From: Cyclobacteriaceae bacterium
Lineage (GTDB): Bacteria; Bacteroidota; Bacteroidia; Cytophagales; Cyclobacteriaceae
Reading direction: 5' to 3'
NCBI GenBank assembly: GCA_016787645.1
Contig: JAEUUF010000002.1
Location: 186,001-250,000, forward strand
DNA: 64,000 nucleotides
The position numbers and the translations under genes were made by a program. Position 1 is the stretch's first letter, and each line of letters opens with the position of its first letter. Shown piece after piece: positions 1-64,000 of the stretch. The notes under the pieces are model-generated. The model saw nothing but the letters and a program-made list of their open reading frames with translations. It ran no database searches and had not been told where the DNA came from.

Positions 1-657
1 TACTTATATACCAAGAAAGTAATAGCCGCCGTACAACCGAACTATGTCCAGATCGGCAACGAGGTCAACGGGGGTATGCTCTGGGAGACGGGTCGCATCG
101 CCCAGCTCGGGAATTTCATCGCCCTGCTGAAAGAAGGATGCCGCGCAGTACGTGAGGTGGCCCCATCTGCCAAGATCCTCATCCACTTTGCCGGCACATC
201 CTCGGCCGATTGGTTCTTCACGCAATTGAAAACCAATTCCGTGGACTATGACCTCATGGCCATCTCGTATTACCCGATGTGGCACGGTTTCAGTTTGACT
301 GACCTCAAGACCCAAATCGACGGGTTGATTGCGGCCAACAACAAACCGCTCCTCATCGCGGAGACGGCGTACCCGTTTACCCTCGGCTACAATGACTTCA
401 CCAACAACATTCTTGGCAACAGTTCCCAGCTCATCCCGGCTTATCCCGCCACACCGGAAGGGCAGAAGAACTTCTTGTTGGCGATCAAAGCCTTGTTGAA
501 GCAAAATTCAAAAGGTGCCGGTTTCTGTTACTGGGGTGCCGAGTGGGTGGCCTTCCGTGGACCGACTGCAACCAATGGTTCAACCGCGGAGAACATGGCA
601 CTCTTCAGTTTTATCAACAAGGAGTTGCCAGCAACGGCTGTCTTCGCTGATCCTTAG
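1..657 (+). CDS. GH53 endo-beta-1,4-galactanase, 5'-truncated by window edge
   Basis: The reading frame is open from base 1, so the N-terminus lies outside the window; 218 residues remain. Glycoside hydrolase family 53 enzymes cut beta-1,4-galactan inside the chain, normally in the periplasm or outside the cell. Seen directly: the family signature QIGNEVNGGMLWE around visible residues 17-29, with Glu21 as the expected acid/base, and LLIAETAYPF with Glu121 as the expected nucleophile, at the right spacing in a TIM-barrel enzyme. The late motif SKGAGFCYWGAEW fits the last barrel strand. The stop at 655-657 faces the GH32 gene 10 bases away on the other strand. A GH2 gene 4 kb downstream could act on its products. 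Confidence 0.88.
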   Translation, partial: YLYTKKVIAAVQPNYVQIGNEVNGGMLWETGRIAQLGNFIALLKEGCRAVREVAPSAKILIHFAGTSSADWFFTQLKTNSVDYDLMAISYYPMWHGFSLTDLKTQIDGLIAANNKPLLIAETAYPFTLGYNDFTNNILGNSSQLIPAYPATPEGQKNFLLAIKALLKQNSKGAGFCYWGAEWVAFRGPTATNGSTAENMALFSFINKELPATAVFADP

Positions 658-667
658 GAGAACTATT

Positions 668-2158
668 TCACCACGTCCGCTGAACTTTCCAAACTTTCAG
701 GTTTCTAATCACAGAAGGTTTGGTGGAGTTGATAGTCTCATACGGCTGGGTAGGAAAAACCTGGCAGGTCATCCAATGCGTGCCGTCGTTCACGACTACT
801 TCCACCGACGACTGGTCAACAATCAATTGAAGTCGCCGTACCGGGTCGGTGAGCGGCATGACCTGAACCTGGCGGGCGAACTCCGGACTGAAATCCACTT
901 TACCGGATTTGCCCCGGTCGATTTGCAGCTGGTTGTCTCTGCACGCAATGCTCAGTATTTCTCCGGCAGAATTGGAGAGCGACAAGTCAAATGAATTCGT
1001 CGTGTCCGGAATTTCAAATTCAATGAGAGACGAAGAAAGCGGGAGCCCGGATTTTGGCAATTCTCCTGCCTCCTTGGCCGTAAAGAGGGGCGAGGTAAGC
1101 GATTGAAACTGGCCGGGGATGGCTTGCCGGAGGGCATAAGAATCTCCTTCCTTCACCAATTGCAATTCCCGCGGAAGGTTCATCGCACTGCGCCATACGG
1201 TGGTAGGAGTTCTCGTGGCGTATTCCCAATTGCTCATCCAGCCTTGCAGAATCCGTTTGCCGTCAGGCACATTACCAAAGGTGACTGCCGCATAGAAGTC
1301 CATGCCATAATCAAACCACTGTGATGAGGTGATCGGTGTGAATGTTTTCCCGTCGAAGTTTCCAATAAAATAGCGCGTAGCCGATCCGCCGTTGGGACCG
1401 TTCTTGTTCTGGCTGACAATCATCACCCATTTTTCTTCGTCACCTGCTTTCAACGGAAACAGGTCGGGGCATTCCCATACGCCATATTCCTCTCTTACCG
1501 GGGGAATAAACTCGCTGTCGAGCTGCCAGCTTTTCAGATCGGCAGAAGAATAGATCTTGATCCGGTCGCCCGCCGCGAGCGTCAGCGTCCAGCGTGCCAG
1601 GATGGTGTTCCAGAAAACTTTGGGATCGCGGAAGTCTTGCTCCCCGGAATTATTCAGTACCGGGTTTCCCTTGTATTTCGTCCAGGTCTTTCCCTCATCC
1701 AGGCTGTACGCAATGCCCTGGCTCTCCGTGTTCTTTCGGCCGGCCTTCCAGATTTCGTCATTGTGGTAGGTGAAGATGGCGACCATGGCGTTGGGTCCGA
1801 ACCCCGCCGTGTTGTTTTGATCGATCACCGCGCTACCTGAGAAAATCCAGCCGAGGCTGTCGGGATATAGCGCAATGGGAAGGTGTTGCCAATGCAGCAA
1901 GTCAGTACTCTCCGCATGACCCCAGTGCATCGGGCCCCAGACGGTGCTGTCGGGGTAGTATTGGTAGAACAGGTGGTACTTGCCATTGTAGTAGACCAGC
2001 CCATTGGGATCATTCATCCAGTGGGCCTCCGGTGAAAAATGAAAACCAGGGCGCCATGGTTCTTCATAGTACCCGGGGCTTCGTTCTTTTTGCACTGTGC
2101 AGTATTGCAGCGTGAGCCCGGCGAGCAATAGCAGTAGGATGATGCGCTGGTGAATCAT
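668..2158 (-). CDS. GH32 fructan hydrolase (levanase/inulinase type)
   Basis: 496 residues. Family 32 enzymes hydrolyse beta-fructosides (levan, inulin, sucrose). All three landmarks are present: WMNDPNG with nucleophile Asp50, FRDP with Asp178 (transition-state stabiliser) and WECPDLF with acid/base Glu229. An N-terminal five-bladed propeller is followed from about residue 345 by the beta-sandwich domain usual for the family. Residues 1-20 form a hydrophobic leader ending at a Cys; LQYC is a poor but possible lipobox, so it may be surface-anchored. No SusC/SusD or sugar transporter lies next to it in this window. Exo or endo specificity cannot be read from the motifs. Confidence 0.9.
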   Translation of the reverse strand: MIHQRIILLLLLAGLTLQYCTVQKERSPGYYEEPWRPGFHFSPEAHWMNDPNGLVYYNGKYHLFYQYYPDSTVWGPMHWGHAESTDLLHWQHLPIALYPDSLGWIFSGSAVIDQNNTAGFGPNAMVAIFTYHNDEIWKAGRKNTESQGIAYSLDEGKTWTKYKGNPVLNNSGEQDFRDPKVFWNTILARWTLTLAAGDRIKIYSSADLKSWQLDSEFIPPVREEYGVWECPDLFPLKAGDEEKWVMIVSQNKNGPNGGSATRYFIGNFDGKTFTPITSSQWFDYGMDFYAAVTFGNVPDGKRILQGWMSNWEYATRTPTTVWRSAMNLPRELQLVKEGDSYALRQAIPGQFQSLTSPLFTAKEAGELPKSGLPLSSSLIEFEIPDTTNSFDLSLSNSAGEILSIACRDNQLQIDRGKSGKVDFSPEFARQVQVMPLTDPVRRLQLIVDQSSVEVVVNDGTHWMTCQVFPTQPYETINSTKPSVIRNLKVWKVQRTW

Positions 2159-2331
2159 GATAGGTATGCTAATTTATTGAATCAAATGATAGGCTTTCTG
2201 TTTCTTACCCAGATTCTCAGATCCAACTTGTTCAGGTATTTGTCTAGTTGCCGCAGGGTATTTCTGGCAACAATCAATTCATATGCTATTTTGGGCGTTA
2301 TCGCGTATTATTACACAACGATGATTTCGTA

Positions 2332-2991
2332 ATGCCTGATCGGATGCAGAGAGCGAACAATACCCTGAATGCCCCCCTGGCTAATTTGGTTGAGAAGTTG
2401 ATCAAACAATTTGATCAAATCCCGTCCTCGCGCAAAGATCGGCTCACGCAATTTTCTCGCTTCGTGGAAGACCATGCCCGCTTAGGGAAACCATCCCAAT
2501 TGAATTTCATTTGCACCCACAATTCAAGACGTAGTCATATTGCCCAGCTCTGGGCTTTGACCGCGGCGCATTACTACGGGATACCGGGTATTCGGTGCTA
2601 CTCCGGGGGAACGGAAGCAACGGCCTTCAACCCAAGGGCGGTGCGGGCCATGCAGGCAGCCGGTTTTTCGATCCACGTCAGCAAAGAAGGGGAGAATCCT
2701 GTCTATGAAGTGCAATACGCCACCACTGCAGACCCTGTGCTTGTCTTCTCCAAAACCTACGATGATCCAGTGAACCCGACGCGGGACTTCGCCGCCATCA
2801 TGACCTGCTCACACGCCGACCAGAATTGCCCGGTGGTCATTGGTGCGTCCACGCGCATTGCGCTTACCTACGATGATCCCAAGGATTTTGACGGTACGCC
2901 GCAAGAGGAAGCAAAGTACAAAGAGCGGGTCGAAGAAATTGGCCGTGAGTTGCTCTACGCTTTTTCCATGGTGAAACCCCAGGCGAAATGA
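2332..2991 (+). CDS. arsC: Thioredoxin-type arsenate reductase / low-MW phosphatase family protein
   Basis: 219 residues from the ATG at 2332; an ORF extension to 2248 exists but is unlike the family. It should reduce arsenate to arsenite in the cytoplasm. The low-molecular-weight phosphatase loop is CTHNSRRS (Cys61-X5-Arg67). A later CSHADQNC gives Cys159-X6-Cys166, the same spacing as the Cys relay of thioredoxin-coupled ArsC enzymes. The N-terminal ~55 residues form an extra helical extension. The stop overlaps the acr3 start by four bases (ATGA), so the two genes form an operon: reduction, then export. No ArsR gene sits beside it. Confidence 0.85.
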
Positions 2992-4031
2992 CCGCTCAGC
3001 CAAAACTGGGTTTTCTAGACCGGTACCTCACGCTGTGGATCTTCCTGGCTATGATCGTCGGCGTGTTGCTGGGAAATTTCTTTCCTGTCCAGGAGTGGAT
3101 GCACCTCTTCCAGGCCGGCACCACCAACTTGCTCATCGCGGCAGGACTCATCATCATGATGTTCCCGCCACTGGCCAAGGTGCGCTATGAGCACCTCGGC
3201 AAGGTCTTCAGCAACGTGAAAGTTATCGCGCTTTCACTAGTCCTCAATTGGCTCGTTGGCCCCGTACTCATGTTCATCCTGGCCATCCTCTTCTTGCGCG
3301 ACAAGCCCGACTACATGACGGGATTGATTCTCATCGGACTGGCCCGGTGCATAGCCATGGTGCTGGTATGGAACGACCTGGCGAAAGGAGACAAGGAATA
3401 TGCGGCGGGCCTGGTGGCTTTAAACAGCATCTTCCAGGTGATCTTTTACAGTTTGTTCGCGTGGTTGTTCATCACGTTTCTCCCGCCTTATGTCGGCTTG
3501 ACCGGCGTCATCGTTCATGTAAGTATGCGGGATGTGGCTGAGAGTGTGTTTCTCTACCTCGGTGTTCCGTTTATTGCCGGCTTCCTCACGCGTTTGTATT
3601 TCATAAAAACCAAAGGAGAGGAGTGGTACGTTCAGCAGGTGGTGCCGCGTATCAGCCCCCTCACATTGATCGCGCTGCTGTTTACGATCGTGGTCATGTT
3701 CAGCTTCAAGGGCAAAATGATCGTAGATATCCCGTGGGATGTCGTGCGCATTGCCATACCCCTGGTACTTTATTTCATCATCATGTTTGTCCTGAGTTTC
3801 GTGTTGGCCCGGAAGCTCGGGGCAAACTATGCGGAGAATGCTTCGGTGTCGTTTACGGCTACGGGCAACAACTTTGAGCTGGCCATCGCGGTTGCGGTTG
3901 GCGTTTTCGGAATCAACTCCGGCCAGGCATTTGCCGGTGTCATTGGCCCTTTGATTGAAGTACCCGCGCTGATTCTCCTGGTTAACCTTGCCTTTTGGTT
4001 TCAGCGCCGGTGGTATGCGAAGGCGGCCTGA
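2988..4031 (+). CDS. acr3: ACR3-family arsenite efflux permease
   Basis: 347 residues with about ten hydrophobic segments, the usual size and topology of ACR3 (bile/arsenite/riboflavin transporter superfamily). It exports arsenite across the inner membrane using the proton gradient. The conserved ACR3 cysteine is visible in [13 protein letters not shown] (Cys121), and [17 protein letters not shown] is the second conserved segment. It starts inside the arsC stop codon, so the two are translationally coupled. The absence of a neighbouring arsR or arsA suggests regulation from elsewhere or constitutive expression. Confidence 0.93.
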
Positions 4032-4042
4032 GGGTAAGCGGA

Positions 4043-4765
4043 TTATTTACTTCGCAGTGCCAGGATCATTTCGTCATTGAAGCCGGGCTGCCCCGCGCGT
4101 TGAACAAGCTCACCAACAGGAATCAACGCGGCAAGCCGGTGGAAGAGTACACTGTAATTCACATAACTGCCCCGATCCGGGTCCTTGATAATTTGTATCA
4201 GCTCTTCGTTCGTCAGGCTCATGTCGACGTAGGTCAACTGCCCTGCGGCGTAGATTGCAAAGCCTTCAAAAAACCAAATAGGTCCCATGGCTTCTTCGTT
4301 GCCGCCGAGGATACGGATGTGAAGGCGGTGAGCCATCTCGTGCGCCAGCAGCATGGAGAAAGAATGTGCCTCTTTTCCCTCGGGATATACCTGTGCGTAG
4401 AAGGCTGGCGACATGGTTATCAGTACCCTCTTTTCCAGGGCGGCGCAATACGTTTCGGGCAGCGCGGTGGTTGTATCTTCCTGGAGGAGCTTCAACAACG
4501 TTTGATTGAACATCAACTTGTCATCGAGGATCATGACACTGTCCATGAATTCATCCCGGGTGTAAGCCTGCCAGCCATTTTCTTCCGCGAAAGCGCGTAC
4601 AATTTCCCTGGCCGAATCAACGGACTGCTGCAGTTGCGCCCGGCTGGTTTCAAGGGAAGGAGCCAGGATCAATGGCAATCGCTGCGCCTGTGCGGAGTCA
4701 AGTTGTGACTTCGGTGTACACGCAGCTACAGCGGAGAGGATCAACCCCAGGAGAAAAATGCGCAT
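4043..4765 (-). CDS. Lipoprotein with HExxH zinc-peptidase signature
   Basis: 240 residues. A hydrophobic leader ends in the lipobox AVAAC (Cys16), so the protein should be a lipoprotein in the outer or periplasmic membrane. HEMAH at 142-146 and a downstream FFEGFAIY (Glu167) form a gluzincin-like HExxH...E arrangement, as in peptidase MA-like proteins, so zinc-dependent proteolysis is plausible but unproven. It begins six bases after the stop of the GH2 gene on the same strand, so the pair is probably co-transcribed. Specific substrates cannot be inferred. Confidence 0.6.
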   Translation of the reverse strand: MRIFLLGLILSAVAACTPKSQLDSAQAQRLPLILAPSLETSRAQLQQSVDSAREIVRAFAEENGWQAYTRDEFMDSVMILDDKLMFNQTLLKLLQEDTTTALPETYCAALEKRVLITMSPAFYAQVYPEGKEAHSFSMLLAHEMAHRLHIRILGGNEEAMGPIWFFEGFAIYAAGQLTYVDMSLTNEELIQIIKDPDRGSYVNYSVLFHRLAALIPVGELVQRAGQPGFNDEMILALRSK

Positions 4766-4771
4766 GAAGAA

Positions 4772-7189
4772 TCAGTCAACTACTTTGATGGTGGTGGTTC
4801 CTTTGAGCCCTGTGCCGGAAAGTCCCAACTTCACTTCACCCTTTTGCCCGCCCGAGAGAATAACCATCGCCTTGCCGTAGAACAATTTGACTTTGTTTCC
4901 CTGGAATGGTTCAAGCGATTGCGGATCGCCGTTGCCAACGCCGGCAATCTGCGCAGGGCCGGTCAGCGTAATGTCAAGTGAGTTATTGGCCAGGGGGCAT
5001 GGGTTGCCATTCTTGTCGATGGCTTCTACCAGTACATAAGAGAGATCCTCACCTCCGGCCTTGATGCTCACACGATCGGGTGTGAGCCGCAGGGAAACTG
5101 GGTCACCCGCTGTGCGCAGGGTGACTTCTCCAATCTTCACACCTTCTTTGTAGGCGATCGCCTTCAGCTCACCGGGTTGATAAGTAACGTCTTCCCAAAT
5201 CAATCGAAACCGCTCAGTGGATTTCATCGATTTGGGATTCTTGCACCGTTGCCCCATGGATTTCCCATTGAGAAATAATTCCGCGCAGTCGCCATTGGTG
5301 TACACCATCACGGGCACTTTCCCGATGTCGGCCTTCCAGTTCCAGTGGGGAAGAATATGAATGGTGTTTTCTTCCGGCTTCCAGTAGCTCTTGTACAAAT
5401 AGTACCGGTCTTTCGGAATGCCGCACATATCGACAATGCCGAAGTAAGAACCCCGCGCGGCTTCTTTGTTGGTGAACCCCATGTTCTTTACTTCCTGGTT
5501 GGTGTACGGAGTGGGCTCCCCGAGGTAGTCAAAGCCGGTCCACACAAACTCGCCCGCGATGTAAGGCTCATCCTGTTGCCACATGAAATCATCGTCGGCG
5601 ATCTCGGCCCAGTCGGGCGCATTGAGATCATAGGAACTGACTTGCAACGACTTGGTAAAATCAGTCTTCGCTTTGGGCAGCGGTAGCTCGTAGAATCCCC
5701 GTGTGCTTACGGTGGATGCCGATTCGCTGATGATTACCGACTTTCCAGGTTCCAATTGGCGGGCAAGGGCATAGCGGCGACCGTAGTTCCAACTGTGCAC
5801 GTCATAATAGTCAAAATGGCGCAGGCTGGCGCTGGGCTGGTTGTCGCAGACGAGGGTGACGGGCCGAGTCATGTCGTACTTGCGCACGTAGTTCACCATC
5901 GATTGCAGTTTGGCAAACCCGCCATTTATGTTGTACTGTACATCGCCGATCTCGTTGCCCACGCTCCACAAAAAGATTGAAGGGTGGTTGCGGTCGCGTG
6001 TGATCCAGTTCTTTACATTCCGCTGGGCAAATTCGTCGAAGCTGGCGTCCTGAGCCAGGTCGGCTTTCCCATCATACTTGTCGAAGATCTCTTCGAAGAC
6101 GAGGATACCCATACGGTCGCAGAGTTCAAGCACTTCGGGCGCCGGTACATTGTGGCTGGTCCGAATAGCATTCGCGCCCATGGCTTTCATGATTTCGAGC
6201 TGCCGCTCCATGGCCCGCGTGTTGAACGCCGCACCCAGGGGCCCATGATCGTGATGGAGATTAACTCCTTTCAGCTGTACTCGACGATCGTTGAGGTAGA
6301 ATCCCTTGTCCGCTGTAAAATAAATCGTTCGGATGCCAAAAGGCGTGATCGACACATCCGCCACTTTGTCTCCGCGATAAATGGTGGTGCGCACCTGGTA
6401 AAGTGCCGGATGATCGATGTCCCAGCGCGTGGGATTGGATAACGTGATGGTGATTTCGTTCTCAGCAGTTTTTCCGGCGTTGATGGAAAGTTTTGCTTCC
6501 TTCTTTGTCACTTCGACGCCGGATGGATTCAGAATAGCGTATTCAATCCTTGCCTCTTCGGCGCTGTTGCTGTGGTTGTTCACCGTCGTGGCCATGCGCA
6601 CATCGGCATAATGCGGTTTAATGATAGGAGTTGTCACGGACGTGCCCCACAGGGCCGTGTGCACCTGATCAGCAACGATCATCTGCACTTTCCGGTAGAT
6701 GCCCGCGCCCGGGTACCAACGGCTGTCGTGCTGCCGGGTATCGACATGCACAGCGACATTGTTCTTCTTCCCGGGCTGAATGAGTTTGGTAATATCCAGG
6801 TAGAATAAATTATATCCATAATCCCAGCTGCCAGCGAGTTGACCGTTGACATATACTTTGGGCGAAGCCATCACGCCATCGAAAACCAGGTAGATCGTCT
6901 TACCGGCGTAGGAGGAAGGAATCTCAAGTGATCGGCGGTACCAGCCTTCACCTTTCCAGGGCAGTTTTCCGGTGTTGCCGTCACCGTCGGGAATTGACGG
7001 GCCGGCAATGGCCCAGTCGTGGGGTATGGTCACTGTCGGCCAATCGCTATCGTTGAAATCCGCGCCTTGTGCAGCCGTCTGATCACCTGGGTAGAATTTC
7101 CACCCATGCGAGAGTGTAAGGGTGGAACGTTGGGCGACAGCCTGAAAAACGACCATCAACAGCAGAGCGCCAAGGATATGATTTTTCAT
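4772..7189 (-). CDS. GH2 beta-galactosidase-type hydrolase with DUF4982 domain
   Basis: 805 residues with signal peptide MKNHILGALLLMVVFQAVAQ. Domain order: jelly-roll sugar-binding domain (about 30-185), Ig-like domain (190-290), TIM barrel (295-600), DUF4982 (about 610-680) and a C-terminal Ig-like domain (690-805). Catalytic residues: acid/base Glu413 in SVGNE and nucleophile Glu489 in ISES. This architecture is common in Bacteroidota periplasmic exo-glycosidases acting on plant or algal glycans; most characterised members are beta-galactosidases, but glucuronidase or mannosidase activity cannot be excluded. The GH53 galactanase at the window start would make a sensible partner. It likely forms an operon with the downstream lipoprotein. 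Confidence 0.88.
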   Translation of the reverse strand: MKNHILGALLLMVVFQAVAQRSTLTLSHGWKFYPGDQTAAQGADFNDSDWPTVTIPHDWAIAGPSIPDGDGNTGKLPWKGEGWYRRSLEIPSSYAGKTIYLVFDGVMASPKVYVNGQLAGSWDYGYNLFYLDITKLIQPGKKNNVAVHVDTRQHDSRWYPGAGIYRKVQMIVADQVHTALWGTSVTTPIIKPHYADVRMATTVNNHSNSAEEARIEYAILNPSGVEVTKKEAKLSINAGKTAENEITITLSNPTRWDIDHPALYQVRTTIYRGDKVADVSITPFGIRTIYFTADKGFYLNDRRVQLKGVNLHHDHGPLGAAFNTRAMERQLEIMKAMGANAIRTSHNVPAPEVLELCDRMGILVFEEIFDKYDGKADLAQDASFDEFAQRNVKNWITRDRNHPSIFLWSVGNEIGDVQYNINGGFAKLQSMVNYVRKYDMTRPVTLVCDNQPSASLRHFDYYDVHSWNYGRRYALARQLEPGKSVIISESASTVSTRGFYELPLPKAKTDFTKSLQVSSYDLNAPDWAEIADDDFMWQQDEPYIAGEFVWTGFDYLGEPTPYTNQEVKNMGFTNKEAARGSYFGIVDMCGIPKDRYYLYKSYWKPEENTIHILPHWNWKADIGKVPVMVYTNGDCAELFLNGKSMGQRCKNPKSMKSTERFRLIWEDVTYQPGELKAIAYKEGVKIGEVTLRTAGDPVSLRLTPDRVSIKAGGEDLSYVLVEAIDKNGNPCPLANNSLDITLTGPAQIAGVGNGDPQSLEPFQGNKVKLFYGKAMVILSGGQKGEVKLGLSGTGLKGTTTIKVVD

Positions 7190-7251
7190 CCCGCTAAACT
7201 ACGGATGAATCGCGTTGATTGGAATACGTTTGCTATTCTCCTTGCGCGCGG

Positions 7252-10200
7252 CTACCGGATAACCAGGCGGGACGAAGTCTGACCTCCGTTGTGCAACACG
7301 GTAACGATGTACACTCCGGAGGGCAATCCTGCTCGTTGGACTTGGATCTCGGGGGAAAGGGACTTGCCCGTGGAGAATTCAGCAAGGTAAACTACCCTTC
7401 CGAGAAGGTCTGAGACACGGACCGCCACACGTTCGTCAGCGCTGACTCCATTTAGAAGAAGGTTGAACTGATCGCCCGAGGCAGGATTCGGATAGACCAC
7501 GAAAGTGGGTTGCCCCGTCGAATTCAGTTCCACTGAAACAACCTTTGAATAGTGAACCGCTTGGTCAAAGTCAGTTTGCTTCAGCCGGTAGTATGACCTG
7601 CCGTAGAACGGTTTTTCATCCACGAAAGTGTATGTAGTCTCGCCCGCTTTGGTTCCCTGCCCTTCGACGCGTGCAAAGGCAACAAAGGAAGTTCCGTCGG
7701 GTGAGCGTTCAAGGTCATAATAGTCGTTGTTCAGTTCGGAAGCTGTAACCCAACGCAATTCAACCCGGGTTCCGGTGGGTCGTGCCTCGAAAGACTTCAA
7801 CTCGATGGGCAGGGGGTTAGCACCGCCCGTGGAGTTGCCAATCGTCATGATGCTGAAGGTATTGAACGCATTGGAGGTGATTGTCCCGGAGCCTGCGGCC
7901 GATCCGGTTCCACCCACGTCAAACCACACGGTTCCTGCGCCATTGGTTTTCACCACGCGGAGGTTGGCGGGATCAGTGACTCCATCCGAACTGCCGATCC
8001 CATAATAGAGTGTGGCTGTTGCGGTGGTCAGGTTGGCAACCGCCGACCGGTTCACGCTCCAATAGCGTACGCCCGATACGCGGTCGATGGTACCCGGCAA
8101 CGTGTAGCCCAGCGCCGCCGCTGACGCGTTGAAGTGTTCCACGGTATAAGTCACATTTGTAGCATCGGAATGTGTAACATTCAGTACAATCGGCCGGTAA
8201 GTACCGCTTTTGCCGATCGGGAAATTCAAGGTGGTGGTGGCGCTCGATCCAAGGTCGATCGACATGGGTCCATCCACGAAGGTGCTCGCGCTTCCGATAT
8301 TGACAGTGCTTCCGTTGGCCAGTGCCAGGTAGTTGGCCCCGGTGGTTTGAACGACGCCCGCGGTAAGGGTAAGGTTGCCCAGGATATTAGCCAGGCCTCC
8401 CATGGTAAAATCAGTGGCAAAACCGCTGGTGTTGTTGATGACAACGTTCCGGTACGTTACCGCATCACCGCCCGAGCCTGCTGATCCGGGAATGATCTGC
8501 TGGTTGCCGGTGGCATTGAATGTCAATGTTGCCGTGTTGTTGAAAGTAAGCATCCCAAAAGGGGTACCGCCGCGAACGATATTCCGCTTGATGCTCATCG
8601 TGGAGCTGTTGTTGAAAACCAATTCGGTAAGCAAGGCGGCACCTGAAGTAAATGTCAGGTCGCGGCCCACCGTGAGCCCGGTGGTGTTGTTGAAGGTCAA
8701 TCCTGTTTTAGGTCCGCCGGAGTTCGTCAGCGTCAAGTCACGCCCCACAGTCAGCGTGGACGCGTTGCTGAAGGTCAGGCTGTTAGTGGCTACGGTGCCG
8801 GCAGAACTGGTCAATAACAGATCCTGACCGGCGGACAAGGTGCCGCTGGTGACATTGACCTGGATAGCACCCGTCCCGCCGCTGCGGGTGAGGGTTAAAT
8901 TGTTGGCCACCTGAAACGCACCGTTATTTTGAATGGTGGTGGTCACCGAGTTGTTCGTGGAGTTGTTGATGGATGCCTTTCCGTTAATTTGAAGCGTACC
9001 GTTGTCGATCGTCAGCGACGTGTTGGCGCCGCTGCTGGAGAGATTCACCTCGGCCACTTGCGGGGTACCTCCGCTGACGGTCACGGCATTATCCTGGATG
9101 TTGGCAATGCTGCCTACGGTGGGTGGTGTAGCCGCTATCGCACCACCGTACCCGATGGTCGACCAGGTGGAATTGACACTCCAGTCACCATTCGCGCGTG
9201 AATAAAACACCGTAGGTTCCACGTTGGTGATGCACAATTTGAACGTACCGCGGTATCCCGTGCCCGTCAGGTTGTCAACGGATATGTAATACGTATTTCC
9301 TACCACCAGCGCGTTGTAGGTCAAGGTCAGGTCATTGTATTGTCCGGCCCGGTTTACGGAAGCGAGGCCGGTGGTACCGTTGCTGGCCCACAGGGCAACG
9401 TAGGGATATTGCAGGGTTCCTTCCGGAGCGCCGGTCTTTAACTGGATGGTCGTGGAAGTGTACAGGGCGGTGAACTTGAACCACCGGTTGTAGTTCGGGC
9501 CGCTGTCCCATAAAGCGCCTTTATTCTTGTCGGCCGTGGCGTTGACCGTGGTGTAGGCGCCATCCGCCGAACACCAGTTGTTGAGGTCGGTCAGCGTAAT
9601 GGCTCCCTCGTAGTAGTTATAGTCTGGAACATCGCTGAGGCACAGCTTGAAAGTGCCGCGATACCCGGTGCCCGTGAGGTTATCCACCGAAATGTAATAG
9701 GTCACGCCGGGTACAAGGCCCATGTAATCAACTTCAAGGTCTGTGTATTGTCCATTGCGGTTTACGGACGTGAGCTCGGTGGTGCCATTGGTTGACCAGA
9801 GTGCGAGGTAGGGATATTGCAAGGTGCCTTCTGATCCGCCGGTCAGCAATTGAACTTTCATGTAGGTGGTCGTGGCGATGAACTTGAACCAGCGGTTGTA
9901 GTTCGGCCCGCTGTCCCACGTGCTTCCTTTGTTTTTATCGGCCGTGGCGTCGACGGTGGTATAGGCGCCATCCAGCGAACAGCCGTTGATGAGGCTGGAT
10001 ACATCGGTGGCCCCTTCGTAATAGTTGTTACCCACTCCATCGGAAAGACAAAGTTTGAACGTGCCGCGGTAGCCGGTTCCGGTGAGGTTGTCAACCGAGA
10101 TATAATAGACCACGCCGGGTGTCAACCCAAGGTAATCCACCTCCAGGTCGGTGTACTGGCCGTTGCGGTTCACTGACGTGAGTTCGGTGGTACCATTCGT

Positions 10201-12546
10201 GGCCCAGAGGGCGAGGTAAGGATATTGAAGCGTGCCATCCGGAGCTCCTGTATTCAATTGGACGCGGATGTAACCGGATGCCGTGGCGGTGAATTTGAAC
10301 CATCGGTTATAGTTGGGCCCGCTGTCCCAATTGGTGCCCTTGTTCCGGTCGGCGGTTGCATTGGTGGTGGTATAGGCCCCGGCTGCTGAACAGTTGTTGA
10401 TGAGGCTGGTCACATCGATGGCTCCTTCGTAAAAGTTGTAATCAGGAACATCGCTCAGGCAGAGTTTGAAGGTACCGCGATACCCGGTGCCGGTGAGATT
10501 GTCCACCGACACATAATAGACGTTACCCGGGGTTAGTCCATAGTAGTCCACTTCGAGGTCAGTGTACTGCCCATTTCGGTTCATCGACGCAATCTCCGTG
10601 GTACCATTGGTCGACCACAGCGCGAGGTACGGATATTGAAGTGTACCTTCCGGTGCACCGGTATTCAATTGAACCTTAATGTAGTTGGTGGTAGCCGTGA
10701 ATTTGAACCACCGGTTGTAGTTCGGTCCGCTGTCCCAGGCGGCGCCTTTGTTCTTGTCCGCCGTTGCATCCACGGTGGTGTAGGCGCCATTGGCGGAACA
10801 GGTATTGATGAGCGAAGAAATGTCGATAGCGCCTTCGTAAAAATTGTAATCGACTACATCGCTCAGACAAAGTTTGAATGTACCGCGATAGCCGGTACCC
10901 GTGAGGTTGTCAACCGAGATATAGTAAACCGACCCGGGCGTCAGGCCGAGGTAATCCACTTCAAGATCGGTGTATTGGCCATTGCGGTTTACGGATACCA
11001 ATTCGGTTGTGCCGTTGGTGGCCCACATGGCAAGGTAGGGGTATTGCAGCGTGCCTTCGGGTGCTCCGGTCTTGAGCTGCACCTTCATGTAGTTGGTGGT
11101 GGCCGTGAACTTGAACCATCGGTTGTAGTTGGGGCCGCTGTCCCAGTTGGTGCCTTTGTTTTTGTCGGCGCTGGCATCGACAGTGGTATAGGCACCATCG
11201 GCTGAACAATTGTTGATTAAGGCAGATACATCGGTGGCGCCTTCATAGAAGTTGTACCCCACCACATCGCTGAGGCATAACTTGAAGGTGCCCCGGTATC
11301 CCGTACCCGTGAGATTATCAACGGAAATGTAATAGACTACTCCTGGCGTGAGGCCGTAGTAATCTACTTCCAGGTCAGTGTACTGGCCGTTGCGGTTCAC
11401 CGAGGCTAATTCTGTGGTACCATTGGTGGCCCACAACGCGAGGTAAGGGTACTGTAGTGTTCCTTCGGGCGCTCCCGTCTTGAGTTGAATCTTCATGTAG
11501 GAGGTGGTGGCGGTGAACTTAAACCACCGGTTGTAGTTCGGGCCGCTGTCCCAGGTGACTCCTTTGTTCTTGTCACCCGTGGCATCTACCGTCGTGTAGG
11601 CTCCATCGGCTGAGCAACTGTTGATCAACCCGGAGACATCGGTGGCGCCTTCATAAAAGTTGTAGTCAACTACATCGCTGAGGCATAACTTAAAAGTGCC
11701 ACGATACCCGGTGCCGGTGAGGTTGTCAACGGAAATGTAATAGACCACTCCTGGCGTGAGCCCGTAATAATCCACTTCCAGGTCGGTGTACTGGCCGTTG
11801 CGGTTTACAGAGACCAGTTCCGTGGTACCATTGGTGGCCCACATGGCGAGGTAGGGGTATTGCAGCGTGCCTTCGGGTGCTCCTGTTTTGAGTTGCACCT
11901 TCATGTAGTTGGTGGTGGCGGTAAACTTGAACCACCGGTTGTAATTCGGGCCGCTGTCCCAGTTGGCGCCTTTGTTTTTATCGGCGGTGGCATACACAGT
12001 TGAATAGGCGGCATCCGCCGAACAAGTATTGATCAAGCCTGAAACATCCGTAGCGCCTTCATAGAAGTTGTTGCCAACTACATCGCTTAGACAAAGCTTG
12101 AACGTACCCCGATAGCCCACCCCCGTAACGTTGTCCACAGAGATATAATAGACAGTCCCCGGAGTGAGTCCATAGTAATCCACTTCGAGGTCGGTGTATT
12201 GACCATTCCGGTTCATCGAGGCCAATTCTGTAGTACCGTTTGTGGCCCACAAAGCCACGTAGGGATATTGCAGGGTTCCTTCAGGCGCCCCGGTATTCAA
12301 CTGCACCTTCATGTAGTTGGTTGTGGCTGTGAATTTGAACCACACATTGTAATTAGGACCACTATCCCATTGGCTGCCTTTGTTAAGGTCTGCAGTTGCG
12401 TTGACCGTGGTGTAGGCGGCATTGGCCGAGCATCCCCCGATTAGTCCGGAGATATCGGTGGCGGAGGCGTAATTGTCGTTGGCGGGCTGGGCCCACGCCT
12501 GGGCAAAAAACACAATGGAAGCAAGCAGCAGAATGAACTTCCTCAT
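7252..12546 (-). CDS. Giant T9SS-secreted protein with eight ~136-residue tandem repeats
   Basis: 1764 residues. The signal peptide MRKFILLLASIVFFAQAWAQ is followed by eight near-identical repeats (about residues 20-1110). Each carries WDSGPNYN-WFKFTAT, NGTTEL-SVNRNGQYTDLEVDY and GTGYRGTFKLCLSD, with one Cys near the start and one near the end, which suggests one disulfide per repeat. Residues ~1120-1480 are a Gly/Asn/Thr-rich beta-helix-like stretch (repeated LTVGRDLT-type turns). Then comes a fibronectin-like segment (PIELKSFEA...ASELNNDYYDLERS) and, in the last ~80 residues, a type IX sorting domain (YPNPA...LLGRVV...GVYIVTVLHNG). The protein should be secreted and surface-anchored, probably as an adhesin or matrix protein. 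Its ligand is unknown. Confidence 0.88.
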   Translation of the reverse strand: MRKFILLLASIVFFAQAWAQPANDNYASATDISGLIGGCSANAAYTTVNATADLNKGSQWDSGPNYNVWFKFTATTNYMKVQLNTGAPEGTLQYPYVALWATNGTTELASMNRNGQYTDLEVDYYGLTPGTVYYISVDNVTGVGYRGTFKLCLSDVVGNNFYEGATDVSGLINTCSADAAYSTVYATADKNKGANWDSGPNYNRWFKFTATTNYMKVQLKTGAPEGTLQYPYLAMWATNGTTELVSVNRNGQYTDLEVDYYGLTPGVVYYISVDNLTGTGYRGTFKLCLSDVVDYNFYEGATDVSGLINSCSADGAYTTVDATGDKNKGVTWDSGPNYNRWFKFTATTSYMKIQLKTGAPEGTLQYPYLALWATNGTTELASVNRNGQYTDLEVDYYGLTPGVVYYISVDNLTGTGYRGTFKLCLSDVVGYNFYEGATDVSALINNCSADGAYTTVDASADKNKGTNWDSGPNYNRWFKFTATTNYMKVQLKTGAPEGTLQYPYLAMWATNGTTELVSVNRNGQYTDLEVDYLGLTPGSVYYISVDNLTGTGYRGTFKLCLSDVVDYNFYEGAIDISSLINTCSANGAYTTVDATADKNKGAAWDSGPNYNRWFKFTATTNYIKVQLNTGAPEGTLQYPYLALWSTNGTTEIASMNRNGQYTDLEVDYYGLTPGNVYYVSVDNLTGTGYRGTFKLCLSDVPDYNFYEGAIDVTSLINNCSAAGAYTTTNATADRNKGTNWDSGPNYNRWFKFTATASGYIRVQLNTGAPDGTLQYPYLALWATNGTTELTSVNRNGQYTDLEVDYLGLTPGVVYYISVDNLTGTGYRGTFKLCLSDGVGNNYYEGATDVSSLINGCSLDGAYTTVDATADKNKGSTWDSGPNYNRWFKFIATTTYMKVQLLTGGSEGTLQYPYLALWSTNGTTELTSVNRNGQYTDLEVDYMGLVPGVTYYISVDNLTGTGYRGTFKLCLSDVPDYNYYEGAITLTDLNNWCSADGAYTTVNATADKNKGALWDSGPNYNRWFKFTALYTSTTIQLKTGAPEGTLQYPYVALWASNGTTGLASVNRAGQYNDLTLTYNALVVGNTYYISVDNLTGTGYRGTFKLCITNVEPTVFYSRANGDWSVNSTWSTIGYGGAIAATPPTVGSIANIQDNAVTVSGGTPQVAEVNLSSSGANTSLTIDNGTLQINGKASINNSTNNSVTTTIQNNGAFQVANNLTLTRSGGTGAIQVNVTSGTLSAGQDLLLTSSAGTVATNSLTFSNASTLTVGRDLTLTNSGGPKTGLTFNNTTGLTVGRDLTFTSGAALLTELVFNNSSTMSIKRNIVRGGTPFGMLTFNNTATLTFNATGNQQIIPGSAGSGGDAVTYRNVVINNTSGFATDFTMGGLANILGNLTLTAGVVQTTGANYLALANGSTVNIGSASTFVDGPMSIDLGSSATTTLNFPIGKSGTYRPIVLNVTHSDATNVTYTVEHFNASAAALGYTLPGTIDRVSGVRYWSVNRSAVANLTTATATLYYGIGSSDGVTDPANLRVVKTNGAGTVWFDVGGTGSAAGSGTITSNAFNTFSIMTIGNSTGGANPLPIELKSFEARPTGTRVELRWVTASELNNDYYDLERSPDGTSFVAFARVEGQGTKAGETTYTFVDEKPFYGRSYYRLKQTDFDQAVHYSKVVSVELNSTGQPTFVVYPNPASGDQFNLLLNGVSADERVAVRVSDLLGRVVYLAEFSTGKSLSPEIQVQRAGLPSGVYIVTVLHNGGQTSSRLVIR
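9220..12480 (-). repeat. Eight in-frame coding repeats of ~405-411 bp
   Basis: The sequence WDSGPNYN is encoded at about 9.49, 9.90, 10.31, 10.71, 11.12, 11.53, 11.94 and 12.35 kb, so the DNA period is about 405-411 bases. Long blocks are identical between units and most differences are synonymous or conservative, which points to recent duplication or gene conversion. The copy number could change by slippage or recombination, and short-read assembly may miscount units. Confidence 0.9.
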
Positions 12547-12578
12547 GTGGGCATGCGGGGTTGGTTTACGGCAATTCC

Positions 12579-12586
12579 CAAAGATA
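12579..12586 (-). promoter_or_regulatory. -7 promoter element TATCTTTG for the T9SS repeat protein
   Basis: This is an exact match to the Bacteroidota -7 consensus TAnnTTTG on the minus strand, 32 bases upstream of the ATG at 12546. I see no good TTTG at -33. Confidence 0.5.
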
Positions 12587-12749
12587 ATAATAGGTTTGTA
12601 GGTAGCCTATCGTGCCAGTTAAATGGGCTTCCCCTCCCAGGGGTAACCCGTTTGTAACATTTTGTCACCACCCATGAGATACTTCGAATGAACTGTTACT
12701 TTGTTAGGCTGATTTCGTTATTGGGTAATGAATCTCAACCCCGACCGGT

Positions 12750-15128
12750 ATGCTTCGCAACTACATTGTCATCGCCCTCCGCAACATCCTCAAGTACAAA
12801 GGCTATTCCGTAATCAACGTCATGGGCCTGGCACTGGGGATGGCCATCTTCTTCCTGACGCTGAGCCTGGTCTATTTCGAACTGAGCTATGACCGCTTTC
12901 ACACCAAGGCCGAACATATCTACCGCGTTCACCAGAAGTTCAACGACGGGGGCACCACCGCCGATATCTCGTTCCCGATCAAACAGGCGCTGGTCGACGA
13001 CTACCCCCAAATCCAGGAGGCCACTAGCTTTGCCTTCGCCGGCGGCGACCGCGGACGGGTCGGCAACCGCAACCTGTTCGTGAACGGCATCTTCTTTGTC
13101 GACACCTCCTTTTTCAACCTGTTCGATATTCCCTTCGTCAAAGGCAGCAAGGACGAAGCCCAGCTGAAATTTTCCACGCAAACCAACGACGCCCTCATCA
13201 CGCCAGAAGAAGCCAAGAATCTTTTCGGCGAGGAAGACCCCGTGGGCAAGACATTTACTTTGCTGGAAACGAATCAAAGCTACACCGTGCTCGGCGTGGT
13301 GAGCCGCATGCCCAGGAACTCGCATTTCAACTACGGCGTATTGCTCCCCATTTATAACCACCCCCGGCGCAAGGAGGTTGAAAACAACTGGAACAACCCC
13401 GTGGTGCACACTTATGTCTATATCCCCGATGAAGCGGGAGCGGAGGCGTTCAACGAAAAGGAGCTGGACAATTTCATCAAAAAACATTTCCCGGTGGCTT
13501 ACGGGGGCGAGAACGCGCACCTGCCGGTCATCAAAATGACGGACATCCACCTCAACTCAAACCTGTACTACGAGTTGGGCCAAAACTCCAGCGTTATTTA
13601 CGTGACCGCCGTATCTTCCGTAGGTTTCCTGATCCTGATCCTTGCTTCGATCAACTTCATGAACCTGACCACCGCGCGCTCAGTTCGACGAGCCCGTGAA
13701 GTGGGTCTTCGCAAAACATTGGGGGCACACAAAACTTCGCTGGTGGCTCAGTTCCTGGGCGAATCGATTGTGCTGAGCCTGATCTCAATTATCGTGGGGG
13801 CGGGATTAGCCTATCTGCTCCTGCCGGTGTTCAATGCCAACCTCGATCAAAGCCTGGAAATTGACTTCCTCTCGATGCAGTCCATTGCCAGCCTCGTGGC
13901 CATCAGCCTTTTCATCGGGGTTCTGTCAGGGATTTATCCTGCTTTTTTCCTGGCGGCCTACAAGCCGGTGCTCACGCTGAAGAGCAGCCAGGGTCCTACC
14001 GATCGATTATTTGTCCGCAAAGGACTGGTGATATTTCAGTTCATCGTCGTCACGACGCTGCTCATCGGCATCATCACGCTGAACAAGCAGTTGTCCTACA
14101 TGAATAACAAAGACATGGGCTACAACCCTGAGGGGCTGGTGTACATGCGTTCGTCCGATAAGATGCGGCAGGAGAACAACAACTACCAGAGCTTCATCAC
14201 GGAAGTGGACAATCTTCCGGGTGTTCAATACATCGCCGGGGTGGCGGGCGGTTCTTATGAGACCGTACAATATGAAGGAATGCCGGTGACCGAACGCAAG
14301 GGGGCCATCATCATGAACACCGGTCCCGATTATGCATTGACCATGGGTATTCCCCTCGTGGCAGGACGTTTCCCTTCCCGCGACATCCTGACAGACAAGC
14401 ATACAATTCTCCTGAATGAGACGGCGGTTGGCGATTACGGCTGGACGCCTACGGACGCCATCGGCAAAGAGGTGAAGCTATACGAAGGAGACAGCGCGTA
14501 TACGGTCATCGGCGTGCTGAAAGATTTTCACATGGAGCCGCTCACCGTCAGGATCCAGGCGATAGGTTTTGTAACGACCATGCTGAATAATTTCGGTTAT
14601 ACTGCCCTACGACTCACGGGTGAGAATCGCAAAGAAACCGAGGAGGCGATCATGACGGCATGGAAGCGCTACGATGATGGCTGGCCGTTTGAAATCTGGC
14701 ATGAAACGGACGGCCGCGAAAACCAGAATTCCGAGTTCCGTAAACTGGGCACCATGATGCAGGAACTGACCTATGTGGGAATCTTTATCGCATGCATCGG
14801 CTTGTTCGGCCTCGCGACTTTCTCCGCGGAGCGACGCACGAAGGAAATCGGGGTCAGGAAGGTACACGGTGCCTCGGTGGGCAGCATCTGGAAACTGATG
14901 GTTGTTGAATTCGCCAACATCGTGATCCTCGCCTCACTCGTCGGTGTGGCCGCGGGTTACTATGAAGTGAAATTGATCCTCCAGAACTTTGCCTACCGCA
15001 CGGAGGTCGGGCTGGAAGTGTATGCCCTGGCAGTCATCGCCGCCATTTCAATTGCGGTCATCACCGTGAGCTACCAGGCGATCAAGTCAGCAAAGTCGAA
15101 TCCGGTCAACAGCCTGCGCGCGGAGTAA
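12750..15128 (+). CDS. FtsX/MacB-type ABC transporter permease (~800 aa)
   Basis: 792 residues with the layout common in Bacteroidota: a first membrane helix near residues 20-42 (VINVMGLALGMAIFFLTLSL), a large MacB-type periplasmic domain to about 280, an FtsX core of three helices (about 285-410), another helix near 430, a second periplasmic domain, and a C-terminal FtsX core (about 675-785) ending SNPVNSLRAE. Such proteins normally pair with a MacB/LolD-like ATPase and are linked to lipoprotein, peptide or antimicrobial export by mechanotransmission. No ATPase gene adjoins it, so the partner must be elsewhere. It is a paralogue of the gene at 44015. Confidence 0.9.
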   Translation: MLRNYIVIALRNILKYKGYSVINVMGLALGMAIFFLTLSLVYFELSYDRFHTKAEHIYRVHQKFNDGGTTADISFPIKQALVDDYPQIQEATSFAFAGGDRGRVGNRNLFVNGIFFVDTSFFNLFDIPFVKGSKDEAQLKFSTQTNDALITPEEAKNLFGEEDPVGKTFTLLETNQSYTVLGVVSRMPRNSHFNYGVLLPIYNHPRRKEVENNWNNPVVHTYVYIPDEAGAEAFNEKELDNFIKKHFPVAYGGENAHLPVIKMTDIHLNSNLYYELGQNSSVIYVTAVSSVGFLILILASINFMNLTTARSVRRAREVGLRKTLGAHKTSLVAQFLGESIVLSLISIIVGAGLAYLLLPVFNANLDQSLEIDFLSMQSIASLVAISLFIGVLSGIYPAFFLAAYKPVLTLKSSQGPTDRLFVRKGLVIFQFIVVTTLLIGIITLNKQLSYMNNKDMGYNPEGLVYMRSSDKMRQENNNYQSFITEVDNLPGVQYIAGVAGGSYETVQYEGMPVTERKGAIIMNTGPDYALTMGIPLVAGRFPSRDILTDKHTILLNETAVGDYGWTPTDAIGKEVKLYEGDSAYTVIGVLKDFHMEPLTVRIQAIGFVTTMLNNFGYTALRLTGENRKETEEAIMTAWKRYDDGWPFEIWHETDGRENQNSEFRKLGTMMQELTYVGIFIACIGLFGLATFSAERRTKEIGVRKVHGASVGSIWKLMVVEFANIVILASLVGVAAGYYEVKLILQNFAYRTEVGLEVYALAVIAAISIAVITVSYQAIKSAKSNPVNSLRAE

Positions 15129-15160
15129 TTTGAAGATTTGAAGATTTGATAATTTGAAGA
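15129..15160 (+). repeat. Octamer array, unit TTTGAAGA x4
   Basis: Four units in exact 8-base register (TTTGAAGA, TTTGAAGA, TTTGATAA, TTTGAAGA) start right after the permease stop codon. An array of the same unit and orientation lies on the other side of the FKBP gene at 16017. Confidence 0.85.
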
Positions 15161-15181
15161 TGGGGGAGGTAAGGCGGCATC

Positions 15182-16003
15182 TTATTTTGTGCCCTTCATC
15201 TTCTCTAGCAGTTCGGTTCTAAGTTGAGTGGCGCGGGGGTTGGACGCCATGGACGTGTCTGATTTAAGGAGCGCATCCAGGCTGTCGAGGGATTGCTTGT
15301 ATTGGCCCATCTTCTCCAGTGTGCGCACGCGGTACCAGCGCATGCCGGAATCATTGTTTGTATTGATGAACGCGATCATCTGGAGGTTTTCCTGGTGCAT
15401 GTTGGCATCGTTGAGCAGGTTCCATAGAATGCGATATTGGTTGTTGTCGTAATAGTATTTTGAGGTATCCGCGCTGTTTAGCAGGCGCTCACGGGTGGCA
15501 ATCATTTTCGCGTGACCACCGGTTTGGTAGGCGGCAAACAAAGTGTCGGAAAGACTCAGCTTGGGTTCGTTCACTTTCTTCATGATGTACTTGGTATACA
15601 CCAGGGTGGCATTGGGCGGGATGTCAGAACCAACTCCTTTTTCACCGTACGCGATGGCGGGAGGCAGAATCGCAACGATTTCATCGCCCTCGCGTAGTTT
15701 CATGGTTACTTCCGTAAAGCCTTTGATCATCCGGTCTTTGTTCGCCACAAAGGCAAACGATGAATCGGGCGGGCCGTTCGTGTTCCAGATTTCCTTGCCG
15801 TTGACGCTGAGAGCCAGGTAGGTCCACACTTTTGAGCCGGTCTCCACCGGGCGACCGGTTCCAATTTTGGTGTAAACGTATTTCAACCCGGACTCAGTGG
15901 TGATGGTATCGCCAACCACTATCGCACTGTCATTCTTGGGCGTGGTAGAACAGGCGGCTAATACTGCAACGTTGATCACCAGGTAGAGAAGTTGCTTCGT
16001 CAT
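15182..16003 (-). CDS. FKBP-type peptidyl-prolyl isomerase lipoprotein with C-terminal helical domain
   Basis: 273 residues. The lipobox VLAAC (Cys18) indicates a lipoprotein. Residues ~35-145 form an FKBP domain, with family landmarks at KVWTYLALSVNGKEIW, the IKGFTEVTMKLREGDE segment and PPAIAYGEKGVGSDIPPNATLVY, so it should assist prolyl isomerisation or chaperone folding in the periplasm. Residues ~155-273 are helical and TPR-like, perhaps for client binding. The gene is alone on its strand and bracketed by two arrays of the same octamer (15129-15160 and 16017-16048). Confidence 0.82.
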   Translation of the reverse strand: MTKQLLYLVINVAVLAACSTTPKNDSAIVVGDTITTESGLKYVYTKIGTGRPVETGSKVWTYLALSVNGKEIWNTNGPPDSSFAFVANKDRMIKGFTEVTMKLREGDEIVAILPPAIAYGEKGVGSDIPPNATLVYTKYIMKKVNEPKLSLSDTLFAAYQTGGHAKMIATRERLLNSADTSKYYYDNNQYRILWNLLNDANMHQENLQMIAFINTNNDSGMRWYRVRTLEKMGQYKQSLDSLDALLKSDTSMASNPRATQLRTELLEKMKGTK

Positions 16004-16016
16004 GGAGGGGTGGGGA

Positions 16017-16048
16017 ATTTGAAAATTTGGAGATTTGAAGATTTGAAA
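16017..16048 (+). repeat. Octamer array, unit ATTTGAAA/G x4
   Basis: Four units in 8-base register (ATTTGAAA, ATTTGGAG, ATTTGAAG, ATTTGAAA), variants of the unit seen at 15129. They lie just upstream of the FKBP start and 19 bases from the esterase stop. Confidence 0.85.
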
Positions 16049-16066
16049 ATGCTGGATAAGGAGTTG

Positions 16067-16993
16067 TCACTTGGCGAGGAGGAAAGTGGCGGGTATGTCG
16101 AAACGTTTACGCCACGCGCGTTCGCTATGATTTTCCCCGGGGAAGAAACGGGTCATCCAGTTTTTTGACGTCCATCCTTTGCCTTTCATGATTTCGTCAA
16201 CTTCTTTCTGCAGGGGAGGGTAGAGCGCATCCAGGGTGGCATCGCCGTAGTCAAAGTAAATTTTGTGTTTCTTGGGATTCGGCAAGTGTGCGGCCAGGTA
16301 ATTGTAAAAGGTAGCAGGGATGGGGTTGTTCTCCATGCTGAAGATGCCCGGCCAATGGGTGGAGAGACATGCGGCACCACCAAAAACATCCGGGTACTCG
16401 CAGATCGCGTACATGGAAATCAATCCGCCCATGCTGCTGCCGGCGATGAAAGTATTCGATCGGTCTTTACGGACAGCGTATGTATTATCGATAAAAGGCT
16501 TGACTTCAGTCACCAGGAACTTCAGGTAGTCGTCGGAGTGAACCTTGCCGTCGCCGAATACACTATAGCCGTTGGTCCGGGTAGCTTTGTAAATCGTGTC
16601 CCGCTGCGCCTGGCTGAGTGACTCGAAGGGCTTCTGCGGGAAATAGTCGGTGTGCCGGGTTGGGCCGCCATTCCAAATGCCCACCACAATGACATCGCGG
16701 ATCTTTTTGGACTTCATCAGGGGACCGAGCACATCATCCACCTCCCAGGCTTGCTTGTTCCAGGTGGCGAGGGAATCAAACAGCATCTGGCCATCGTGCA
16801 TGTACAGCACCGCAAATTTCTTTTTACCATCGTATCCCTCCGGCAACCAGATGTCGATGTTGCGGGCGGTCACATATTCAGAAATAAAATTCTCCACCCG
16901 CACCACCTTGCCCGTCAACACCGCAGGCAACTGAGCCAATGAGTGGAAGAGCGGAAGCGTGATAAGTACCAGGGTGGGAATAATCTTAGTCAT
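16067..16993 (-). CDS. Secreted alpha/beta-hydrolase, putative esterase (esterase D / CE1-like)
   Basis: 308 residues. A signal peptide ends near HSLAQ (residue 21). The core motifs are VLYMHDGQMLFD (oxyanion region), GSSMGG with nucleophile Ser187, and GENHSERAW with the expected catalytic His near the C-terminus. This fits the putative-esterase family, which includes enterochelin esterase-like and carbohydrate esterase 1-like proteins that cleave acyl esters. The substrate cannot be read off; the polysaccharide genes nearby make a carbohydrate ester possible. An exact -7 element sits 40 bases upstream. Confidence 0.8.
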   Translation of the reverse strand: MTKIIPTLVLITLPLFHSLAQLPAVLTGKVVRVENFISEYVTARNIDIWLPEGYDGKKKFAVLYMHDGQMLFDSLATWNKQAWEVDDVLGPLMKSKKIRDVIVVGIWNGGPTRHTDYFPQKPFESLSQAQRDTIYKATRTNGYSVFGDGKVHSDDYLKFLVTEVKPFIDNTYAVRKDRSNTFIAGSSMGGLISMYAICEYPDVFGGAACLSTHWPGIFSMENNPIPATFYNYLAAHLPNPKKHKIYFDYGDATLDALYPPLQKEVDEIMKGKGWTSKNWMTRFFPGENHSERAWRKRFDIPATFLLAK

Positions 16994-17033
16994 TTGCGAT
17001 GTCTTGTGAGTAATGGAGAAGTGTCCGGTGAGG

Positions 17034-17041
17034 CAAAAGTA
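17034..17041 (-). promoter_or_regulatory. -7 promoter element TACTTTTG for the esterase gene
   Basis: This is a perfect TAnnTTTG match on the minus strand, 40 bases upstream of the ATG at 16993. No clear -33 TTTG is seen. Confidence 0.5.
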
Positions 17042-17063
17042 ATCATTCAGTCAATCCATTCCA

Positions 17064-17100
17064 GAATCACCGAATCACCGAATCGGTAAATCAGCGAATT
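17064..17100 (+). repeat. Octamer array, unit GAATCACC
   Basis: GAATCACC, GAATCACC, GAATCGGT, AAATCAGC and GAATT lie in 8-base register. The array runs into the stop codon of the PhyH gene (17099-17101), so it begins inside that coding region. Confidence 0.75.
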
Positions 17101-17911
17101 AGACCACCGGATTCAACGGTGTATCAATGACTTTGCCTACCTCCGCCCCCGGGCACCAGGTATTCCAATCATCCACCTGGTTGTCATTTTCAGGCTGCTT
17201 GAGTTTCATGTCTTTGTCCATGTAGATCACCGTCATCACCTTCCGGATTTCCGGCGTCGTGTTCGCTCCCGCGCGATGGAAGACCCAGCCGGAATGGAAA
17301 CTGACTTCACCCAGGTCGAAGGGTTCGATGACATGCGGGAAATCCGTGACGCGAAGCCGCCGTTCGATCGCGACTTCACTCTGGTCGCTGATCATCAGGT
17401 CGCGGCCCTCGACTACCTGGTGACTGCCCGCGCTGAATTCCAGGGGGCCCATCTCCAGGGGCACAGCGTGAAGCGGAATCCAGGCCGTAACCGTCTTGTC
17501 GGTCTCCAGCGGCCAGTAATATTGGTCGGCGTGCCACGGCGTGATGCCACCGCCTCCTTCTTTAAAGAGTGCCTGGTCGTGGTAGATCCGCACACCGGAT
17601 GTCTCCATCAGGCCGCTGGCAATGCCCGCGAGTCGCTTGGAGAAAACCAGTTCGCGGATGTCATCATCTTCACGCCAAAGGTTGAAGATCTGCAAGAATG
17701 CTTTGCCGTAGGTGTCGCGCTGGTTGAGGTCAGGTTTGCCGGCGCTTTTCTCGGCGACCTTTTTGCCAATACAATTACTGAAGAACTCAAGCGCCTCCCC
17801 TGGGAATACTTCTTTCAATTTGATGAAGCGATGTTTCTGGTAGAAGGCAACATGTTTTGCCGTCAGTGGATAGGGCTCGTCGAGGGCCCTTGTCAAGGAT
17901 GGCGTAAGCAT
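17099..17911 (-). CDS. Phytanoyl-CoA dioxygenase (PhyH) family protein
   Basis: 270 residues from the ATG at 17911; the frame extends to 17983, but the 17911 start follows the leader AACCAACCACAACT and a near-consensus -7 CATCTTTG (17932-17939). PhyH proteins are Fe(II)/2-oxoglutarate oxygenases. Metal ligands are visible as WHADQ (His127, Asp129) and HRAGAN (His212), with Arg223 placed to bind 2-oxoglutarate. There is no signal peptide, so it is cytoplasmic. Substrates of bacterial members vary (lipids, phosphonates, ectoine, secondary metabolites), and the neighbours do not narrow this. Confidence 0.82.
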   Translation of the reverse strand: MLTPSLTRALDEPYPLTAKHVAFYQKHRFIKLKEVFPGEALEFFSNCIGKKVAEKSAGKPDLNQRDTYGKAFLQIFNLWREDDDIRELVFSKRLAGIASGLMETSGVRIYHDQALFKEGGGGITPWHADQYYWPLETDKTVTAWIPLHAVPLEMGPLEFSAGSHQVVEGRDLMISDQSEVAIERRLRVTDFPHVIEPFDLGEVSFHSGWVFHRAGANTTPEIRKVMTVIYMDKDMKLKQPENDNQVDDWNTWCPGAEVGKVIDTPLNPVV

Positions 17912-18099
17912 AGTTGTGGTTGGTTGAGCATTCAAAGATGCTAAGATTTCAGCAGTTTCTTCATGGGGAGTGCCATAAGACACAGCAAACTGTCACGGCC
18001 GCTGGTTCAAACTCAACAGCCATCTGCCGAAAAGGGAACGGATTGGTTTCATGAGTTCTTTTCACTTATTTTTAAAACACTCCCTTACCCAAAGACTCC

Positions 18100-19284
18100 A
18101 TGACTTCGGCTGCCTTAAGAATCAAACTGTATCTTGTTCTCGCGCTTCTTGCTTCTTGCGGCAGAAATGATAAACCGGCTGAGAACGGAGTGGCTGAAAC
18201 CACTTCGAGCCCGGTCAACACTCCATCCTCCGCTGACAGTCAGGTGGCGCCGCTGTTTGATCCGGTACCGGTGGCCGGAGGATTTCAGGGCATCGATTCT
18301 ACCAGTTTAGCGGTGCCGGATACCCTGCCTTATGGTGCTGTCCTTGCCCACTACCAGCGTCTTGAGGACCCGAAACCTCCGGGTACAACTGCGTACACGG
18401 ATTTTTTCATGAGAGGACTACCGAATGGGAAACCTGTTCGGATAGCACGGTTTCTTAACAAACCACTGGATGTGCTGTGGGATCTGAAAAATGCGAGGGT
18501 CTATGTTGTCACCGTCAACGGTATTTTCTTTTTGAACTACAAGACCAGCAAGCCGCTGGTGCGGATATCCGATGACTTACCTCGCGACCTCGACTTTCGT
18601 ATCTCCTGGGTAGACAGTGTCACTGGCCGCTTTCGCATTGCTTATGCCCGGTCAGGATCAGATGAAGCATTTAATAACAAATATGAAGCACTGAAGAAAA
18701 ATCCTGACAGCCGTACCGAGGATGAAGGTGTGCCTATTCTTGCCTGCATCTCTGAATTGGACCTACAGGGTCATTGGTCAACCATCAAGGAAATCGCTTC
18801 GAAGGATGGTGCGGATTACTCCCCGGGATTGAAAGTGCTCGATCCCTTTATACACAAGCGGGACGGCACGACCACCGCTTCCCTCCTGAAGGAATGCAGT
18901 TGCTGGGGTCAGTTTAAGGACGACCCTGGCCCCCTTCAGGATTCGATCACCTTCGTCCAGCTTCTCGCCAAATCAAAACTGGACTTTCCGGAGCCATACG
19001 AAGGAATGGTTCGGTATGATTTGAATGTGAACTACACTTTGCTTGTTTCAGCATTCAACTTGAATTCGTATGGATCTGAAAACGGTGACTGCTACCTGTC
19101 CGGGCCTGTCTACCTGATGGACAATAGAAGTGAAATTCTTACACCGATGCCCATTGAAGCCAATGACCGGGTTACGGATACCCCTGAATACCTGCTGGTC
19201 AACGATGTGCTGTTTGAAAAGGCAACTGCCAAAACCTTGGTTCAACTCCCCGGAGCCACCGACGTGGTGATTGTGAGGAAGTAG
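18100..19284 (+). CDS. Lipoprotein of unknown function
   Basis: 394 residues. A lipobox at LLASC (Cys20) is followed by a Ser/Thr/Pro/Ala-rich linker (about 25-50) and a globular region rich in beta strands and aromatic residues. A CSC motif occurs near residue 268 (LLKECSCWG). No family was recognised. It stands alone between the divergently read PhyH gene and the TonB-receptor module, and is probably periplasmic or surface-anchored. Composition matches the neighbours, so there is no sign of transfer. Confidence 0.7.
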   Translation: MTSAALRIKLYLVLALLASCGRNDKPAENGVAETTSSPVNTPSSADSQVAPLFDPVPVAGGFQGIDSTSLAVPDTLPYGAVLAHYQRLEDPKPPGTTAYTDFFMRGLPNGKPVRIARFLNKPLDVLWDLKNARVYVVTVNGIFFLNYKTSKPLVRISDDLPRDLDFRISWVDSVTGRFRIAYARSGSDEAFNNKYEALKKNPDSRTEDEGVPILACISELDLQGHWSTIKEIASKDGADYSPGLKVLDPFIHKRDGTTTASLLKECSCWGQFKDDPGPLQDSITFVQLLAKSKLDFPEPYEGMVRYDLNVNYTLLVSAFNLNSYGSENGDCYLSGPVYLMDNRSEILTPMPIEANDRVTDTPEYLLVNDVLFEKATAKTLVQLPGATDVVIVRK

Positions 19285-19508
19285 CGGAACAGACCAGCAC
19301 CGTCATCAATCCCGGATATGAGCGGCCAGCGTGCTGATGAGTCAATTCAGTGATGCCCGGCATTCAGCGTAGCGACCTTGCACCGGGCTGTCATCATCCG
19401 GTTTTCCCGACACTCCATCCGTGAACTCCGACAGTTCGGAAACTCTGGTTCGGCAGTAACCCTCCTTGATCGTCAATTTTACCGTGTAATCGCACAAAAC
19501 GCGTGAAC

Positions 19509-21683
19509 ATGGTTACACGACTGACAATCTTCTGGTTTCTTCTTTCCGGCACTGCGTTGGCGCAAACCAACCTCCGGGGCAGGGTCACTGACGCACAGGG
19601 AAACCCCATTCCTGGGGCCAACATTCTCTTGCGCGGAACCTACGACGGATCGAGCACAGACAACAATGGCGCCTTCGTGTTTGTCTCGTCGGAGAAAGGC
19701 CCTCAAATCCTGGTCATATCAGCGATCAGCTTCAAGCCCGAAGAACAACCTGTTGAACTTTCCGGCAAGGAAGTATTTGTTTCTGCCGTTCTTAAAGAAG
19801 CGGTCACCGAACTCAATGCGGTTGTAATCACCGCTGGTTCGTTTACCGCCGGGGACGAAGACCGCCGCACGACATTCAAGTCGTTGGACATCGCCTCCAC
19901 GGCCGGCGCCACGGCCGACATTGCAGGCGCCTTGAATACGCTTCCGGGTACGCAGAAGGTAGGGGAGACCGGCCGCCTGTTCGTTCGGGGTGGCGACGAC
20001 AACGAGACGCGCACGTTTATCGACGGGATGGTCGTGCTGGATGCGTATTCACCCTCTGCACCCAACACCCCCTCACGTGGACGGTTTCTTCCGTTCATGT
20101 TTAAGGGAACCAGTTTCAGTACAGGTGGTTATTCGGCCGAATATGGCCAGGCCTTGAGTAGTGCGCTGGCGCTGGATTCTAAGGATGAAGACGAGACCAC
20201 GCGCACGGATGTCGGGCTATTGTCGGTGGGAGCGGACGTGGCGCATACGCAGGCGTGGACCAAAGGTTCGGCGGCAGCCAAGGTACAATACACCAACCTG
20301 CGCCCCTACATGGGTTTGATCAACCAGCAAGTCGACTGGATCACGCCACCCCTTTCCACGGAAGTGAGCGGAGCCGTCCGCCAGCGATTCGGCGATAAAG
20401 GGCTGCTCAAGTTCTATGGCAATGCCAACGAAGCGAACTTTTCGCTCTATCAACACGCCATTGCAGACCCCACCGGCAAACTTCCGCTGGAGGTGACCAA
20501 CCGATACCGTTACGGAAATCTCTCTTACCAGGTCGTGCTCCCCCGCGACTGGTCGGTGCGTACCGGCGTGTCATACAACACGAGCGCCTACGACAATACC
20601 CTGGCCACACTTGCGCAGCGGGAACGGGGAACCGCTCTCCACGTGAAGGCGGCGTTTGAAAAAACCACTTCTTCCGTGGTAATACGGACGGGCGGAGAAC
20701 TCATCGACCGCGACTACCGGTCTGCGTGGACCGACGAGCAACAAGGGACATTGACCCAGTCGTTTCACGAGCCCATTACGGCGGCGTTCGGGGAAGCGGA
20801 TATCACCTTCAGCAAGAACTTCGTGGCGCGTGCCGGCGTCCGGGGCGAATACAACGGCCTCACCCACAATGCCGCCCTGGACCCGCGCCTGTCCCTGGCG
20901 CGCAAACTCGGGCAGGGACAACTGTCGCTCGCCTACGGACGATTCCGTCAAAGCCCACAGACCCAGTGGCTGCGTGCGAACAACCAGTTGCATGCCGAGA
21001 AGGCCGAGCACTGGATGCTGAGCTACCAGCTCATTACGAACAGCCGCACTTTTCGCGCGGAAGTATACTACAAGCGGTATGACGACCTGGTCCGGTTTAC
21101 GGTGCCGGGCACTTTGCCCTCCGCTTTCCAGCCGCTCAACATAGCCATGGACAACTCCGGCAATGGGTATGCCCGGGGCGCCGAACTATTCTGGCGCGAC
21201 AACCGGACCTTCCGGAACGTGGACTATTGGATCTCTTATTCTTACCTCGATACGCGCCGCGAATACCTATACTATCCGACTGCGGCAGTGCCGTCATTCG
21301 CTTCAGCGCACAACTTCTCAGTCGTGTACAAGCACTTTGTTCCCAAGTTGAAGACGCAGTTTGGCGTGACCTGGTCGTTGGCGAGCGCCCGCCCCTACCA
21401 CGACCCGAACCGCCCCGGCTTCCTCCAGGGTCGCACACCCAACTATAGCGACCTGAGCGCCAACGTGAGCTACCTCCCCACCTCATGGATGATTGTGCAC
21501 TTCTCCTGCACTAACCTGCTCGGCTACGACAACATCTTCGGATACACCTACGCGACGACACCCGATGCCCAAGGTGTTTACGCCGGCCGCGCAATCCGGC
21601 AGCCGGCCACACGCTTTCTATTCCTTGGCATTTTCATCACGCTGTCGAAAAACAAAGGCATTAACCAACTACCAAGTCTATAA
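19509..21683 (+). CDS. TonB-dependent receptor with carboxypeptidase-regulatory-like domain
   Basis: About 724 residues from the ATG at 19509; a GTG six bases upstream is less likely. A signal peptide ends near GTALAQ. Residues ~22-110 are a CarboxypepD_reg-like beta-sandwich (LRGRVTDAQGNPIPGANILLRGT). The plug domain (about 125-230) contains GRLFVRGGDDNETRTFIDGM, and the rest is a 22-strand barrel. The protein moves a ligand across the outer membrane using TonB energy. At ~720 residues it is shorter than SusC proteins (~1000) and has no SusD beside it, so a small ligand or metal complex is more likely than a glycan. The TPR protein, sensor kinase and LytTR regulator follow on the same strand. 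Confidence 0.88.
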   Translation: MVTRLTIFWFLLSGTALAQTNLRGRVTDAQGNPIPGANILLRGTYDGSSTDNNGAFVFVSSEKGPQILVISAISFKPEEQPVELSGKEVFVSAVLKEAVTELNAVVITAGSFTAGDEDRRTTFKSLDIASTAGATADIAGALNTLPGTQKVGETGRLFVRGGDDNETRTFIDGMVVLDAYSPSAPNTPSRGRFLPFMFKGTSFSTGGYSAEYGQALSSALALDSKDEDETTRTDVGLLSVGADVAHTQAWTKGSAAAKVQYTNLRPYMGLINQQVDWITPPLSTEVSGAVRQRFGDKGLLKFYGNANEANFSLYQHAIADPTGKLPLEVTNRYRYGNLSYQVVLPRDWSVRTGVSYNTSAYDNTLATLAQRERGTALHVKAAFEKTTSSVVIRTGGELIDRDYRSAWTDEQQGTLTQSFHEPITAAFGEADITFSKNFVARAGVRGEYNGLTHNAALDPRLSLARKLGQGQLSLAYGRFRQSPQTQWLRANNQLHAEKAEHWMLSYQLITNSRTFRAEVYYKRYDDLVRFTVPGTLPSAFQPLNIAMDNSGNGYARGAELFWRDNRTFRNVDYWISYSYLDTRREYLYYPTAAVPSFASAHNFSVVYKHFVPKLKTQFGVTWSLASARPYHDPNRPGFLQGRTPNYSDLSANVSYLPTSWMIVHFSCTNLLGYDNIFGYTYATTPDAQGVYAGRAIRQPATRFLFLGIFITLSKNKGINQLPSL

Positions 21684-21696
21684 ACCAACACAAACT

Positions 21697-22335
21697 ATGA
21701 AAACGAAAGCAACTATTCTCCTCCTCCTCATGGCACTCACGGTACGCGCCGGTGACGAAGTCTTCCTGCAGGCCATGGGTAAACAAATCGGCGCCGTTTA
21801 CACGGCTCAGACCGTCGATGAGCTGCAGGGTGTCGTTAATGCCCTCGACCGCATCGGGCAGGCGGAAAAGGGCCGGTGGGAACCTTTGTACTACGGAGCG
21901 TTCGGCTGCCTCATGATGGCCACGCGCGAAAAGGATGCACAGAAAAAGGACGGCTACCTCGACCAGGCCCTGGAGCGTGTGAACCGCGGCCTGGAAATCA
22001 GCCAGGATAATTCGGAGCTGTTGGCCCTCGAAGGGTTTGTTCACATGCTCCGCGTGTCGGTCGATCCTGGCTCGCGCGGTCAACGCTTTTCAGGAATGAG
22101 CATGAAGGCCTTCAACAAAGCCATCAAGGCCGACCCGAACAACCCGAGAGCCTTGTCGCTGATGGCGCAGATGCAATATGGCACGGCCCAGTTCTTCGGC
22201 AGTTCGACGTCGGAGCCGTGCGGGATGGCCAAGAAGGCATTGAGTCTTTTTGATGCCGTTAAAAACGATGACGCCCTCGCCCCGCGGTGGGGAAAGGAGA
22301 TGACCGAGTCGATGGTGAAGAAGTGCAACCCATAA
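21697..22335 (+). CDS. Secreted TPR-repeat protein
   Basis: 212 residues, starting at the ATG at 21697 after the leader AAACCAACACAAACT, 13 bases behind the receptor stop; upstream in-frame Met codons lie inside the receptor gene. A signal peptide ends near TVRAG. Helical repeats include GYLDQALERVNRGLEIS and AFNKAIKADPNNPRALSLMA, typical of tetratricopeptide helices, so it probably scaffolds protein contacts in the periplasm. Its place directly behind the TonB receptor suggests a shared operon and a link to receptor function. Confidence 0.72.
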   Translation: MKTKATILLLLMALTVRAGDEVFLQAMGKQIGAVYTAQTVDELQGVVNALDRIGQAEKGRWEPLYYGAFGCLMMATREKDAQKKDGYLDQALERVNRGLEISQDNSELLALEGFVHMLRVSVDPGSRGQRFSGMSMKAFNKAIKADPNNPRALSLMAQMQYGTAQFFGSSTSEPCGMAKKALSLFDAVKNDDALAPRWGKEMTESMVKKCNP

Positions 22336-22478
22336 TCACAGGCCATGGAGGCGCTTCGACTTGTTTGTCCTGATGAAGTATCGAAGGCTGGAGTGACTGA
22401 TCTTCATCCATGTCCTCATCGATGCCAGTCTTGCCCTGGCCCCCTGAGCAGGCTGAAATAGTTAACTTGAGGTCGGCT

Positions 22479-23495
22479 ATGGCTAGAATTCTTGGTTTTC
22501 TTCGTGAGTCGCGGTCCATCGCGTTGTGGCTGGTGTTCATCGCCTCGCTCATGAATGCCGTCATGGCTTTGCGTGCCGGCTGGTCGTTGCGCACCTCGCT
22601 CTATGTGGGTACGCTCACCATCCTCATCTGGCTGTTCCTTTGGCTCGGGAATAGCTACCTCAACGAGTGGCTAAACGAACGTTATTCGTGGCACGACCGG
22701 CCGGTCGCCCGCTTTGTGGCCGGCATCATCGGGATGCTGGTGTATTCCATCGGCATTGTCTATCTGCTGATCTTGTTCTTCCGCCACGTTCTCAACTTTG
22801 ATGTTGGCGACGACCTCAACGGGATGTTCTTCAGTACACTCGTCATCACCACGATCATTACCATGTTCATGACGGGTCGGGCTTTTCTCTTCAACTGGCG
22901 TGAGGCGGCTGTGGATGCCGAGCGAATGAAACGCGAGTCGGTCAAGGCGCAGTACGAAAGTCTCCGCAGCCAGGTCAACCCGCACTTTCTCTTCAACAGC
23001 CTTAACGCGCTCACCAACCTGGTCCACCAGCAGCCCGATGAGGCGGTCCGGTTTATCAAGCAATTGTCGGAAGTGTACCGCTACGTGCTCGACACGCGCG
23101 ACAAGGAACTGGTGAACGTGGAGGAGGAGCTACACTTTCTGGATGCGTATCTCTTCCTTCAGCAGATCCGTTTCGGCAATAAGCTGAGACTGGACGTTCG
23201 AAAAGAATCTCTTTCCGGCCAGGTGGCACCGCTCGCGCTGCAATTGCTGGTGGAGAATGCCATCAAGCACAACATCATCGCTGACGACCAGCCGCTGGCC
23301 GTACATCTTTTCGGTAACGACGGGTACCTCTGGGTGTCCAACACGCTTCAGAAGAAGTCCGGAATGCCCGAGAATCCAGGGGGTATCGGGCTGGAGAATA
23401 TTCGCCGCCGGTATAGCTTTCTCTCCAGCCAGCCCGTGGTGGTGCGGGAAGCTGCCGGCAACTTTGAAGTGGGCCTCCCGTTGATCCCGTCATGA
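22479..23495 (+). CDS. LytS-type sensor histidine kinase
   Basis: 338 residues from the ATG at 22479, which has GAGGT just upstream; an in-frame ATG at 22410 would add a Pro-rich tail ahead of the first helix. Four membrane helices (about 13-32, 41-58, 78-102, 117-135) form a sensor without a large periplasmic domain. Then comes a HisKA_7TM/His_kinase domain with phospho-acceptor His169 in NPHFLFNSLN and an ATP-binding region (LLVENAIKHN, GIGLENIRRRY). It phosphorylates the LytTR regulator encoded next; the genes overlap by four bases (ATGA). Confidence 0.9.
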   Translation: MARILGFLRESRSIALWLVFIASLMNAVMALRAGWSLRTSLYVGTLTILIWLFLWLGNSYLNEWLNERYSWHDRPVARFVAGIIGMLVYSIGIVYLLILFFRHVLNFDVGDDLNGMFFSTLVITTIITMFMTGRAFLFNWREAAVDAERMKRESVKAQYESLRSQVNPHFLFNSLNALTNLVHQQPDEAVRFIKQLSEVYRYVLDTRDKELVNVEEELHFLDAYLFLQQIRFGNKLRLDVRKESLSGQVAPLALQLLVENAIKHNIIADDQPLAVHLFGNDGYLWVSNTLQKKSGMPENPGGIGLENIRRRYSFLSSQPVVVREAAGNFEVGLPLIPS

Positions 23496-24262
23496 GCGCG
23501 TTCAACGTGTTGATCATCGAAGACGAACCCCAGGCAGCCGACCGCCTGGGCCGGCTGATTACGCGCCTTCGGCCCGGAGCCCAGGTGCTGGCCACCCTCG
23601 ATTCTGTGACACAAAGTGTCGGCTGGCTCCGGCAACACCCGGCACCTGACGTGCTGCTCATGGATATTCAGCTGGCCGACGGGCTCAGCTTCGCCATCTT
23701 CGACCAGGTCCATGTGACCAGCCCGGTGATCTTTACTACGGCCTACGATGAGTATGCTTTGCGGGCGTTCAAGGTGAACAGCATCGATTACCTGCTCAAG
23801 CCCGTAGACGAGGCGGAGCTCCGGGCTGCGCTGGATAAATTGTTGGCGCTCCGCGGCCCGGGCGTGGCTCCCGACAAGATGATGCAAAGCATCGCCGACG
23901 CCATGCGGATGCTGTCGAAGAAATACAAGGAGCGGTTTGTCATTCGGGTGGGGGAGCATCTTCGCTCCATCGAGATCGCCGATATCCGTTTCTTCTTCAG
24001 CCAGGAGAAGGCCACCTTCGCCCAGACGGCCGACCACCGTAAGCACGTGCTTGATTATACGCTCGATCAATTGGAAGACCTGGTCGACCCGGCCCGGTAC
24101 TTTCGCATCAACCGCAAGTACCTGGTGTCGGTGGAGGCCATCCGCGACATGGTCAGTCACACGAACAGCCGACTGAAACTGTTGCTCCACGGTTCGGAAG
24201 ATCCGGAGGTCATCGTCGCCCGTGAGCGGGTGCAGGAATTCAGGGAGTGGCTGGACAGGTAG
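23492..24262 (+). CDS. LytTR-family response regulator
   Basis: 256 residues. A receiver domain (1-120) has the acidic pocket at 10-12 (EDE), phospho-acceptor Asp58 in LLMDIQ, and Lys in LKPVDE. It is joined to a LytTR DNA-binding domain (about 150-256; FVIRVGEHLRSIEIADIRFF, YFRINRKYLVSVEAI). It binds promoter repeats when phosphorylated by the overlapping sensor kinase gene. In Bacteroidota such pairs often control nearby export, uptake or surface genes, and the TonB receptor upstream is the obvious candidate. Confidence 0.92.
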   Translation: MSAFNVLIIEDEPQAADRLGRLITRLRPGAQVLATLDSVTQSVGWLRQHPAPDVLLMDIQLADGLSFAIFDQVHVTSPVIFTTAYDEYALRAFKVNSIDYLLKPVDEAELRAALDKLLALRGPGVAPDKMMQSIADAMRMLSKKYKERFVIRVGEHLRSIEIADIRFFFSQEKATFAQTADHRKHVLDYTLDQLEDLVDPARYFRINRKYLVSVEAIRDMVSHTNSRLKLLLHGSEDPEVIVARERVQEFREWLDR

Positions 24263-24266
24263 AGTC

Positions 24267-25010
24267 TTAAGGCTCCATAAAGTTCCAGCCAAACCAGTTC
24301 AGCTCAAGGACCACGCCGTCCTGTAGTTCCTTGTTGGGAAATGCCAGGAGCGCGCCGACAAATAGCTGTACCCGGTTTCCAAATGTATAACCGCCACCCA
24401 GCACCGTACTTGATTTCTTGTGATTCCCCGAAATAAAATCACCCATCAGCAATAGTTTTCGGGAAAGCTTGTACTCATATCCAAGCATGAACCCCACCGG
24501 TTGGCCCGAGGTACCGCCGGCGTAATAATCATTGGTGTGATAAAATCCACCTACGAGGTGAAGGGGTTGGCTGGGCGCCCAGCGGATGATTCCATAGTTG
24601 AAATAGAGGAACTTCATGTTCTTCGAATCATCTGTGATGTTTGTTCCAACCTGGGTGCCGACATTGATTTCTGTGTGTTCAGAAACCACCCACTGCTTTT
24701 GCAGCGTGCCCATGATCACCGGGTACAACGGCTTGAACAAGGAATTGTCGTTGTGCGAAAAAACGGGTCCGCCCCCCAGGTTCACCGGCAAGTCCACAAG
24801 GTTGACCCCGGTGTCCCACCCGCGACCAAGTCCGTAGACAAGGTGAGTCTTTGACTCCAGCTGTGTGGCCGCGTAAATATTGAGCTGCTGCTGACAAAAG
24901 AGTTTGTTTTTTGGATTGATGTCACCCGAAGGGATGTTGAACAGATTCTGCTGTGCCTGGACGCCGCAGAACCCCAACAGGACGATCGCCAGGATGCCGT
25001 ATTTTTTCAT
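24267..25010 (-). CDS. Outer-membrane-barrel-like protein of unknown function
   Basis: 247 residues from MKKYGI at 25010. A signal peptide ends at VQAQ. The remainder alternates hydrophobic/polar beta segments with Gly turns (LVYGLGRGWDTGVNLVDLP, FMLGYEYKLSRKLLLMGDFISGNH), consistent with a small beta-barrel (MetA-pathway/OMP-like). The stop is four bases from the convergent LytTR gene. A good promoter (TTTG-N17-TAGTTTTG) ends only six bases before the ATG, so the mRNA may be nearly leaderless. The function is unknown. Confidence 0.68.
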   Translation of the reverse strand: MKKYGILAIVLLGFCGVQAQQNLFNIPSGDINPKNKLFCQQQLNIYAATQLESKTHLVYGLGRGWDTGVNLVDLPVNLGGGPVFSHNDNSLFKPLYPVIMGTLQKQWVVSEHTEINVGTQVGTNITDDSKNMKFLYFNYGIIRWAPSQPLHLVGGFYHTNDYYAGGTSGQPVGFMLGYEYKLSRKLLLMGDFISGNHKKSSTVLGGGYTFGNRVQLFVGALLAFPNKELQDGVVLELNWFGWNFMEP

Positions 25011-25016
25011 CGGGCG

Positions 25017-25045
25017 CAAAACTAACCATTATGACGGATTGCAAA
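25017..25045 (-). promoter_or_regulatory. Promoter TTTG-N17-TAGTTTTG
   Basis: On the minus strand, TTTG (25042-25045) and TAGTTTTG (25017-25024) are spaced by 17 bases and precede the ATG at 25010 by six bases. The predicted transcription start falls at or next to the start codon. Confidence 0.6.
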
Positions 25046-25194
25046 TGCGGTGCTTAATGTAGAGCCGGATATTTTGTCGCCATTGTATGCTATTGCATTA
25101 GTTAGTAGTGGTCAGCTTAATGCAAGTCGACTATCATCATTTCATGTTTTACTATCTTGCCTTATGGCCCTAAGCGCCATAAACCAGCCTTCTC

Positions 25195-26511
25195 ATGAAA
25201 TACCTGTTCCTGCTGCTCATGGTTCTTGCTTTTTCCACGGCAACGGCCCAGTCATTCGTGTTGAGAACTTTTCCGTCCAGTACGGAAACGGTGGTCCCCC
25301 TGCACAAGACTTCTTTCACCAATGAGGGCCAATGTCCCGAGCGAAGGCAGGGGGGTAACCCGCGGATGGTGAACGGTTACCAGGTGTTCAACGGCTCCAT
25401 GGATGGGAACCGGCAGGTCGACCCACAGATTGCCGTGGGTGGTGGATATGTCCTGGAAGGATCCAACAACGGATTGCTCATCTATGACAAGCAAGGAAAC
25501 TTTGTTCAGGGTGTGTCGCAGAAATGCTTTAACAACGGGATCGACCCCAAGATGTACTTCGATATCCATAACAAAGTTTTTGTGTTCGATCTCTGGTGGT
25601 ATTACGACAAGGAGAAGACCAAACCCGTGAACATTTCCGTATCAGCCACGAGCAACCCGTCAGGAGCGTGGAACATCTATCCCATCTCCAGGACGGAAGA
25701 GGTGGACGGTGGAGGCATTGGCTATAGCCGGAAGTGGATCGGCTATTCATACCCGGGCGGCGAGGAGAACACGTTCATCCTACGCACCGCAGACGCGATC
25801 GCTGGTAGACCAGCTACAATTTATCATTTCAAGGGAAGCCTCGGTCATCCCGTTTTCATGCAAGATGATGTTGATGATTTGTATTTCTTCGATCTCGACA
25901 GTGTCCAATGGACGATACGAAAAGTGACTGAGGGGGAAAATGGTATGCCCTATAGCGAGCTCGTTGTCCGCCATCGGCACGGGCTGACCTGCATCGACTA
26001 CCCGCCGCAGTCACCTCAGAAAGGCACAGAGCAGAAGATCTCCAGCGGTGACCGCAACCCGAAGAACCTCGTTTTTCAGAATGGCAGCATCTGGTTTTCA
26101 CATGCAGTCAAGTGCGATGGGCGCTCCGCCGTGCAGTGGCACCGGATTAGTGCAAGGACGGGCAATATCCTCCAGACCGGTCTGCTGAAAAGCGCGACCA
26201 GCAATTACATCCAAACCACCATCGCCGTCAACAAGCAGAACGACGTGCTGGTGGGATTCCAGGAAGTAAACTATCAATCTTTTGTAAGTCCCCGGTTTGC
26301 ATTCCGGTTGTCAAAAGACAAGAAGGGAACCCTGCGACCAATTATCAGTGCCGGCGAAGGAACGGGTGCCGCCGATGGTGTTGCCTGGGGCGACTATAGC
26401 GGCAGTATTATCGATGGCGACAACCTGCTGGACTTGTGGACGATCCAGAGCATAGCCAACGACAAGGGGAAAGGAGAGACGGTAATTGTGAAGGTGCCGT
26501 TTGGGAAGTAG
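25195..26511 (+). CDS. Secreted protein, probable beta-propeller, unknown function
   Basis: 438 residues. A signal peptide ends near TATAQ (19). The mature part contains short repeating beta motifs such as DPQIAVGGGYVLEGSNNGLLIYDKQGNF and IGYSRKWIGYSYPGGEENTF, reminiscent of sialidase- or neuraminidase-like propellers, but no Asp-box or catalytic set is clear. A Cys pair occurs near 106 and 265. Neighbours give no functional hint. I treat it as a secreted hypothetical. Confidence 0.66.
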   Translation: MKYLFLLLMVLAFSTATAQSFVLRTFPSSTETVVPLHKTSFTNEGQCPERRQGGNPRMVNGYQVFNGSMDGNRQVDPQIAVGGGYVLEGSNNGLLIYDKQGNFVQGVSQKCFNNGIDPKMYFDIHNKVFVFDLWWYYDKEKTKPVNISVSATSNPSGAWNIYPISRTEEVDGGGIGYSRKWIGYSYPGGEENTFILRTADAIAGRPATIYHFKGSLGHPVFMQDDVDDLYFFDLDSVQWTIRKVTEGENGMPYSELVVRHRHGLTCIDYPPQSPQKGTEQKISSGDRNPKNLVFQNGSIWFSHAVKCDGRSAVQWHRISARTGNILQTGLLKSATSNYIQTTIAVNKQNDVLVGFQEVNYQSFVSPRFAFRLSKDKKGTLRPIISAGEGTGAADGVAWGDYSGSIIDGDNLLDLWTIQSIANDKGKGETVIVKVPFGK

Positions 26512-26604
26512 GCGCCTGCCCGCCGATGCGCAACGCGAATTTGGAGCTTCGGGTCAGTCTTGCGCGAAATACGAACCAGGCCGTGGCAATGCTCGATGAT
26601 GAAT

Positions 26605-27492
26605 TTACTCAATCAATCTCCATAGGAGCTGATTATCTCCAAACAGCTGGCGAAACGGGTCGTAAGCGGAATCCGTAACTGGGGTGAACTGGGTGGCCTG
26701 GGCAAACTCCGTCCATCCTTTGCAGAATTGAAGGAAGGCTGCTGGATCCTTGCGGTGCACTTCCAGCAAAGCGGAACGAGCCTTTTCAATCAGCTGCGCG
26801 TCGATCCCCTTGCGGTAGACGATCGGTCCCAGTGGAATGTTGTTGTAATCGGCAAGGACCAGCAACTTGGAGTCAAACTGGCCGGCTCTTTTTGCAGCAT
26901 CCACCTCCGCGCAGCCGCAGCCCCCGAGGTCAGCATTGCCGGCCAGCAGGTCTTCCACCACTTTCTTGTGTGTTCCTGCATAGTACACCTCCATTACTTT
27001 ATCAGCGTCCGGAATGCCCGCCGCATTTAACAGGAGCCTCGGCACAAGATTACCCGACGTTGAAGAGCTGGCCACCAACGCCAGTCGCAATTTTTTTCCT
27101 TTCAATTGGTCAACGGATGTGATGCCGGTATTCTTCGTGACCAGGAGACACCCGCCATAATTGGTTTGTTGTGCGTTGCCCATAGCGAGGTTGACCAACG
27201 GAATAGCTTTCCCGGGCTGGTTGCGTTGCAAGACCAGGTAGCCCGATGTGTTCATCATCGCCAGGTCGACGCTGTCGTGGTTGATGGCACGAATCAGCGC
27301 TTTCACCGTTGGATAGCTGACTACATTCACCCGCGCACCCGTCCATGTTGAAAGGAACGCTCCCAATGGCCGCAGGTTTTCAAGCCGATTGTTCGTGGCA
27401 TAGGTATAGGTGGCGAGCGTAAGTGTTTTCTCCTGGCCCCATGAAGGCATGACGGACAGCAGCAGGGCGAGAATCAAAAGACATCGAGTCAT
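26605..27492 (-). CDS. PhnD-like phosphate/phosphonate periplasmic binding protein, orphan
   Basis: 295 residues. A signal peptide ends near SWGQ (20). The class II periplasmic-binding fold of the PhnD family is seen from TLTLATYTYATNNRLENLRPL, TGARVNVVSYPTVKALIRAI, DLAMMNTSGYLVL, the SSSTSGNLVPRLLLNAAGI segment and GGCGCAEVDAA. The STSG motif at the N-terminus of a helix is the usual anion-binding site, so it should bind an oxyanion such as phosphate, phosphite or a phosphonate. No PhnC/PhnE permease or ATPase is nearby, so it may be a sensor input or serve a distant transporter. Confidence 0.78.
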   Translation of the reverse strand: MTRCLLILALLLSVMPSWGQEKTLTLATYTYATNNRLENLRPLGAFLSTWTGARVNVVSYPTVKALIRAINHDSVDLAMMNTSGYLVLQRNQPGKAIPLVNLAMGNAQQTNYGGCLLVTKNTGITSVDQLKGKKLRLALVASSSTSGNLVPRLLLNAAGIPDADKVMEVYYAGTHKKVVEDLLAGNADLGGCGCAEVDAAKRAGQFDSKLLVLADYNNIPLGPIVYRKGIDAQLIEKARSALLEVHRKDPAAFLQFCKGWTEFAQATQFTPVTDSAYDPFRQLFGDNQLLWRLIE

Positions 27493-27655
27493 AAACAGGA
27501 AGGGATTTTGCGTCTAATTACGAATGAGCGAGGAAATAGTTAGGCCCAGTTCACGACCGGCTATCCGTGTTCATCCGTGTCCTCCGTGGCAATATAAGGC
27601 CCTTGCCGCGGATGTCGCCCAAACGTCACGTTACTGGCACGCTAAAAATTAGTCC

Positions 27656-27663
27656 TACCTTTG
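27656..27663 (+). promoter_or_regulatory. -7 promoter element TACCTTTG for the XRE gene
   Basis: This is an exact TAnnTTTG match 19 bases before the ATG at 27683. The -33 element is not obvious. Confidence 0.5.
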
Positions 27664-27682
27664 GCGCCGGGATAGTTTTGTC

Positions 27683-28123
27683 ATGAATTCAAACCAGAAG
27701 CAAATGACGGCAACCTGGCTCCGCGAGGGGCGACTATCCCGGGGACTGACCCAAAAGGAGCTCTCCGAAAAATCCAACATCAGCGTACGCTCTATCCAGC
27801 GTATCGAAAACGGCGACCTCATCCCCCGCAGCTATACCCTCAAGACACTGGCCGAGGTGCTCGAACTTTCATTCGATGAATTCATGAGCAACGCCCGCCA
27901 GCAGCGATTGGAAATCGGTGAAAAAGACATCGAGGTTTCCACCAACCGCCCCCAGCGCATCATCTTGTCTGTTGGCCTGAGCCTGGTCATCCTCCTGCTC
28001 GGCTTCGCGTTCATCGTGCAGGCACCGAAGTTCCCCGAGACGACGTTTGAGCTGCTGCTGTTTTGTGTCGCAGTGGTTGGGGGGATTACGGCGGGGTTGT
28101 TTTTTGTTTGGAGAGGGAGGTAG
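27683..28123 (+). CDS. Membrane-anchored XRE/HTH regulator
   Basis: 146 residues. An XRE helix-turn-helix at about 10-70 (LREGRLSRGLTQKELSEKSN, ISVRSIQRIENGD) is followed by a short charged linker and two hydrophobic helices (about 94-112 and 120-142). The DNA-binding domain is therefore tethered to the inner membrane, a form seen in many Bacteroidota next to small membrane proteins. It precedes a CPBP-type protease by 69 bases on the same strand, and a regulatory link to that gene is plausible. Confidence 0.78.
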   Translation: MNSNQKQMTATWLREGRLSRGLTQKELSEKSNISVRSIQRIENGDLIPRSYTLKTLAEVLELSFDEFMSNARQQRLEIGEKDIEVSTNRPQRIILSVGLSLVILLLGFAFIVQAPKFPETTFELLLFCVAVVGGITAGLFFVWRGR

Positions 28124-28140
28124 CACCTCACCCCCCGGCC

Positions 28141-28163
28141 CCCTCTCCGCTGGGCGGAGAGGG
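28141..28163. terminator. Perfect 10-bp inverted repeat downstream of the XRE gene
   Basis: CCCTCTCCGC (28141-28150) and GCGGAGAGGG (28154-28163) are exact complements around a 3-base loop, 18 bases after the XRE stop. It could act as a terminator, but there is no T-run. The surrounding CACCCCCCGGCCCCCTCTCC block looks like a dispersed C-rich repeat found in many bacterial genomes. Confidence 0.55.
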
Positions 28164-28192
28164 AGAGGAGTGCAATAATCAACAATGAAGTT

Positions 28193-28882
28193 ATGATTGG
28201 AATTTTGATACAGCTTGCGCTGTCGTGGATTGTGCTTTGGGTTTTTGAGCGCGGGAATTTGTCGCCGTTAGGACTCATGCCCAGCCGGCGGAGGGCGTTT
28301 GACTTCGTTGTTTTCTTCCTGGTCAGCGCGGCGTTTTGTGCGAGCGGGTTCGGGTTGAAGATGCTGATCGCGAAACAGCAGTGGGTGCTGAATCCAGCGG
28401 TCACGGCAGGGGGCCTGCTTGAGGGGGCGCGGTGGACACTTGTATCGGTGCTGTTTGAGGAGTTGATCTTCCGCGGCGCTTTGTTTTATGTCCTTATGAA
28501 AAAAATCGGCGCTCACCGTGCGATCTGGATCAGCGGCGCGACCTTCGGCGTCTACCATTGGTTCTCGCAAGGTTCGTGGGGAAACCCCGGGGCGATGGCG
28601 ATCACCTTTGTCATTACCGGCGCTATGGGCCTGGTGCTCGCCTATGGCTTTGCGAAGACCCTGTCGCTCTACGTGCCCATCGCCATCCACCTCGGCTGGA
28701 ACCTGGTGCAACAAAATGTCTTTTCGGTCGGACCGATCGGCAACCACTTGTTCGTCGAGGTGCTCCCTCGCCCAGAGGTGACGATTTCCTATGCTGCCTT
28801 CTGGTTCATGCAGCTGTTCAGCCTCGTTGGGGTGCTGACCGTGAACTACGTGTTGCTGCGGATGAAGAAGTCCGCCTCGTAA
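28193..28882 (+). CDS. CPBP-family intramembrane glutamic protease
   Basis: 229 residues with about six to seven membrane helices. The Abi/CAAX motifs are present: EELIFRG (paired Glu and Arg), FGVYHW with the catalytic-site His, and AIHLGWNLVQQN with the third conserved His. Related proteins cleave prenylated or bacteriocin peptides inside the membrane; bacterial substrates are usually unknown. It follows the membrane-tethered XRE regulator and may be controlled by it. Confidence 0.82.
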   Translation: MIGILIQLALSWIVLWVFERGNLSPLGLMPSRRRAFDFVVFFLVSAAFCASGFGLKMLIAKQQWVLNPAVTAGGLLEGARWTLVSVLFEELIFRGALFYVLMKKIGAHRAIWISGATFGVYHWFSQGSWGNPGAMAITFVITGAMGLVLAYGFAKTLSLYVPIAIHLGWNLVQQNVFSVGPIGNHLFVEVLPRPEVTISYAAFWFMQLFSLVGVLTVNYVLLRMKKSAS

Positions 28883-28906
28883 TTGAGTGATTGGTGCCAG
28901 ACTCTT

Positions 28907-28955
28907 GGTACTGGGTGCTAGGTGCCAGGCACTAGGTTCTGGGTGCCAGGTACGG
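28907..28955 (+). repeat. Heptamer array, unit GGTGCCA/GGTACTG x7
   Basis: Seven units in exact 7-base register: GGTACTG, GGTGCTA, GGTGCCA, GGCACTA, GGTTCTG, GGTGCCA, GGTACGG. It lies 24 bases after the CPBP gene. Downstream at 28984-28997 is a small palindrome (GCCCC-GCTA-GGGGC) of another repeat type. Confidence 0.85.
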
Positions 28956-29131
28956 TTGCTCGTTTCGTGTTTCACTTCGTCAAGCCCCGCTAGGGGCGAA
29001 ATTATGATGGCGCTGGGCGTTAGCCCGGGGACGATCTATCGTATTCACACATGTAGCTACAGCCACACACTTTATTAAGTACCCTGGTTCCTGATTCTTA
29101 CCCGCGCCTGATTTTCTTCTATATTTAGCTA

Positions 29132-30565
29132 ATGAAAAACTTTCTCCTTACCATCCTGTTAGCCTCATCGCTGTTCGCGGTCGCGCAGGAAAAACATTAT
29201 TACCAGACTGATTTCTCCACCGAAGAATTCACCGCGCGCCGGGCCAAAGTGTATGAGGCCATCGGCAACAATGGCATCGCGGTCATCCAGGGTGCCAGCG
29301 GACTTGCCGGGTTCAGCGTTTTCCGGCAGTCGAATGAATTCTATTACCTCTCTGGTTTGGAATCGGCGCACGCGTATTTGCTTCTGAATGGTCGCAGCCG
29401 CAAAACCACGCTCTACCTCCCGCACCGCAACGAAGGACGGGAATCCAATGAAGGGAAAACACTTTCAGCCGAAGATGCCGACCTGGTGAAGAAGTTGACA
29501 GGTGTCGACAACGTGCGGGGGATTGAATTCCTGTCGTCCGATCTCGTTGGTGCCGACCTGATCAAACCTCCCGCGATGACTTTCTACACGCCGCTCAGCC
29601 CCGCGGAGATCGGCAACGACAGCCGTGACGAGCTGCTCGGCGGCCAGGCGCGCGCCGCGGCGGATCCGTGGGATGGGCAGCCGTCCAGGGAAGCGCGGTT
29701 CGTTCAAATGGTCAAAGAGCGGTTCCCCCAGTTTGAGATCCGCGACCTGTCGCCGACCCTCGATGCGATGCGGCTGATCAAAAGCCCCAAAGAAATTGAA
29801 CTCATCCGCAAAGCCACTTTGCTCGCCGGCCACGGCATCATGGAAGCCATGCGGTCGACCGCGCCCGGAGTGTATGAATACCAGTTGGATGCGGCGGCGA
29901 AGTATGTGTTCCACCTCAATGGTGCCCGCGGCGATGGGTATGCCTCCATCATCGGAGGTGGAACGAACGCGTTCTACGGCCACTATTTCCACAAGACCGA
30001 TGTGCTGAAAGATGGCGACCTCGTGCTCATGGACTACGCCCCGGATTATCGCTATTATACCAGCGACGTCACCCGCATCTGGCCGGTGAACGGCAAGTTT
30101 GACAAGGCACAGACGGAGTTGTACAACTTCATTGTCGCCTATCGCGATGCGCTGTTCAAGTACATCAAGCCCGGCGTCACCGCCGATGATGTGCTTGACC
30201 GGGCCGCTGCCGACATGAAGCAATACCTGGTTGGCAAGCAATTTGCGAAGCCCGCGCACCTCAAAGCCGTGCAAGAAGGCATCACTTTCCGCGGGCACTT
30301 CCAGCATCCCGTGGGCATGGCCGTGCACGATGTTGGCCGTGTGCGTGGTGTGCCCCTGCAACCCGGCATGGTCTTCACCATCGACCCCATGATCTGGATC
30401 CCCGAAGAACGCCTCTACATCCGCATCGAAGATGTGGCCGTGGTCACAGCCGATGGCGTGGAGAACCTGAGCGCGTTTGTGCCGTCGAAGCTGGAAGATG
30501 TGGAGCGCACGATAAAAGAGAACGGGGTGATTCAATTTCGGCCGCCGGTGAACAGTGAACGGTGA
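29132..30565 (+). CDS. M24 aminopeptidase P-like metallopeptidase, secreted
   Basis: 477 residues. A signal peptide ends near FAVAQ (19). An N-terminal creatinase-like domain (about 25-195) is followed by the pita-bread catalytic domain. Metal ligands by alignment to Xaa-Pro aminopeptidase: Asp301, Asp312 (SDVTRIWPVNG), His392 (HPVGMAVHD, second His399), Glu433 (IRIEDVAVV). The fourth ligand, normally Glu in FTIEPG, is Asp418 here (FTIDPM), a conservative but unusual change. It would trim N-terminal residues before proline in the periplasm. The stop codon lies inside a heptamer array. Confidence 0.88.
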   Translation: MKNFLLTILLASSLFAVAQEKHYYQTDFSTEEFTARRAKVYEAIGNNGIAVIQGASGLAGFSVFRQSNEFYYLSGLESAHAYLLLNGRSRKTTLYLPHRNEGRESNEGKTLSAEDADLVKKLTGVDNVRGIEFLSSDLVGADLIKPPAMTFYTPLSPAEIGNDSRDELLGGQARAAADPWDGQPSREARFVQMVKERFPQFEIRDLSPTLDAMRLIKSPKEIELIRKATLLAGHGIMEAMRSTAPGVYEYQLDAAAKYVFHLNGARGDGYASIIGGGTNAFYGHYFHKTDVLKDGDLVLMDYAPDYRYYTSDVTRIWPVNGKFDKAQTELYNFIVAYRDALFKYIKPGVTADDVLDRAAADMKQYLVGKQFAKPAHLKAVQEGITFRGHFQHPVGMAVHDVGRVRGVPLQPGMVFTIDPMIWIPEERLYIRIEDVAVVTADGVENLSAFVPSKLEDVERTIKENGVIQFRPPVNSER

Positions 30566-30579
30566 CCTGTAAAATGTAA
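30547..30579 (+). repeat. Heptamer array, unit GGTGAAC, overlapping a stop codon
   Basis: GGTGAAC, AGTGAAC, GGTGACC, TGTAAAA and TGTAA lie in 7-base register. The TGA at 30563-30565 that ends the M24 gene is part of the third unit, so the last residues (Asn-Ser-Glu-Arg) are array-encoded. Confidence 0.8.
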
Positions 30580-30591
30580 ATCCTCTTCTTC

Positions 30592-30612
30592 CCCCTTTAG
30601 GGGCAAGGGGTG
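30592..30612 (+). repeat. Dispersed element CCCCTTTAGGGGCAAGGGG, copy 1
   Basis: A 21-base motif with a CCCC-TTTA-GGGG palindrome; the identical 21 bases recur at 46559-46579. Both copies sit between two heptamer arrays. Confidence 0.75.
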
Positions 30613-30620
30613 GGGGAGCA

Positions 30621-30760
30621 CGGTGACCGGTGAGCAGTGAACCGTGAACCGTAAACCGTGAACTGTAATTGGTAGTCAGTAATCGGTGATCGGTAATCGG
30701 TGATCGGTAATCGGTAATCGGTGATCGGTGATCGGTAATCGGTAATCGGTAATCGGTAAT
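30621..30760 (+). repeat. Heptamer array of 20 units, CGGTAAT/CGGTGAT
   Basis: Twenty consecutive units with no register break. The first nine are diverse (CGGTGAC, CGGTGAG, CAGTGAA, CCGTGAA, CCGTAAA, CCGTGAA, CTGTAAT, TGGTAGT, CAGTAAT). The last eleven are only CGGTAAT or CGGTGAT. Variation is almost all A/G or C/T. This is the most regular array in the window. Confidence 0.95.
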
Positions 30761-31059
30761 TTGGCGACCAATTGGTGACTATGAGCTGTTGGGAATGCGG
30801 GCGGGTGTCCACGAACAGCGCGGCGCAAAGCGAGGGCATGTGGGATGGCCGGCATGTGCGGTTGATTAGGCGGGGCGGGTCTCGCTGCGCAGTGTTCGTG
30901 GGGTCCTTTTCTTTTGGTTACTTTTCTTTTGGACAAGCAAAAGAAAAGTGACAATCTCAGACACGTGGGAATGCTAACTCGCAGCAGAGGCACACCAGTC
31001 ATGGAAATTCTTCAGTACCCGATGAGTGGAAGTCACTAATGCGTAGTAGATTAGTACGC
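30761..31059. other. Intergenic stretch with a 15-bp inverted repeat
   Basis: No gene is seen. It contains a strong hairpin: GTTACTTTTCTTTTG (30917-30931) against CAAAAGAAAAGTGAC (30938-30952), 15 pairs including one G-T, with a 6-base loop. A partial direct copy of the left arm (CCTTTTCTTTTGG) lies just before it. This resembles a dispersed repeat rather than a classical terminator. The rest is unremarkable, and no promoter for the M1 gene is clear. Confidence 0.6.
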
Positions 31060-32694
31060 ATGATGAAACTACACTTTCTGCTTATTGCATTTTCGCTTGG
31101 TCTGTGGGTTCCCACGCTTGGGGACACTTACCCCAAAAACCCCAAAATCGACGCCCTCAACTACGCGTTCCGGATCGGACTTTCGGATGCGACGGATGAG
31201 ATTTCGGTGGAGCTGACGATGGATGTGCGGTTTGTGGGCGAGGGGGTGACGGCGCTGCGGCTCGACCTGGTGAATGCCGCCGCTGGCAAGGGGATGACGG
31301 TGACAAGTGTGACGCGTGACGGGCAGAAGGTTGAGTACACCCACGCCAACAACGCGCTGGTGATTGCACTCTCGCCCGTGCCGACGGTGAACGAGCGGCG
31401 GCAGTACGTGGTGAGTTATAAGGGTATCCCGGCCACAGGGCTGAAGATTGCCAAGAACAAATACGGCGACCGCTCTTTCTTCAGCGACAACTGGCCCGAC
31501 AAGGCACGGCACTGGCTGGCGGTGATCGACCACCCTTACGACAAGGCCACCAGCGAGTTCATCGTGACGGCACCGAATCATTACCAGGTGGTTTCCAACG
31601 GCCTCAGCATCGAGACGTCGGACCAGCCCAACGGGATGCGGTTGACGCACTGGAAAAACTCCGTGCCCATCGCTCCGTGGCTGTACGTCCTCGGCGCCGC
31701 GCGGATGGCGATGCAGACGGTGGACAAATTTGACGGCAAAGCCATCGAGACCTGGGTGTACGCGCAGGACCGCGACGCAGGTTTCAAGGACTTTGCCGAG
31801 CCGACAAAGAAAGTGCTGGAGTTTTACAGCGACTACGTGGGACCGTTCGCCTACGAGCGACTGGCCAACATTCAATCCAACAGTGCGGCCGGAGGTATGG
31901 AAGCTGCCTCCGCCATTTTGTACAACGAGAGTTCGGTGACCGGAACACGCAGCCTCCGTTGGCGCAACGTGATCATCCACGAGATCGCCCACCAGTGGTT
32001 CGGAAACGCGGTGACCGAGTACGACTGGGACGACGTTTGGCTGAGCGAGGGTTTTGCCACCTACTTCACCCTGTTGTACATCGAGCACGCCTATGGCCGC
32101 GACGAGTTCGTGCAGGGCTTGCGCGACAGCAAGAAGACCATTATGAACTTCCACGCCAAGAACCCCGGCTACACCATCATCCACAAGAACCTGGCCGACA
32201 TGGAGAAAGTCACCAGTTCGCATACGTACCAGAAGGGCAGCTGGACATTGCACATGCTGCGGGGTGTGGTGGGTGAGGAGAGTTTCCAAAAAGGCATCCG
32301 GACCTACTACGCGAAGTACTTCAACGCCAACGCCACCACCGCCGACTTCCGCCGGATCATGGAGGAAGCCTCCGGGCAGGACCTGGGCTGGTTCTTCGAG
32401 CAGTGGCTCTACCAACCCGGCGCCTTGCAACTCAGCGGCACCTGGACGTACGATGCAAAAGCCAAACAAGTGAAGCTCACCCTCGACCAAACCCAAGCCG
32501 ACGGCAGCGTGTTCAAAATGCCGCTGGAGATCGGTCTATATTATAAGGGCCAGGACCGGCCGGTGATCGAGAAGGTTTTGTTGAACGGGAAATCAACCGT
32601 AGTGACTTTCTCTTCAGCAACAGAGCCGGGGGAGGTGAAGCTGGATCCCAATGTGTGGGTGTTGATGGAGGGGGAGATAAAGAAGGGAAAATAA
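31060..32694 (+). CDS. M1-family zinc aminopeptidase, secreted
   Basis: About 544 residues from MMKLHFLL (31060); an ATG at 31039 gives a seven-residue longer, less signal-like start. An N-terminal beta domain precedes the thermolysin-like domain with GGMEAAS (substrate motif, normally GxMEN), HEIAHQWFGN (zinc ligands and catalytic Glu) and SEGFATYF (third zinc ligand), then a helical region and a short beta tail. It removes N-terminal amino acids from peptides in the periplasm. GGMEAAS departs from GAMEN at the Asn position. It ends at a strong hairpin shared with the convergent lipoprotein gene. Confidence 0.88.
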   Translation: MMKLHFLLIAFSLGLWVPTLGDTYPKNPKIDALNYAFRIGLSDATDEISVELTMDVRFVGEGVTALRLDLVNAAAGKGMTVTSVTRDGQKVEYTHANNALVIALSPVPTVNERRQYVVSYKGIPATGLKIAKNKYGDRSFFSDNWPDKARHWLAVIDHPYDKATSEFIVTAPNHYQVVSNGLSIETSDQPNGMRLTHWKNSVPIAPWLYVLGAARMAMQTVDKFDGKAIETWVYAQDRDAGFKDFAEPTKKVLEFYSDYVGPFAYERLANIQSNSAAGGMEAASAILYNESSVTGTRSLRWRNVIIHEIAHQWFGNAVTEYDWDDVWLSEGFATYFTLLYIEHAYGRDEFVQGLRDSKKTIMNFHAKNPGYTIIHKNLADMEKVTSSHTYQKGSWTLHMLRGVVGEESFQKGIRTYYAKYFNANATTADFRRIMEEASGQDLGWFFEQWLYQPGALQLSGTWTYDAKAKQVKLTLDQTQADGSVFKMPLEIGLYYKGQDRPVIEKVLLNGKSTVVTFSSATEPGEVKLDPNVWVLMEGEIKKGK

Positions 32695-32699
32695 AACGA

Positions 32700-32742
32700 C
32701 ACACTTTACCTCGCCAACAGACCGCTGGCCAGGTAAAGTGTG
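32700..32742. terminator. Bidirectional stem-loop, 12-bp perfect stem
   Basis: CACACTTTACCT (32700-32711) pairs exactly with AGGTAAAGTGTG (32731-32742) around a 19-base loop. It sits between the convergent M1 peptidase (stop 32694) and NTF2-like (stop 32760) genes and can serve both strands. No strong T-tract follows. Confidence 0.75.
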
Positions 32743-32759
32743 GCGATGCCTTCGGAGGC

Positions 32760-33245
32760 TTATTTCATCTTGTTGAACATGTAGCGGGCTATTTTCCAGG
32801 TACCATTCGACTTTTGAAGCACAAAGAGCTCCCGGTTTTCTTCCGGCACAGTTTGTCCGTTGGCGTGAATCAAGGTGGTGCCCTTCGACGTAGTCCGTGC
32901 AAAGGCATAATCGCCGTTAACGACTATTTCGTCAATGAAGAATTCAATGTTGAGTTGAATGGTTTTGAAGACAAATTCGTAGGACGCTTTCACCTGTTCC
33001 TGCCCGATAGCCGACGGCGCATTGGAGGGCATAAACACTCCATCGTGGGTGTAGAGCGGAAGCACTTGGTTTACATCAGAGGCATTCAAGGCATCACGGT
33101 AAGCGAATAGCGTCTTCTGGATGGCGGTTTTTTCGGTTGTCTGTTCCATGGCAGTTTGGTTGGAAGGGTTTGATTGATTTTCGGTCTTGTTTTGGCAAGC
33201 GGCCAACAATAGAATGAGCGTGGAGGTGAGAGCCAGGGGTTTCAT
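32760..33245 (-). CDS. NTF2-like (SnoaL/DUF4440-type) lipoprotein
   Basis: 161 residues. A lipobox at LLAAC (Cys17) is followed by an Asn/Gln/Thr-rich linker (18-40) and an NTF2-like cone domain (about 42-160; LFAYRDALNASDVNQVLPLYTHDGVF and ARTTSKGTTLIHANG). Proteins of this fold bind or convert small molecules, but many have no known activity. It follows the F420-type reductase gene by 11 bases on the same strand, so they form an operon, with the Crp/Fnr gene further upstream. Confidence 0.75.
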   Translation of the reverse strand: MKPLALTSTLILLLAACQNKTENQSNPSNQTAMEQTTEKTAIQKTLFAYRDALNASDVNQVLPLYTHDGVFMPSNAPSAIGQEQVKASYEFVFKTIQLNIEFFIDEIVVNGDYAFARTTSKGTTLIHANGQTVPEENRELFVLQKSNGTWKIARYMFNKMK

Positions 33246-33256
33246 GGGGTTTTGAT

Positions 33257-33916
33257 TTAAGCGTGGGCGAGTGCGGCTTTGACTTCTTCACGAGTTACGG
33301 TTCTGCCCAGGCGACCAAATTCGTGCAAGTCACCAAAGACCTCTATTCGAATAGATTGATCGATGCCGCCAATATGAAAGGGCTCAAAGCCACTGCTGGT
33401 GATCAGCTCCTCAATTAGTTGGTGGCTGTTGGTATTGTCGGAAGCATAGAAGAGAACTTTTCGTTCGGGCTGGTTAAACGCGGCGCTTGCCAACGAACCT
33501 GCACCCAGTGTACCAAAGGCCTTCACTAGCTTCGCACTTTTCGGAATCAATTGGGAAAGAATTTGCCCGGACGATTCACGTTCTCCGATAATCTTCTTGA
33601 AGCCGCCGTTTCCGTCGGGAGCGATGGGATTGGAAACATCGACAATGATTTTGCCGGCCAGCTCCTGGGCATAGGTCTTGAAGAACTCCTGCAGAAGGTT
33701 GAAATAGAGGGCTGGAATGATGACATCGGCTTCCCGGATGGCTTCGGCGATGGGTTTGGCGGTGGCCAGGCTGCCGATTTTGGTGGCCAGCGATGTGGCC
33801 TTTTCCAAATCCCTGGAGGCAAGAATTACCGGTTGGTTTCCCTTGGCCAGGTTGGTGGCAATGACCTCACCAATTTTACCCAGCCCGACAATGGCTACAG
33901 TTGTTTTTGTGTTCAT
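33257..33916 (-). CDS. NAD(P)-binding F420-type oxidoreductase
   Basis: 219 residues. A Rossmann domain begins VAIVGLGKIGEVIATNLAKG (GxGxxG), followed by a basic-ended beta2 (ASRDLEKA, suggesting NADP) and the DVSNP and LVKAFGTLGAGSL motifs of the NADP-oxidoreductase coenzyme-F420-dependent family. In Bacteroidota such proteins work without F420, and their redox partner is unknown. It lies between a Crp/Fnr gene and an NTF2-like lipoprotein on the same strand. Confidence 0.78.
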   Translation of the reverse strand: MNTKTTVAIVGLGKIGEVIATNLAKGNQPVILASRDLEKATSLATKIGSLATAKPIAEAIREADVIIPALYFNLLQEFFKTYAQELAGKIIVDVSNPIAPDGNGGFKKIIGERESSGQILSQLIPKSAKLVKAFGTLGAGSLASAAFNQPERKVLFYASDNTNSHQLIEELITSSGFEPFHIGGIDQSIRIEVFGDLHEFGRLGRTVTREEVKAALAHA

Positions 33917-34010
33917 TTTACTTGGTATTGAATTTGTCCTGCGTCAAAATTGACAATGCAAAGATGGGCGGGAGGGTACGCTGGCGCCGATGAACTGGCT
34001 TAAGAAATAG

Positions 34011-34028
34011 TCTTAAACTAGATTAAGA
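34011..34028. promoter_or_regulatory. Inverted repeat TCTTAA-N6-TTAAGA, possible operator
   Basis: Six-base perfect arms with a six-base spacer between the Crp/Fnr stop and the reductase start; a further CTTAAG lies 10 bases to the left. The spacing suits a dimeric regulator such as the adjacent Crp/Fnr protein, but no half-site match to a known consensus is claimed. Confidence 0.3.
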
Positions 34029-34035
34029 GTGCCCG

Positions 34036-34620
34036 CTATTTGCCGCTTCTCTCGCTCCTTATTTTGCTGAGAAATTCCGGCGTGATGCCGAGGTAGGAGG
34101 CAATTTGCGTGTTGGGCAGCCGGTTGGAGAGGTTGGGATACTGCTCCAGGAAACTTTCGTAGCGTTGGTGGGCGGTGGTGCTGAACGTTTGCAGCAATCG
34201 GTTTTGAAGTTCCGTGTATTTGTCTTCAATGATTACCCGGAAGTGCCGGTTGAACTTGGGATGGTTGGTGTACAGGTACCAAAGGTCGCCCTTGGAGAGC
34301 TGAAGTATGGTGGAGGGTTCGAGGGCTTCAATAAACAGTTTGGAGGGATGCTCTTTGTGCAGGCTGTCAAAGTCGGCGATCCATTCATCTTCGGCGGCAA
34401 ACAGCAGGTTATGTTCCGTCCCTGATGGATCTACCCCATACATCTTAAAGCATCCTTCCACCACGTAGGTGGAGTACTTACAAATGTCGCCCTCCTGGAG
34501 AATGTATTGCTTCCGCTTTATTTTCCGCTCCGTCAGGCGGCTGGTTAAAGCCTGGCTTTCCTGGTCGTCCAGGGAGAGATAGCGGTCGAAGTGGGCTAAT
34601 AATTTCTTGATCGCGGACAC
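34036..34620 (-). CDS. Crp/Fnr-family transcription regulator
   Basis: 194 residues. A cNMP-type beta-roll (about 25-125; KRKQYILQEGDICKYSTYVVEGC, FKMYGVDPSGTEHNLLFAAE) is joined to a C-terminal region where the helix-turn-helix is recognisable as RLPNTQIASYLGITPEFLSKIR. There are no N-terminal Fe-S cysteines, so it is not a classic FNR. This compact form is the usual Bacteroidota Crp/Fnr type with unknown effector. It precedes and probably regulates the reductase/NTF2-like pair. Confidence 0.85.
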   Translation of the reverse strand: MSAIKKLLAHFDRYLSLDDQESQALTSRLTERKIKRKQYILQEGDICKYSTYVVEGCFKMYGVDPSGTEHNLLFAAEDEWIADFDSLHKEHPSKLFIEALEPSTILQLSKGDLWYLYTNHPKFNRHFRVIIEDKYTELQNRLLQTFSTTAHQRYESFLEQYPNLSNRLPNTQIASYLGITPEFLSKIRSERSGK

Positions 34621-34651
34621 GGATGGCTTGATTGACGGACGTAAGGTAGTA

Positions 34652-34740
34652 TTTACGGAACAACCGGGGAAGGCTTGGGTTAATCTGGATCCGAATGCGT
34701 GGTGTTGATGGAGGGCGAGGTAGATCGATGGGCAGTTAAA
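34652..34740 (+). pseudogene. Remnant of an M1-peptidase C-terminus
   Basis: Translation of 34652-34702 gives FTEQPGKAWVNLDPNAW; after a one-base deletion the frame continues LMEGEVDRW. The true M1 gene ends EPGEVKLDPNVWVLMEGEIK, and the DNA is clearly similar (CTGGATCC-AATG-GTGG...GTTGATGGAGGG). Nothing of the rest of the gene remains upstream, where the Crp/Fnr gene begins. This is a decayed paralogue fragment at the left edge of the AT-rich accessory stretch. Confidence 0.7.
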
Positions 34741-34786
34741 TGCAGGATTGCCGGAGCTTGAGTTTTAGGTCGGCCACACTCCACTG

Positions 34787-35527
34787 TCAGAATTTCGTAA
34801 ATAAGTTTAGAATTAGAACTTCAATGTGTGCAGCTACTTTTCGTTCCCCTATTTTTAAGGTGTTGGGATGTCCACAGGCGTTTCTTAATTGTAAGCACTG
34901 TTGGAGTTCCAGTTTTACATTTTTCCCAACTAGCGAAATTGACTCAAGAATGTTTAGAAACTCCTGCTCCTTCATTCTTGATAGATCATCGGTTGTTTTT
35001 GCATTTTTCCATTTTGAATCCCTTCTTACAGCTTCTGCATTAAAAGTGGTCAAATGTTTATTGACTACTTCATCATAAAGAACAGCGACTGCACCAATCC
35101 ACGAATAAACTACCGCCGCGCGATTTAGATCCGCCTCAAGGCAAGAAATAGCTTCTTCAAGGAAGCTTTTTGTTTGAGGATTTGAAATAGCTGTCAGATG
35201 CGATCTCAAGTCTGCTACGTCCTTGTGTAATTGAGTCTTCCTTTCAGTAATAAGTTTTTGGGTAACCAAATAACTGCGACCAGGAGCTGTAAGGCTCCAC
35301 TCACTCTTAATTGATGTAGCTTTACCTTGAGATTTACTTAAGATGTCAGATATATTCCACTTAATGCATTCCCTTAAGCCATTGCTTGAGCCGAGCTCTT
35401 TAATACGTGACAAGGTCTTCGGCACTTCATTGTCGAAGAACAAAATCAGGAGAAGTTTATCTAGTCTGGAAATGTCAGCTCGGGAGAGAAGCGTTTGTAA
35501 CGCATCCTTACTTAGATAGTATTGCAT
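34787..35527 (-). CDS. Predicted winged-helix + HEPN-like protein, candidate effector
   Basis: 246 residues, not recognised as a named family. Residues ~20-90 look like a winged helix (LDKLLLILFFDNEVPKTLSR, ending WSLTAPGRSYL). Residues ~100-246 are all-helical and contain RNACGH (Arg215-X4-His220), the R-X4-6-H signature of HEPN domains, many of which are RNases of toxin or phage-defence systems. The RNase role is inference. The start overlaps the upstream gene by 20 bases, so the two are translationally coupled. Base composition is AT-rich against the flanks, suggesting horizontal origin. Confidence 0.6.
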   Translation of the reverse strand: MQYYLSKDALQTLLSRADISRLDKLLLILFFDNEVPKTLSRIKELGSSNGLRECIKWNISDILSKSQGKATSIKSEWSLTAPGRSYLVTQKLITERKTQLHKDVADLRSHLTAISNPQTKSFLEEAISCLEADLNRAAVVYSWIGAVAVLYDEVVNKHLTTFNAEAVRRDSKWKNAKTTDDLSRMKEQEFLNILESISLVGKNVKLELQQCLQLRNACGHPNTLKIGERKVAAHIEVLILNLFTKF

Positions 35528-35990
35528 TTAATTCATTCACTTTGTTGATATGGAGTGAGTATGTATTAGACGCTTGAGTCAATGCGTTGGCCTTTTCCAG
35601 GCTAGCCAAGTTAGGTGTAAGATTACTGATGTAAGAATCCCTGAAGTAACCCGTTGCTTTCCTCATTGCTTGACTTAAATCGTCCCTTGAAAAGATGGGT
35701 TTCTTTTCGATAAAATGAATATAGGCAGCGGCCGCAATAATTAAATCAGGGCCCGATTTACAGTTGAGTTTGCTTGCAATATTGATTACTGAAAGACCAG
35801 ATATTTTGCCGGTACCAGAACCTCCGCCATTCCCATTGTTAATTTGCGATCCTTGGTTTGTCACTTCGATCTTTAGTAATTCGGGGATTTTTTCTAAAAT
35901 TTTGTCCAATTGTTCGGCTAGCCAATCTTTATCTCCTTCACCCGAAAACTCAACAATTCCTACTTTAACGTGGATTTTTGATTCGCTCAT
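35508..35990 (-). CDS. Small two-domain protein with C-terminal winged-helix-like module
   Basis: 160 residues from the ATG at 35990; the frame stays open to 36146, but that extension is basic, unlike the rest, and crosses a hairpin. Residues 5-45 are a strand-plus-helix module (KIHVKVGIVEFSGEGD, WLAEQLDKILEKIPELL). An Asn/Gly/Ser linker covers 50-62. Residues ~80-160 are helical with IFSRDDLSQAMRKATGYF and SNLTPNLASLEKANALTQ, a winged-helix-like pattern. It overlaps the HEPN-like gene by 20 bases. I infer that it binds nucleic acid and partners or restrains that protein. Confidence 0.6.
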   Translation of the reverse strand: MSESKIHVKVGIVEFSGEGDKDWLAEQLDKILEKIPELLKIEVTNQGSQINNGNGGGSGTGKISGLSVINIASKLNCKSGPDLIIAAAAYIHFIEKKPIFSRDDLSQAMRKATGYFRDSYISNLTPNLASLEKANALTQASNTYSLHINKVNELNAILSK

Positions 35991-36064
35991 AAAGTTTGAT
36001 TTTATCGAAGGTGTAAGTGGTCTGTCAAAATATTCTATTAAGTCCCGTCTTCTAGGTGGCTGAC

Positions 36065-36110
36065 CTGCACGGTTGACGATTTGCAGTTTTGTGGGTGGTA
36101 GGTGGGCTTG
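36065..36110 (-). repeat. Degenerate accessory-region element, copy in inverted orientation
   Basis: CTGCACGGTT...GGGTGGTAGG on the plus strand matches the reverse complement of the element at 37249 (CTGCACGGTT...GGGTGGTGGG) with a shorter middle. It lies between two AT-rich genes. Confidence 0.4.
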
Positions 36111-36126
36111 CCTAGGCCGGCAAGCC
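36105..36126. terminator. 8-bp stem-loop GGCTTGCC/GGCAAGCC
   Basis: Perfect 8-bp arms with a 6-base loop, about 100 bases downstream of the membrane-protein gene that ends at 36229 (minus strand) and upstream of the winged-helix gene. It could end the first transcript. Confidence 0.45.
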
Positions 36127-36228
36127 ACTACTTTGCCACTATGCACCGAGTCGAAACGAAGTTAAGTATTTATTTCAAGAGATTACAATGGCCGGCACAT
36201 ACACCATTGAGTAGTTTTTTTCAAGCTT

Positions 36229-36810
36229 TCATTTATAATTGGAAAAGTACTCATTGATTGACTTTCCTGGATTGGCTTTTATCCATTCCTGTAAGCTTGG
36301 TTTGTCAAGTTTCTCTTGTGCCTTTGATTGAGTGTTGGTCAGCTGTGTTATGGGGCTGTTTTGTTGTATATCTATCGCTTGAGTTTCCTTTTGTGGATTA
36401 TTCGTTTTGGCAAAACCGGTTAGAAAGAGCAGGAATGACAGCAGGCCCGTCAGATAAATGCCTGGACCAAAATTGAAAGCAAGCGAACTAGTTTGTCTAT
36501 TGGGCACGAACTCATATATGATATTCACATTTTGTATTACGGCTAGGTAAATGTAAGCGCTAACACCGACCCCGTAAAGTCCACATGTGGGGTAAATCCA
36601 ACTGTTCTGATTAAAGTTTCTGTAGCTATTATAGAATGCATAGCCCGCTGTCAAGATTGATGCATATAGTAGTATTATCGAGGGCATCCACTTTAAACCA
36701 GACAAAGAAAAAAGAAACATTTTCGTTTCAATATCAACCCAATCAAGTAGACATGCTAATATTATCCCTATTGATAAAAACCCACGGATAAGGTTCATAA
36801 CTGAATGCAT
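36229..36810 (-). CDS. Small four-helix membrane protein, unknown
   Basis: 193 residues (or 189 from the Met at 36798). Four hydrophobic segments at about 7-27, 42-62, 75-95 and 112-132 are followed by a hydrophilic Gln/Asn/Lys-rich tail that ends in a short predicted helix (PSLQEWIKANPGKSINEYF). The WIKANPGKSINEY ending resembles small tail modules found on varied bacterial membrane proteins. The gene is AT-rich and sits with the SHOCT gene in the accessory stretch. Function is not inferable. Confidence 0.55.
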   Translation of the reverse strand: MHSVMNLIRGFLSIGIILACLLDWVDIETKMFLFSLSGLKWMPSIILLYASILTAGYAFYNSYRNFNQNSWIYPTCGLYGVGVSAYIYLAVIQNVNIIYEFVPNRQTSSLAFNFGPGIYLTGLLSFLLFLTGFAKTNNPQKETQAIDIQQNSPITQLTNTQSKAQEKLDKPSLQEWIKANPGKSINEYFSNYK

Positions 36811-36868
36811 GTTATTAGTTCGAGAGCAAGTACTTTGGTATTGACATTACGCAATGGAGAATCCATCA

Positions 36869-37153
36869 CTACTCTCCTAGTATTTGTTTTTTCTCCTTTT
36901 CGAATTCGTCACTTGATATTATACCCTTTTCAAGAAGTGCCTTTAGCGTCTTGAGCTTTTCAGCATTCTTAAGGATAGGCGTTAAATCCTTATCAACCGT
37001 TGAAATTGGCAATACAGGGTTATTTCTTTTCTGTACCAGTTTCACAATTAATACAATCAAGGCAACTGGCACTCCAATAAAGAAAACTAGGAATATTATT
37101 ATTAGTAACAGCTCTTGGAATCCTATTCCTCCGAGAATGCAAAACGTGTTCAT
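36869..37153 (-). CDS. Single-helix membrane protein with SHOCT domain
   Basis: 94 residues. One long hydrophobic helix (about 11-42) is followed by a SHOCT domain at 64-94 (KLKTLKALLEKGIISSDEFE, ending KKQILGE), a short helical module that commonly mediates oligomerisation or localisation. It is encoded just upstream of the four-helix membrane protein on the same strand with 58 bases between, so they may be co-expressed. Confidence 0.72.
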   Translation of the reverse strand: MNTFCILGGIGFQELLLIIIFLVFFIGVPVALIVLIVKLVQKRNNPVLPISTVDKDLTPILKNAEKLKTLKALLEKGIISSDEFEKEKKQILGE

Positions 37154-37248
37154 AGCTGTATCTTTTGGTATATGTTGAGTCTATTCTTATTATATCGACA
37201 AAATCATGTATTCGTATTTACTAATATCACCAATTCATTTTCGCAAAA

Positions 37249-37310
37249 CAATCCCCCACCACCCGTCCAGCTTTTAAGATATCTACAGCTAACCGTGCAG
37301 AAGTTTATGT
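37249..37310 (+). repeat. Accessory-region element, copy 1
   Basis: CAATCCCCCAC...CGTC...TTTTAA...GCTAAC...GCAGAAGTTTAT. It shares about three quarters of its bases with 39392-39452, with one gap in the middle. Nothing else recognisable was found in the 243-base gap that holds it. Confidence 0.55.
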
Positions 37311-37396
37311 AGCGCATCGAGGTAGAAACTGGAGTGAGAGGTGTTTAATCTATAAGCTGGAACCAGCAGCAGTGGATACAGGTCACCCGACATTAC

Positions 37397-37978
37397 TCAT
37401 CTCCTAGAAACAATCTGTCCGCACGGAAGCCAATCAATCGCGGGGGGAATTCTATAGAAGAGGTCTTTTCCTTTGAGGACAAGCTCTGCCCGGTTGCCGC
37501 GTCTATCCCGGTATTCAGGTGTAGCAATGGTCTGATAGAAGATGGCTACGATATTGAAAAGACATTCCTCTTTAGGCTTGATCGTTCTTTGAAATCTGGT
37601 CGGTTGATCAAAGGATTTCAAGGGTGCAACACCATAGTCAAATACGGATTGTTTGGCGTGGGTCATGGTGTCCGGAGGCAGGAATAATTTTACGAAAGTG
37701 TCTGGTGAATTAGGAATTGGGGTGGAATCAGCGGAAAAATGAATGGTCAGTTCTATGGGAGCCTCGGTTTCATTTACTACGCGAGTAAAGAACACCAGGT
37801 GAGTATAGTTAAAATGTTTTTTTGTTGGCCCCGTGTACGGCCCGCCCCTTGGGAAGCTGTTTTGTATTACTATGCCATTAGTATTGGTTTCGCTATACCA
37901 TTGGGTTTTGGAGATCCCTTGACCCGTTGCGATCGTGCAAAGCGATAAGAAACAGACCGCGGAAATAATTGACCTCAT
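37397..37978 (-). CDS. Secreted protein of unknown function
   Basis: 193 residues from MRSIISAVCFL (37978); the frame extends 11 residues further but without a better signal. A signal peptide ends near IATGQ. The mature part is a single beta-rich domain (NYTHLVFFTRVVNETEAPIE, LTIHFSADSTPIPN) that looks Ig/lipocalin-like with Pro and Thr turns. No family was recognised. It follows the propeller lipoprotein by 45 bases on the same strand, so they may act together at the cell surface. Confidence 0.6.
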   Translation of the reverse strand: MRSIISAVCFLSLCTIATGQGISKTQWYSETNTNGIVIQNSFPRGGPYTGPTKKHFNYTHLVFFTRVVNETEAPIELTIHFSADSTPIPNSPDTFVKLFLPPDTMTHAKQSVFDYGVAPLKSFDQPTRFQRTIKPKEECLFNIVAIFYQTIATPEYRDRRGNRAELVLKGKDLFYRIPPAIDWLPCGQIVSRR

Positions 37979-38023
37979 GATACAGAGAAGAGTGGGCAGG
38001 CATGATGTCATACCCTTGCAAGG

Positions 38024-39112
38024 CTAGTTTTTATATTCCGAGTAAGTAATAAATGCTGTTCCATCGTAAAGTGAGAGACCTGTTTCTCTCGTACCAATCC
38101 AAATATTGCCAGTTTTATCCTCCAGGATTGACCAAATACTGTTATTGATAAGTCCATCGTTGGTTGTGAAACGAGTGAAAGATTTACCATCGTAAAGACT
38201 AAGTCCAGCACCCGCATCACCACCAAACCAGAGGTTTCCCTTTTTGTCTTCTATTATCCGGGTAACCCCACCGTGTAGGCCATCCTTTTTTGTAAAGCTT
38301 GTAAACGATTTGCCATCATAGCGGTAGGCCCCGCCCCAATTGCTGAACCAAATATTGCCGTCCTTGTCCTGCAATTGCGGCCATGCCCAATTGTGCGGTT
38401 TTGGCTTTGGCCCATCTTGAAATAATTCCTCGAGCTTAAAGTTGGTTACAGATCTTCCGTCATATCGATACACACCTTCATTAGCCCGTACGCCAAACCA
38501 AATGTTACCCGCTTTATCTTCTAACATGCGTTCCATGTTATTGTTGGTGCTAAGAAAGCCGCCTGGGGCTTCAATAACTATGAATGGAGTAAAGGATTTG
38601 CCATCGTAGGTATAAACACCATCTATTGTTGCGAACCATAGTATTCCGTTTTTTGCTTGCATAATACTGAAGACCCAGTGCGAGTTGGCATAGAGTTCAT
38701 TTTTGTTGGTGGGCAGATTTTTTGGCAAAGGAATCTCGACTTTGGTAAATGGTTTCCCACCTGCCCTGAGGGAAGTTGAAGGGTCATAAAGACATAGCCC
38801 GGCTTGTGTACCTATCCAAATCTTGCCATTTGTATCTTGCAGCAGGCAATGGATATTATTGCTGCTTAGCCCATCGGCCATTAAAAACCGGCTAAACGAT
38901 TTACCGTCATATTTATATAGTCCATTTTCGGTGGTTCCGAACCAAAGGTTACCGGCATTGTCCTGCAGGCTGCATTGAACATTACCATATCGCGGTGAGC
39001 CGATGCTTTTTATAAGTTTTGGATGTTCTTTTGGTAAGTCCCTTTTAGCTGGTCCTTTGCAGGCAGTGCCAAGAATGAGCATAAAGAGTAAACCACAGGC
39101 GTATTTCATCAT
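38024..39112 (-). CDS. Seven-bladed two-component-type propeller lipoprotein
   Basis: 362 residues from MMKYACGLLFM (39112). The lipobox is LGTAC (Cys18). Seven repeats of the pattern N-L/I-W-F-G-T...G-L-Y-x-YDGKSF-T make one propeller of the kind found in the periplasmic sensor half of hybrid two-component systems. Here it is a free lipoprotein without kinase. Eight residues (PSTSLRAG) are inserted in blade two between YD and GKPF, exactly where the other blades have none; see the repeat at 38759. The longer frame to 39394 is repeat-derived and not part of the gene. Confidence 0.75.
   Translation of the reverse strand: MMKYACGLLFMLILGTACKGPAKRDLPKEHPKLIKSIGSPRYGNVQCSLQDNAGNLWFGTTENGLYKYDGKSFSRFLMADGLSSNNIHCLLQDTNGKIWIGTQAGLCLYDPSTSLRAGGKPFTKVEIPLPKNLPTNKNELYANSHWVFSIMQAKNGILWFATIDGVYTYDGKSFTPFIVIEAPGGFLSTNNNMERMLEDKAGNIWFGVRANEGVYRYDGRSVTNFKLEELFQDGPKPKPHNWAWPQLQDKDGNIWFSNWGGAYRYDGKSFTSFTKKDGLHGGVTRIIEDKKGNLWFGGDAGAGLSLYDGKSFTRFTTNDGLINNSIWSILEDKTGNIWIGTRETGLSLYDGTAFITYSEYKN
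38759..38782 (-). repeat. 24-bp in-frame repeat insertion in a propeller blade
   Basis: The minus strand encodes Pro-Ser-Thr-Ser-Leu-Arg-Ala-Gly, absent from the other six blades. The bases CCTTCAACTTCCCTCAGG resemble the CCCTTCGACTTCGCTCAGG family of dispersed repeats, another member of which lies outside the gene at 39323-39349. Confidence 0.55.
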
Positions 39113-39467
39113 TTGTCCAGTATCAATTTCAACAATACTACGAGTCTTTGTTTCCCCTTTTGTAAATGAGTTGTTAAAAGATGTAGACGAAATGCAAAAG
39201 TTGGATTGATAGACTAATGTTAAAAGCTGAATCTTCGTCAAATGGCAAAATTGTCCGGCGCTCTGGTACTGCAAACAGCCCGAGTATGCAGCGAGCCGGG
39301 ATGCTGGAGGACTTGCCTGGTTCCTTAGCTTGTCGAACGGAGCGAAGGGTTGGAACAATGCCGGCAGTTCGCGCATTCCCACATCTCCAAACAATCCCCC
39401 ACATCACGTCTCGCGTTTAACCGAATCACCCGCTAACTAGGCAGAAGTTTATCCTACACACAGAAAC
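39113..39467. other. Intergenic stretch holding two repeat types
   Basis: No gene is supported. 39323-39349 carries a CCTTAGCTTGTCGAACGGAGC-type dispersed repeat. 39392-39452 is the second copy of the accessory element, directly upstream of the gene at 39468. An open frame crosses it on the minus strand, but it is not continuous with any recognised domain. Confidence 0.5.
39392..39452 (+). repeat. Accessory-region element, copy 2
   Basis: CAATCCCCCAC...CACGTC...TTTAA...GCTAAC...GCAGAAGTTTAT, related to 37249-37310. This copy serves as the leader of the DUF1579-like gene (ATG at 39468), unlike copy 1, which is followed by no gene. Confidence 0.55.
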
Positions 39468-39992
39468 ATGAAATCAAGACACCTCGTCCCCGCATTGCTG
39501 CTGATTCTCTCAAGCACCGCATACAGCCAAACCACTCCTCCCTGCGCCTGCTGCCATGAAAAGGCAAAGCAGTTCCATTTCTGGGTCGGGGAGTGGGAGG
39601 TGTATGGCCCAAAAGGCAAATTGGTGGGGACCAACCGCATCGTGCTCATGGAGGGCAACTGCGTGATGCAGGAGAACTGGATAGCAACCGGAGGGGGCAA
39701 CACGGGCACGAGCTACAATTTCTACAACACCTCCACCGGCAAATGGCAACAGCTCTGGATCGATAACCAGGGCGGCAACCTCCAATTGGAAGGGGAGTGG
39801 AACGGGTCAACCATGATCCTCCAAAGCAAACCCACCAAAAACAGCCAGGGCCAACTCCAAACCGACCGCATCACCTGGACCCCCAACGCTGATGGTACAG
39901 TGCGCCAACTGTGGGAGGTAAGTATGGATGGGAGTACTGCATGGAGTGTAGCGTTTGATGGGCTCTACAAGCCGGTGAGGGGTAATCGGTAG
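39468..39992 (+). CDS. Secreted DUF1579-like lipocalin-type protein
   Basis: 174 residues. A signal peptide ends near STAYSQ (21), then a short Cys-rich start (CACCHEK). The FHFWVGEWEVYGPKGKLVGTN motif and the following beta-strand series fit DUF1579-like ten-stranded barrels. Such proteins are common in Bacteroidota; the ligand is unknown. The CxCC motif could bind metal or form a disulfide. Composition returns to that of the host genome here. Confidence 0.65.
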   Translation: MKSRHLVPALLLILSSTAYSQTTPPCACCHEKAKQFHFWVGEWEVYGPKGKLVGTNRIVLMEGNCVMQENWIATGGGNTGTSYNFYNTSTGKWQQLWIDNQGGNLQLEGEWNGSTMILQSKPTKNSQGQLQTDRITWTPNADGTVRQLWEVSMDGSTAWSVAFDGLYKPVRGNR

Positions 39993-40078
39993 CTGTGTCT
40001 GCTTAATTGTATCAAGCCCAAGGGTTCTTGCTGGGAGAGTAGGGGTTATTCACCGCAGAGACGCAGAGGGCGTGGTAC

Positions 40079-40190
40079 GTTCAAAGTTCAAAGTTAAAGG
40101 TTCAAGGTTCACACTGAAAGTCCACAGCCCACCGATCACCGATTACTGATCACCGTTTACAGTTCACTGTTCACCGGTCACCGATTACCT
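40079..40190 (+). repeat. Heptamer array of 16 units, GTTCAAA to ATCACCG/TTCACTG
   Basis: GTTCAAA, GTTCAAA, GTTAAAG, GTTCAAG, GTTCACA, then units such as CCCACCG, ATCACCG, ATTACTG, TTTACAG, TTCACTG and TTCACCG. The 7-base register holds across 112 bases. It ends 15 bases before the ferritin stop. Confidence 0.9.
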
Positions 40191-40204
40191 CGGGTTCATC
40201 GATC

Positions 40205-40714
40205 CTAGCCCCCCGTCTTCTTCGCCGCAATCATCTTCATGAAGTGCTTATCGAGGTAATACAGGTTCCGCTCCTCAACGCCGATGCGCTTGACGCTGGC
40301 AATCAGGTCGCGGACGGAGTTCTCACTTTGTTCCTGCTCCAGCACGAACTCCTTCAGGAAATGAAACGGCGCATATTCTTTCGCTTTGTCGCAATCGTGC
40401 ACCAGCTCGTTGATGGCTTTGGTTACGGTCTGTTCCAGGTGGAGGGTGTGCTCAAGGAGTTCCATCACATTCTTGAACTCTTTTCTCGGCTCGGGGAGGG
40501 TCTTTACTTCCGCGAAGCCGCCCTGGGTGTTCAGGTACTTGTAGAGCGACAGCATATGTTCACGTTCATCGTCGCTGGCGTCATAGAAATACGCCGCGAT
40601 GCCCGGCAGGTTGCGGCTCTCGCACCAGGAGGCCATATACAGATAGGAATTGGAGGCAAGTGCCTCGCGTTGAATCTGGTCGTTGAATTTCTGTTGGAGG
40701 TCGGGGGTGAGCAT
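40205..40714 (-). CDS. ftnA: Non-haem ferritin
   Basis: 169 residues, the usual bacterial ferritin length. The four-helix bundle carries the ferroxidase residues: Glu in IQREALASNSYLYMASW, EREHM in helix B (Glu and His), LEHTLHLEQ in helix C and EFVLEQEQSE in helix D. It oxidises and stores iron in a 24-mer cytoplasmic shell. No Met haem ligand of bacterioferritin is evident. The gene stands alone between two heptamer arrays of the same unit family. No Fur-type operator was identified. Confidence 0.93.
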   Translation of the reverse strand: MLTPDLQQKFNDQIQREALASNSYLYMASWCESRNLPGIAAYFYDASDDEREHMLSLYKYLNTQGGFAEVKTLPEPRKEFKNVMELLEHTLHLEQTVTKAINELVHDCDKAKEYAPFHFLKEFVLEQEQSENSVRDLIASVKRIGVEERNLYYLDKHFMKMIAAKKTGG

Positions 40715-40774
40715 GGCGGTTGATTTTTGGTAAAGTTAGGATAGTCACCGCGAAGGCGCAAAGCCGTATGGCAC

Positions 40775-40934
40775 GTTAAAGGTTCAATGTTCAAAGTTCG
40801 CAGCTCACCGGTACCGATTACCGATCACCGTTTACAGTTCACTGTTCACCGTTCACCGTTCACTGTTCACCGTTCACTGTTCACCGTTCACTGTTCACCG
40901 TTCACTGTTCACTGTTCACCGCTCACCGTTCACA
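40775..40934 (+). repeat. Heptamer array of ~23 units, GTTCACC/GTTCACT
   Basis: It opens GTTAAAG, GTTCAAT, GTTCAAA, continues through one 6-base unit (GGTACC), then about 17 units of GTTCACC or GTTCACT and close variants. The last unit contains the stop codon of the ChaN-like gene (40930-40932, minus strand). Confidence 0.93.
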
Positions 40935-42066
40935 TTTTACTGTACTTAATCCCAACCTGCTTCGGATTGTTCTGAATGAACTCAATCACATCCTCCAGTG
41001 TCTTCACCGATTCATGCCAGTCGGGATCGGGGAATTGCTCCAGGGTATGCTGGAGATTCTTTTCGGTGACAAACCCCTCGATCACCGTGCAACCTTGCAA
41101 CTTCCGCAGGGGCTCCAGGAAGATGTATCCATCGAAGAACTGGTCGAGGGTAAAGCCTTCGTAGCCGACGGCGTGAAGACTGGTGTCGGGTAATTTTCCG
41201 ACAGGGGTATTCAGCAAGTCGAAACCGGTGGGCTTGTTGCCCATTGCTTCCATCAATTTCTCAATAGCTCCGTCCGCGGGAGACACCGGAACATAGGCAT
41301 CGCCCACTTTTTTGGTAAAATCCTGGTGCAACAAGATGTTGAAGACCTTGCCCGGGTGATTTCGCAGCAGCCGGTTTCCCAGCCAGTCCCGGTCGTAGTC
41401 GTAGAAGTTGTCGCCGTTGTATTTGTAGAACGCACTGCCGTATCGGGTATAGGCGTGAGGCGTTCCTACCAGGGCGAGAAGTTTTTCATTCTTCGCGAAG
41501 ATTTCCTTTTCAATGATCTCCGCGCGGTACTTGTCGGCCGTGCCTTTCGGGAACACGGCTTTCATCGATTCCGGATTTCGCCCGGTGAAGCGCTCCCAAT
41601 GGTAGATGTAACTCAGGTTCAGGATCCGGAACTTTCTGGCGGCAGGAGGGAGGGACCGGTTGAGTTTCCACGCGGCCTTGTACACATCGATGTACTCCTG
41701 GTACGCCCAGGTGACATTGTAGGCATACATGATTTCTCGGGCGAGGGCTTCATCATAGACCTCGGCGTTGACGAGCTGGTCGAGTTTGTCCTGCATTTCG
41801 CTCGCCCCGAATTCCATACCAATGGTGTAAATGCCATTCTTGTAAAGCGCGGGCACCAGTTGCTGCACAAAGAGGAGGTTCTGCCGCACCAGGTGGTGCT
41901 CCCCAAAGAGAACCACATCGTTGGTCTTGAATTTGTCAATGACATAGTCTTCCGGCGACCGGGAATGTTTTGCCAGGTAAGTTGCCGGTGTTTCGCCCGA
42001 GGACTGGGCCACGAGTTGAAAACTCCCTAAGCTGATTAGCATCGCCACAGTGAGTAAATGCTTCAT
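40930..42066 (-). CDS. Secreted ChaN/EreA-superfamily protein
   Basis: 378 residues. A signal peptide ends near QLVAQ (21). VVLFGEHHLVRQN at about 50-62 is the N-terminal motif of the ChaN-like/TraB/erythromycin-esterase superfamily, whose members bind haem or act as metallo-hydrolases. A later GTPHAYTRYGSAF (near 206) and the C-terminal helices support the fold. Substrate or haem binding is not proven by the sequence. The gene is bracketed by heptamer arrays, and its stop lies inside one. Confidence 0.55.
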   Translation of the reverse strand: MKHLLTVAMLISLGSFQLVAQSSGETPATYLAKHSRSPEDYVIDKFKTNDVVLFGEHHLVRQNLLFVQQLVPALYKNGIYTIGMEFGASEMQDKLDQLVNAEVYDEALAREIMYAYNVTWAYQEYIDVYKAAWKLNRSLPPAARKFRILNLSYIYHWERFTGRNPESMKAVFPKGTADKYRAEIIEKEIFAKNEKLLALVGTPHAYTRYGSAFYKYNGDNFYDYDRDWLGNRLLRNHPGKVFNILLHQDFTKKVGDAYVPVSPADGAIEKLMEAMGNKPTGFDLLNTPVGKLPDTSLHAVGYEGFTLDQFFDGYIFLEPLRKLQGCTVIEGFVTEKNLQHTLEQFPDPDWHESVKTLEDVIEFIQNNPKQVGIKYSKM

Positions 42067-42079
42067 GGGTTAACCTGGG

Positions 42080-42189
42080 GTTCAAGTTTATAGTTCAAAG
42101 TTCAAGGTTCAAAGTTACCGTTCACAGCTTACCGTTCACAGTTTACAGTTCACGGTTCACAGTTTACCGTTCACAGTTCACCGTTCAGG
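42080..42189 (+). repeat. Heptamer array of ~16 units, TTCACAG/TTCAAAG
   Basis: GTTCAAG, TTTATAG, TTCAAAG, TTCAAGG, TTCAAAG, a 6-base TTACCG, then TTCACAG, CTTACCG, TTCACAG, TTTACAG, TTCACGG and similar. It is the same unit family as 40079 and 40775, upstream of the ChaN-like start. Confidence 0.9.
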
Positions 42190-42222
42190 CTCCCTCCTAA
42201 ACTCCCTCGCCGTCTGCCCGAC

Positions 42223-43824
42223 CTAGCTCAGTCCGCCATGCAACCGCGCTTCATCCAGGTCGAGCTGTGCGGCCTGCTTGCGCAATACTTCCTCGGAGAA
42301 CAGCCTTGCTCCACGGAGCCTGACCAGTTCCTCGCGCTGTTCGTTGAGCACATCGGTGAGCACCTTCCGGTAATTCTCCTGTTCCCGGATGTTGCAGTCA
42401 AAGGACGCCATGCGCTGTTCGGTGAGGGCGATGTCGCTCTCAAGTTGGGCGTGCAGGTTGGCGACGAGCGGATTCTTCTCCACATAGCGGCTATGGCGTT
42501 CCTTGAGAATGCGCAGCGATGCCTGCTTCAGGTAAAGCTGAAGCTCGGCCTCCTGCTCTCCTTCGGAAGCTATTGGATCAATTTCTTCCACCTTGATCCA
42601 GCGGATGATGTACGGAAGGAGCAATCCCTGGCCCACGAGCGTGACAAGGATGACCACAAAGGTGATGAACAAGATGAGGTTGCGGTAAGGAAACGCCTCA
42701 CCACCGGGAAGAAGCAGCGGAATTGAAAAGGCCGCCGCCAAAGAAACCACACCTCGCATGGCGGCGAAGCTCACGATGAATGGACCTTTCCACGTCGGAT
42801 TGCTTTCCTTCTCCCGGATCGAACGGGACAAAATTCTTGGCAAGAATGCCATGGTGTGTGTCCACAACAACCGAATGACGATGATGACGGCGGAGATGAT
42901 CAACCCATAAAGAATGGCGTCGAACTGTGAGACATCCTGTAAGCCGTGCACGATGACCGGCAAGTCAAGGCCGATCAGGATGAAAACCGTGCCATTCAAC
43001 AGGAAGATCAGTGTCTGCCATACCACGGTGGCCTGCAGGCGTGACTGTGAACTGAGGAACTTGTGTGATCGGTAGGAGAGAAACAACCCGCCGGTCACGA
43101 CAGCGAGTACGCCGGAGAAGTGAAACGTCTCCGCGGTGATGTACATCACGTAGGGGGTAATCAGCGTTAGGGCGATGTCGATGCTCGGCGTGGTGGGAAG
43201 CCACCGGTGCAAGTAGTAAGCGGCGAGAGCAATGACGAGACCGACCAAGATTCCCATGATTGCCATGACAAAGAAACTAGTTACCGCCTCACCCATGACG
43301 AACGAATTGGTGGCCATGGCCGCGAGCGCAAATTTGAAGACGATCAAACTTGACGCGTCGTTCACCAGGCTTTCGCCTTCGAGGATCGTGATCACGCGCC
43401 GGGGGATGGGCATACCGCGAAGCACAGCCGTAGCGGCTACAGCATCGGGAGGCGAAATGATGCCGCCCAACAGAAAGCCAGCCGCCAGGGTGAAGCCCGG
43501 AATGAGCGATTCGGAGACGTAGGCAACAATCGTGGCCGTGAGAAATACCAACCCAAAGGCGAGGAGCCCGATCGCACGCTTCCATTTCCAGAAGTCGTGC
43601 CACGAGGTGTACCATGCGGCGGCGTAGAGAATCGGCGGAAGAAAGATGAGGAACACAATGTCCGGATCAAGGGCGATGGGCGGAATGCCGGGAATAAAAC
43701 TGATCAACAGCCCGCCCAGGACCAGGAAGATCGGGTAACTGACTTTTAAACGCTCCCCGGCCATAACCAGGAGCAATACAGCAAAGACCAGTGCGATGGT
43801 AAAGAGCAGGTAGTTGTGGATCAT
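42223..43824 (-). CDS. CPA1-type Na+/H+ antiporter
   Basis: 533 residues with about twelve membrane helices (residues 5-400), then a long hydrophilic helical tail (about 410-533) rich in Glu and Arg. Landmarks: LLGGIISPPDAVAATAVLRGMPIP (unwound helix region with the Asp ion site), LEGESLVNDASSLIVFKFALA, and FAAMRGVVSLAAAFSIPL. It exchanges cytoplasmic Na+ or K+ for protons at the inner membrane and so serves pH and salt balance. The cytoplasmic tail probably regulates activity or dimerises. No associated genes are near. Confidence 0.92.
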   Translation of the reverse strand: MIHNYLLFTIALVFAVLLLVMAGERLKVSYPIFLVLGGLLISFIPGIPPIALDPDIVFLIFLPPILYAAAWYTSWHDFWKWKRAIGLLAFGLVFLTATIVAYVSESLIPGFTLAAGFLLGGIISPPDAVAATAVLRGMPIPRRVITILEGESLVNDASSLIVFKFALAAMATNSFVMGEAVTSFFVMAIMGILVGLVIALAAYYLHRWLPTTPSIDIALTLITPYVMYITAETFHFSGVLAVVTGGLFLSYRSHKFLSSQSRLQATVVWQTLIFLLNGTVFILIGLDLPVIVHGLQDVSQFDAILYGLIISAVIIVIRLLWTHTMAFLPRILSRSIREKESNPTWKGPFIVSFAAMRGVVSLAAAFSIPLLLPGGEAFPYRNLILFITFVVILVTLVGQGLLLPYIIRWIKVEEIDPIASEGEQEAELQLYLKQASLRILKERHSRYVEKNPLVANLHAQLESDIALTEQRMASFDCNIREQENYRKVLTDVLNEQREELVRLRGARLFSEEVLRKQAAQLDLDEARLHGGLS

Positions 43825-44014
43825 GGGGAATTGAAGGGCGAAATGTAAAATCTAGAAAGTTGATTACGAAATGAAAGTCGTTGCCCGTGGGCTGGCTTTC
43901 CGAAAGGGATAGACACTTCGCGAACCTTTGCGCCTTCGCGTCTTGGCGGTGGTCACCCACTCCCCCCGCCAGGCAGGACCCAACTCCGAATGTCGTTTTC
44001 CCGTATATTGATTC

Positions 44015-46450
44015 ATGCTCAAAAACTTCTTCACTACCGCTTCCCGGGTCATTCGCCGCCAAAAGACCTATGCCGCCATCAACTTCATCGGGCTTACCTC
44101 GGGCGTGGCCCTGGCCCTCCTGATCTTCGCCTATGTGCGGTCGGAAGTGAGCTATGACCGCTTTCACGAAAAAAGCGACCGCATCTACCGCATCCGGTAC
44201 GACACACCCAACGGCCTGGTGTTGGCCACCTCACCGCCACCCATCGCGCCGGTGATGAAGGACTTCTTCCCGGAAGTGGAGTCAGTGTGCCGCATGTACA
44301 ACCGCAACGTCAGCATCCGCCGCCCCGACCAGGCGGAAGCCTTCGAAGAGTCGGATGTCTACTTCGCCGACTCATCAATCACGGACATCTTCTCCCTCGA
44401 ATTCGTCAAAGGCAGCCCGGAGCGCGCGCTGTACGATGAGTTCACCGTGCTCATCACGGAGGAAATGGCGACGAAATATTTCGGTGATCAGGATCCGATT
44501 GGCGAGCCGCTGCTCTTCTCGGGCAAGCATTCTTTCAAAGTGATCGGCGTGGTCAAGAATTTCCCTGAAAACTCACACCTGCGCTTCCACATGCTCGTGC
44601 CGTATGAGAATATGTACGACATGGAAAATGACCGGGCGGCGGAGGTCATGCGCAAGAACTTCGCCATGAACTTCGTCATCAGCCACGCTTATACTTATGT
44701 GCTGCTCAAACCCGGCGCCGACCCGGCCCGCGTGGATGCCAACATGCAGGCATTCCTGGAGAAGTATGCCCAGCCGCAAGTCCGCGTCGGACAGAAGTTC
44801 ACGCTCCAGCCTCTCACGGACATCCACCTTACCTCGGAAGTCCTTGCTGAACCATCTTCTACCACTTCGGTGACTAACCTGCTGATCTTCGTTGCTGTGG
44901 GTATCATCACGCTGCTCATCGCCTGCATCAACTACATCAATCTGAGCACGGCTCAATCGTTCACCCGTATCAAGGAAATCGGCATCCGGGTCATCATGGG
45001 TTCGGGCAAGGGACATATCATCCTCCAGTTCCTCGCAGAGAGCTTCTTGTTTTGCCTGGTGTCGCTGGTGTTGTCGTTCGGCGTCTTCTACATGGCGCTG
45101 CCTTACCTCAACGAACTCACCGGCAAGGACCTGCAGTTCAACGAAGTGATCGACTTCCGCCTCCTTGCCGCCGCGGGAGCAATTTTGTTGTGCATGACGC
45201 TGCTCGCCGGAGGTTACCCATCTTACTTTGTCTCCCGCTTTAGCTCGGTAGCCTCGCTGAAGGGCGAAGGATCAGCGGGGTCGGGCTCACAGTGGCTTCG
45301 CAAAACACTCGTGGTCTTCCAGATGACCATCGCCAGCCTGCTCATGGTGGGCTCGATTGCCATCCTTGAACAGCTTCGCTTCCTCCAGGACCGACCGCTG
45401 GGATTTCAAAAGGAACATGTCATCACCGTGCCGCTGTTCAGCCAGAACATGAACGGCATCTTCAGCCAGCGCGACTCGGTGTACCGTTCGCGGCTCCAAA
45501 GTTTCCGCGATGAAATCGAAACGTTCTCTGGCGTACACAAGACTACGTTGTCTTCCAACGCGCCGGGTTTGGGTGCCATCTACCGTGGTGCGATACCGGA
45601 AGGATTCACCAAAGAAGACAACCTGTTCGTCGCCAACTTCTCCGTCGATTATGACTTCAATGATACATACGGGATGGAGTTGGTCGCAGGCAGGTGGTTC
45701 AGCCGTGATTATGGCACGGACCCGGCGGAAGGCTTCATCGTGAACGAGATGGCCGTCAAAGAATATAAATGGGAGACTCCCGAGAAGGCACTGGGCAAAA
45801 CCATCAACCGCGAAGGCAAGATCGGGAAGGTGATCGGTGTGCTGAAAGATTTCAATTTCACCTCGCTCACTTCACCGGTTTCTCCGGTCATTTTCGAGCT
45901 GAATCCCAACCAGTTCAACGCGCTCTCCATCCGCTTCGACAACGATCAGGTCGAACGCACGATCGAGACGATCGAGGCCAAATGGAATACGATGTTCCCG
46001 GAGAAGGCCTTCGAGTTCTCCTTCCTCGACGAGCAACTCAATAACCAATATGAAGCTTATACCAGCTTTGGAGCGATCATCCGCACATTCACCGCGGTAG
46101 CGATTCTGATTTCCTGCCTCGGCGTGTACGGACTGGTGCTTTTCGTGGTGCAACGCAAAGTAAAAGAGATTGGTGTCCGCAAGGTGCTGGGCGCATCGGT
46201 GCTCGGCATCTTACAGCTCATCTACCGGGAATTCATCCTGCTCATCATCGTGGGCTTTATTCTCGCCATGCCGTTGTCGTTCTATTTCCTGAACAAGTGG
46301 CTGGACAATTTCACCTACCACATTACGCTGGACATCCTGACTTACGGGATCACGCTGCTGCTCTTGCTGGTGATTACTTTCCTCACCATCAGTCACCAGG
46401 CCATCCGCGCATCGCTGGCGAACCCGGTGAAGTCGTTGAGGAGCGAGTGA
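44015..46450 (+). CDS. FtsX/MacB-type ABC transporter permease (~810 aa), second copy
   Basis: 811 residues with the same layout as the gene at 12750: first helix (AAINFIGLTSGVALALLIFAY), MacB periplasmic domain to about 285, FtsX core (about 290-420), second helix near 430-450, second periplasmic domain, C-terminal FtsX core (about 690-800) ending LANPVKSLRSE. No ATPase is adjacent. The two copies are clearly paralogous yet diverged, and their separate location argues against recent duplication. The start ATG is preceded by CGTATATTG, a weak -7 candidate. Confidence 0.9.
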   Translation: MLKNFFTTASRVIRRQKTYAAINFIGLTSGVALALLIFAYVRSEVSYDRFHEKSDRIYRIRYDTPNGLVLATSPPPIAPVMKDFFPEVESVCRMYNRNVSIRRPDQAEAFEESDVYFADSSITDIFSLEFVKGSPERALYDEFTVLITEEMATKYFGDQDPIGEPLLFSGKHSFKVIGVVKNFPENSHLRFHMLVPYENMYDMENDRAAEVMRKNFAMNFVISHAYTYVLLKPGADPARVDANMQAFLEKYAQPQVRVGQKFTLQPLTDIHLTSEVLAEPSSTTSVTNLLIFVAVGIITLLIACINYINLSTAQSFTRIKEIGIRVIMGSGKGHIILQFLAESFLFCLVSLVLSFGVFYMALPYLNELTGKDLQFNEVIDFRLLAAAGAILLCMTLLAGGYPSYFVSRFSSVASLKGEGSAGSGSQWLRKTLVVFQMTIASLLMVGSIAILEQLRFLQDRPLGFQKEHVITVPLFSQNMNGIFSQRDSVYRSRLQSFRDEIETFSGVHKTTLSSNAPGLGAIYRGAIPEGFTKEDNLFVANFSVDYDFNDTYGMELVAGRWFSRDYGTDPAEGFIVNEMAVKEYKWETPEKALGKTINREGKIGKVIGVLKDFNFTSLTSPVSPVIFELNPNQFNALSIRFDNDQVERTIETIEAKWNTMFPEKAFEFSFLDEQLNNQYEAYTSFGAIIRTFTAVAILISCLGVYGLVLFVVQRKVKEIGVRKVLGASVLGILQLIYREFILLIIVGFILAMPLSFYFLNKWLDNFTYHITLDILTYGITLLLLLVITFLTISHQAIRASLANPVKSLRSE

Positions 46451-46457
46451 CGGGGAG

Positions 46458-46534
46458 CGGTGAACGGTGAACAGTAAACGGTGACCTGTGAACAGTAAGC
46501 AGTAAATAGTAAGTAGTAAGTAGTAAGTAGTGGA
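46458..46534 (+). repeat. Heptamer array of 11 units, CGGTGAA to TAGTAAG
   Basis: CGGTGAA x2, CAGTAAA, CGGTGAC, CTGTGAA, CAGTAAG, CAGTAAA, TAGTAAG x3, TAGTGGA, in unbroken register, eight bases after the permease stop. Confidence 0.9.
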
Positions 46535-46558
46535 TCTGTCCAGGTTCATCTAGTAGTT

Positions 46559-46579
46559 CCCCTTTAGGGGCAAGGGGTG
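46559..46579 (+). repeat. Dispersed element CCCCTTTAGGGGCAAGGGG, copy 2
   Basis: The 21 bases are identical to 30592-30612 and again lie between two heptamer arrays. Confidence 0.75.
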
Positions 46580-46592
46580 TGGAGACTACTGG

Positions 46593-46747
46593 CTAGTGCC
46601 CAGCGCCTAGTGCCCAGCGCCCAGCGCCCAGTCCCCAGTGCCCAGCCCAGTGCCTAGCGCCCAGCCCAGTGCCCAGCGCCCAGCCCAGTGCCTAGCGCCT
46701 AGCTCCCAGTGCCGAGCGCCCAGTGCCTAGAGACCAGCACCTAGTGT
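46593..46747 (+). repeat. GC-rich heptamer array, CTAGTGC/CCAGCGC
   Basis: About 22 units alternating CTAGTGC, CCAGCGC, CCAGTGC and CTAGCGC, with several shortened CCAGCC and CAGTGC units. It fills most of the 339-base gap between the FtsX permease and the Gfo/Idh gene, a gap that otherwise holds only the arrays and the 21-bp element. Confidence 0.9.
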
Positions 46748-46789
46748 GCGCCATTTTGGTATATTCATGCTTCACTAAAACGGGCACCT

Positions 46790-48106
46790 ATGAAAACACG
46801 ACGGGCATTCATCCGGTCGGCAGCAACGGCGACGGCCGGTATCGGGCTGACTCAATTCCTTCCTTCTGATCTCTTTGCTCTCGGAAAGCCCGGGGTTGCG
46901 CCGTCGGACAAAATTAACGTCGCGGCGATTGGGGTGAACGGCATGGGATGGTCCGACATCAAGTCGCTGATGAAACTGCCCGAAGTAAACGTAGTCGCCC
47001 TTTGCGATGTGGATAACAATGTGCTCGCCAAGCGCACCGAGGAGCTAAGCAAATCGGAGGTGAAGGTGAAGACCTATACCGATTACCGGAAGATGCTGGA
47101 GGATAAGGACATCCATGTGGTGGTAATCGGCACACCGGACCATTGGCATTGCCTGCAAATGGTGGAGGCCTGCGCCGCGGGAAAGGACGTCTATGTCGAA
47201 AAGCCCGTAGGCAACTCCATCCAGGAGTGCCGGGTAATGGAGGCTGCTCAAAAGCGCTATAGCCGTGCCGTGCAAGTGGGCCAATGGCAACGGAGTGTTC
47301 CCCACTTCGTGGATGCACTCAATTTCATTCGCACAGGCAAGCTCGGTAAGATCCGAACGGTAAAGGCGTGGGCGTACCAGGGATGGATGACCAACATCGA
47401 GAAAAAACCGGATGGACCAGTTCCTGCGGGTGTCGACTACGAGCGGTGGCTGGGCCCTGCAACGAAGAGACCCTTCAATCCCAACCGTTTTCACTTCAAC
47501 TTCCGCTGGTTCTGGGACTATGCCGGAGGTCTCATGACGGACTGGGGTGTGCACCTGGTGGACTATGCGTTGCTGGGAATGGATGCGAAGTTCCCCAAGA
47601 GCGTGATCGCCTCGGGCGGCCAATTTGCCTACCCGGATGGTGCGCAAGAGACTCCCGATACACTGGCGGCTATCTATGAGTTCGATGGCTACAACATGAT
47701 CTGGGAACACGCCCAAAGTATCAGCAATGGTAACTATGGGCGCGATCATGGGATCAGCTACATCGGCAACAACGGAACCCTCGTGCTCGACCGCAATGGA
47801 TGGGAAGTGATCCCGGATGAAAAGCGGATGGAAGCAATGCCATTGCAGAAACCCTCAGCCGGTCTCGATTTGCACACGCTGAATTTTATAGAGGCCGTCA
47901 AGAGCAGGAAGTTCGAAAACCTCACCGCGCCGATCCAGGCCGGATCACACGTGGCCGTGGTTTGCCAGATGGGCAACATCTCGTACAAAGTCGGAGGCAA
48001 GGTGTCGTGGAACGCGGAGAAGGATGCCTTCAACGAGAAGGAGGCTAACGAGTGGAAGAAGGCGCGATATCAGAATGGGTATGTGGTGCCGAAGGTGGGT
48101 GGGTAG
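46790..48106 (+). CDS. Tat-exported Gfo/Idh/MocA-family oxidoreductase
   Basis: 438 residues. A twin-arginine leader (MKTRRAFIRSAATATAGIGL) precedes a Rossmann domain (VAAIGVNGMGWSDI, VVALCDVD) and the EKPVGNSIQE motif with the usual catalytic-site Lys, then the alpha/beta sugar-binding domain. Periplasmic members of this family in Bacteroidota often act on sugars or cyclitols with tightly bound NAD(P). The substrate is unknown. The stop codon is the first three bases of a heptamer array. Confidence 0.88.
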   Translation: MKTRRAFIRSAATATAGIGLTQFLPSDLFALGKPGVAPSDKINVAAIGVNGMGWSDIKSLMKLPEVNVVALCDVDNNVLAKRTEELSKSEVKVKTYTDYRKMLEDKDIHVVVIGTPDHWHCLQMVEACAAGKDVYVEKPVGNSIQECRVMEAAQKRYSRAVQVGQWQRSVPHFVDALNFIRTGKLGKIRTVKAWAYQGWMTNIEKKPDGPVPAGVDYERWLGPATKRPFNPNRFHFNFRWFWDYAGGLMTDWGVHLVDYALLGMDAKFPKSVIASGGQFAYPDGAQETPDTLAAIYEFDGYNMIWEHAQSISNGNYGRDHGISYIGNNGTLVLDRNGWEVIPDEKRMEAMPLQKPSAGLDLHTLNFIEAVKSRKFENLTAPIQAGSHVAVVCQMGNISYKVGGKVSWNAEKDAFNEKEANEWKKARYQNGYVVPKVGG

Positions 48107-48152
48107 TGGATAGTGGGCAGTGATCCGTAATCGGTGATCTGTAATCGGTGAT
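48104..48152 (+). repeat. Heptamer array, TAGTGGA to CGGTGAT, overlapping a stop codon
   Basis: TAGTGGA, TAGTGGG, CAGTGAT, CCGTAAT, CGGTGAT, CTGTAAT, CGGTGAT. The TAG of the first unit is the stop of the Gfo/Idh gene. Confidence 0.88.
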
Positions 48153-48174
48153 CAGAAACGTGAATAACCTCTTT

Positions 48175-48237
48175 ATTCTGTATTCCAAAATTCTGAATTC
48201 CGAATTCCGTATTCCCCTTCTAGATTCTAGCTTCTAT
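48175..48237 (+). repeat. Heptamer array, AATTCCG/CTTCTAG
   Basis: ATTCTGT, ATTCCAA, AATTCTG, AATTCCG x2, TATTCCC, CTTCTAG, ATTCTAG, CTTCTAT. A very similar composite array occurs at 49117-49172 on the other side of the gene at 48259. Confidence 0.85.
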
Positions 48238-48258
48238 ACCCTAAGAATGGCAACCCGG

Positions 48259-48981
48259 CTATTTCTGCGAAACCCCCTGTTTTGCCAGAGCCCGCTGGTT
48301 GAACTCGAGCAGGTATTTCATCAACAACTGGTGAGACTTCTTTGATTTCTTCTCTTCCGCGTCGAATTTCTTGAGCAACTCGGGGTTGGCTTCCGTCATG
48401 ATGGACTCCATCGTTGTCCTGTCGAGGGCATAGGCTTTGCCGTCCGTATCGGGTAGGTAAATTACCCAGCCCGGATTAGTTATGCCATAGTCGAAAGCCG
48501 CGGCACCTGCGAGGGCACCGATGACCGCGCCCCCCACCACCCCACCAGCAAATGCGGTAGACATAGCTCCTTCAAAATACTCGCTCTCCTTTGCTCGCGC
48601 ATCTTCCAGGTAGCTGATCGGCCCGAGCACAAGTATCCTGACAAAGTAATTGGTTTGTCCATACACCTTGGCGTTGAGATAGACCGCCTTTCCGTCTGAG
48701 AACCCATACATATACCGGACCTTTTTCCCCTTTTGATAAAGGATGAAGCGTTCGTACTTCCCAGTGTCATACTTCACGGTGAACTCGCCTGTTTCGCCGG
48801 GACTGTTGGTGCGGAATTCATCCGCGAACCGGTAGATTCCCTTGCGAAACACGCGGGTGGTCAGGATGTCGTTGGTGAGGGAATCCTGAGAGAACGAAGG
48901 TATGGCATTCCACAGGGCAGCAAGGCAAACAGCTATCGCGTTTACTTGTCGAATAACTAGTATACAACGGGGTGAGCCCAT
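48259..48981 (-). CDS. Secreted protein with glycine-rich segment, unknown
   Basis: 240 residues. A signal peptide ends near IPSFSQ (32) after a short polar start; a later start is possible. A beta-rich domain (about 45-130) is followed by a Gly/Ala-rich helix-prone stretch (AFAGGVVGGAVIGALAGAAAF, about 143-163) that could insert in a membrane, and a Lys-rich helical tail. No family was recognised. It is flanked on both sides by matching pairs of heptamer arrays. Confidence 0.58.
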   Translation of the reverse strand: MGSPRCILVIRQVNAIAVCLAALWNAIPSFSQDSLTNDILTTRVFRKGIYRFADEFRTNSPGETGEFTVKYDTGKYERFILYQKGKKVRYMYGFSDGKAVYLNAKVYGQTNYFVRILVLGPISYLEDARAKESEYFEGAMSTAFAGGVVGGAVIGALAGAAAFDYGITNPGWVIYLPDTDGKAYALDRTTMESIMTEANPELLKKFDAEEKKSKKSHQLLMKYLLEFNQRALAKQGVSQK

Positions 48982-49040
48982 TTCGTGAAAATCTGGGTGA
49001 TCTATAGTAAATATAAAAAGAAACCTCGGTAAGGGCCGGG

Positions 49041-49096
49041 AGTGATCGGTAATCCGTAATCTGTAATCTGTAATCTGAATCGGTGAATCGGTGATC
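49041..49096 (+). repeat. Heptamer array, GGTAATC/TGTAATC
   Basis: AGTGATC, GGTAATC, CGTAATC, TGTAATC x2, a 6-base TGAATC, an 8-base GGTGAATC, then GGTGATC. Confidence 0.85.
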
Positions 49097-49116
49097 AGAG
49101 CAGTGAAGAAGCTAAT

Positions 49117-49172
49117 ATTCTGTTTTTCGAATTCTGAATTCCGTATTCCCCTTCTAGCTTCTAGATTCTATC
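49117..49172 (+). repeat. Heptamer array, ATTCTGA/TTCTAGC, overlapping a stop codon
   Basis: ATTCTGT, TTTTCGA, ATTCTGA, ATTCCGT, ATTCCCC, TTCTAGC, TTCTAGA, TTCTATC. The CTA at 49168-49170 is the (minus-strand) TAG stop of the next gene. Confidence 0.85.
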
Positions 49173-49509
49173 GAAGAACCCGGTATACCGTGAGTACCAG
49201 AATGACAACCATGATCGCCGTGTAAATCTGCTTATTGTATTTCGCGAGCCATTCCGGTAAGAAGATGTCAAAGTTGGCGGCTGTTGAATCGGAATAACGG
49301 CGTGCCCAGACGGTGAGGGGGCAATAGAATTTGAACAGGAGGAGGGTAAGCGTTTCAGCAGCGATGAAGCCGTAACCGATCCAAAGCCACCGGTCGATTG
49401 TCCCCAGCGTCACCGCGTAGAGCATGTAAAAGATCACGACGTTGAAGAAAATCCAAATGGCTGTGTGCAGCAGCTTGATGAACAGCAATTTGTTGGCGGG
49501 GGTGCTCAT
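49168..49509 (-). CDS. Small three-helix membrane protein, unknown
   Basis: 113 residues with hydrophobic segments at about 8-30, 40-60 and 92-112. A conserved-looking polar segment, CPLTVWARRYSD, sits in the cytoplasmic or periplasmic loop and loosely resembles DUF2784-type proteins. Its neighbours are a hypothetical secreted protein and a broken yceI gene. Its stop lies in a heptamer array. Confidence 0.55.
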   Translation of the reverse strand: MSTPANKLLFIKLLHTAIWIFFNVVIFYMLYAVTLGTIDRWLWIGYGFIAAETLTLLLFKFYCPLTVWARRYSDSTAANFDIFLPEWLAKYNKQIYTAIMVVILVLTVYRVLR

Positions 49510-49519
49510 GGCGTTGAAT

Positions 49520-49547
49520 AGGGGTTAGGGGCTAGGGGTCAGGGGCT
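49520..49547 (+). repeat. Heptamer array AGGGGCT/AGGGGTT
   Basis: AGGGGTT, AGGGGCT, AGGGGTC, AGGGGCT. It is the inverted counterpart of the array at 49628. Confidence 0.85.
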
Positions 49548-49627
49548 AGTGAAAAAACCAACCTCGTTCCGACCTCATTCCTGGAAAGCAACTTAGCCAA
49601 AACTACTTTAACTAATCCCTCTAATCT

Positions 49628-49648
49628 CTGACCCCTAGCCCCTGACCC
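49628..49648 (+). repeat. Heptamer array CTGACCC/CTAGCCC
   Basis: CTGACCC, CTAGCCC, CTGACCC. Its reverse complement matches 49520-49547, so the two could fold into a stem of about 20 pairs around an 80-base loop. Confidence 0.8.
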
Positions 49649-49655
49649 CTTCTCA

Positions 49656-50243
49656 TCAACGTTTGGCTTTCTTCGTCCAGAAATCAATCTCCACCCCAAT
49701 TTCATCACTGATAAAGTGGTCGTCGGTGGTGTGCTTGAAGGTGGTGCCTACGCCGTAGTCGCTGCGAAGGAGAGAGGTGCGGCAGCGGAATCCATAAAGA
49801 GTTTCGGTGCGCCGTTCGGTGATTGTAAAAGGCAATTGGATCGTGCGGGTCACGCCATGTAGCTGCAACGTGCCTATGGCGAGATAGCCGTCGCCGGCCT
49901 TTTGAATGTGCTCGCTGGTGAAGATGATTTCTGGAAACCGGGCGATGTCAAAAAAGTCTTTGGATTTCAGGTCTTCATCCCGCGCGGGATCGCCGGTATT
50001 GATGCTGCCGGCCTGGATCACCGCTTTGATGGAAGCCTTGGTGATGTCACCATCAGGAATCGTCAGTGCAATAGTATATGCATTGAATTTCCCCGTAATC
50101 CGGGTGATGCCAAGCGAGATGGGTACAGAAAACTGAACGGTCGAATGATTGGTCTAGGCCACCAATGCCACTTCAGTCGTCTGCCCTCGGGCCGCCGTAG
50201 AGATGGTGAGCACGTAAAGTACAAGAATGAAGAACCGAATCAT
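49656..50243 (-). pseudogene. YceI-family protein gene interrupted by an in-frame TAG
   Basis: From the ATG at 50243 the frame encodes a signal peptide (MIRFFILVLYVLTISTAARG), then TTEVALVA, then TAG at 50154-50156 (codon 30). It continues in the same frame with TNHSTVQFSVPISLGITRIT, GKFNAYTIA and the rest of a YceI lipocalin-like domain to 49656. HSTVQFSV is the usual YceI start motif and often follows a Trp, so a single TGG-to-TAG change is likely. No ATG lies soon after the stop, and a GTG at 50021 would lose the first strands. It is a recent pseudogene or a sequencing error. YceI proteins bind isoprenoid-like lipids in the periplasm. Confidence 0.8.
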
Positions 50244-50252
50244 GGCTTCTGC

Positions 50253-50687
50253 TTATTTGGGAAGATGCGCGACGAGTTCCACTTCCAATTTAGCTTCGGG
50301 CATATAGAGTCGCGAGACTTGTACCCAGGTGGCCGAGGGGAAGTCGCCTTTATAGAAAGCTTTTCGGGCGGCATTGTATTTCTTCATCGCCTCGATGTCG
50401 GTGGTGTAGAGATTTTCCTTTACGACATTCTGAAACCCGGCACCATAGGCCTGAAGGGAACGCTCCAGCGCGCGGTACACACTGGTGATGCCCTGGGGGG
50501 TGACGTCCAGCGCGACCGCCCCGGAGATGTAAAGTATGTTATCCACTTTGAGGACCTGCACGTATCCCGCGGAGGTATCCTGCTTGAGGGTCTGTCCCCA
50601 ATGCCACTTTTCTTTGCTGATGGATTTGTCTTGCCCGTAGGTCGTGAGGGTGACCAACAGGGAGCATATGATGATGAATTGTCTCAT
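50253..50687 (-). CDS. Secreted RidA-family protein lacking the catalytic arginine
   Basis: 144 residues. A signal peptide ends near TTYGQ (19), unusual for RidA, which is normally cytoplasmic. The YjgF/YER057c fold is clear (YISGAVALDVTPQGITSVYR, GFQNVVKENLYTTDIEAMKK). Where RidA has FPARS with the imine-hydrolysing Arg, this protein has FPSATW, so 2-aminoacrylate deaminase activity is unlikely. The Glu in LEVELVA is kept. It starts upstream of the broken yceI gene on the same strand with 9 bases between, so the two form an operon. Confidence 0.8.
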   Translation of the reverse strand: MRQFIIICSLLVTLTTYGQDKSISKEKWHWGQTLKQDTSAGYVQVLKVDNILYISGAVALDVTPQGITSVYRALERSLQAYGAGFQNVVKENLYTTDIEAMKKYNAARKAFYKGDFPSATWVQVSRLYMPEAKLEVELVAHLPK

Positions 50688-50740
50688 GGACGAGTTAAAC
50701 GGCCCGGCCTAAGGCAAGTTGCCTGTGGTTCTATGTGGGA

Positions 50741-51127
50741 TCACTGCGCGGGAGGTTGCATCCTGCTTCCGACCAGGAACACCACCGCGATGATAGCGAG
50801 GGAGAAGGCGGGTACTACGAGGAACATAAACGCATTCTTCATATCCGGTGTATTAAGGATACCGCTGTAGGCAATGACGGAGATTACGGCGATCGTTTCC
50901 ATGGTCGCATAAAGGACCAGCCGCGCCACCGGCGTCCAGGAAGAAGAGCGCATCTCAACGAGCACAAGGCAGATAAAGGGAAGGGCAACCCAGATGGTGA
51001 ACATAGTCATCAGCAGGGTAGACTCATTCCGTTGTCCCGCCCTGAACATCAGCCACAGCGAAAGTGTAGCCCCAACCAGGGTCAGGAAAAGGCCAACACG
51101 GCGAAGGATGGGCAACAGTGTTTCCAT
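50741..51127 (-). CDS. Four-helix membrane protein, unknown
   Basis: 128 residues, nearly all in four hydrophobic segments (about 8-26, 38-57, 68-90 and 98-120), with short polar ends. No motif was recognised. It lies upstream of the RidA-like gene by 53 bases on the same strand. Confidence 0.6.
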   Translation of the reverse strand: METLLPILRRVGLFLTLVGATLSLWLMFRAGQRNESTLLMTMFTIWVALPFICLVLVEMRSSSWTPVARLVLYATMETIAVISVIAYSGILNTPDMKNAFMFLVVPAFSLAIIAVVFLVGSRMQPPAQ

Positions 51128-51174
51128 GATTACTCGCTAATGAAGTTAAAAAAGTTCCACGAGACCCCAGCACC

Positions 51175-51238
51175 GCTTACCGCTCACCGATTACCGTTCA
51201 CTGTTCACCGTTCACTGGTTACTGGTCACCGATTCACC
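51175..51238 (+). repeat. Heptamer array, GTTCACC/GTTCACT, overlapping a stop codon
   Basis: GCTTACC, GCTCACC, GATTACC, GTTCACT, GTTCACC, GTTCACT, GGTTACT, GGTCACC, GATTCACC. The TCA at 51226-51228 is the minus-strand TGA stop of the VOC gene. It is the same unit family as the arrays at 40775 and 42080, some 10 kb away. Confidence 0.88.
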
Positions 51239-51663
51239 GCTTCCTCCAACCCCCGTATATCAATCTTCCTCATTTTCAACATCGCCTGCATGGCGCGTTG
51301 GGCTTTCGCTGGGTCTTTGTCGCTGATCAGCTTGATCAATTGGTTGGGAATGATCTGCCAGGATAAGCCATACTTGTCTTTCAGCCATCCGCACATCGAC
51401 TCGGACCCGCCGCCCGAGGTGAGCTTATTCCACAACGAGTCCACTTCTTCCTGTGTCTGGCAATCGACATAGAGCGAGATGGCTTCCGTGAACTTGAATT
51501 TGGGCCCGCCATTCAACGCCATGAAGCGCTGGCCTTCCAGTTCGAACACCACCATCATAGGTGATGCACTGAGAATGCGTGAGTTATTGAAAACGGAACA
51601 ATAAAATTCCGCAGCCTCTTTGGCCTGGCTGTCAAACCAGAGGTAGGTGGTTATCTTCTGCAT
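51226..51663 (-). CDS. VOC-superfamily (PhnB-like) protein
   Basis: 145 residues. Two beta-alpha-beta-beta-beta modules of the vicinal-oxygen-chelate fold are seen: KITTYLWFDSQAKEAAEFYC at the start and EAISLYVDCQTQEEVDSLWN in the middle, with the family ending GLSWQIIPNQL then a helix. It matches the PhnB / 3-demethylubiquinone-type group of unknown enzymatic role. Such genes often travel with AHSA1-type SRPBCC genes, as here. Confidence 0.8.
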   Translation of the reverse strand: MQKITTYLWFDSQAKEAAEFYCSVFNNSRILSASPMMVVFELEGQRFMALNGGPKFKFTEAISLYVDCQTQEEVDSLWNKLTSGGGSESMCGWLKDKYGLSWQIIPNQLIKLISDKDPAKAQRAMQAMLKMRKIDIRGLEEAVNR

Positions 51664-51688
51664 AATCTATAGAGTGTTGCTTTGCCTC

Positions 51689-51755
51689 TTTAGCCTTATA
51701 CCTTGAGCTTTTAGCCTTCAGCCTTCAGCTAAAAGCTAAAAGCTAAAAGCTAAAG
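51689..51755 (+). repeat. Heptamer array, TTTAGCC to AAAAGCT
   Basis: TTTAGCC, TTATACC, TTGAGCT, TTTAGCC, TTCAGCC, TTCAGCT, AAAAGCT x3, AAAG. The left half is partly complementary to the right half, so it can form a hairpin. Confidence 0.85.
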
Positions 51756-51802
51756 AAATGGGTAACTGACAAGTTAACAAATTCACCAATGCCGCAATCC
51801 GG

Positions 51803-52186
51803 TCACTTGGCTCTTATCGCTCCTCTAACCCCGCCCATCCACGTGACAGGGAAGGCCGTGATCGCGAGAGTAATTGGGTACCAATGCTCAGAGAGGTCCC
51901 AGCCGACAATGGTCCCGATGATGCAGAGGATTGTACCAATCACACCGAGGATAATCACATGTCTCAATGGACGATCCGGGGCGAGTTTTGAAGTGGCGTA
52001 CCCACCGAGGAAGGTGTACACCAGCCGATAACCCAGGGCGGTCGCCAGCATCCATGTGGTGAACGAACCGGCATTTTGCGGTGGAAAAATGCCGGCTTTT
52101 TCCAGGATTGTATCTGTACCGGTTGATAGCAGCACGTTGATCAGAATTCCCGCCAGGACGGCCCAAACGCTCTTCAATGCTGTCAT
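51803..52186 (-). CDS. Small membrane protein in the SRPBCC operon
   Basis: 127 residues with about four hydrophobic segments (VWAVLAGILINVLLSTGTDT, GYRLVYTFLGGY, VIILGVIGTILCIIGTIVGW, and a C-terminal one). It overlaps the upstream SRPBCC gene by four bases, so it is translationally coupled. Similar small membrane proteins accompany AHSA1-type genes in many Bacteroidota, but the role is unknown. Confidence 0.62.
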   Translation of the reverse strand: MTALKSVWAVLAGILINVLLSTGTDTILEKAGIFPPQNAGSFTTWMLATALGYRLVYTFLGGYATSKLAPDRPLRHVIILGVIGTILCIIGTIVGWDLSEHWYPITLAITAFPVTWMGGVRGAIRAK

Positions 52187-52656
52187 AAATGGTCAAATAG
52201 TTTGATCTGTTGCGCAAGATAGCGCTCCAGTCGATCAATATTTTGTTTCATGCCTTCATCGGCCTTAAAGACTTCGATTACTTTCTTCAACTGCTCCTCG
52301 GATTCAAATACCGATGTCATGGTGACCAGCGTATCATCGCCCTCGCTGACCAGCGTGATCGTAGCTTCAAACAAGGGCCCGGTCACGTGGTTATAAACCA
52401 GTTTCTCTCCTTCTACAACCTCCGAAAACACATTTTTGTTTTTGTAGTCCGTGCCATCGGGGCCGTGCATGATGAATTCCCAAGCCCCGCCCTGCTTAAC
52501 CTCCATTTTGTGGATGGTGTTGGTAAACCCATTGGGTCCCCACCAGTGTTTTATGTGTTCGGGGTTGGTCCACACTTCCCATACGAGGTGGCGTGGAGCC
52601 TTGATCAACCGGCTAATGCTCATCCGTCGGTTCTTGAGGCTATCATTCAATTCCAT
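52183..52656 (-). CDS. SRPBCC (AHSA1-type) domain protein
   Basis: 157 residues. The AHSA1/CalC-like helix-grip fold is seen from SISRLIKAPRHLVWEVWTNP, HIKHWWGPNGFTNTIHKMEV, GGAWEFIMHGPDG and a C-terminal helix. These proteins bind hydrophobic small molecules or assist folding; the ligand is unknown. It forms an operon with the two-domain SRPBCC gene and the ArsR regulator upstream. Confidence 0.83.
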   Translation of the reverse strand: MELNDSLKNRRMSISRLIKAPRHLVWEVWTNPEHIKHWWGPNGFTNTIHKMEVKQGGAWEFIMHGPDGTDYKNKNVFSEVVEGEKLVYNHVTGPLFEATITLVSEGDDTLVTMTSVFESEEQLKKVIEVFKADEGMKQNIDRLERYLAQQIKLFDHL

Positions 52657-52669
52657 AGGCGCGATTGAT

Positions 52670-53653
52670 TTATTTCAGAAGGGTGGCAAGGTATTTTTCA
52701 AGCTGGTCGTAGGTTCCGTGGAAGCCCTGGTTCATGCTCGCGAATCCTGCTTCATACGTTGCGCGCTCTTCGTCGGTTTCGTGGATCGGCCAGCCACGCA
52801 GGGTGAGGATGGTCTTCCCATTCTTCTCTTCCAATTGCATGATGTTCAGCATCTCCAGCGGCCAGGTGTTACTGGCAGGATGGCGGAGCACTCGCCCTTT
52901 GACGTCGCAGAATGATACAATAAATACCATCCGTTCCGGGGCCTTGATCTCGCGGTAAACGAATTTTCCGTACATCGGCTGTTTACCGAGGGCTACCATG
53001 GCATAATGAAAAATTCCGCAGGGACGAAGATCCATCTTTAGCACTTCCAGCTTCATGCCCACCGGTCCCCACCAATGCGCCAGGTGCTCAGGTTCCGTCA
53101 TGGTTTTGAATACCAGTTCACGCGGTGCGTTGAAGATGCGGGAGATGACCAGTTCTTTCCGATGCGGCCCAGGTACATTTCCTTCTACATGGGATTCAAG
53201 TTTGACCAGCGATTCAGTCCATCCGGCACCGGTCATTTCGTCCATGGCGTCAGGCAACCCGATGTGTACCAACGTAAGCCGGGTGCGATTGCCCAAGTCC
53301 TCGAACTCGATGATCACTTGCATCTCTACTGGATAATCACCAGGCATTCCGTAGTGCGAAGCAGGGACGACATTGCCATGCGCGTCGGCAAAGGAATCTG
53401 TCCAGACGATGCGCTTCAGAGGCACAATCTCTTTGTAAATGCCGGTAACCCAGAACTGTTGTCCTTCGGGCGACTGCATGCAATAGAGGTACTTACCGCC
53501 AACGCGGAAATCAACTTTGATCGTGGGTGCGGTGAATCCGCCGGGTCCCCACCATTGGGCGAGGAGTTCAGGATCAGACCAGGCCTTGAAGACCAGTGCG
53601 ACTGGCGCGTCGATCAGCCGGGTGATGGTCAGGGGTTTACTTTCGTTTGCCAT
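52670..53653 (-). CDS. Tandem SRPBCC (AHSA1 x2) protein
   Basis: 327 residues made of two successive AHSA1-type domains: 1-160 (TITRLIDAPVALVFKAWSDP, LLAQWWGPGGF) and 170-327 (VISRIFNAPRELVFKTMTEP, HLAHWWGPVGM). Most relatives are single-domain, so this looks like an internal duplication or fusion, with the downstream single-domain gene as a third copy. The start overlaps the ArsR gene by 17 bases. Confidence 0.83.
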   Translation of the reverse strand: MANESKPLTITRLIDAPVALVFKAWSDPELLAQWWGPGGFTAPTIKVDFRVGGKYLYCMQSPEGQQFWVTGIYKEIVPLKRIVWTDSFADAHGNVVPASHYGMPGDYPVEMQVIIEFEDLGNRTRLTLVHIGLPDAMDEMTGAGWTESLVKLESHVEGNVPGPHRKELVISRIFNAPRELVFKTMTEPEHLAHWWGPVGMKLEVLKMDLRPCGIFHYAMVALGKQPMYGKFVYREIKAPERMVFIVSFCDVKGRVLRHPASNTWPLEMLNIMQLEEKNGKTILTLRGWPIHETDEERATYEAGFASMNQGFHGTYDQLEKYLATLLK

Positions 53654-54005
53654 GTGACTTCTTTCTTGATTTTGAGGTTGATACTTGCTTGGGTTCTCTT
53701 TGAAGGATCTTCAGGTAGTCTTCCAGGGCGTCAAGCTTTTGGTTCCAGAATTTGCGGCATTGCTCTACCCAGTTGGAGACTTCACTGAGTTTCTCCAGCC
53801 TTGCCTCACAGTAGCGTTCACGCCCTTGCGGCCGGATAGTGACCAACCCGCACTCGGTGAGGAGCTTGATGTGCTTTGAAATGGCGGGACGACTCACGTC
53901 GAAGTTCTCCGCCACGGTGTTGAGGTTCAACGGCTTGTGGGCCAGCATGTGGAGGATCTCCCGCCGGGTGGGGTCGGCAATGGCCTGGAATACGTCTCTG
54001 CGCAT
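53637..54005 (-). CDS. ArsR-family winged-helix repressor
   Basis: 122 residues. A compact winged helix (RRDVFQAIADPTRREILHML, NTVAENFDVSRPAISKHIKL, LLTECGLVTIRPQGRERYC) lacks the Cys metal sites of ArsR/SmtB, as is typical of the ArsR group paired with SRPBCC proteins, where the signal is unknown. It heads an operon of ArsR, double SRPBCC, single SRPBCC and membrane protein. Two inverted repeats overlap its own promoter, so autorepression is likely. Confidence 0.88.
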   Translation of the reverse strand: MRRDVFQAIADPTRREILHMLAHKPLNLNTVAENFDVSRPAISKHIKLLTECGLVTIRPQGRERYCEARLEKLSEVSNWVEQCRKFWNQKLDALEDYLKILQREPKQVSTSKSRKKSHGKRK

Positions 54006-54015
54006 AGGTTGATCG

Positions 54016-54062
54016 TGTAACTGATCGGTTACAAATGTAATGTAACCTTTCGGTTACGCAAT
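54016..54062 (-). promoter_or_regulatory. Promoter and twin operator of the ArsR-SRPBCC operon
   Basis: On the minus strand ATTG (54059-54062), 19 bases, then TACATTTG (54032-54039), an exact -7 match. GTAACC-N4-GGTTAC (54042-54057) fills the spacer, and TGTAAC-N6-GTTACA (54016-54033) covers the predicted start of transcription. The GTAAC half-site thus occurs four times in alternating orientation. Binding of a dimeric repressor to either site would block RNA polymerase. Confidence 0.75.
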
Positions 54063-54083
54063 AATAATCTGAGATTTTTCAGT

Positions 54084-54121
54084 CTTGCCATTAGCCAAAA
54101 GCCAATAGCCAACAGCCAACC
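54084..54121 (+). repeat. Heptamer array, TTAGCCA/ATAGCCA
   Basis: CTTGCCA, TTAGCCA, AAAGCCA, ATAGCCA, ACAGCCA, ACC, in 7-base register, between the ArsR promoter and the end of the alanine dehydrogenase gene. Confidence 0.8.
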
Positions 54122-54162
54122 GCCTGTCGTGGGAATACTGTGCGCTCGGGGTAACCCCGGTG

Positions 54163-55278
54163 CTAAACGAGGAAATCCTTAACGTCCGTGTAAGGCAGGT
54201 TGAACGCTTCCGCAACGGCTTTATAAACGACCTTGCCGTTGATCACGTTGAGTCCCTTGCGAAGTTCCATGCTGTCCTGGCTGGCTTTCTTCCAACCATT
54301 GCCTGCGAGTTTGATCGCGTAGGGCAGGGTGGCGTTCGTGAGCGCCAGCGTGGAAGTATAGGGTACTGCGCCAGGCATGTTCGCTACACAATAGTGAACG
54401 ACGTCGTCGATGATGTATGTCGGATTTTCGTGTGTGGTCGGTTTGCATGTCTCGATACAACCGCCCTGGTCAACAGCTACATCCACCAGCACCGTACCGG
54501 GGCGCATGGTCTTGAGCATGTCCTTGGTGATCAGCTTGGGAGCCTTTGCACCAGGAACGAGTACCGCGCCGACAATGAGGTCATGCGTTTTCACCAGGTC
54601 ACGCAATACGTAGTCGTTGGAAACCATGGTGTGCACGTTCTTCGGCATCACATCATCCAGGTAACGAAGACGGTTAATGTTGAGATCGGTAATCGTCACA
54701 TCGGCACCCATGCCCGCGGCAATCTTGGCTGCGTTTGTGCCAACCACACCACCACCGAGGATCAACACCTTAGCAGGCATAACACCCGGAACACCACCGA
54801 GCAATATGCCACGACCTTTCAGGGGCTTCTCCAGGTATTTGGCTCCTTCCTGGATGGCCATACGTCCGGCTACCTCACTCATGGGGACCAGCAATGGCAA
54901 GCTGCCATCGACACGCTCTACAGTCTCGTAGGCCAAACACACGGCGCCGGTCTTGATCATGGCGTGGGTGAGGGGCTCATAGGAAGCGAAGTGGAAATAG
55001 GTAAATACCAGTTGATCCTTCTTGATGAGGTTGTACTCCTGCTCAATCGGCTCCTTCACCTTCATGATCATCTCGGCGATGTTGAATACGTCACCCGCGG
55101 TGGGAAGTAATTTACCGCCGGCCTTAAGATACTCATCATCACTGAAGCCACTGCCTTCACCGGCCGTGGATTGGATGTACACCGTATGACCGCGGCGCGT
55201 CAGTTCCTGCGCACCGGCAGGAGTCAGGGCAACGCGGTTCTCATTGTTCTTGATTTCTTTGGGTACTCCGACGATCAT
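54163..55278 (-). CDS. ald: Alanine dehydrogenase
   Basis: 371 residues from the ATG at 55278 (MIVGVPKEIKNNENRVALTP, the conserved N-terminus); the open frame continues to a GTG at 55326 but that extension is unlike the family. The enzyme reversibly deaminates L-alanine to pyruvate with NAD. Rossmann motif LILGGGVVGTNAA and PGAVPYTSTLALTNATLPY are visible. The length is standard. An exact -7 TAACTTTG lies at 55340-55347. Confidence 0.93.
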   Translation of the reverse strand: MIVGVPKEIKNNENRVALTPAGAQELTRRGHTVYIQSTAGEGSGFSDDEYLKAGGKLLPTAGDVFNIAEMIMKVKEPIEQEYNLIKKDQLVFTYFHFASYEPLTHAMIKTGAVCLAYETVERVDGSLPLLVPMSEVAGRMAIQEGAKYLEKPLKGRGILLGGVPGVMPAKVLILGGGVVGTNAAKIAAGMGADVTITDLNINRLRYLDDVMPKNVHTMVSNDYVLRDLVKTHDLIVGAVLVPGAKAPKLITKDMLKTMRPGTVLVDVAVDQGGCIETCKPTTHENPTYIIDDVVHYCVANMPGAVPYTSTLALTNATLPYAIKLAGNGWKKASQDSMELRKGLNVINGKVVYKAVAEAFNLPYTDVKDFLV

Positions 55279-55339
55279 GGGATAATATTTTAAGGTGTTG
55301 AGGTCTCGGTGTATTTCACTAGCCACTTAATTCGCGGGC

Positions 55340-55347
55340 CAAAGTTA
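55340..55347 (-). promoter_or_regulatory. -7 promoter element TAACTTTG for ald
   Basis: An exact TAnnTTTG match on the minus strand, 61 bases upstream of the ATG at 55278. No good -33 TTTG is seen. Confidence 0.5.
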
Positions 55348-55473
55348 GAAGAATTCAGGGTAGTTTTATCCCTCCCGCAGATGGCCCTGATCCTTCGGCA
55401 AAAAGGGTGAATTGTGTAAAAATCTTCGGTGCCAGAGAGGGCCCCCGTTATTTTGTTTGGAGGTTTTCAATCG

Positions 55474-55505
55474 TTTGAAGGACCTGTTGAATTTGCCTAC
55501 TTTTG
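55474..55505 (+). promoter_or_regulatory. Promoter TTTG-N20-TACTTTTG for the E1 gene
   Basis: TTTG (55474-55477) and TACTTTTG (55498-55505), 20 bases apart, both exact, 33 bases before the ATG at 55539. Because the -7 element overlaps the farthest upstream possible start (55503), translation must begin downstream of it. Confidence 0.72.
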
Positions 55506-55538
55506 AGCACACTCCTCCGACTGAATTTACCCTTGGCC

Positions 55539-57941
55539 ATGCCCCAGACACGCACCATGAAAGCGCCTGCAACGAGCAAGAATGTGCAGGAGATTCTGTC
55601 GGACTATCGCCTCGCCGTGGCGAGTCGTGAAGCGAGTCTCATCGGCCGCAAGGAAGTGTTCATGGGAAAGGCCAAGTTCGGCATCTTCGGCGACGGCAAA
55701 GAGATTGCACAAATCGCCATGGCCAAAGTCTTCCGCCCCGGCGACTTCCGCTCCGGATATTACCGCGACCAGACATTCATGCTTGCCATCGGCGAGCTTA
55801 CAATTCAGCAATATTTCGCCCAGCTTTATGCGCACCCTGATGTGCACGCCGATCCATCATCCGCCGGACGCCTCATGAACGGGCACTATGCCACGCGTAT
55901 GCTGGACGACCAGGGTAACCTGAAGGAGGTGGTCAATCTCAAAAATAGCTCCGCCGATATTTCCCCCACGGCCTCACAGATGCCCCGCCTGGTGGGTCTG
56001 GCGTATGCTTCAAAACTCTTTCGTCAAAACAAGGGGTTGGCGCAATTCAAGAATCTCTCGCACGAAGGAAATGAAATTGCGTTCGGCACGATCGGCAATG
56101 CCTCGACTTCCGAAGGGATGTTCTTCGAAGCGATCAATGCCGCAGGCGTTCTCCAGATTCCCATGCTCACCGCGGTGTGGGATGATGGCTATGGTATTTC
56201 CGTACCCGCCGAATACCAGACCACCAAGGGAAGCATCTCAAAAATTCTCGCAGGATTCCAGCGTACCAGCACCGAAAAGGGAATCGAAATCCTCACCGTA
56301 CGTGGTTGGGACTATGAAGGACTGATCAAAACGTTTCACCAGGCAGAGCGCATTTGCCGAGAGGAACATGTGCCCGTACTGGTGCACGTCACAGAAATGA
56401 CTCAGCCCCAGGGCCACTCGACTTCCGGTTCGCATGAACGGTACAAGAGCAAAGAGCGGCTCGCCTGGGAAGTGGCCCACGATTGTAACCGGAAGATGCG
56501 CGAGTATATCCTGGACAACGAGTTCTGCACGACCGGCGAACTGGATGACCTGGAAAAGGAAGCGAAGGCATTTGCGAAATCCGAGCGTGAAGCATCCTGG
56601 AAATCGTTCAACAAAGACATCCAGGCAGAACAAAGGGAACTGGAAGAATACCTGGCGGAGGCTGCCGCCGCGGTCCCTGAGATTTCGAATGTGCACCATC
56701 GACTATCGACCACCGTCAATCCGCTCCGTATGGACGCGATGAAAGCGGCTCACCAGGCCGTGTGGCTCCTGCGTGGTCAACAGGTGGAGGCTCGAGACAA
56801 GATTGCAGGCTGGCTTGAGCGACGCAAACAGGAGAGTTATGATCGCTTCAGTTCACACCTTTTCTCCGAATCGGAGCGATCGCCGCTTCGTATACCGGAA
56901 GTTAAACCCGTGATTCCCCAAGATGCTCCTTTGCTGGATGGTCGCGAAATTTTGCAGGCGTGCTTCCGTGCTGCCTTCGATCGTGATCCCCGTGTGGTGG
57001 CCTTTGGTGAAGATGTGGGGAAGATTGGTGACGTGAACCAGGGACTGGCCGGGATGCAGGAGAAGTATGGCGAATGGCGTGTAACTGATACGGGCATTCG
57101 TGAATGTACCATCCTCGGGCAGGGCATTGGCCTGGCCCTCCGCGGGCTTCGTCCCATCGCCGAAATTCAGTACCTCGATTACCTTCTTTACGCCATCCAG
57201 ATCATGTCCGACGACCTGGCGTGCCTTCAGTATCGCACGAAGGGAGGGCAGAAAGCGCCCGTTATTATTCGAACACGCGGTCACCGGCTCGAAGGTGTGT
57301 GGCATGCTGGCTCACCGATGAGCATGATCCTGGGAAGTATACGGGGTATCCATGTGCTTGTACCCCGGGACATGACCCAGGCCGCCGGTTTCTACAACAC
57401 CATGCTCCAATCCGATGACCCGGCGCTGATTATCGAATGCCTGAATGGTTACCGGCTCAAGGAACATTTGCCTTCGAACATCGGCGAGTTTACTGTGCCC
57501 CTTGGAACTCCCGAAGTGTTGCGCGAAGGATCGGATGTGACCGTCGTTACGTATGGTTCCATGTGCCGCATCGCGATGGAAGCCGCGTCTGAACTTGATA
57601 AGTTGGGCGTTTCCTGCGAGGTGATGGACGTTCAATCGTTACTTCCCTTTGATATTCACCATTCGATTCTCACTTCCATCCAGAAAACCAACCGGGTGGT
57701 GTTCGCCGATGAAGATGTTCCCGGCGGGGCTTCCGCTTTCATGATGCAACAGGTGCTGGAAACACAGGGAGCCTTTCGTTACCTGGACGCTTCGCCACTA
57801 ACAATCACCAGCAAAGAACATCGCCCGGCCTACGGCAGCGATGGCGACTATTTTTCAAAGCCAAACACGGAAGAATTGGTGGATCGCATCTATGCCATGA
57901 TGCACGAGTCAGATCCAGGCCGTTACCCGGTCCTGTATTAG
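55539..57941 (+). CDS. Fused E1 alpha+beta 2-oxoacid dehydrogenase component
   Basis: 800 residues from the ATG at 55539 (an ATG at 55557 is also possible). The first ~400 residues are the alpha part and the rest, from about LDGREILQACFRAAFDRDPRVVAFGEDVG, the beta part, with GTPEVLREGSDVTVVTYGS and the C-terminal transketolase fold. It decarboxylates a 2-oxoacid (branched-chain or pyruvate) with thiamine diphosphate as part of an E1-E2-E3 complex. The thiamine motif reads IGNASTSEG...DDGYG where most E1 alpha chains have GDGA...NNxYA. No E2 or E3 gene is adjacent. Confidence 0.88.
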   Translation: MPQTRTMKAPATSKNVQEILSDYRLAVASREASLIGRKEVFMGKAKFGIFGDGKEIAQIAMAKVFRPGDFRSGYYRDQTFMLAIGELTIQQYFAQLYAHPDVHADPSSAGRLMNGHYATRMLDDQGNLKEVVNLKNSSADISPTASQMPRLVGLAYASKLFRQNKGLAQFKNLSHEGNEIAFGTIGNASTSEGMFFEAINAAGVLQIPMLTAVWDDGYGISVPAEYQTTKGSISKILAGFQRTSTEKGIEILTVRGWDYEGLIKTFHQAERICREEHVPVLVHVTEMTQPQGHSTSGSHERYKSKERLAWEVAHDCNRKMREYILDNEFCTTGELDDLEKEAKAFAKSEREASWKSFNKDIQAEQRELEEYLAEAAAAVPEISNVHHRLSTTVNPLRMDAMKAAHQAVWLLRGQQVEARDKIAGWLERRKQESYDRFSSHLFSESERSPLRIPEVKPVIPQDAPLLDGREILQACFRAAFDRDPRVVAFGEDVGKIGDVNQGLAGMQEKYGEWRVTDTGIRECTILGQGIGLALRGLRPIAEIQYLDYLLYAIQIMSDDLACLQYRTKGGQKAPVIIRTRGHRLEGVWHAGSPMSMILGSIRGIHVLVPRDMTQAAGFYNTMLQSDDPALIIECLNGYRLKEHLPSNIGEFTVPLGTPEVLREGSDVTVVTYGSMCRIAMEAASELDKLGVSCEVMDVQSLLPFDIHHSILTSIQKTNRVVFADEDVPGGASAFMMQQVLETQGAFRYLDASPLTITSKEHRPAYGSDGDYFSKPNTEELVDRIYAMMHESDPGRYPVLY

Positions 57942-57944
57942 CAA

Positions 57945-58715
57945 CTATCCTTTTTTCTTGATTTGCTGGAGGGTGAACTCCGGCGTCTCAATGGTATTGC
58001 TTTTGTGCAGTTTCCGGTCCTGGATCGTGACGCGGAGCTTGAGGGTCTTGATGCTGAAGAGAATCATGAATCCTGTGGACTGCATGGCATACCGGATTCG
58101 TCCGTCGAGGGCAGCATTGGTGGCCGCGTCCTTCGAAAGAATCGGGAAGCGTCCGTCAAACGTCAGCCCGCATTGCGGATAGGCAAACTCGGTCGTCCAG
58201 TCAAATTCCGAGAATGAGCCGTCATTGTTCTTCACCAGGAAATCAACGAAGATGTTGTAGTGATTGGGATTCCGCTGATAATAGAACGTGTCTACCTTAT
58301 TGTTAACCGCCATGATGGTCCAGTTGATGCAATTATAAGGCTTCACAAATGCCGGCAGGGTGTCATAATTGGGATTGGTGCGCTTGGTTTTGTACGTGAT
58401 GTAGATGTCGTCCACACCACCCGGATAGTAATACCGGAGAGGGCTGTCGGGAATAGTATCAAAGAAGGTACGCGCTTGAAAGGGGTACAACGTGTCTTTC
58501 GGGTCGTTAGCATCAAGGCCCATATCACCATCGCCGTCTTTGAAGCGGATGGTAAGAATCAGTGAGTCCGGGTTGGATACGTTGGTCACATCCACGAACG
58601 AAACACTCTCAAATTCAATAGCGGGGATAGGTGAGTAGACCGGCGGCTCGAAACACGAGGCCAGGAACAGGGCCGCGAAACCCATGTAAACCAACGCATT
58701 TCCCGGCCATTTCAT
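57945..58715 (-). CDS. Bacteroidota-type lipoprotein, unknown
   Basis: 256 residues with a lipobox at LASC (Cys21). After a Pro-rich start, the first beta sheet has RFKDGDGDMGLDANDPKDTL, an acidic loop that looks calcium-binding; similar lipoproteins with a DGDGDxG loop are common in Cytophagales and Flavobacteriia. The rest is beta-rich. It is divergent from the LuxE-type gene with 38 bases between. Confidence 0.68.
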   Translation of the reverse strand: MKWPGNALVYMGFAALFLASCFEPPVYSPIPAIEFESVSFVDVTNVSNPDSLILTIRFKDGDGDMGLDANDPKDTLYPFQARTFFDTIPDSPLRYYYPGGVDDIYITYKTKRTNPNYDTLPAFVKPYNCINWTIMAVNNKVDTFYYQRNPNHYNIFVDFLVKNNDGSFSEFDWTTEFAYPQCGLTFDGRFPILSKDAATNAALDGRIRYAMQSTGFMILFSIKTLKLRVTIQDRKLHKSNTIETPEFTLQQIKKKG

Positions 58716-58753
58716 TTAGTTATACATTTATAAGCCCGTAAAATTGGAAACGC

Positions 58754-59737
58754 TTGCAGACTTTTGAAAGTTTCGCAGGGGAATTATATCCCTCCAACGC
58801 CAGCGCATTTGACGAAATTGCGTTGAGACTCTTCCGATTTCAAGCTGAAAACAATCCCGTCTATCGACAATACCTCGCCTATATCGCGGTAGATCCGGTA
58901 AGGGTAACCTCCGTTCCGGGAATCCCTTTCCTGCCGATCAGCTTGTTCAAGACTCATGTGGTGAAAACCGGCGAATGGCAGCCTGAAGTGACCTTTACCA
59001 GCAGCGGTACCACCGGACAAACCGCCAGCCGCCATCTCGTTCATTCGCGCGACTTTTACCTCCGGCATGCCCAGCACATCTTTGAGCGTCAATTTGGACC
59101 GTTGAGCAACTTCCATGTGCTCTGCTTGTTGCCGTCCTACCTGGAACGAACCGGTTCGTCGCTGGTAGCCATGGCCAATCATTTCATCGCCGAGAGCCGG
59201 TCATCTTATTCAGACTTCTTTCTGCGAGACCTGGACCGCCTGGCCCAGGTACTGGAATCCATACAGGATGATCGCAAGGTTTTGCTGCTCGGTGTGACCT
59301 TTGCGTTGCTTGACCTGGCCGAACAATTCGAACTGGACCTGCACAACTGCATCGTCATGGAAACCGGTGGAATGAAAGGGCGCCGGCCGGAGATCACCCG
59401 GGAGGAACTTCACCAGGTTTTGAAGAATAATTTCAACATAGAAAGTGTTTATTCAGAATATGGGATGACCGAATTGCTCTCTCAGGCCTATTCGACAGGC
59501 GAGGGGATTTTTCAGTGCCCTCCCTCGATGCGGGTGGTCCTGAAGGAACTAAATGACCCATTTGCTTCGTTAAACAGTCCATCGGGGAAAATAAATGTGG
59601 TGGACCTGGCCAATGCCCATTCCTGCGCATTTATTGAAACCGAGGATTTAGGAAAATGGGACCAGGAGGGTCACTTTGAGGTACTTGGCCGTATAGACGC
59701 CAGTGATGCCCGGGGCTGTAACCTCCTGGCAGAATAG
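58754..59737 (+). CDS. LuxE/PaaK-type acyl-protein synthetase / acyltransferase
   Basis: 327 residues, with TTG as the only plausible start: a stop codon in frame lies at 58739-58741 and the next in-frame ATG is over 130 codons on. The adenylate-forming motif TFTSSGTTGQT (about residue 75-85) and VYSEYGMTELLSQAYS (about 233-248) identify the LuxE/PaaK-like group, which activates an acyl group and transfers it to a Cys. In Bacteroidota its acceptor is unknown. A weak -7 (TACATTTA) sits about 20 bases upstream. Confidence 0.8.
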   Translation: MQTFESFAGELYPSNASAFDEIALRLFRFQAENNPVYRQYLAYIAVDPVRVTSVPGIPFLPISLFKTHVVKTGEWQPEVTFTSSGTTGQTASRHLVHSRDFYLRHAQHIFERQFGPLSNFHVLCLLPSYLERTGSSLVAMANHFIAESRSSYSDFFLRDLDRLAQVLESIQDDRKVLLLGVTFALLDLAEQFELDLHNCIVMETGGMKGRRPEITREELHQVLKNNFNIESVYSEYGMTELLSQAYSTGEGIFQCPPSMRVVLKELNDPFASLNSPSGKINVVDLANAHSCAFIETEDLGKWDQEGHFEVLGRIDASDARGCNLLAE

Positions 59738-59776
59738 GGCGTTTTTATCGGTAGATCGACAAAAAAGCCGGTTCAA

Positions 59777-59807
59777 TTTGCTTTAAATACCCAGTTTCCT
59801 ATTTTTG
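59777..59807 (+). promoter_or_regulatory. Promoter TTTG-N19-TATTTTTG for the small lipoprotein
   Basis: Exact TTTG (59777-59780) and TATTTTTG (59800-59807), spacing 19, 20 bases before the ATG at 59828. This is the best-matching promoter in the window. Confidence 0.75.
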
Positions 59808-59827
59808 CTTGAAGTAAACCCATCACT

Positions 59828-59944
59828 ATGAAGAAAGTACTCGCCTTTGTCGCCCTTGTTGTTCTGCTCGCTTCCTGCAGCCAATACACTTGCCCTACCT
59901 ACAGCAAGAAGGAAGTGAAGCGGCCGGTTGAAAACCGCATCTAG
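59828..59944 (+). CDS. Small lipoprotein, 38 residues
   Basis: Starts MKKVLAFVALVVLLASCSQY, with a lipobox LASC (Cys17), followed by a short basic tail (TCPTYSKKEVKRPVENRI). The mature part is only 22 residues with a second Cys. It has its own consensus promoter, which argues it is real despite its size. Its stop is 5 bases from the end of the convergent sigma-54 activator gene. Similar tiny lipoproteins are frequent in Bacteroidota; the function is unknown. Confidence 0.7.
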   Translation: MKKVLAFVALVVLLASCSQYTCPTYSKKEVKRPVENRI

Positions 59945-59948
59945 AGCC

Positions 59949-61109
59949 CTAGACGTACTTTTTTACGTCCTCGGCTTTGATGATATCGCCGGCCATAATC
60001 ACGAGCCGCTCGATGACATTTCTGAGCTCGCGGATGTTTCCTGTCCACGGATAACTCTCCAGCAATTTCTCCGCCTTCGGGTCCAGTTTCTTCTTTTTTG
60101 ACCCGTATTCTTCTGACAAATCATTCAGGAATTTTTCGGCCAATACCGGGATATCCTCCTTGCGCTCAGCCAGGGAGGGTACGGTGATCAGGATGACTCC
60201 CAACCGGTGATAGAGGTCTTCGCGGAACCGATTTTCTCCAATTTCTTTCTTCAGGTCTTTGTTGGTGGCAGCCAATACCCGCACGTTCACCGGAATATCC
60301 TTTTCCCCACCCACTCGTGTGATCTTGTTTTCCTGCAAGGCACGCAACACCTTGGATTGTGCGGCGAGGCTCATGTCACCGATTTCATCCAGGAACAACG
60401 TGCCTCCTTCGGCCTGCTCAAACTTGCCGATCCGTTGCTTGACCGCCGAGGTGAAGGACCCCTTTTCATGCCCAAACAGTTCGCTCTCGATCAGTTCACT
60501 GGGTATTGATGCGCAGTTCACCTCGACAAAAGGACCGTCGCTTCGTTGACTCTTTTCATGAATGGCCCGGGCCACCAATTCCTTGCCGCTGCCGTTAGGA
60601 CCTGTGATCAGTACCCGGGCTTCCGTCTGTGATACCTTCTCCACCATCTCACGCACGCGTTCCAGGGCGGGTGAATGGCCAATCATCTCGTATTTCCGCG
60701 ACACTTTCTTGCGAAGTGATTTCGTTTCGCGAATAAGCGACTGACGGTCGAGTGCGTTGCGAACGGTAATCAGGAGCCGGTTCAGGTCCGGGGGCTTCTG
60801 CAGAAAATCATAGGCGCCCATCCGGATGGCATCTACGGCCATTTCGGTGGTGCCGTGGGCCGAGATCATGATAAAGGGACAGGCGATGTTTTTCTGCTTG
60901 GCTTTCTCCAATACTTCCATGCCGTCCATCTTCGGCATCTTGATGTCGCAGAAGGCGAGGTCGTAGGAGGTCGCCTCCAGCATCTGGAGTCCTTCCACAC
61001 CATCGCGGGCTTCGTCGACCTCCAGCTTGAGTTCTTTCTGATCGAGAAGAATATCCTTGAGCACAGCGCGGATGCTGGCTTCGTCTTCGATGAGGAGAAT
61101 TTTGGGCAT
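59949..61109 (-). CDS. NtrC-like response regulator lacking the Fis domain
   Basis: 386 residues from MPKILLIEDE (61109); the open frame extends to 61142 but not the family. A receiver domain (1-120, phospho-acceptor Asp55) is followed by a sigma-54-type AAA+ domain (about 140-386) with Walker A GPNGSGKE (170-177) and Walker B GGTLFLDEIGDM. The sigma-54 contact loop reads GSFTSA (217-222) rather than GAFTGA. The protein ends at ...DIIKAEDVKKYV, right after the AAA+ lid, with no Fis-type DNA-binding domain. It probably acts in solution or by non-canonical contacts. An exact TATTTTTG lies only three bases before the ATG, so the transcript may be leaderless or start elsewhere. Confidence 0.85.
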   Translation of the reverse strand: MPKILLIEDEASIRAVLKDILLDQKELKLEVDEARDGVEGLQMLEATSYDLAFCDIKMPKMDGMEVLEKAKQKNIACPFIMISAHGTTEMAVDAIRMGAYDFLQKPPDLNRLLITVRNALDRQSLIRETKSLRKKVSRKYEMIGHSPALERVREMVEKVSQTEARVLITGPNGSGKELVARAIHEKSQRSDGPFVEVNCASIPSELIESELFGHEKGSFTSAVKQRIGKFEQAEGGTLFLDEIGDMSLAAQSKVLRALQENKITRVGGEKDIPVNVRVLAATNKDLKKEIGENRFREDLYHRLGVILITVPSLAERKEDIPVLAEKFLNDLSEEYGSKKKKLDPKAEKLLESYPWTGNIRELRNVIERLVIMAGDIIKAEDVKKYV

Positions 61110-61159
61110 GGGCAAAAATAGCGAAACCTGCTGCGCTTTCACGCAACAGGTTTCATGTT

Positions 61160-61554
61160 AAAAAAAGCAAGCCTGTAAGCCGGGTTCTGTCTCCCCGACA
61201 CGTCGGGGCTCCTATCATTTATCTGGCGTCGTCATCACTGACGGGCTCAATCAGCCTACCCGTGGCGCTGAAGCCGAGGCTTCACTGGCGAGCCACCAAT
61301 CCCTTTCAGGGCGACACTGTTTGGCCTTTCAACTCGTAAGGTTTGCCATGCCCCCGGCATCACTGTCGGAGCGGTGGGCTCTTACTCCACCTTTTCACCT
61401 TTTCCTCCCGGGACAAGTCCTGGGGGGTAGTATACTTTCTGTGGCACTTTCTGGCCCCCGGCTTTTAAACCGGGGTCCTTCCGGTTAGGAAGTACGATGC
61501 TCTATGTTGCCCGGACTTTCCTCCCCGGCTTGCGACGGGGCGATAGGATAGCCT
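61160..61554 (-). ncRNA. rnpB: RNase P RNA, bacterial type
   Basis: On the minus strand the 5' region carries GAGGAAAGTCCGGGC (complement of 61509-61523) and the 3' end AACCCGGCTTA (complement of 61176-61186), the universal RNase P landmarks. GCAAGCC (complement of 61527-61533) pairs exactly with GGCTTGC (complement of 61167-61173), closing the molecule. A run of seven T on the minus strand follows at about 61160. The ribozyme matures tRNA 5' ends. Exact ends are inferred, not measured. Confidence 0.93.
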
Positions 61555-61560
61555 GCAGGG

Positions 61561-61568
61561 CAAAGGTA
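61561..61568 (-). promoter_or_regulatory. -7 promoter element TACCTTTG for rnpB
   Basis: An exact TAnnTTTG match on the minus strand just upstream of the RNase P RNA; transcription would start near 61554, leaving about 20 bases before the closing stem. No clear -33 element is seen. Confidence 0.6.
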
Positions 61569-61610
61569 AGGAAAAAGAGCGAGGTGCCGGGATTTGCCGG
61601 CGGTGGCAGC

Positions 61611-62009
61611 TTAGTGAATATCCGAGCCAGCGATCTTCATCTCGAACTGGTCCGCAATATTGGCCACCTCCTGAAGCATCTCCTTAATATCCTGCTCGTT
61701 TACGCCGGCGAGGGAAGAGACAGCCTCCACCTGCAGGTAGTTTTCGGCGATGGTGAACCGGCAGTAGTTGAAGTATGCGGTCTGTTCCAGGAGCATCTTA
61801 AAGTCGATGCTGTCGTTCATCGGGCAGACCTTGGACGTGAAAATAATGACCGGACGATTGTAAAGGCTGCTTTGTTTGATATTGCCCATCACCGTCTGGA
61901 ACCGGTTCCCGGAAACCGGCATGATGATGACCGAAAGATTTTGTGTGTATTCAATATACTGCCCACGGATTTCGTCGGCATACTGTTTCATGAATTTCGT
62001 CAGGTCCAT
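61611..62009 (-). CDS. Conserved small cytoplasmic protein (YbjN/secretion-chaperone-like)
   Basis: 132 residues, mixed alpha/beta, with no signal peptide. The order helix-strand-strand-strand-helix (LSVIIMPVSGNRFQTVMGNI, YNRPVIIFTSKVCP, YFNYCRFTIAENYLQVEAVS, then a long helix) is like the YbjN / type III secretion chaperone-like fold. This gene is often seen beside core genes in Cytophagales. The exact role is unknown. Confidence 0.55.
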   Translation of the reverse strand: MDLTKFMKQYADEIRGQYIEYTQNLSVIIMPVSGNRFQTVMGNIKQSSLYNRPVIIFTSKVCPMNDSIDFKMLLEQTAYFNYCRFTIAENYLQVEAVSSLAGVNEQDIKEMLQEVANIADQFEMKIAGSDIH

Positions 62010-62064
62010 AGGATTGACAGCTAGAATTGACCTGAAATTAGGTAATTCTGATCAAAGTGCATCA

Positions 62065-62880
62065 TTAAAAATAGAGCCAGTGAAAACGAAGTCCACGGCT
62101 GGAAACCTCCAGCGTGGGTGCCGGCACCTTGATGATGTTGACAACGTAAAGGAAAGTGCCAAGTGCCCTGGAGGAAGTCTTCACATGACTGAAATCAAGG
62201 TCAATGGAAAGGAAATACTTCCGATCCGGGTGAAGTTGCGCGGCCTCGTTCTGATGTACCCTGCCGAAGATCATACCATCAGCCCCGATGCCCACGGCAA
62301 GGTTGAGCCAGCGGGGGAGCGGTAACCAGGGTACATGCCCGCTGTACCAAAAAGTCTGGCCGTTGTAGTCCTTCAATACCTGCTCCAGGAATCCATCGCC
62401 AAGCAGTTCAGGACGAAGTGGTGCAAACGAGGTGGGGTGAAATGAAAACTTAGGCCAGACCAGGATTCTTTTCCAGAAGATTTGCTGCCCAAGGAAAACC
62501 AACGCCCCTGCTCCATTCGCCAGGATGTCGAACAGTGAAGCACCGTAGGCCACGGAAAATCCATCAAAGACTTCAATGCCGGAGACCAGGAAAAACCCGA
62601 GCAAGGCCCCGGCGCGGGAAGCCTCCGGGTCACCCAGCTTCGCCCATCGGAACAGTCGGGCCGCCAACACGCACGTGTGGAAGGTCCAGAACAGGTGAGC
62701 CACTTTGTCCATCTGTTGCCATTCAGGCCAATCATTGAACAAGTGAAAGCTGGAGGTCCACTGAGAAGAGTACCATGCGGTGCCTAAAGCCAGCATGATC
62801 AAGGCATAGATTCCCAGGGAAAGGAATAGCACCAGGCGAACTCGCCATTTTCGATCATGGTTTTCTGATGGAGGAATCAC
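62065..62880 (-). CDS. DUF2279-type membrane-associated protein
   Basis: 271 residues. An N-terminal helix (about 14-33) is followed by the DUF2279 region with DKVAHLFWTFHTCVLAARLF near residue 57 and further hydrophobic helices (about 90-105, 118-135), then a soluble C-terminal half. This family is restricted to Bacteroidota and has no known biochemical role. It lies 12 bases downstream of the tamB-like gene on the same strand, so they are probably co-transcribed. Confidence 0.75.
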   Translation of the reverse strand: MIPPSENHDRKWRVRLVLFLSLGIYALIMLALGTAWYSSQWTSSFHLFNDWPEWQQMDKVAHLFWTFHTCVLAARLFRWAKLGDPEASRAGALLGFFLVSGIEVFDGFSVAYGASLFDILANGAGALVFLGQQIFWKRILVWPKFSFHPTSFAPLRPELLGDGFLEQVLKDYNGQTFWYSGHVPWLPLPRWLNLAVGIGADGMIFGRVHQNEAAQLHPDRKYFLSIDLDFSHVKTSSRALGTFLYVVNIIKVPAPTLEVSSRGLRFHWLYF

Positions 62881-62892
62881 GGGTACGGAAAG

Positions 62893-64000
62893 CTACTTGT
62901 TTCCTTTTGGGTCCTCGTTCTCATCTGCCAGCGCCGGATTCAGTTCAAGCTCACGCCGCCGCCGCTCGCGGGCCGACATCAGCAACTCGCTGAACGTGTT
63001 GAAGTTCTCCGTGTACATCAGGCTTGTACCCGTGGTAACGGCTGCAGTTTGGGTATTAAGTGAACTTTGAAGCTGGTTCACGTTTGACCGGCTGTACATC
63101 TTCACCTTGAATTTTCCATCAGGCGTTAAGAGATAGTCAACTGTCCAGTCACCGGCAATGGTGGCCAATTCAGACCGGTTGGGCTGGTTGCCACCGAAAC
63201 TGCCATCCTTGCTGACGCGCAGACGACCGCCAAGGAAGGAGTAGGAGAGCCTCAGTTGGAATGTATTGAACGCTTCGGCATCGAGGGTCCCCAGGTCAAG
63301 ATCTATCTCCAGGTTCTCATCGACCTGGCTGAGCCAATAGCTGAGTTGGTTGGAAAGCAATTCGCTCACGCTGTTATAAAGGGTGGAACTGCCGGCGCTG
63401 GTCGCAAACTGGTTGGGTGGCGACAGGCGGCGGAGCACAATCAGGCTGAACACCTGCATCTTTAATTCATTTTCGTCCAGTTTGGTTTTGAAGGCTTCAA
63501 ACTCGAATCGCAGCCGTACGGACCGGCCATCTGCTGTGATTACGTTGTCAGGAAGATCACGGGCGGCCAGGTCAAAATTGAGCTGGGGCGATAGCATCAT
63601 GCCTTCGAGTTTAAGGAGTACCTCCACGGGGTATTTTCGTCGGATGGCCGGATCGGTGGCCAACGACTGATCCTGGAGGACGGGAGCCATGGAGGTCAAC
63701 TGCCGGTAACTGGCGGTGATGTTCAGGGTAGCTTCATACGGGTCGCCATACCACGCGATGTGGCTGCCGGGTTTGATCTGAAATTCTTTATTGATGATGT
63801 CATAGAGGGTAAAATTGTAAGCACCCTCCGTAAAGTCGACACGGCCGAACATGTTAAACTCGCCTTTGGTGTCCACCTGGAGCCTCAGGTCCCCTCGTCC
63901 TCTGCCGCGGATAATATCCCCCGATTTGATGTCGAAAATAATCTCCGTATAGGCATCGGGCGTGACATCAATATTCAAGTCCAGGGTAATGCCGGAAAGC
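62893..64000 (-). CDS. tamB: TamB-like translocation/assembly module protein, 5' end outside the window
   Basis: 369 C-terminal residues are visible; the frame is open to the window edge. The DUF490 C-terminal domain is seen from LDLNIDVTPDAYTEIIFDIK, SGDIIRGRGRGDLRLQV and FNMFGRVDFTEGAYNF. Family members bridge inner and outer membranes as a hydrophobic beta groove and help outer-membrane protein or lipid transport. The tail after about residue 300 is hydrophilic and ends with RRRRELELNPALADENED, longer than in E. coli. It lies upstream of DUF2279 in an operon. Confidence 0.85.
   Translation of the reverse strand, partial: LSGITLDLNIDVTPDAYTEIIFDIKSGDIIRGRGRGDLRLQVDTKGEFNMFGRVDFTEGAYNFTLYDIINKEFQIKPGSHIAWYGDPYEATLNITASYRQLTSMAPVLQDQSLATDPAIRRKYPVEVLLKLEGMMLSPQLNFDLAARDLPDNVITADGRSVRLRFEFEAFKTKLDENELKMQVFSLIVLRRLSPPNQFATSAGSSTLYNSVSELLSNQLSYWLSQVDENLEIDLDLGTLDAEAFNTFQLRLSYSFLGGRLRVSKDGSFGGNQPNRSELATIAGDWTVDYLLTPDGKFKVKMYSRSNVNQLQSSLNTQTAAVTTGTSLMYTENFNTFSELLMSARERRRRELELNPALADENEDPKGNK

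Follow-up and report, generated by a model that had tools for sequence, protein, structure and literature searches.

Intergenic DNA in the 64-kb window (the whole stretch of DNA that was analysed) had been predicted from the sequence to contain about 20 arrays of imperfect tandem heptamers, three of them octameric, which raises the question of what process extends DNA between genes in steps of seven.

Periodicity of the intergenic arrays

We scored the bases from -15 to +70 around each predicted start against dinucleotide-preserving shuffles. All 20 sites were periodic (p 0.001-0.007 each), 17 at lag 7 and three at lag 8, and every site gave its top score at the predicted period when periods 4 to 12 were compared. 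The arrays called by TRF in the window overlapped the listed sites, and the features are summarized in Table 1. The window contained 8 strong segments at lag 7, more at lags 14, 21, and 28 (overlapping rows at these lags were counted as multiples of 7), one at lag 19, and none at the remaining lags up to 30; ten second-order Markov simulations gave a mean of 0.0 strong segments at every lag. Most arrays were imperfect, with perfect repeat stretches at L265:14852-14916 and at 51727-51754 of the window.

Table 1. Tandem arrays in the 64-kb window (positions are those of the window).
Array and unit	Position	Strand	Support and remarks
Heptamer, GGTGCYR/CTRGGYN family	28904..28951	+	p=0.003; best segment 28904-28929; between CAAX protease and M24 peptidase genes
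Heptamer, GTGAACN	30548..30580	+	p=0.001; last codons and stop (TGA 30563-30565) of M24 gene come from array
Heptamer, CGGTRAN, 20 units	30621..30760	+	TRF and shuffle test; second half mostly CGGTRAT
Heptamer, GTTCAAA	40079..40111	+	TRF and shuffle test
Heptamer, GATYACN to GTTYACN	40130..40189	+	TRF
Heptamer, GTTCAAA to GATYACN and GTTCACY	40775..40933	+	Shuffle test; overlaps ChaN-like gene 3' end (40930)
Heptamer, GTTCAAA to GTTYACN	42080..42187	+	TRF and shuffle test
Heptamer, CGGTGAN to AGTAAGT	46451..46531	+	Shuffle test; begins at MacB/FtsX gene stop
Heptamer, CYAGYGC with slips	46593..46746	+	TRF and shuffle test; TRF also gives period-19 sub-repeat
Heptamer, GTGGRYA to CGGTRAT-like units	48099..48153	+	TRF and shuffle test
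Heptamer, ATTCYGN	48175..48215	+	TRF and shuffle test; best segment 48189-48215
Heptamer, TAATCNG	49042..49096	+	TRF and shuffle test; best segment 49042-49077
Heptamer-like words, ATTCYGN, then CTTCTAG	49117..49170	+	Shuffle test; best segment 49151-49170
Heptamer, YAGGGGY	49519..49549	+	TRF and shuffle test
Weak heptamer, GACCCCTAGCCCCT	49619..49650	+	p=0.007; inverted relative to array at 49519
Heptamer, ACCGNTY / GTTCACY	51172..51241	+	TRF and shuffle test; meets 3-dmu-9_3-mt gene 3' end (51226)
Heptamer, AGCCTTY to AGCTAAA	51703..51754	+	TRF and shuffle test; site had been listed as 51689
Heptamer, AGCCAAN	54087..54124	+	TRF and shuffle test
Octamer, ATTTGAAN	15128..15161	+	TRF and shuffle test
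Octamer, ATTTGAAN	16016..16050	+	TRF and shuffle test
Short octamer, GAATCACC, 2.6 copies	17064..17084	+	TRF and shuffle test

We determined the period spectrum of 598 kb of this genome, a set that includes the window and excludes stretches chosen by pattern hits (L029 and L032 among them; L039 is all N). Period 7 was represented by 19 arrays, period 8 by 3, and the other periods below 14 by at most 1 each; the corresponding values outside the window were 7, 1, and at most 1. The sister species G062 gave 13 arrays at period 7, 3 at 8, and no more than 1 at each remaining period below 14, with hit-chosen stretches included in this comparison and in the transition/transversion ratios, as they are in the unit-family list, the gene-end overlaps, and the counts of placement, density, and unit decay given below. 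In regards to two Bacteroidota of other families, G215 and G317, 12 and 7 arrays of differing units had period 7, and short periods other than 7 (below 14) had at most 1 array each; G215 also contained 7 arrays of period 18. Period 7 therefore dominates in all four genomes rather than sharing its frequency with other periods, which fits the predicted process favouring seven-base steps.

In contrast to this spectrum, 325 kb from 14 other congeners contained no array at period 7 and two at period 8. Moreover, three consecutive GTTYACN units were absent from 35/35 other genomes of the genus, a set that does not contain the sister species. Of the members of the genus that were sampled, this species and its sister alone had arrays. 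We read the arrays as a known type of bacterial repeat that has undergone a lineage-specific burst.

GWTYACN-type patterns matched at least 119 stretches, distributed over many phyla by record title among the matches listed, which include a nearly complete Scytonema chromosome, Daejeonella lutea, and Myroides odoratimimus. The pattern was present in 22/395 Bacteroidota and a reversed-letter control in 14/395 (hand count). Because the control pattern also occurs, the exact word matters little, and a special GWTYACN motif was rejected.

Unit families and placement relative to genes

The units differed between sites and were not copies of a single amplified repeat, as predicted. The description of the arrays as having different unit sequences was correct and incomplete, since the units form a few families, namely GTTYACN, GATYACN (equal to CGGTRAT), CTRGGYN, GTTCAAA, AGCYAAN, and others, several of which recur across loci, in a sample picked partly by matches to GTTYAC or CGGTRAT. 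A 320-bp array in a hit-chosen stretch elsewhere in the genome (L263:12178-12497) changed from CTRGGYN to GTTCACC with the register kept. The ferritin gene was flanked on both sides by composite blocks in which GTTCAAA is followed by GATYACN/GTTYACN. Unit identity in 7 long arrays decreased from 0.84 at a separation of 1 unit to 0.76 at 11 units, and the off-phase value was 0.19. The transition/transversion ratio of lag-7 mismatches was 2.21 in this genome and 1.52 in the sister species, compared with 1.13 in orthologous aligned DNA, a yardstick that is mostly coding.

Unit self-complementarity (3.49) showed no excess over that of shuffled units (3.51), and at least 27/200 shuffles folded as well as the array in 6/6 strands (DNA folding, three arrays); a hairpin or palindrome basis was therefore rejected. 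Units across genomes were more alike than shuffled units and GTRA cores were over-represented, but this enrichment was left unused because most genomes in the test had been found with a pattern containing that core.

The arrays were intergenic in 47/49 cases in this genome and the sister species, and in 19/19 cases in G215 and G317. In the species pair, 17 arrays abutted gene 3' ends and 3 abutted 5' ends (p=0.0026). The sense strand carried more stops in 12 of these 17 arrays, fewer in 2, and equal numbers in 3, a bias partly produced by the gene caller, which ends genes at the first stop. The few arrays sampled from G215 (2 to 2) and G317 (1 to 0) did not reproduce the 3' preference.

Array density in the 28-55 kb region was approximately 17 times that of the rest, and nearly every intergenic gap in this region carries an array. 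The corresponding value in the sister species was 6-fold, so that the hotspot is partly common to both. The 17-fold concentration needs a cause beyond slippage. Arrays were present at 3/4 gene-order breakpoints between 40 and 50 kb, which proves nothing beyond the region because nearly every gap there has one.

Sister species and the M24 peptidase-M1 gap

We compared 18 collinear gaps between this species and its sister. The sister species had an array at 4/4 gaps that bear one here and at 4/14 gaps that do not (Fisher p=0.023); in this count the array at 28904 fell below the threshold and its gap was scored as without, and the orthologous gap of the sister species contains CTCGGYN units and further arrays. 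Units and array lengths at shared gaps have turned over between the two species. Where a gap was orthologous on either side, the unit family was mostly retained. At two gaps sharing one flanking gene the units were unrelated: beside 51663, AGCTAAA here and ATGGACC in the sister species; beside 49509, YAGGGGY here and TTTTTCA in the sister species.

The gap between the M24 peptidase and M1 genes was 473 or 494 bp in this genome, depending on which of two possible starts is used, and 431 bp in the sister species, with arrays in both. The same gap was 4, 17, and 32 bp in the congeners G060, G069, and G020, respectively, and no array was present in G016, the fourth congener compared. Judged by these lengths (4-32 bp in three congeners vs 431-494 bp), the arrays at this gap look recent. 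Furthermore, comparison of the C-termini indicated that the tail of the M24 peptidase was replaced by the array; an array can thus rewrite the C-terminus of a conserved peptidase, which calls for caution because intergenic repeats can shift gene ends.

The species pair, together with the congeners that have 4-32 bp and no array at the corresponding gap, provides a before-and-after site. Since one genome also holds many unit families and the hotspot is shared, it becomes possible to trace how heptamer arrays are born, drift, and are lost. The pair also helps to open the choice of a seven-letter step to testing. Four features go beyond the original prediction: the dense region, the preference for gene 3' ends, the recent gain, and the turnover between the two sisters.

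Origin of the arrays and known heptamer systems

The reading that we favour, with a probability of roughly 0.6, is that the imperfect heptanucleotide arrays arise from seven-nucleotide-stepped slippage or misaligned recombination together with point mutation, filtered by selection. An array would begin when an intergenic sequence happens to be duplicated, and strand slippage or misaligned recombination would then lengthen and shorten it in seven-nucleotide steps. Point mutations, with transitions in excess, would arise in a unit and be copied along with it, so that a long array could drift to another unit family with the register kept. Because seven-nucleotide steps break reading frames, arrays would survive between genes; they would be best tolerated after stop codons and rarer against start codons, and an array reaching the end of a gene could supply its stop. 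We infer slippage or recombination as the motor; slippage alone does not account for 7 exceeding 5, 6, and 8. Both mutS1 and mutL were over the cut-off and whole in this genome, so no simple repair defect lies behind the burst, and loss of mismatch repair was ruled out.

A possible but doubtful origin is as dispersed elements, with blocks or seeds spread from locus to locus by a mobile element or by gene conversion, in which the REP-like hairpins (CCCCTTTAGGGG) beside some arrays may take part. Several unit families occur at more than one locus, the ferritin gene has composite blocks on both sides, and the two REP-like hairpins of the window are separated from an array by 17 and 27 bp, but other hairpins are in stretches with no detected array (L040 and L301). 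Unit pairs within 1 base made up 11.9% of 152 pairs in the clean set of this genome, compared with 5.2% of 304 pairs between this genome and the sister species and 2.5% after composition shuffling; however, within-genome likeness in four genomes gave p 0.14-0.16 when thinned to one array per 3 kb. Similarly, shared blocks exceeded all 30 unit shuffles in 10/47 array pairs, whereas under a null that keeps unit order the three longest shared blocks had p 0.12-0.13, with 3/26 pairs still at p=0 of 100. That the arrays are functional binding sites or RNA signals, for example acting in post-transcriptional regulation, which has been suggested for TAACTGA repeats, or serving as three-frame stop/trailer sequences, we consider unlikely. 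They abut stop codons, with the 12 to 2 excess of sense-strand stops, and in Beggiatoaceae, repeats immediately preceding start codons have been proposed to regulate translation (PMC4679880, in the text available). The arrays here follow stops rather than precede starts, their units and lengths turn over at the same gaps, the GTTYACN triplet is missing from the 35 congeners, the strands fold no better than many shuffles, and no Rfam match was found in 27-56 kb at the gathering threshold.

We give little credence to a lineage-specific process, beyond ordinary slippage alone, that writes seven-nucleotide-stepped DNA at chosen intergenic sites, so that sisters carry different heptamers beside the same genes in one shared region with gene-order change. 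An active generator, that is, a template-copying enzyme or a polymerase with a seven-nucleotide step writing new arrays into intergenic DNA, is highly improbable. The unrelated heptamers of the two species, the telomere-like (CCCCTAA)8 in L263 and AAAACCC units in G215, and the restriction of arrays to the species pair among the congeners sampled would agree with it; however, the gaps with unrelated heptamers are orthologous on one side only, and the family is mostly unchanged where both sides are orthologous. The assembly is in 28 contigs, but an assembly or binning artefact has a negligible chance of explaining the arrays, given like arrays at orthologous gaps of a second assembly and matches in named records, including those of Scytonema, D. 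lutea, and M. odoratimimus.

The STRR sequences of heterocystous cyanobacteria are tandem heptamers with several families per genome, like the present arrays, and belong to another phylum. Three heptanucleotides of Calothrix are mentioned in PMC4692102. The prediction that heptamer arrays had no report in Bacteroidota fails: in the portions of these sources available, the median for heptanucleotide repeats shows over-representation in Bacteroidetes, Chloroflexi, Planctomycetes, and Verrucomicrobia, 7n3 alone among the classes of simple sequence repeat has a median above zero across 34 Bacteroidetes genera (Huang and Mrazek 2014, PMC4060949), and TAACTGA repeats are named in five Bacteroidetes, with other heptamers beside them in some (PMC4679880). 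The favoured step of seven was noted in 2007 and its reason has been open since (as cited in PMC4692102). The predicted polymerase- or slippage-driven expansion holds as far as a seven-step process fits the spectra; slippage as the motor stays inferred, and the polymerase idea was already in print (Mrazek 2007, as cited).

The present arrays resemble the long 7n repeats of PMC4060949 in that unit length 7 is commoner than other short units and that they are intergenic rather than coding, and the over-represented groups named there also appear among the listed pattern matches by record title. That survey, in the text available, counted perfect repeats (7n3), whereas the arrays here are mostly imperfect, with several mixed families and one in-register family change. 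Worth adding to what is known of the heptamer class are the shift from one unit family to another with the register kept, the turnover of arrays at gaps that the sister species have in common, and the shared regional hotspot.

The TAACTGA repeats of Beggiatoaceae, Cyanobacteria, and five Bacteroidetes (PMC4679880) are likewise intergenic 7-bp direct repeats of patchy phylogeny, sometimes missing from the corresponding gene pair of near relatives and accompanied by other heptamers in Gramella, Aequorivita, and Elizabethkingia. As described there, they are one fixed word, mostly in short sets before start codons in Beggiatoaceae, whereas many words occur here, more often after stops (17 arrays at 3' ends, 3 at 5' ends). 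The TAACTGA consensus, in any rotation or strand, was found in 0 of the 36 own and 16 sister-species arrays listed. The GGGAATC / GGGGA(C/T)T heptamers of Xanthomonas and Nostoc, in the account available in PMC4692102, similarly show a strong non-coding bias; they stand mostly between the same genes of sister species and vary extensively in length and sequence. They are a G-quadruplex-forming family of the GGGNATC type, whereas most consensus units here contain neither GGG nor CCC, the exceptions being GCCCAGC, ACTGGGT, CCCAGTA, CCCCTAA, and YAGGGGY.

Periodicity, counts and position of the arrays

The original prediction placed heptamer or octamer arrays at 20 intergenic sites of the window, and we scored each at its predicted period against 1000 dinucleotide-preserving shuffles and compared periods 4–12. 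The 7- or 8-base periodicity was borne out at all 20 (p<0.01), no other period in this range gave an equal score at any of them (0/20), and TRF arrays overlapped these sites. Across the whole window, eight strong segments were obtained at lag 7, followed by lags 14, 21, and 28; lag 19 gave one strong segment, and the remaining lags up to 30 gave none.

The genome containing the window comprises 4.02 Mb in 28 contigs (window, C25:186001–250000). The Por_Secre_tail domain of a 1764-aa protein encoded in the window, a sorting domain of the T9SS, suggests that the genome belongs to Bacteroidota. In 809 kb of this genome, 36 arrays exceeded the cut-off at period 7 and 4 at period 8, with 0 or 1 at each other period below 14. 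Because part of these stretches was picked around matches, a 598-kb set provides the cleaner figure: 19 arrays at period 7, 3 at period 8, and at most 1 at other periods below 14, with 12 and 2, respectively, in the window and 7 and 1 in the 534 kb outside it. The array density per kb of intergenic DNA was 1.39 in the 28–55 kb part of the window versus 0.08 elsewhere in the clean set, and in the array-bearing sister species G062 it was 0.56 in the syntenic 60 kb versus 0.10 elsewhere. These values indicate that the arrays are genome-wide, with a regional hotspot partly common to the sister species.

Genes were called with a simple codon-usage caller. In the two genomes, 47 of 49 arrays were intergenic, despite 83% of the window-genome sample being called coding. 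With adjacency defined as within about 10 bp, or an overlap of up to 15 bp, 17 arrays adjoined gene 3′ ends and 3 adjoined 5′ ends (p = 0.0026). Sense-strand stops were more numerous in 12 of these 17, fewer in 2, and equal in 3, a bias due in part to how the caller ends genes. The 3′ preference was not repeated in two small samples from other-family Bacteroidota (3′ to 5′, 2 to 2 and 1 to 0).

Unit words and breadth across bacteria

The repeat units are non-arbitrary, and several families recur: GTTYACN, GATYACN (CGGTRAT), CTRGGYN, AGCYAAN, and some others, in a sample partly picked for matches. In one 320-bp array of the window genome, the units pass from GGCACTA/GGCGCTG through ACTGGTC to GTTCACC with the register kept. 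The transition/transversion ratio of lag-7 mismatches was 2.21 in the window genome and 1.52 in G062, against 1.13 in orthologous alignments of the two, a rough comparison because these alignments are mostly coding.

Four successive GWTYACN units were found in at least 119 stretches of GTDB species genomes, although some of these matches may be coding or due to chance; the phyla in the record titles include Cyanobacteria, Bacteroidota, Chloroflexota, Planctomycetota, Acidobacteriota, Verrucomicrobiota, Gemmatimonadota, and others. The 80 loci listed of the at least 119 (571 kb) contained 63 additional period-7 arrays elsewhere; outside the multiples of 7, the best-represented periods were 18 (11 arrays) and 8 (10 arrays). 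Two other-family Bacteroidota carried 12 and 7 period-7 arrays, all intergenic (19/19) and with largely different words, and one of them also carried 7 arrays at period 18. The search of Bacteroidota with the letters of the pattern reversed, compared with the real pattern, indicates that generality lies in the step more than in the word.

Comparison with congeners and the sister species

Three successive GTTYACN units gave 48 matches in the window genome, none in 35 of 35 other same-genus genomes (G062 not in this set), and were present in 2 of 22 same-order genomes. G062, the nearest relative found (amino-acid identity, 91% for MocA and 88% for M24), is array-rich, with 13 arrays in 449 kb. 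In 325 kb from 14 other congeners (17 stretches), 0 arrays reached the cut-off at period 7 and 2 at period 8. Several congeners retain the M24–M1 gene pair, the two genes being separated by a gap of 4 bp (G060), 17 bp (G069), or 32 bp (G020); no array was seen in the G016 gap, where the M1 start, and hence the gap length, is uncertain. The gap is 431 bp in G062 and 473 or 494 bp in the window genome, depending on the choice between two starts, and both contain arrays and other repeats. In these two genomes the heptamers encode the M24 tail and stop codon (FRPPVNSER in the window genome and FRPPVTGNQ in G062) in place of the congener tails FRPAVELPLKK, FRAPVSLPFKK, FRAPLKPKD, and FHPPITASDKK.

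Among 18 collinear orthologous gaps, G062 had an array in 4 of 4 with an array in the window genome versus 4 of 14 without (p = 0.023). Where gaps were orthologous on both sides, the family was usually the same and the word altered: CTRGG and CTCGG (window genome and G062, respectively) in the CAAX–M24 gap, and CGGTGAA and CGGTGAC in the MacB–MocA gap, which in the window genome has an additional CYAGYGC array absent from G062. In two other gaps, where just one flank was orthologous, the heptamers were unrelated. The 21–27 kb and 55–64 kb parts of the window are collinear with G062; in the array-dense region the ferritin/ChaN-like gene order is swapped and the Na/H exchanger lies elsewhere. 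Because nearly every regional gap has an array, this change in gene order marks a regional association rather than a causal link.

The model best in line with these results is one in which the arrays would grow by 7 nt at a time, mutations would be copied along with them, and selection would set the locations where they persist. Mismatch repair is present in the window genome. No structural basis was found in the units or folded array strands, no RNA family matched the array region, and no secure copying between loci was found among the arrays. PMC4679880 and PMC4692102 both cite Mrazek 2007 for the idea that 7 nt is the length in contact with the polymerase, and the present data decide neither way. 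In PMC4060949, 7n3 is the sole simple-sequence-repeat class with a positive median (0.75) in Bacteroidetes, and PMC6749651 mentions heptamer-derived satellites; judged from these four papers, the arrays belong to a known kind of repeat, for which the window genome and G062 offer a good comparative setting.

Coordinates of arrays and accompanying features
Sequence	Position	Feature	Observation
Window genome, L263	12178–12497	320-bp array	
Window genome, L263	12538–12598	Telomere-like (CCCCTAA)8	Follows the 320-bp array
G009, L287	1041–1071, 1197–1219	Two period-8 TATCGGTG arrays	No period-7 array in the same stretch
Window	30781–31000	Further repeat-like material with AAAAGAAAAGTGAC and its inverse	In the expanded M24–M1 gap
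Window	30592, 46559	REP-like hairpin CCCCTTTAGGGG	Adjoins heptamer arrays; 3 copies in the window-genome sample and 3 exact copies in that of G062
Window	40054, 40749, 43929	CGCAGAGRCGC-like 9-mer repeats	Located in gaps; 6 copies each in the samples of the window genome and G062
G062, L274 and L273 (contig C120)		CCCCGACTCCGTGAAACACTACGTCGGGG-like element	Adjoins arrays
Window	32.7–39.5 kb	Possibly acquired segment	Lower GC, 0.44–0.48 (4-kb windows); the 60 kb of syntenic G062 sequence gave no alignment >80 bp
Window	51803–54005	Four-gene block, two genes with AHSA1 domains	AGCYAAN arrays on both flanks; the syntenic region of G062 gave no alignment >80 bp
Window	9369–12426	408-bp tandem repeat, 7.5 copies	Within the 1764-aa protein that carries Por_Secre_tail, a T9SS sorting domain
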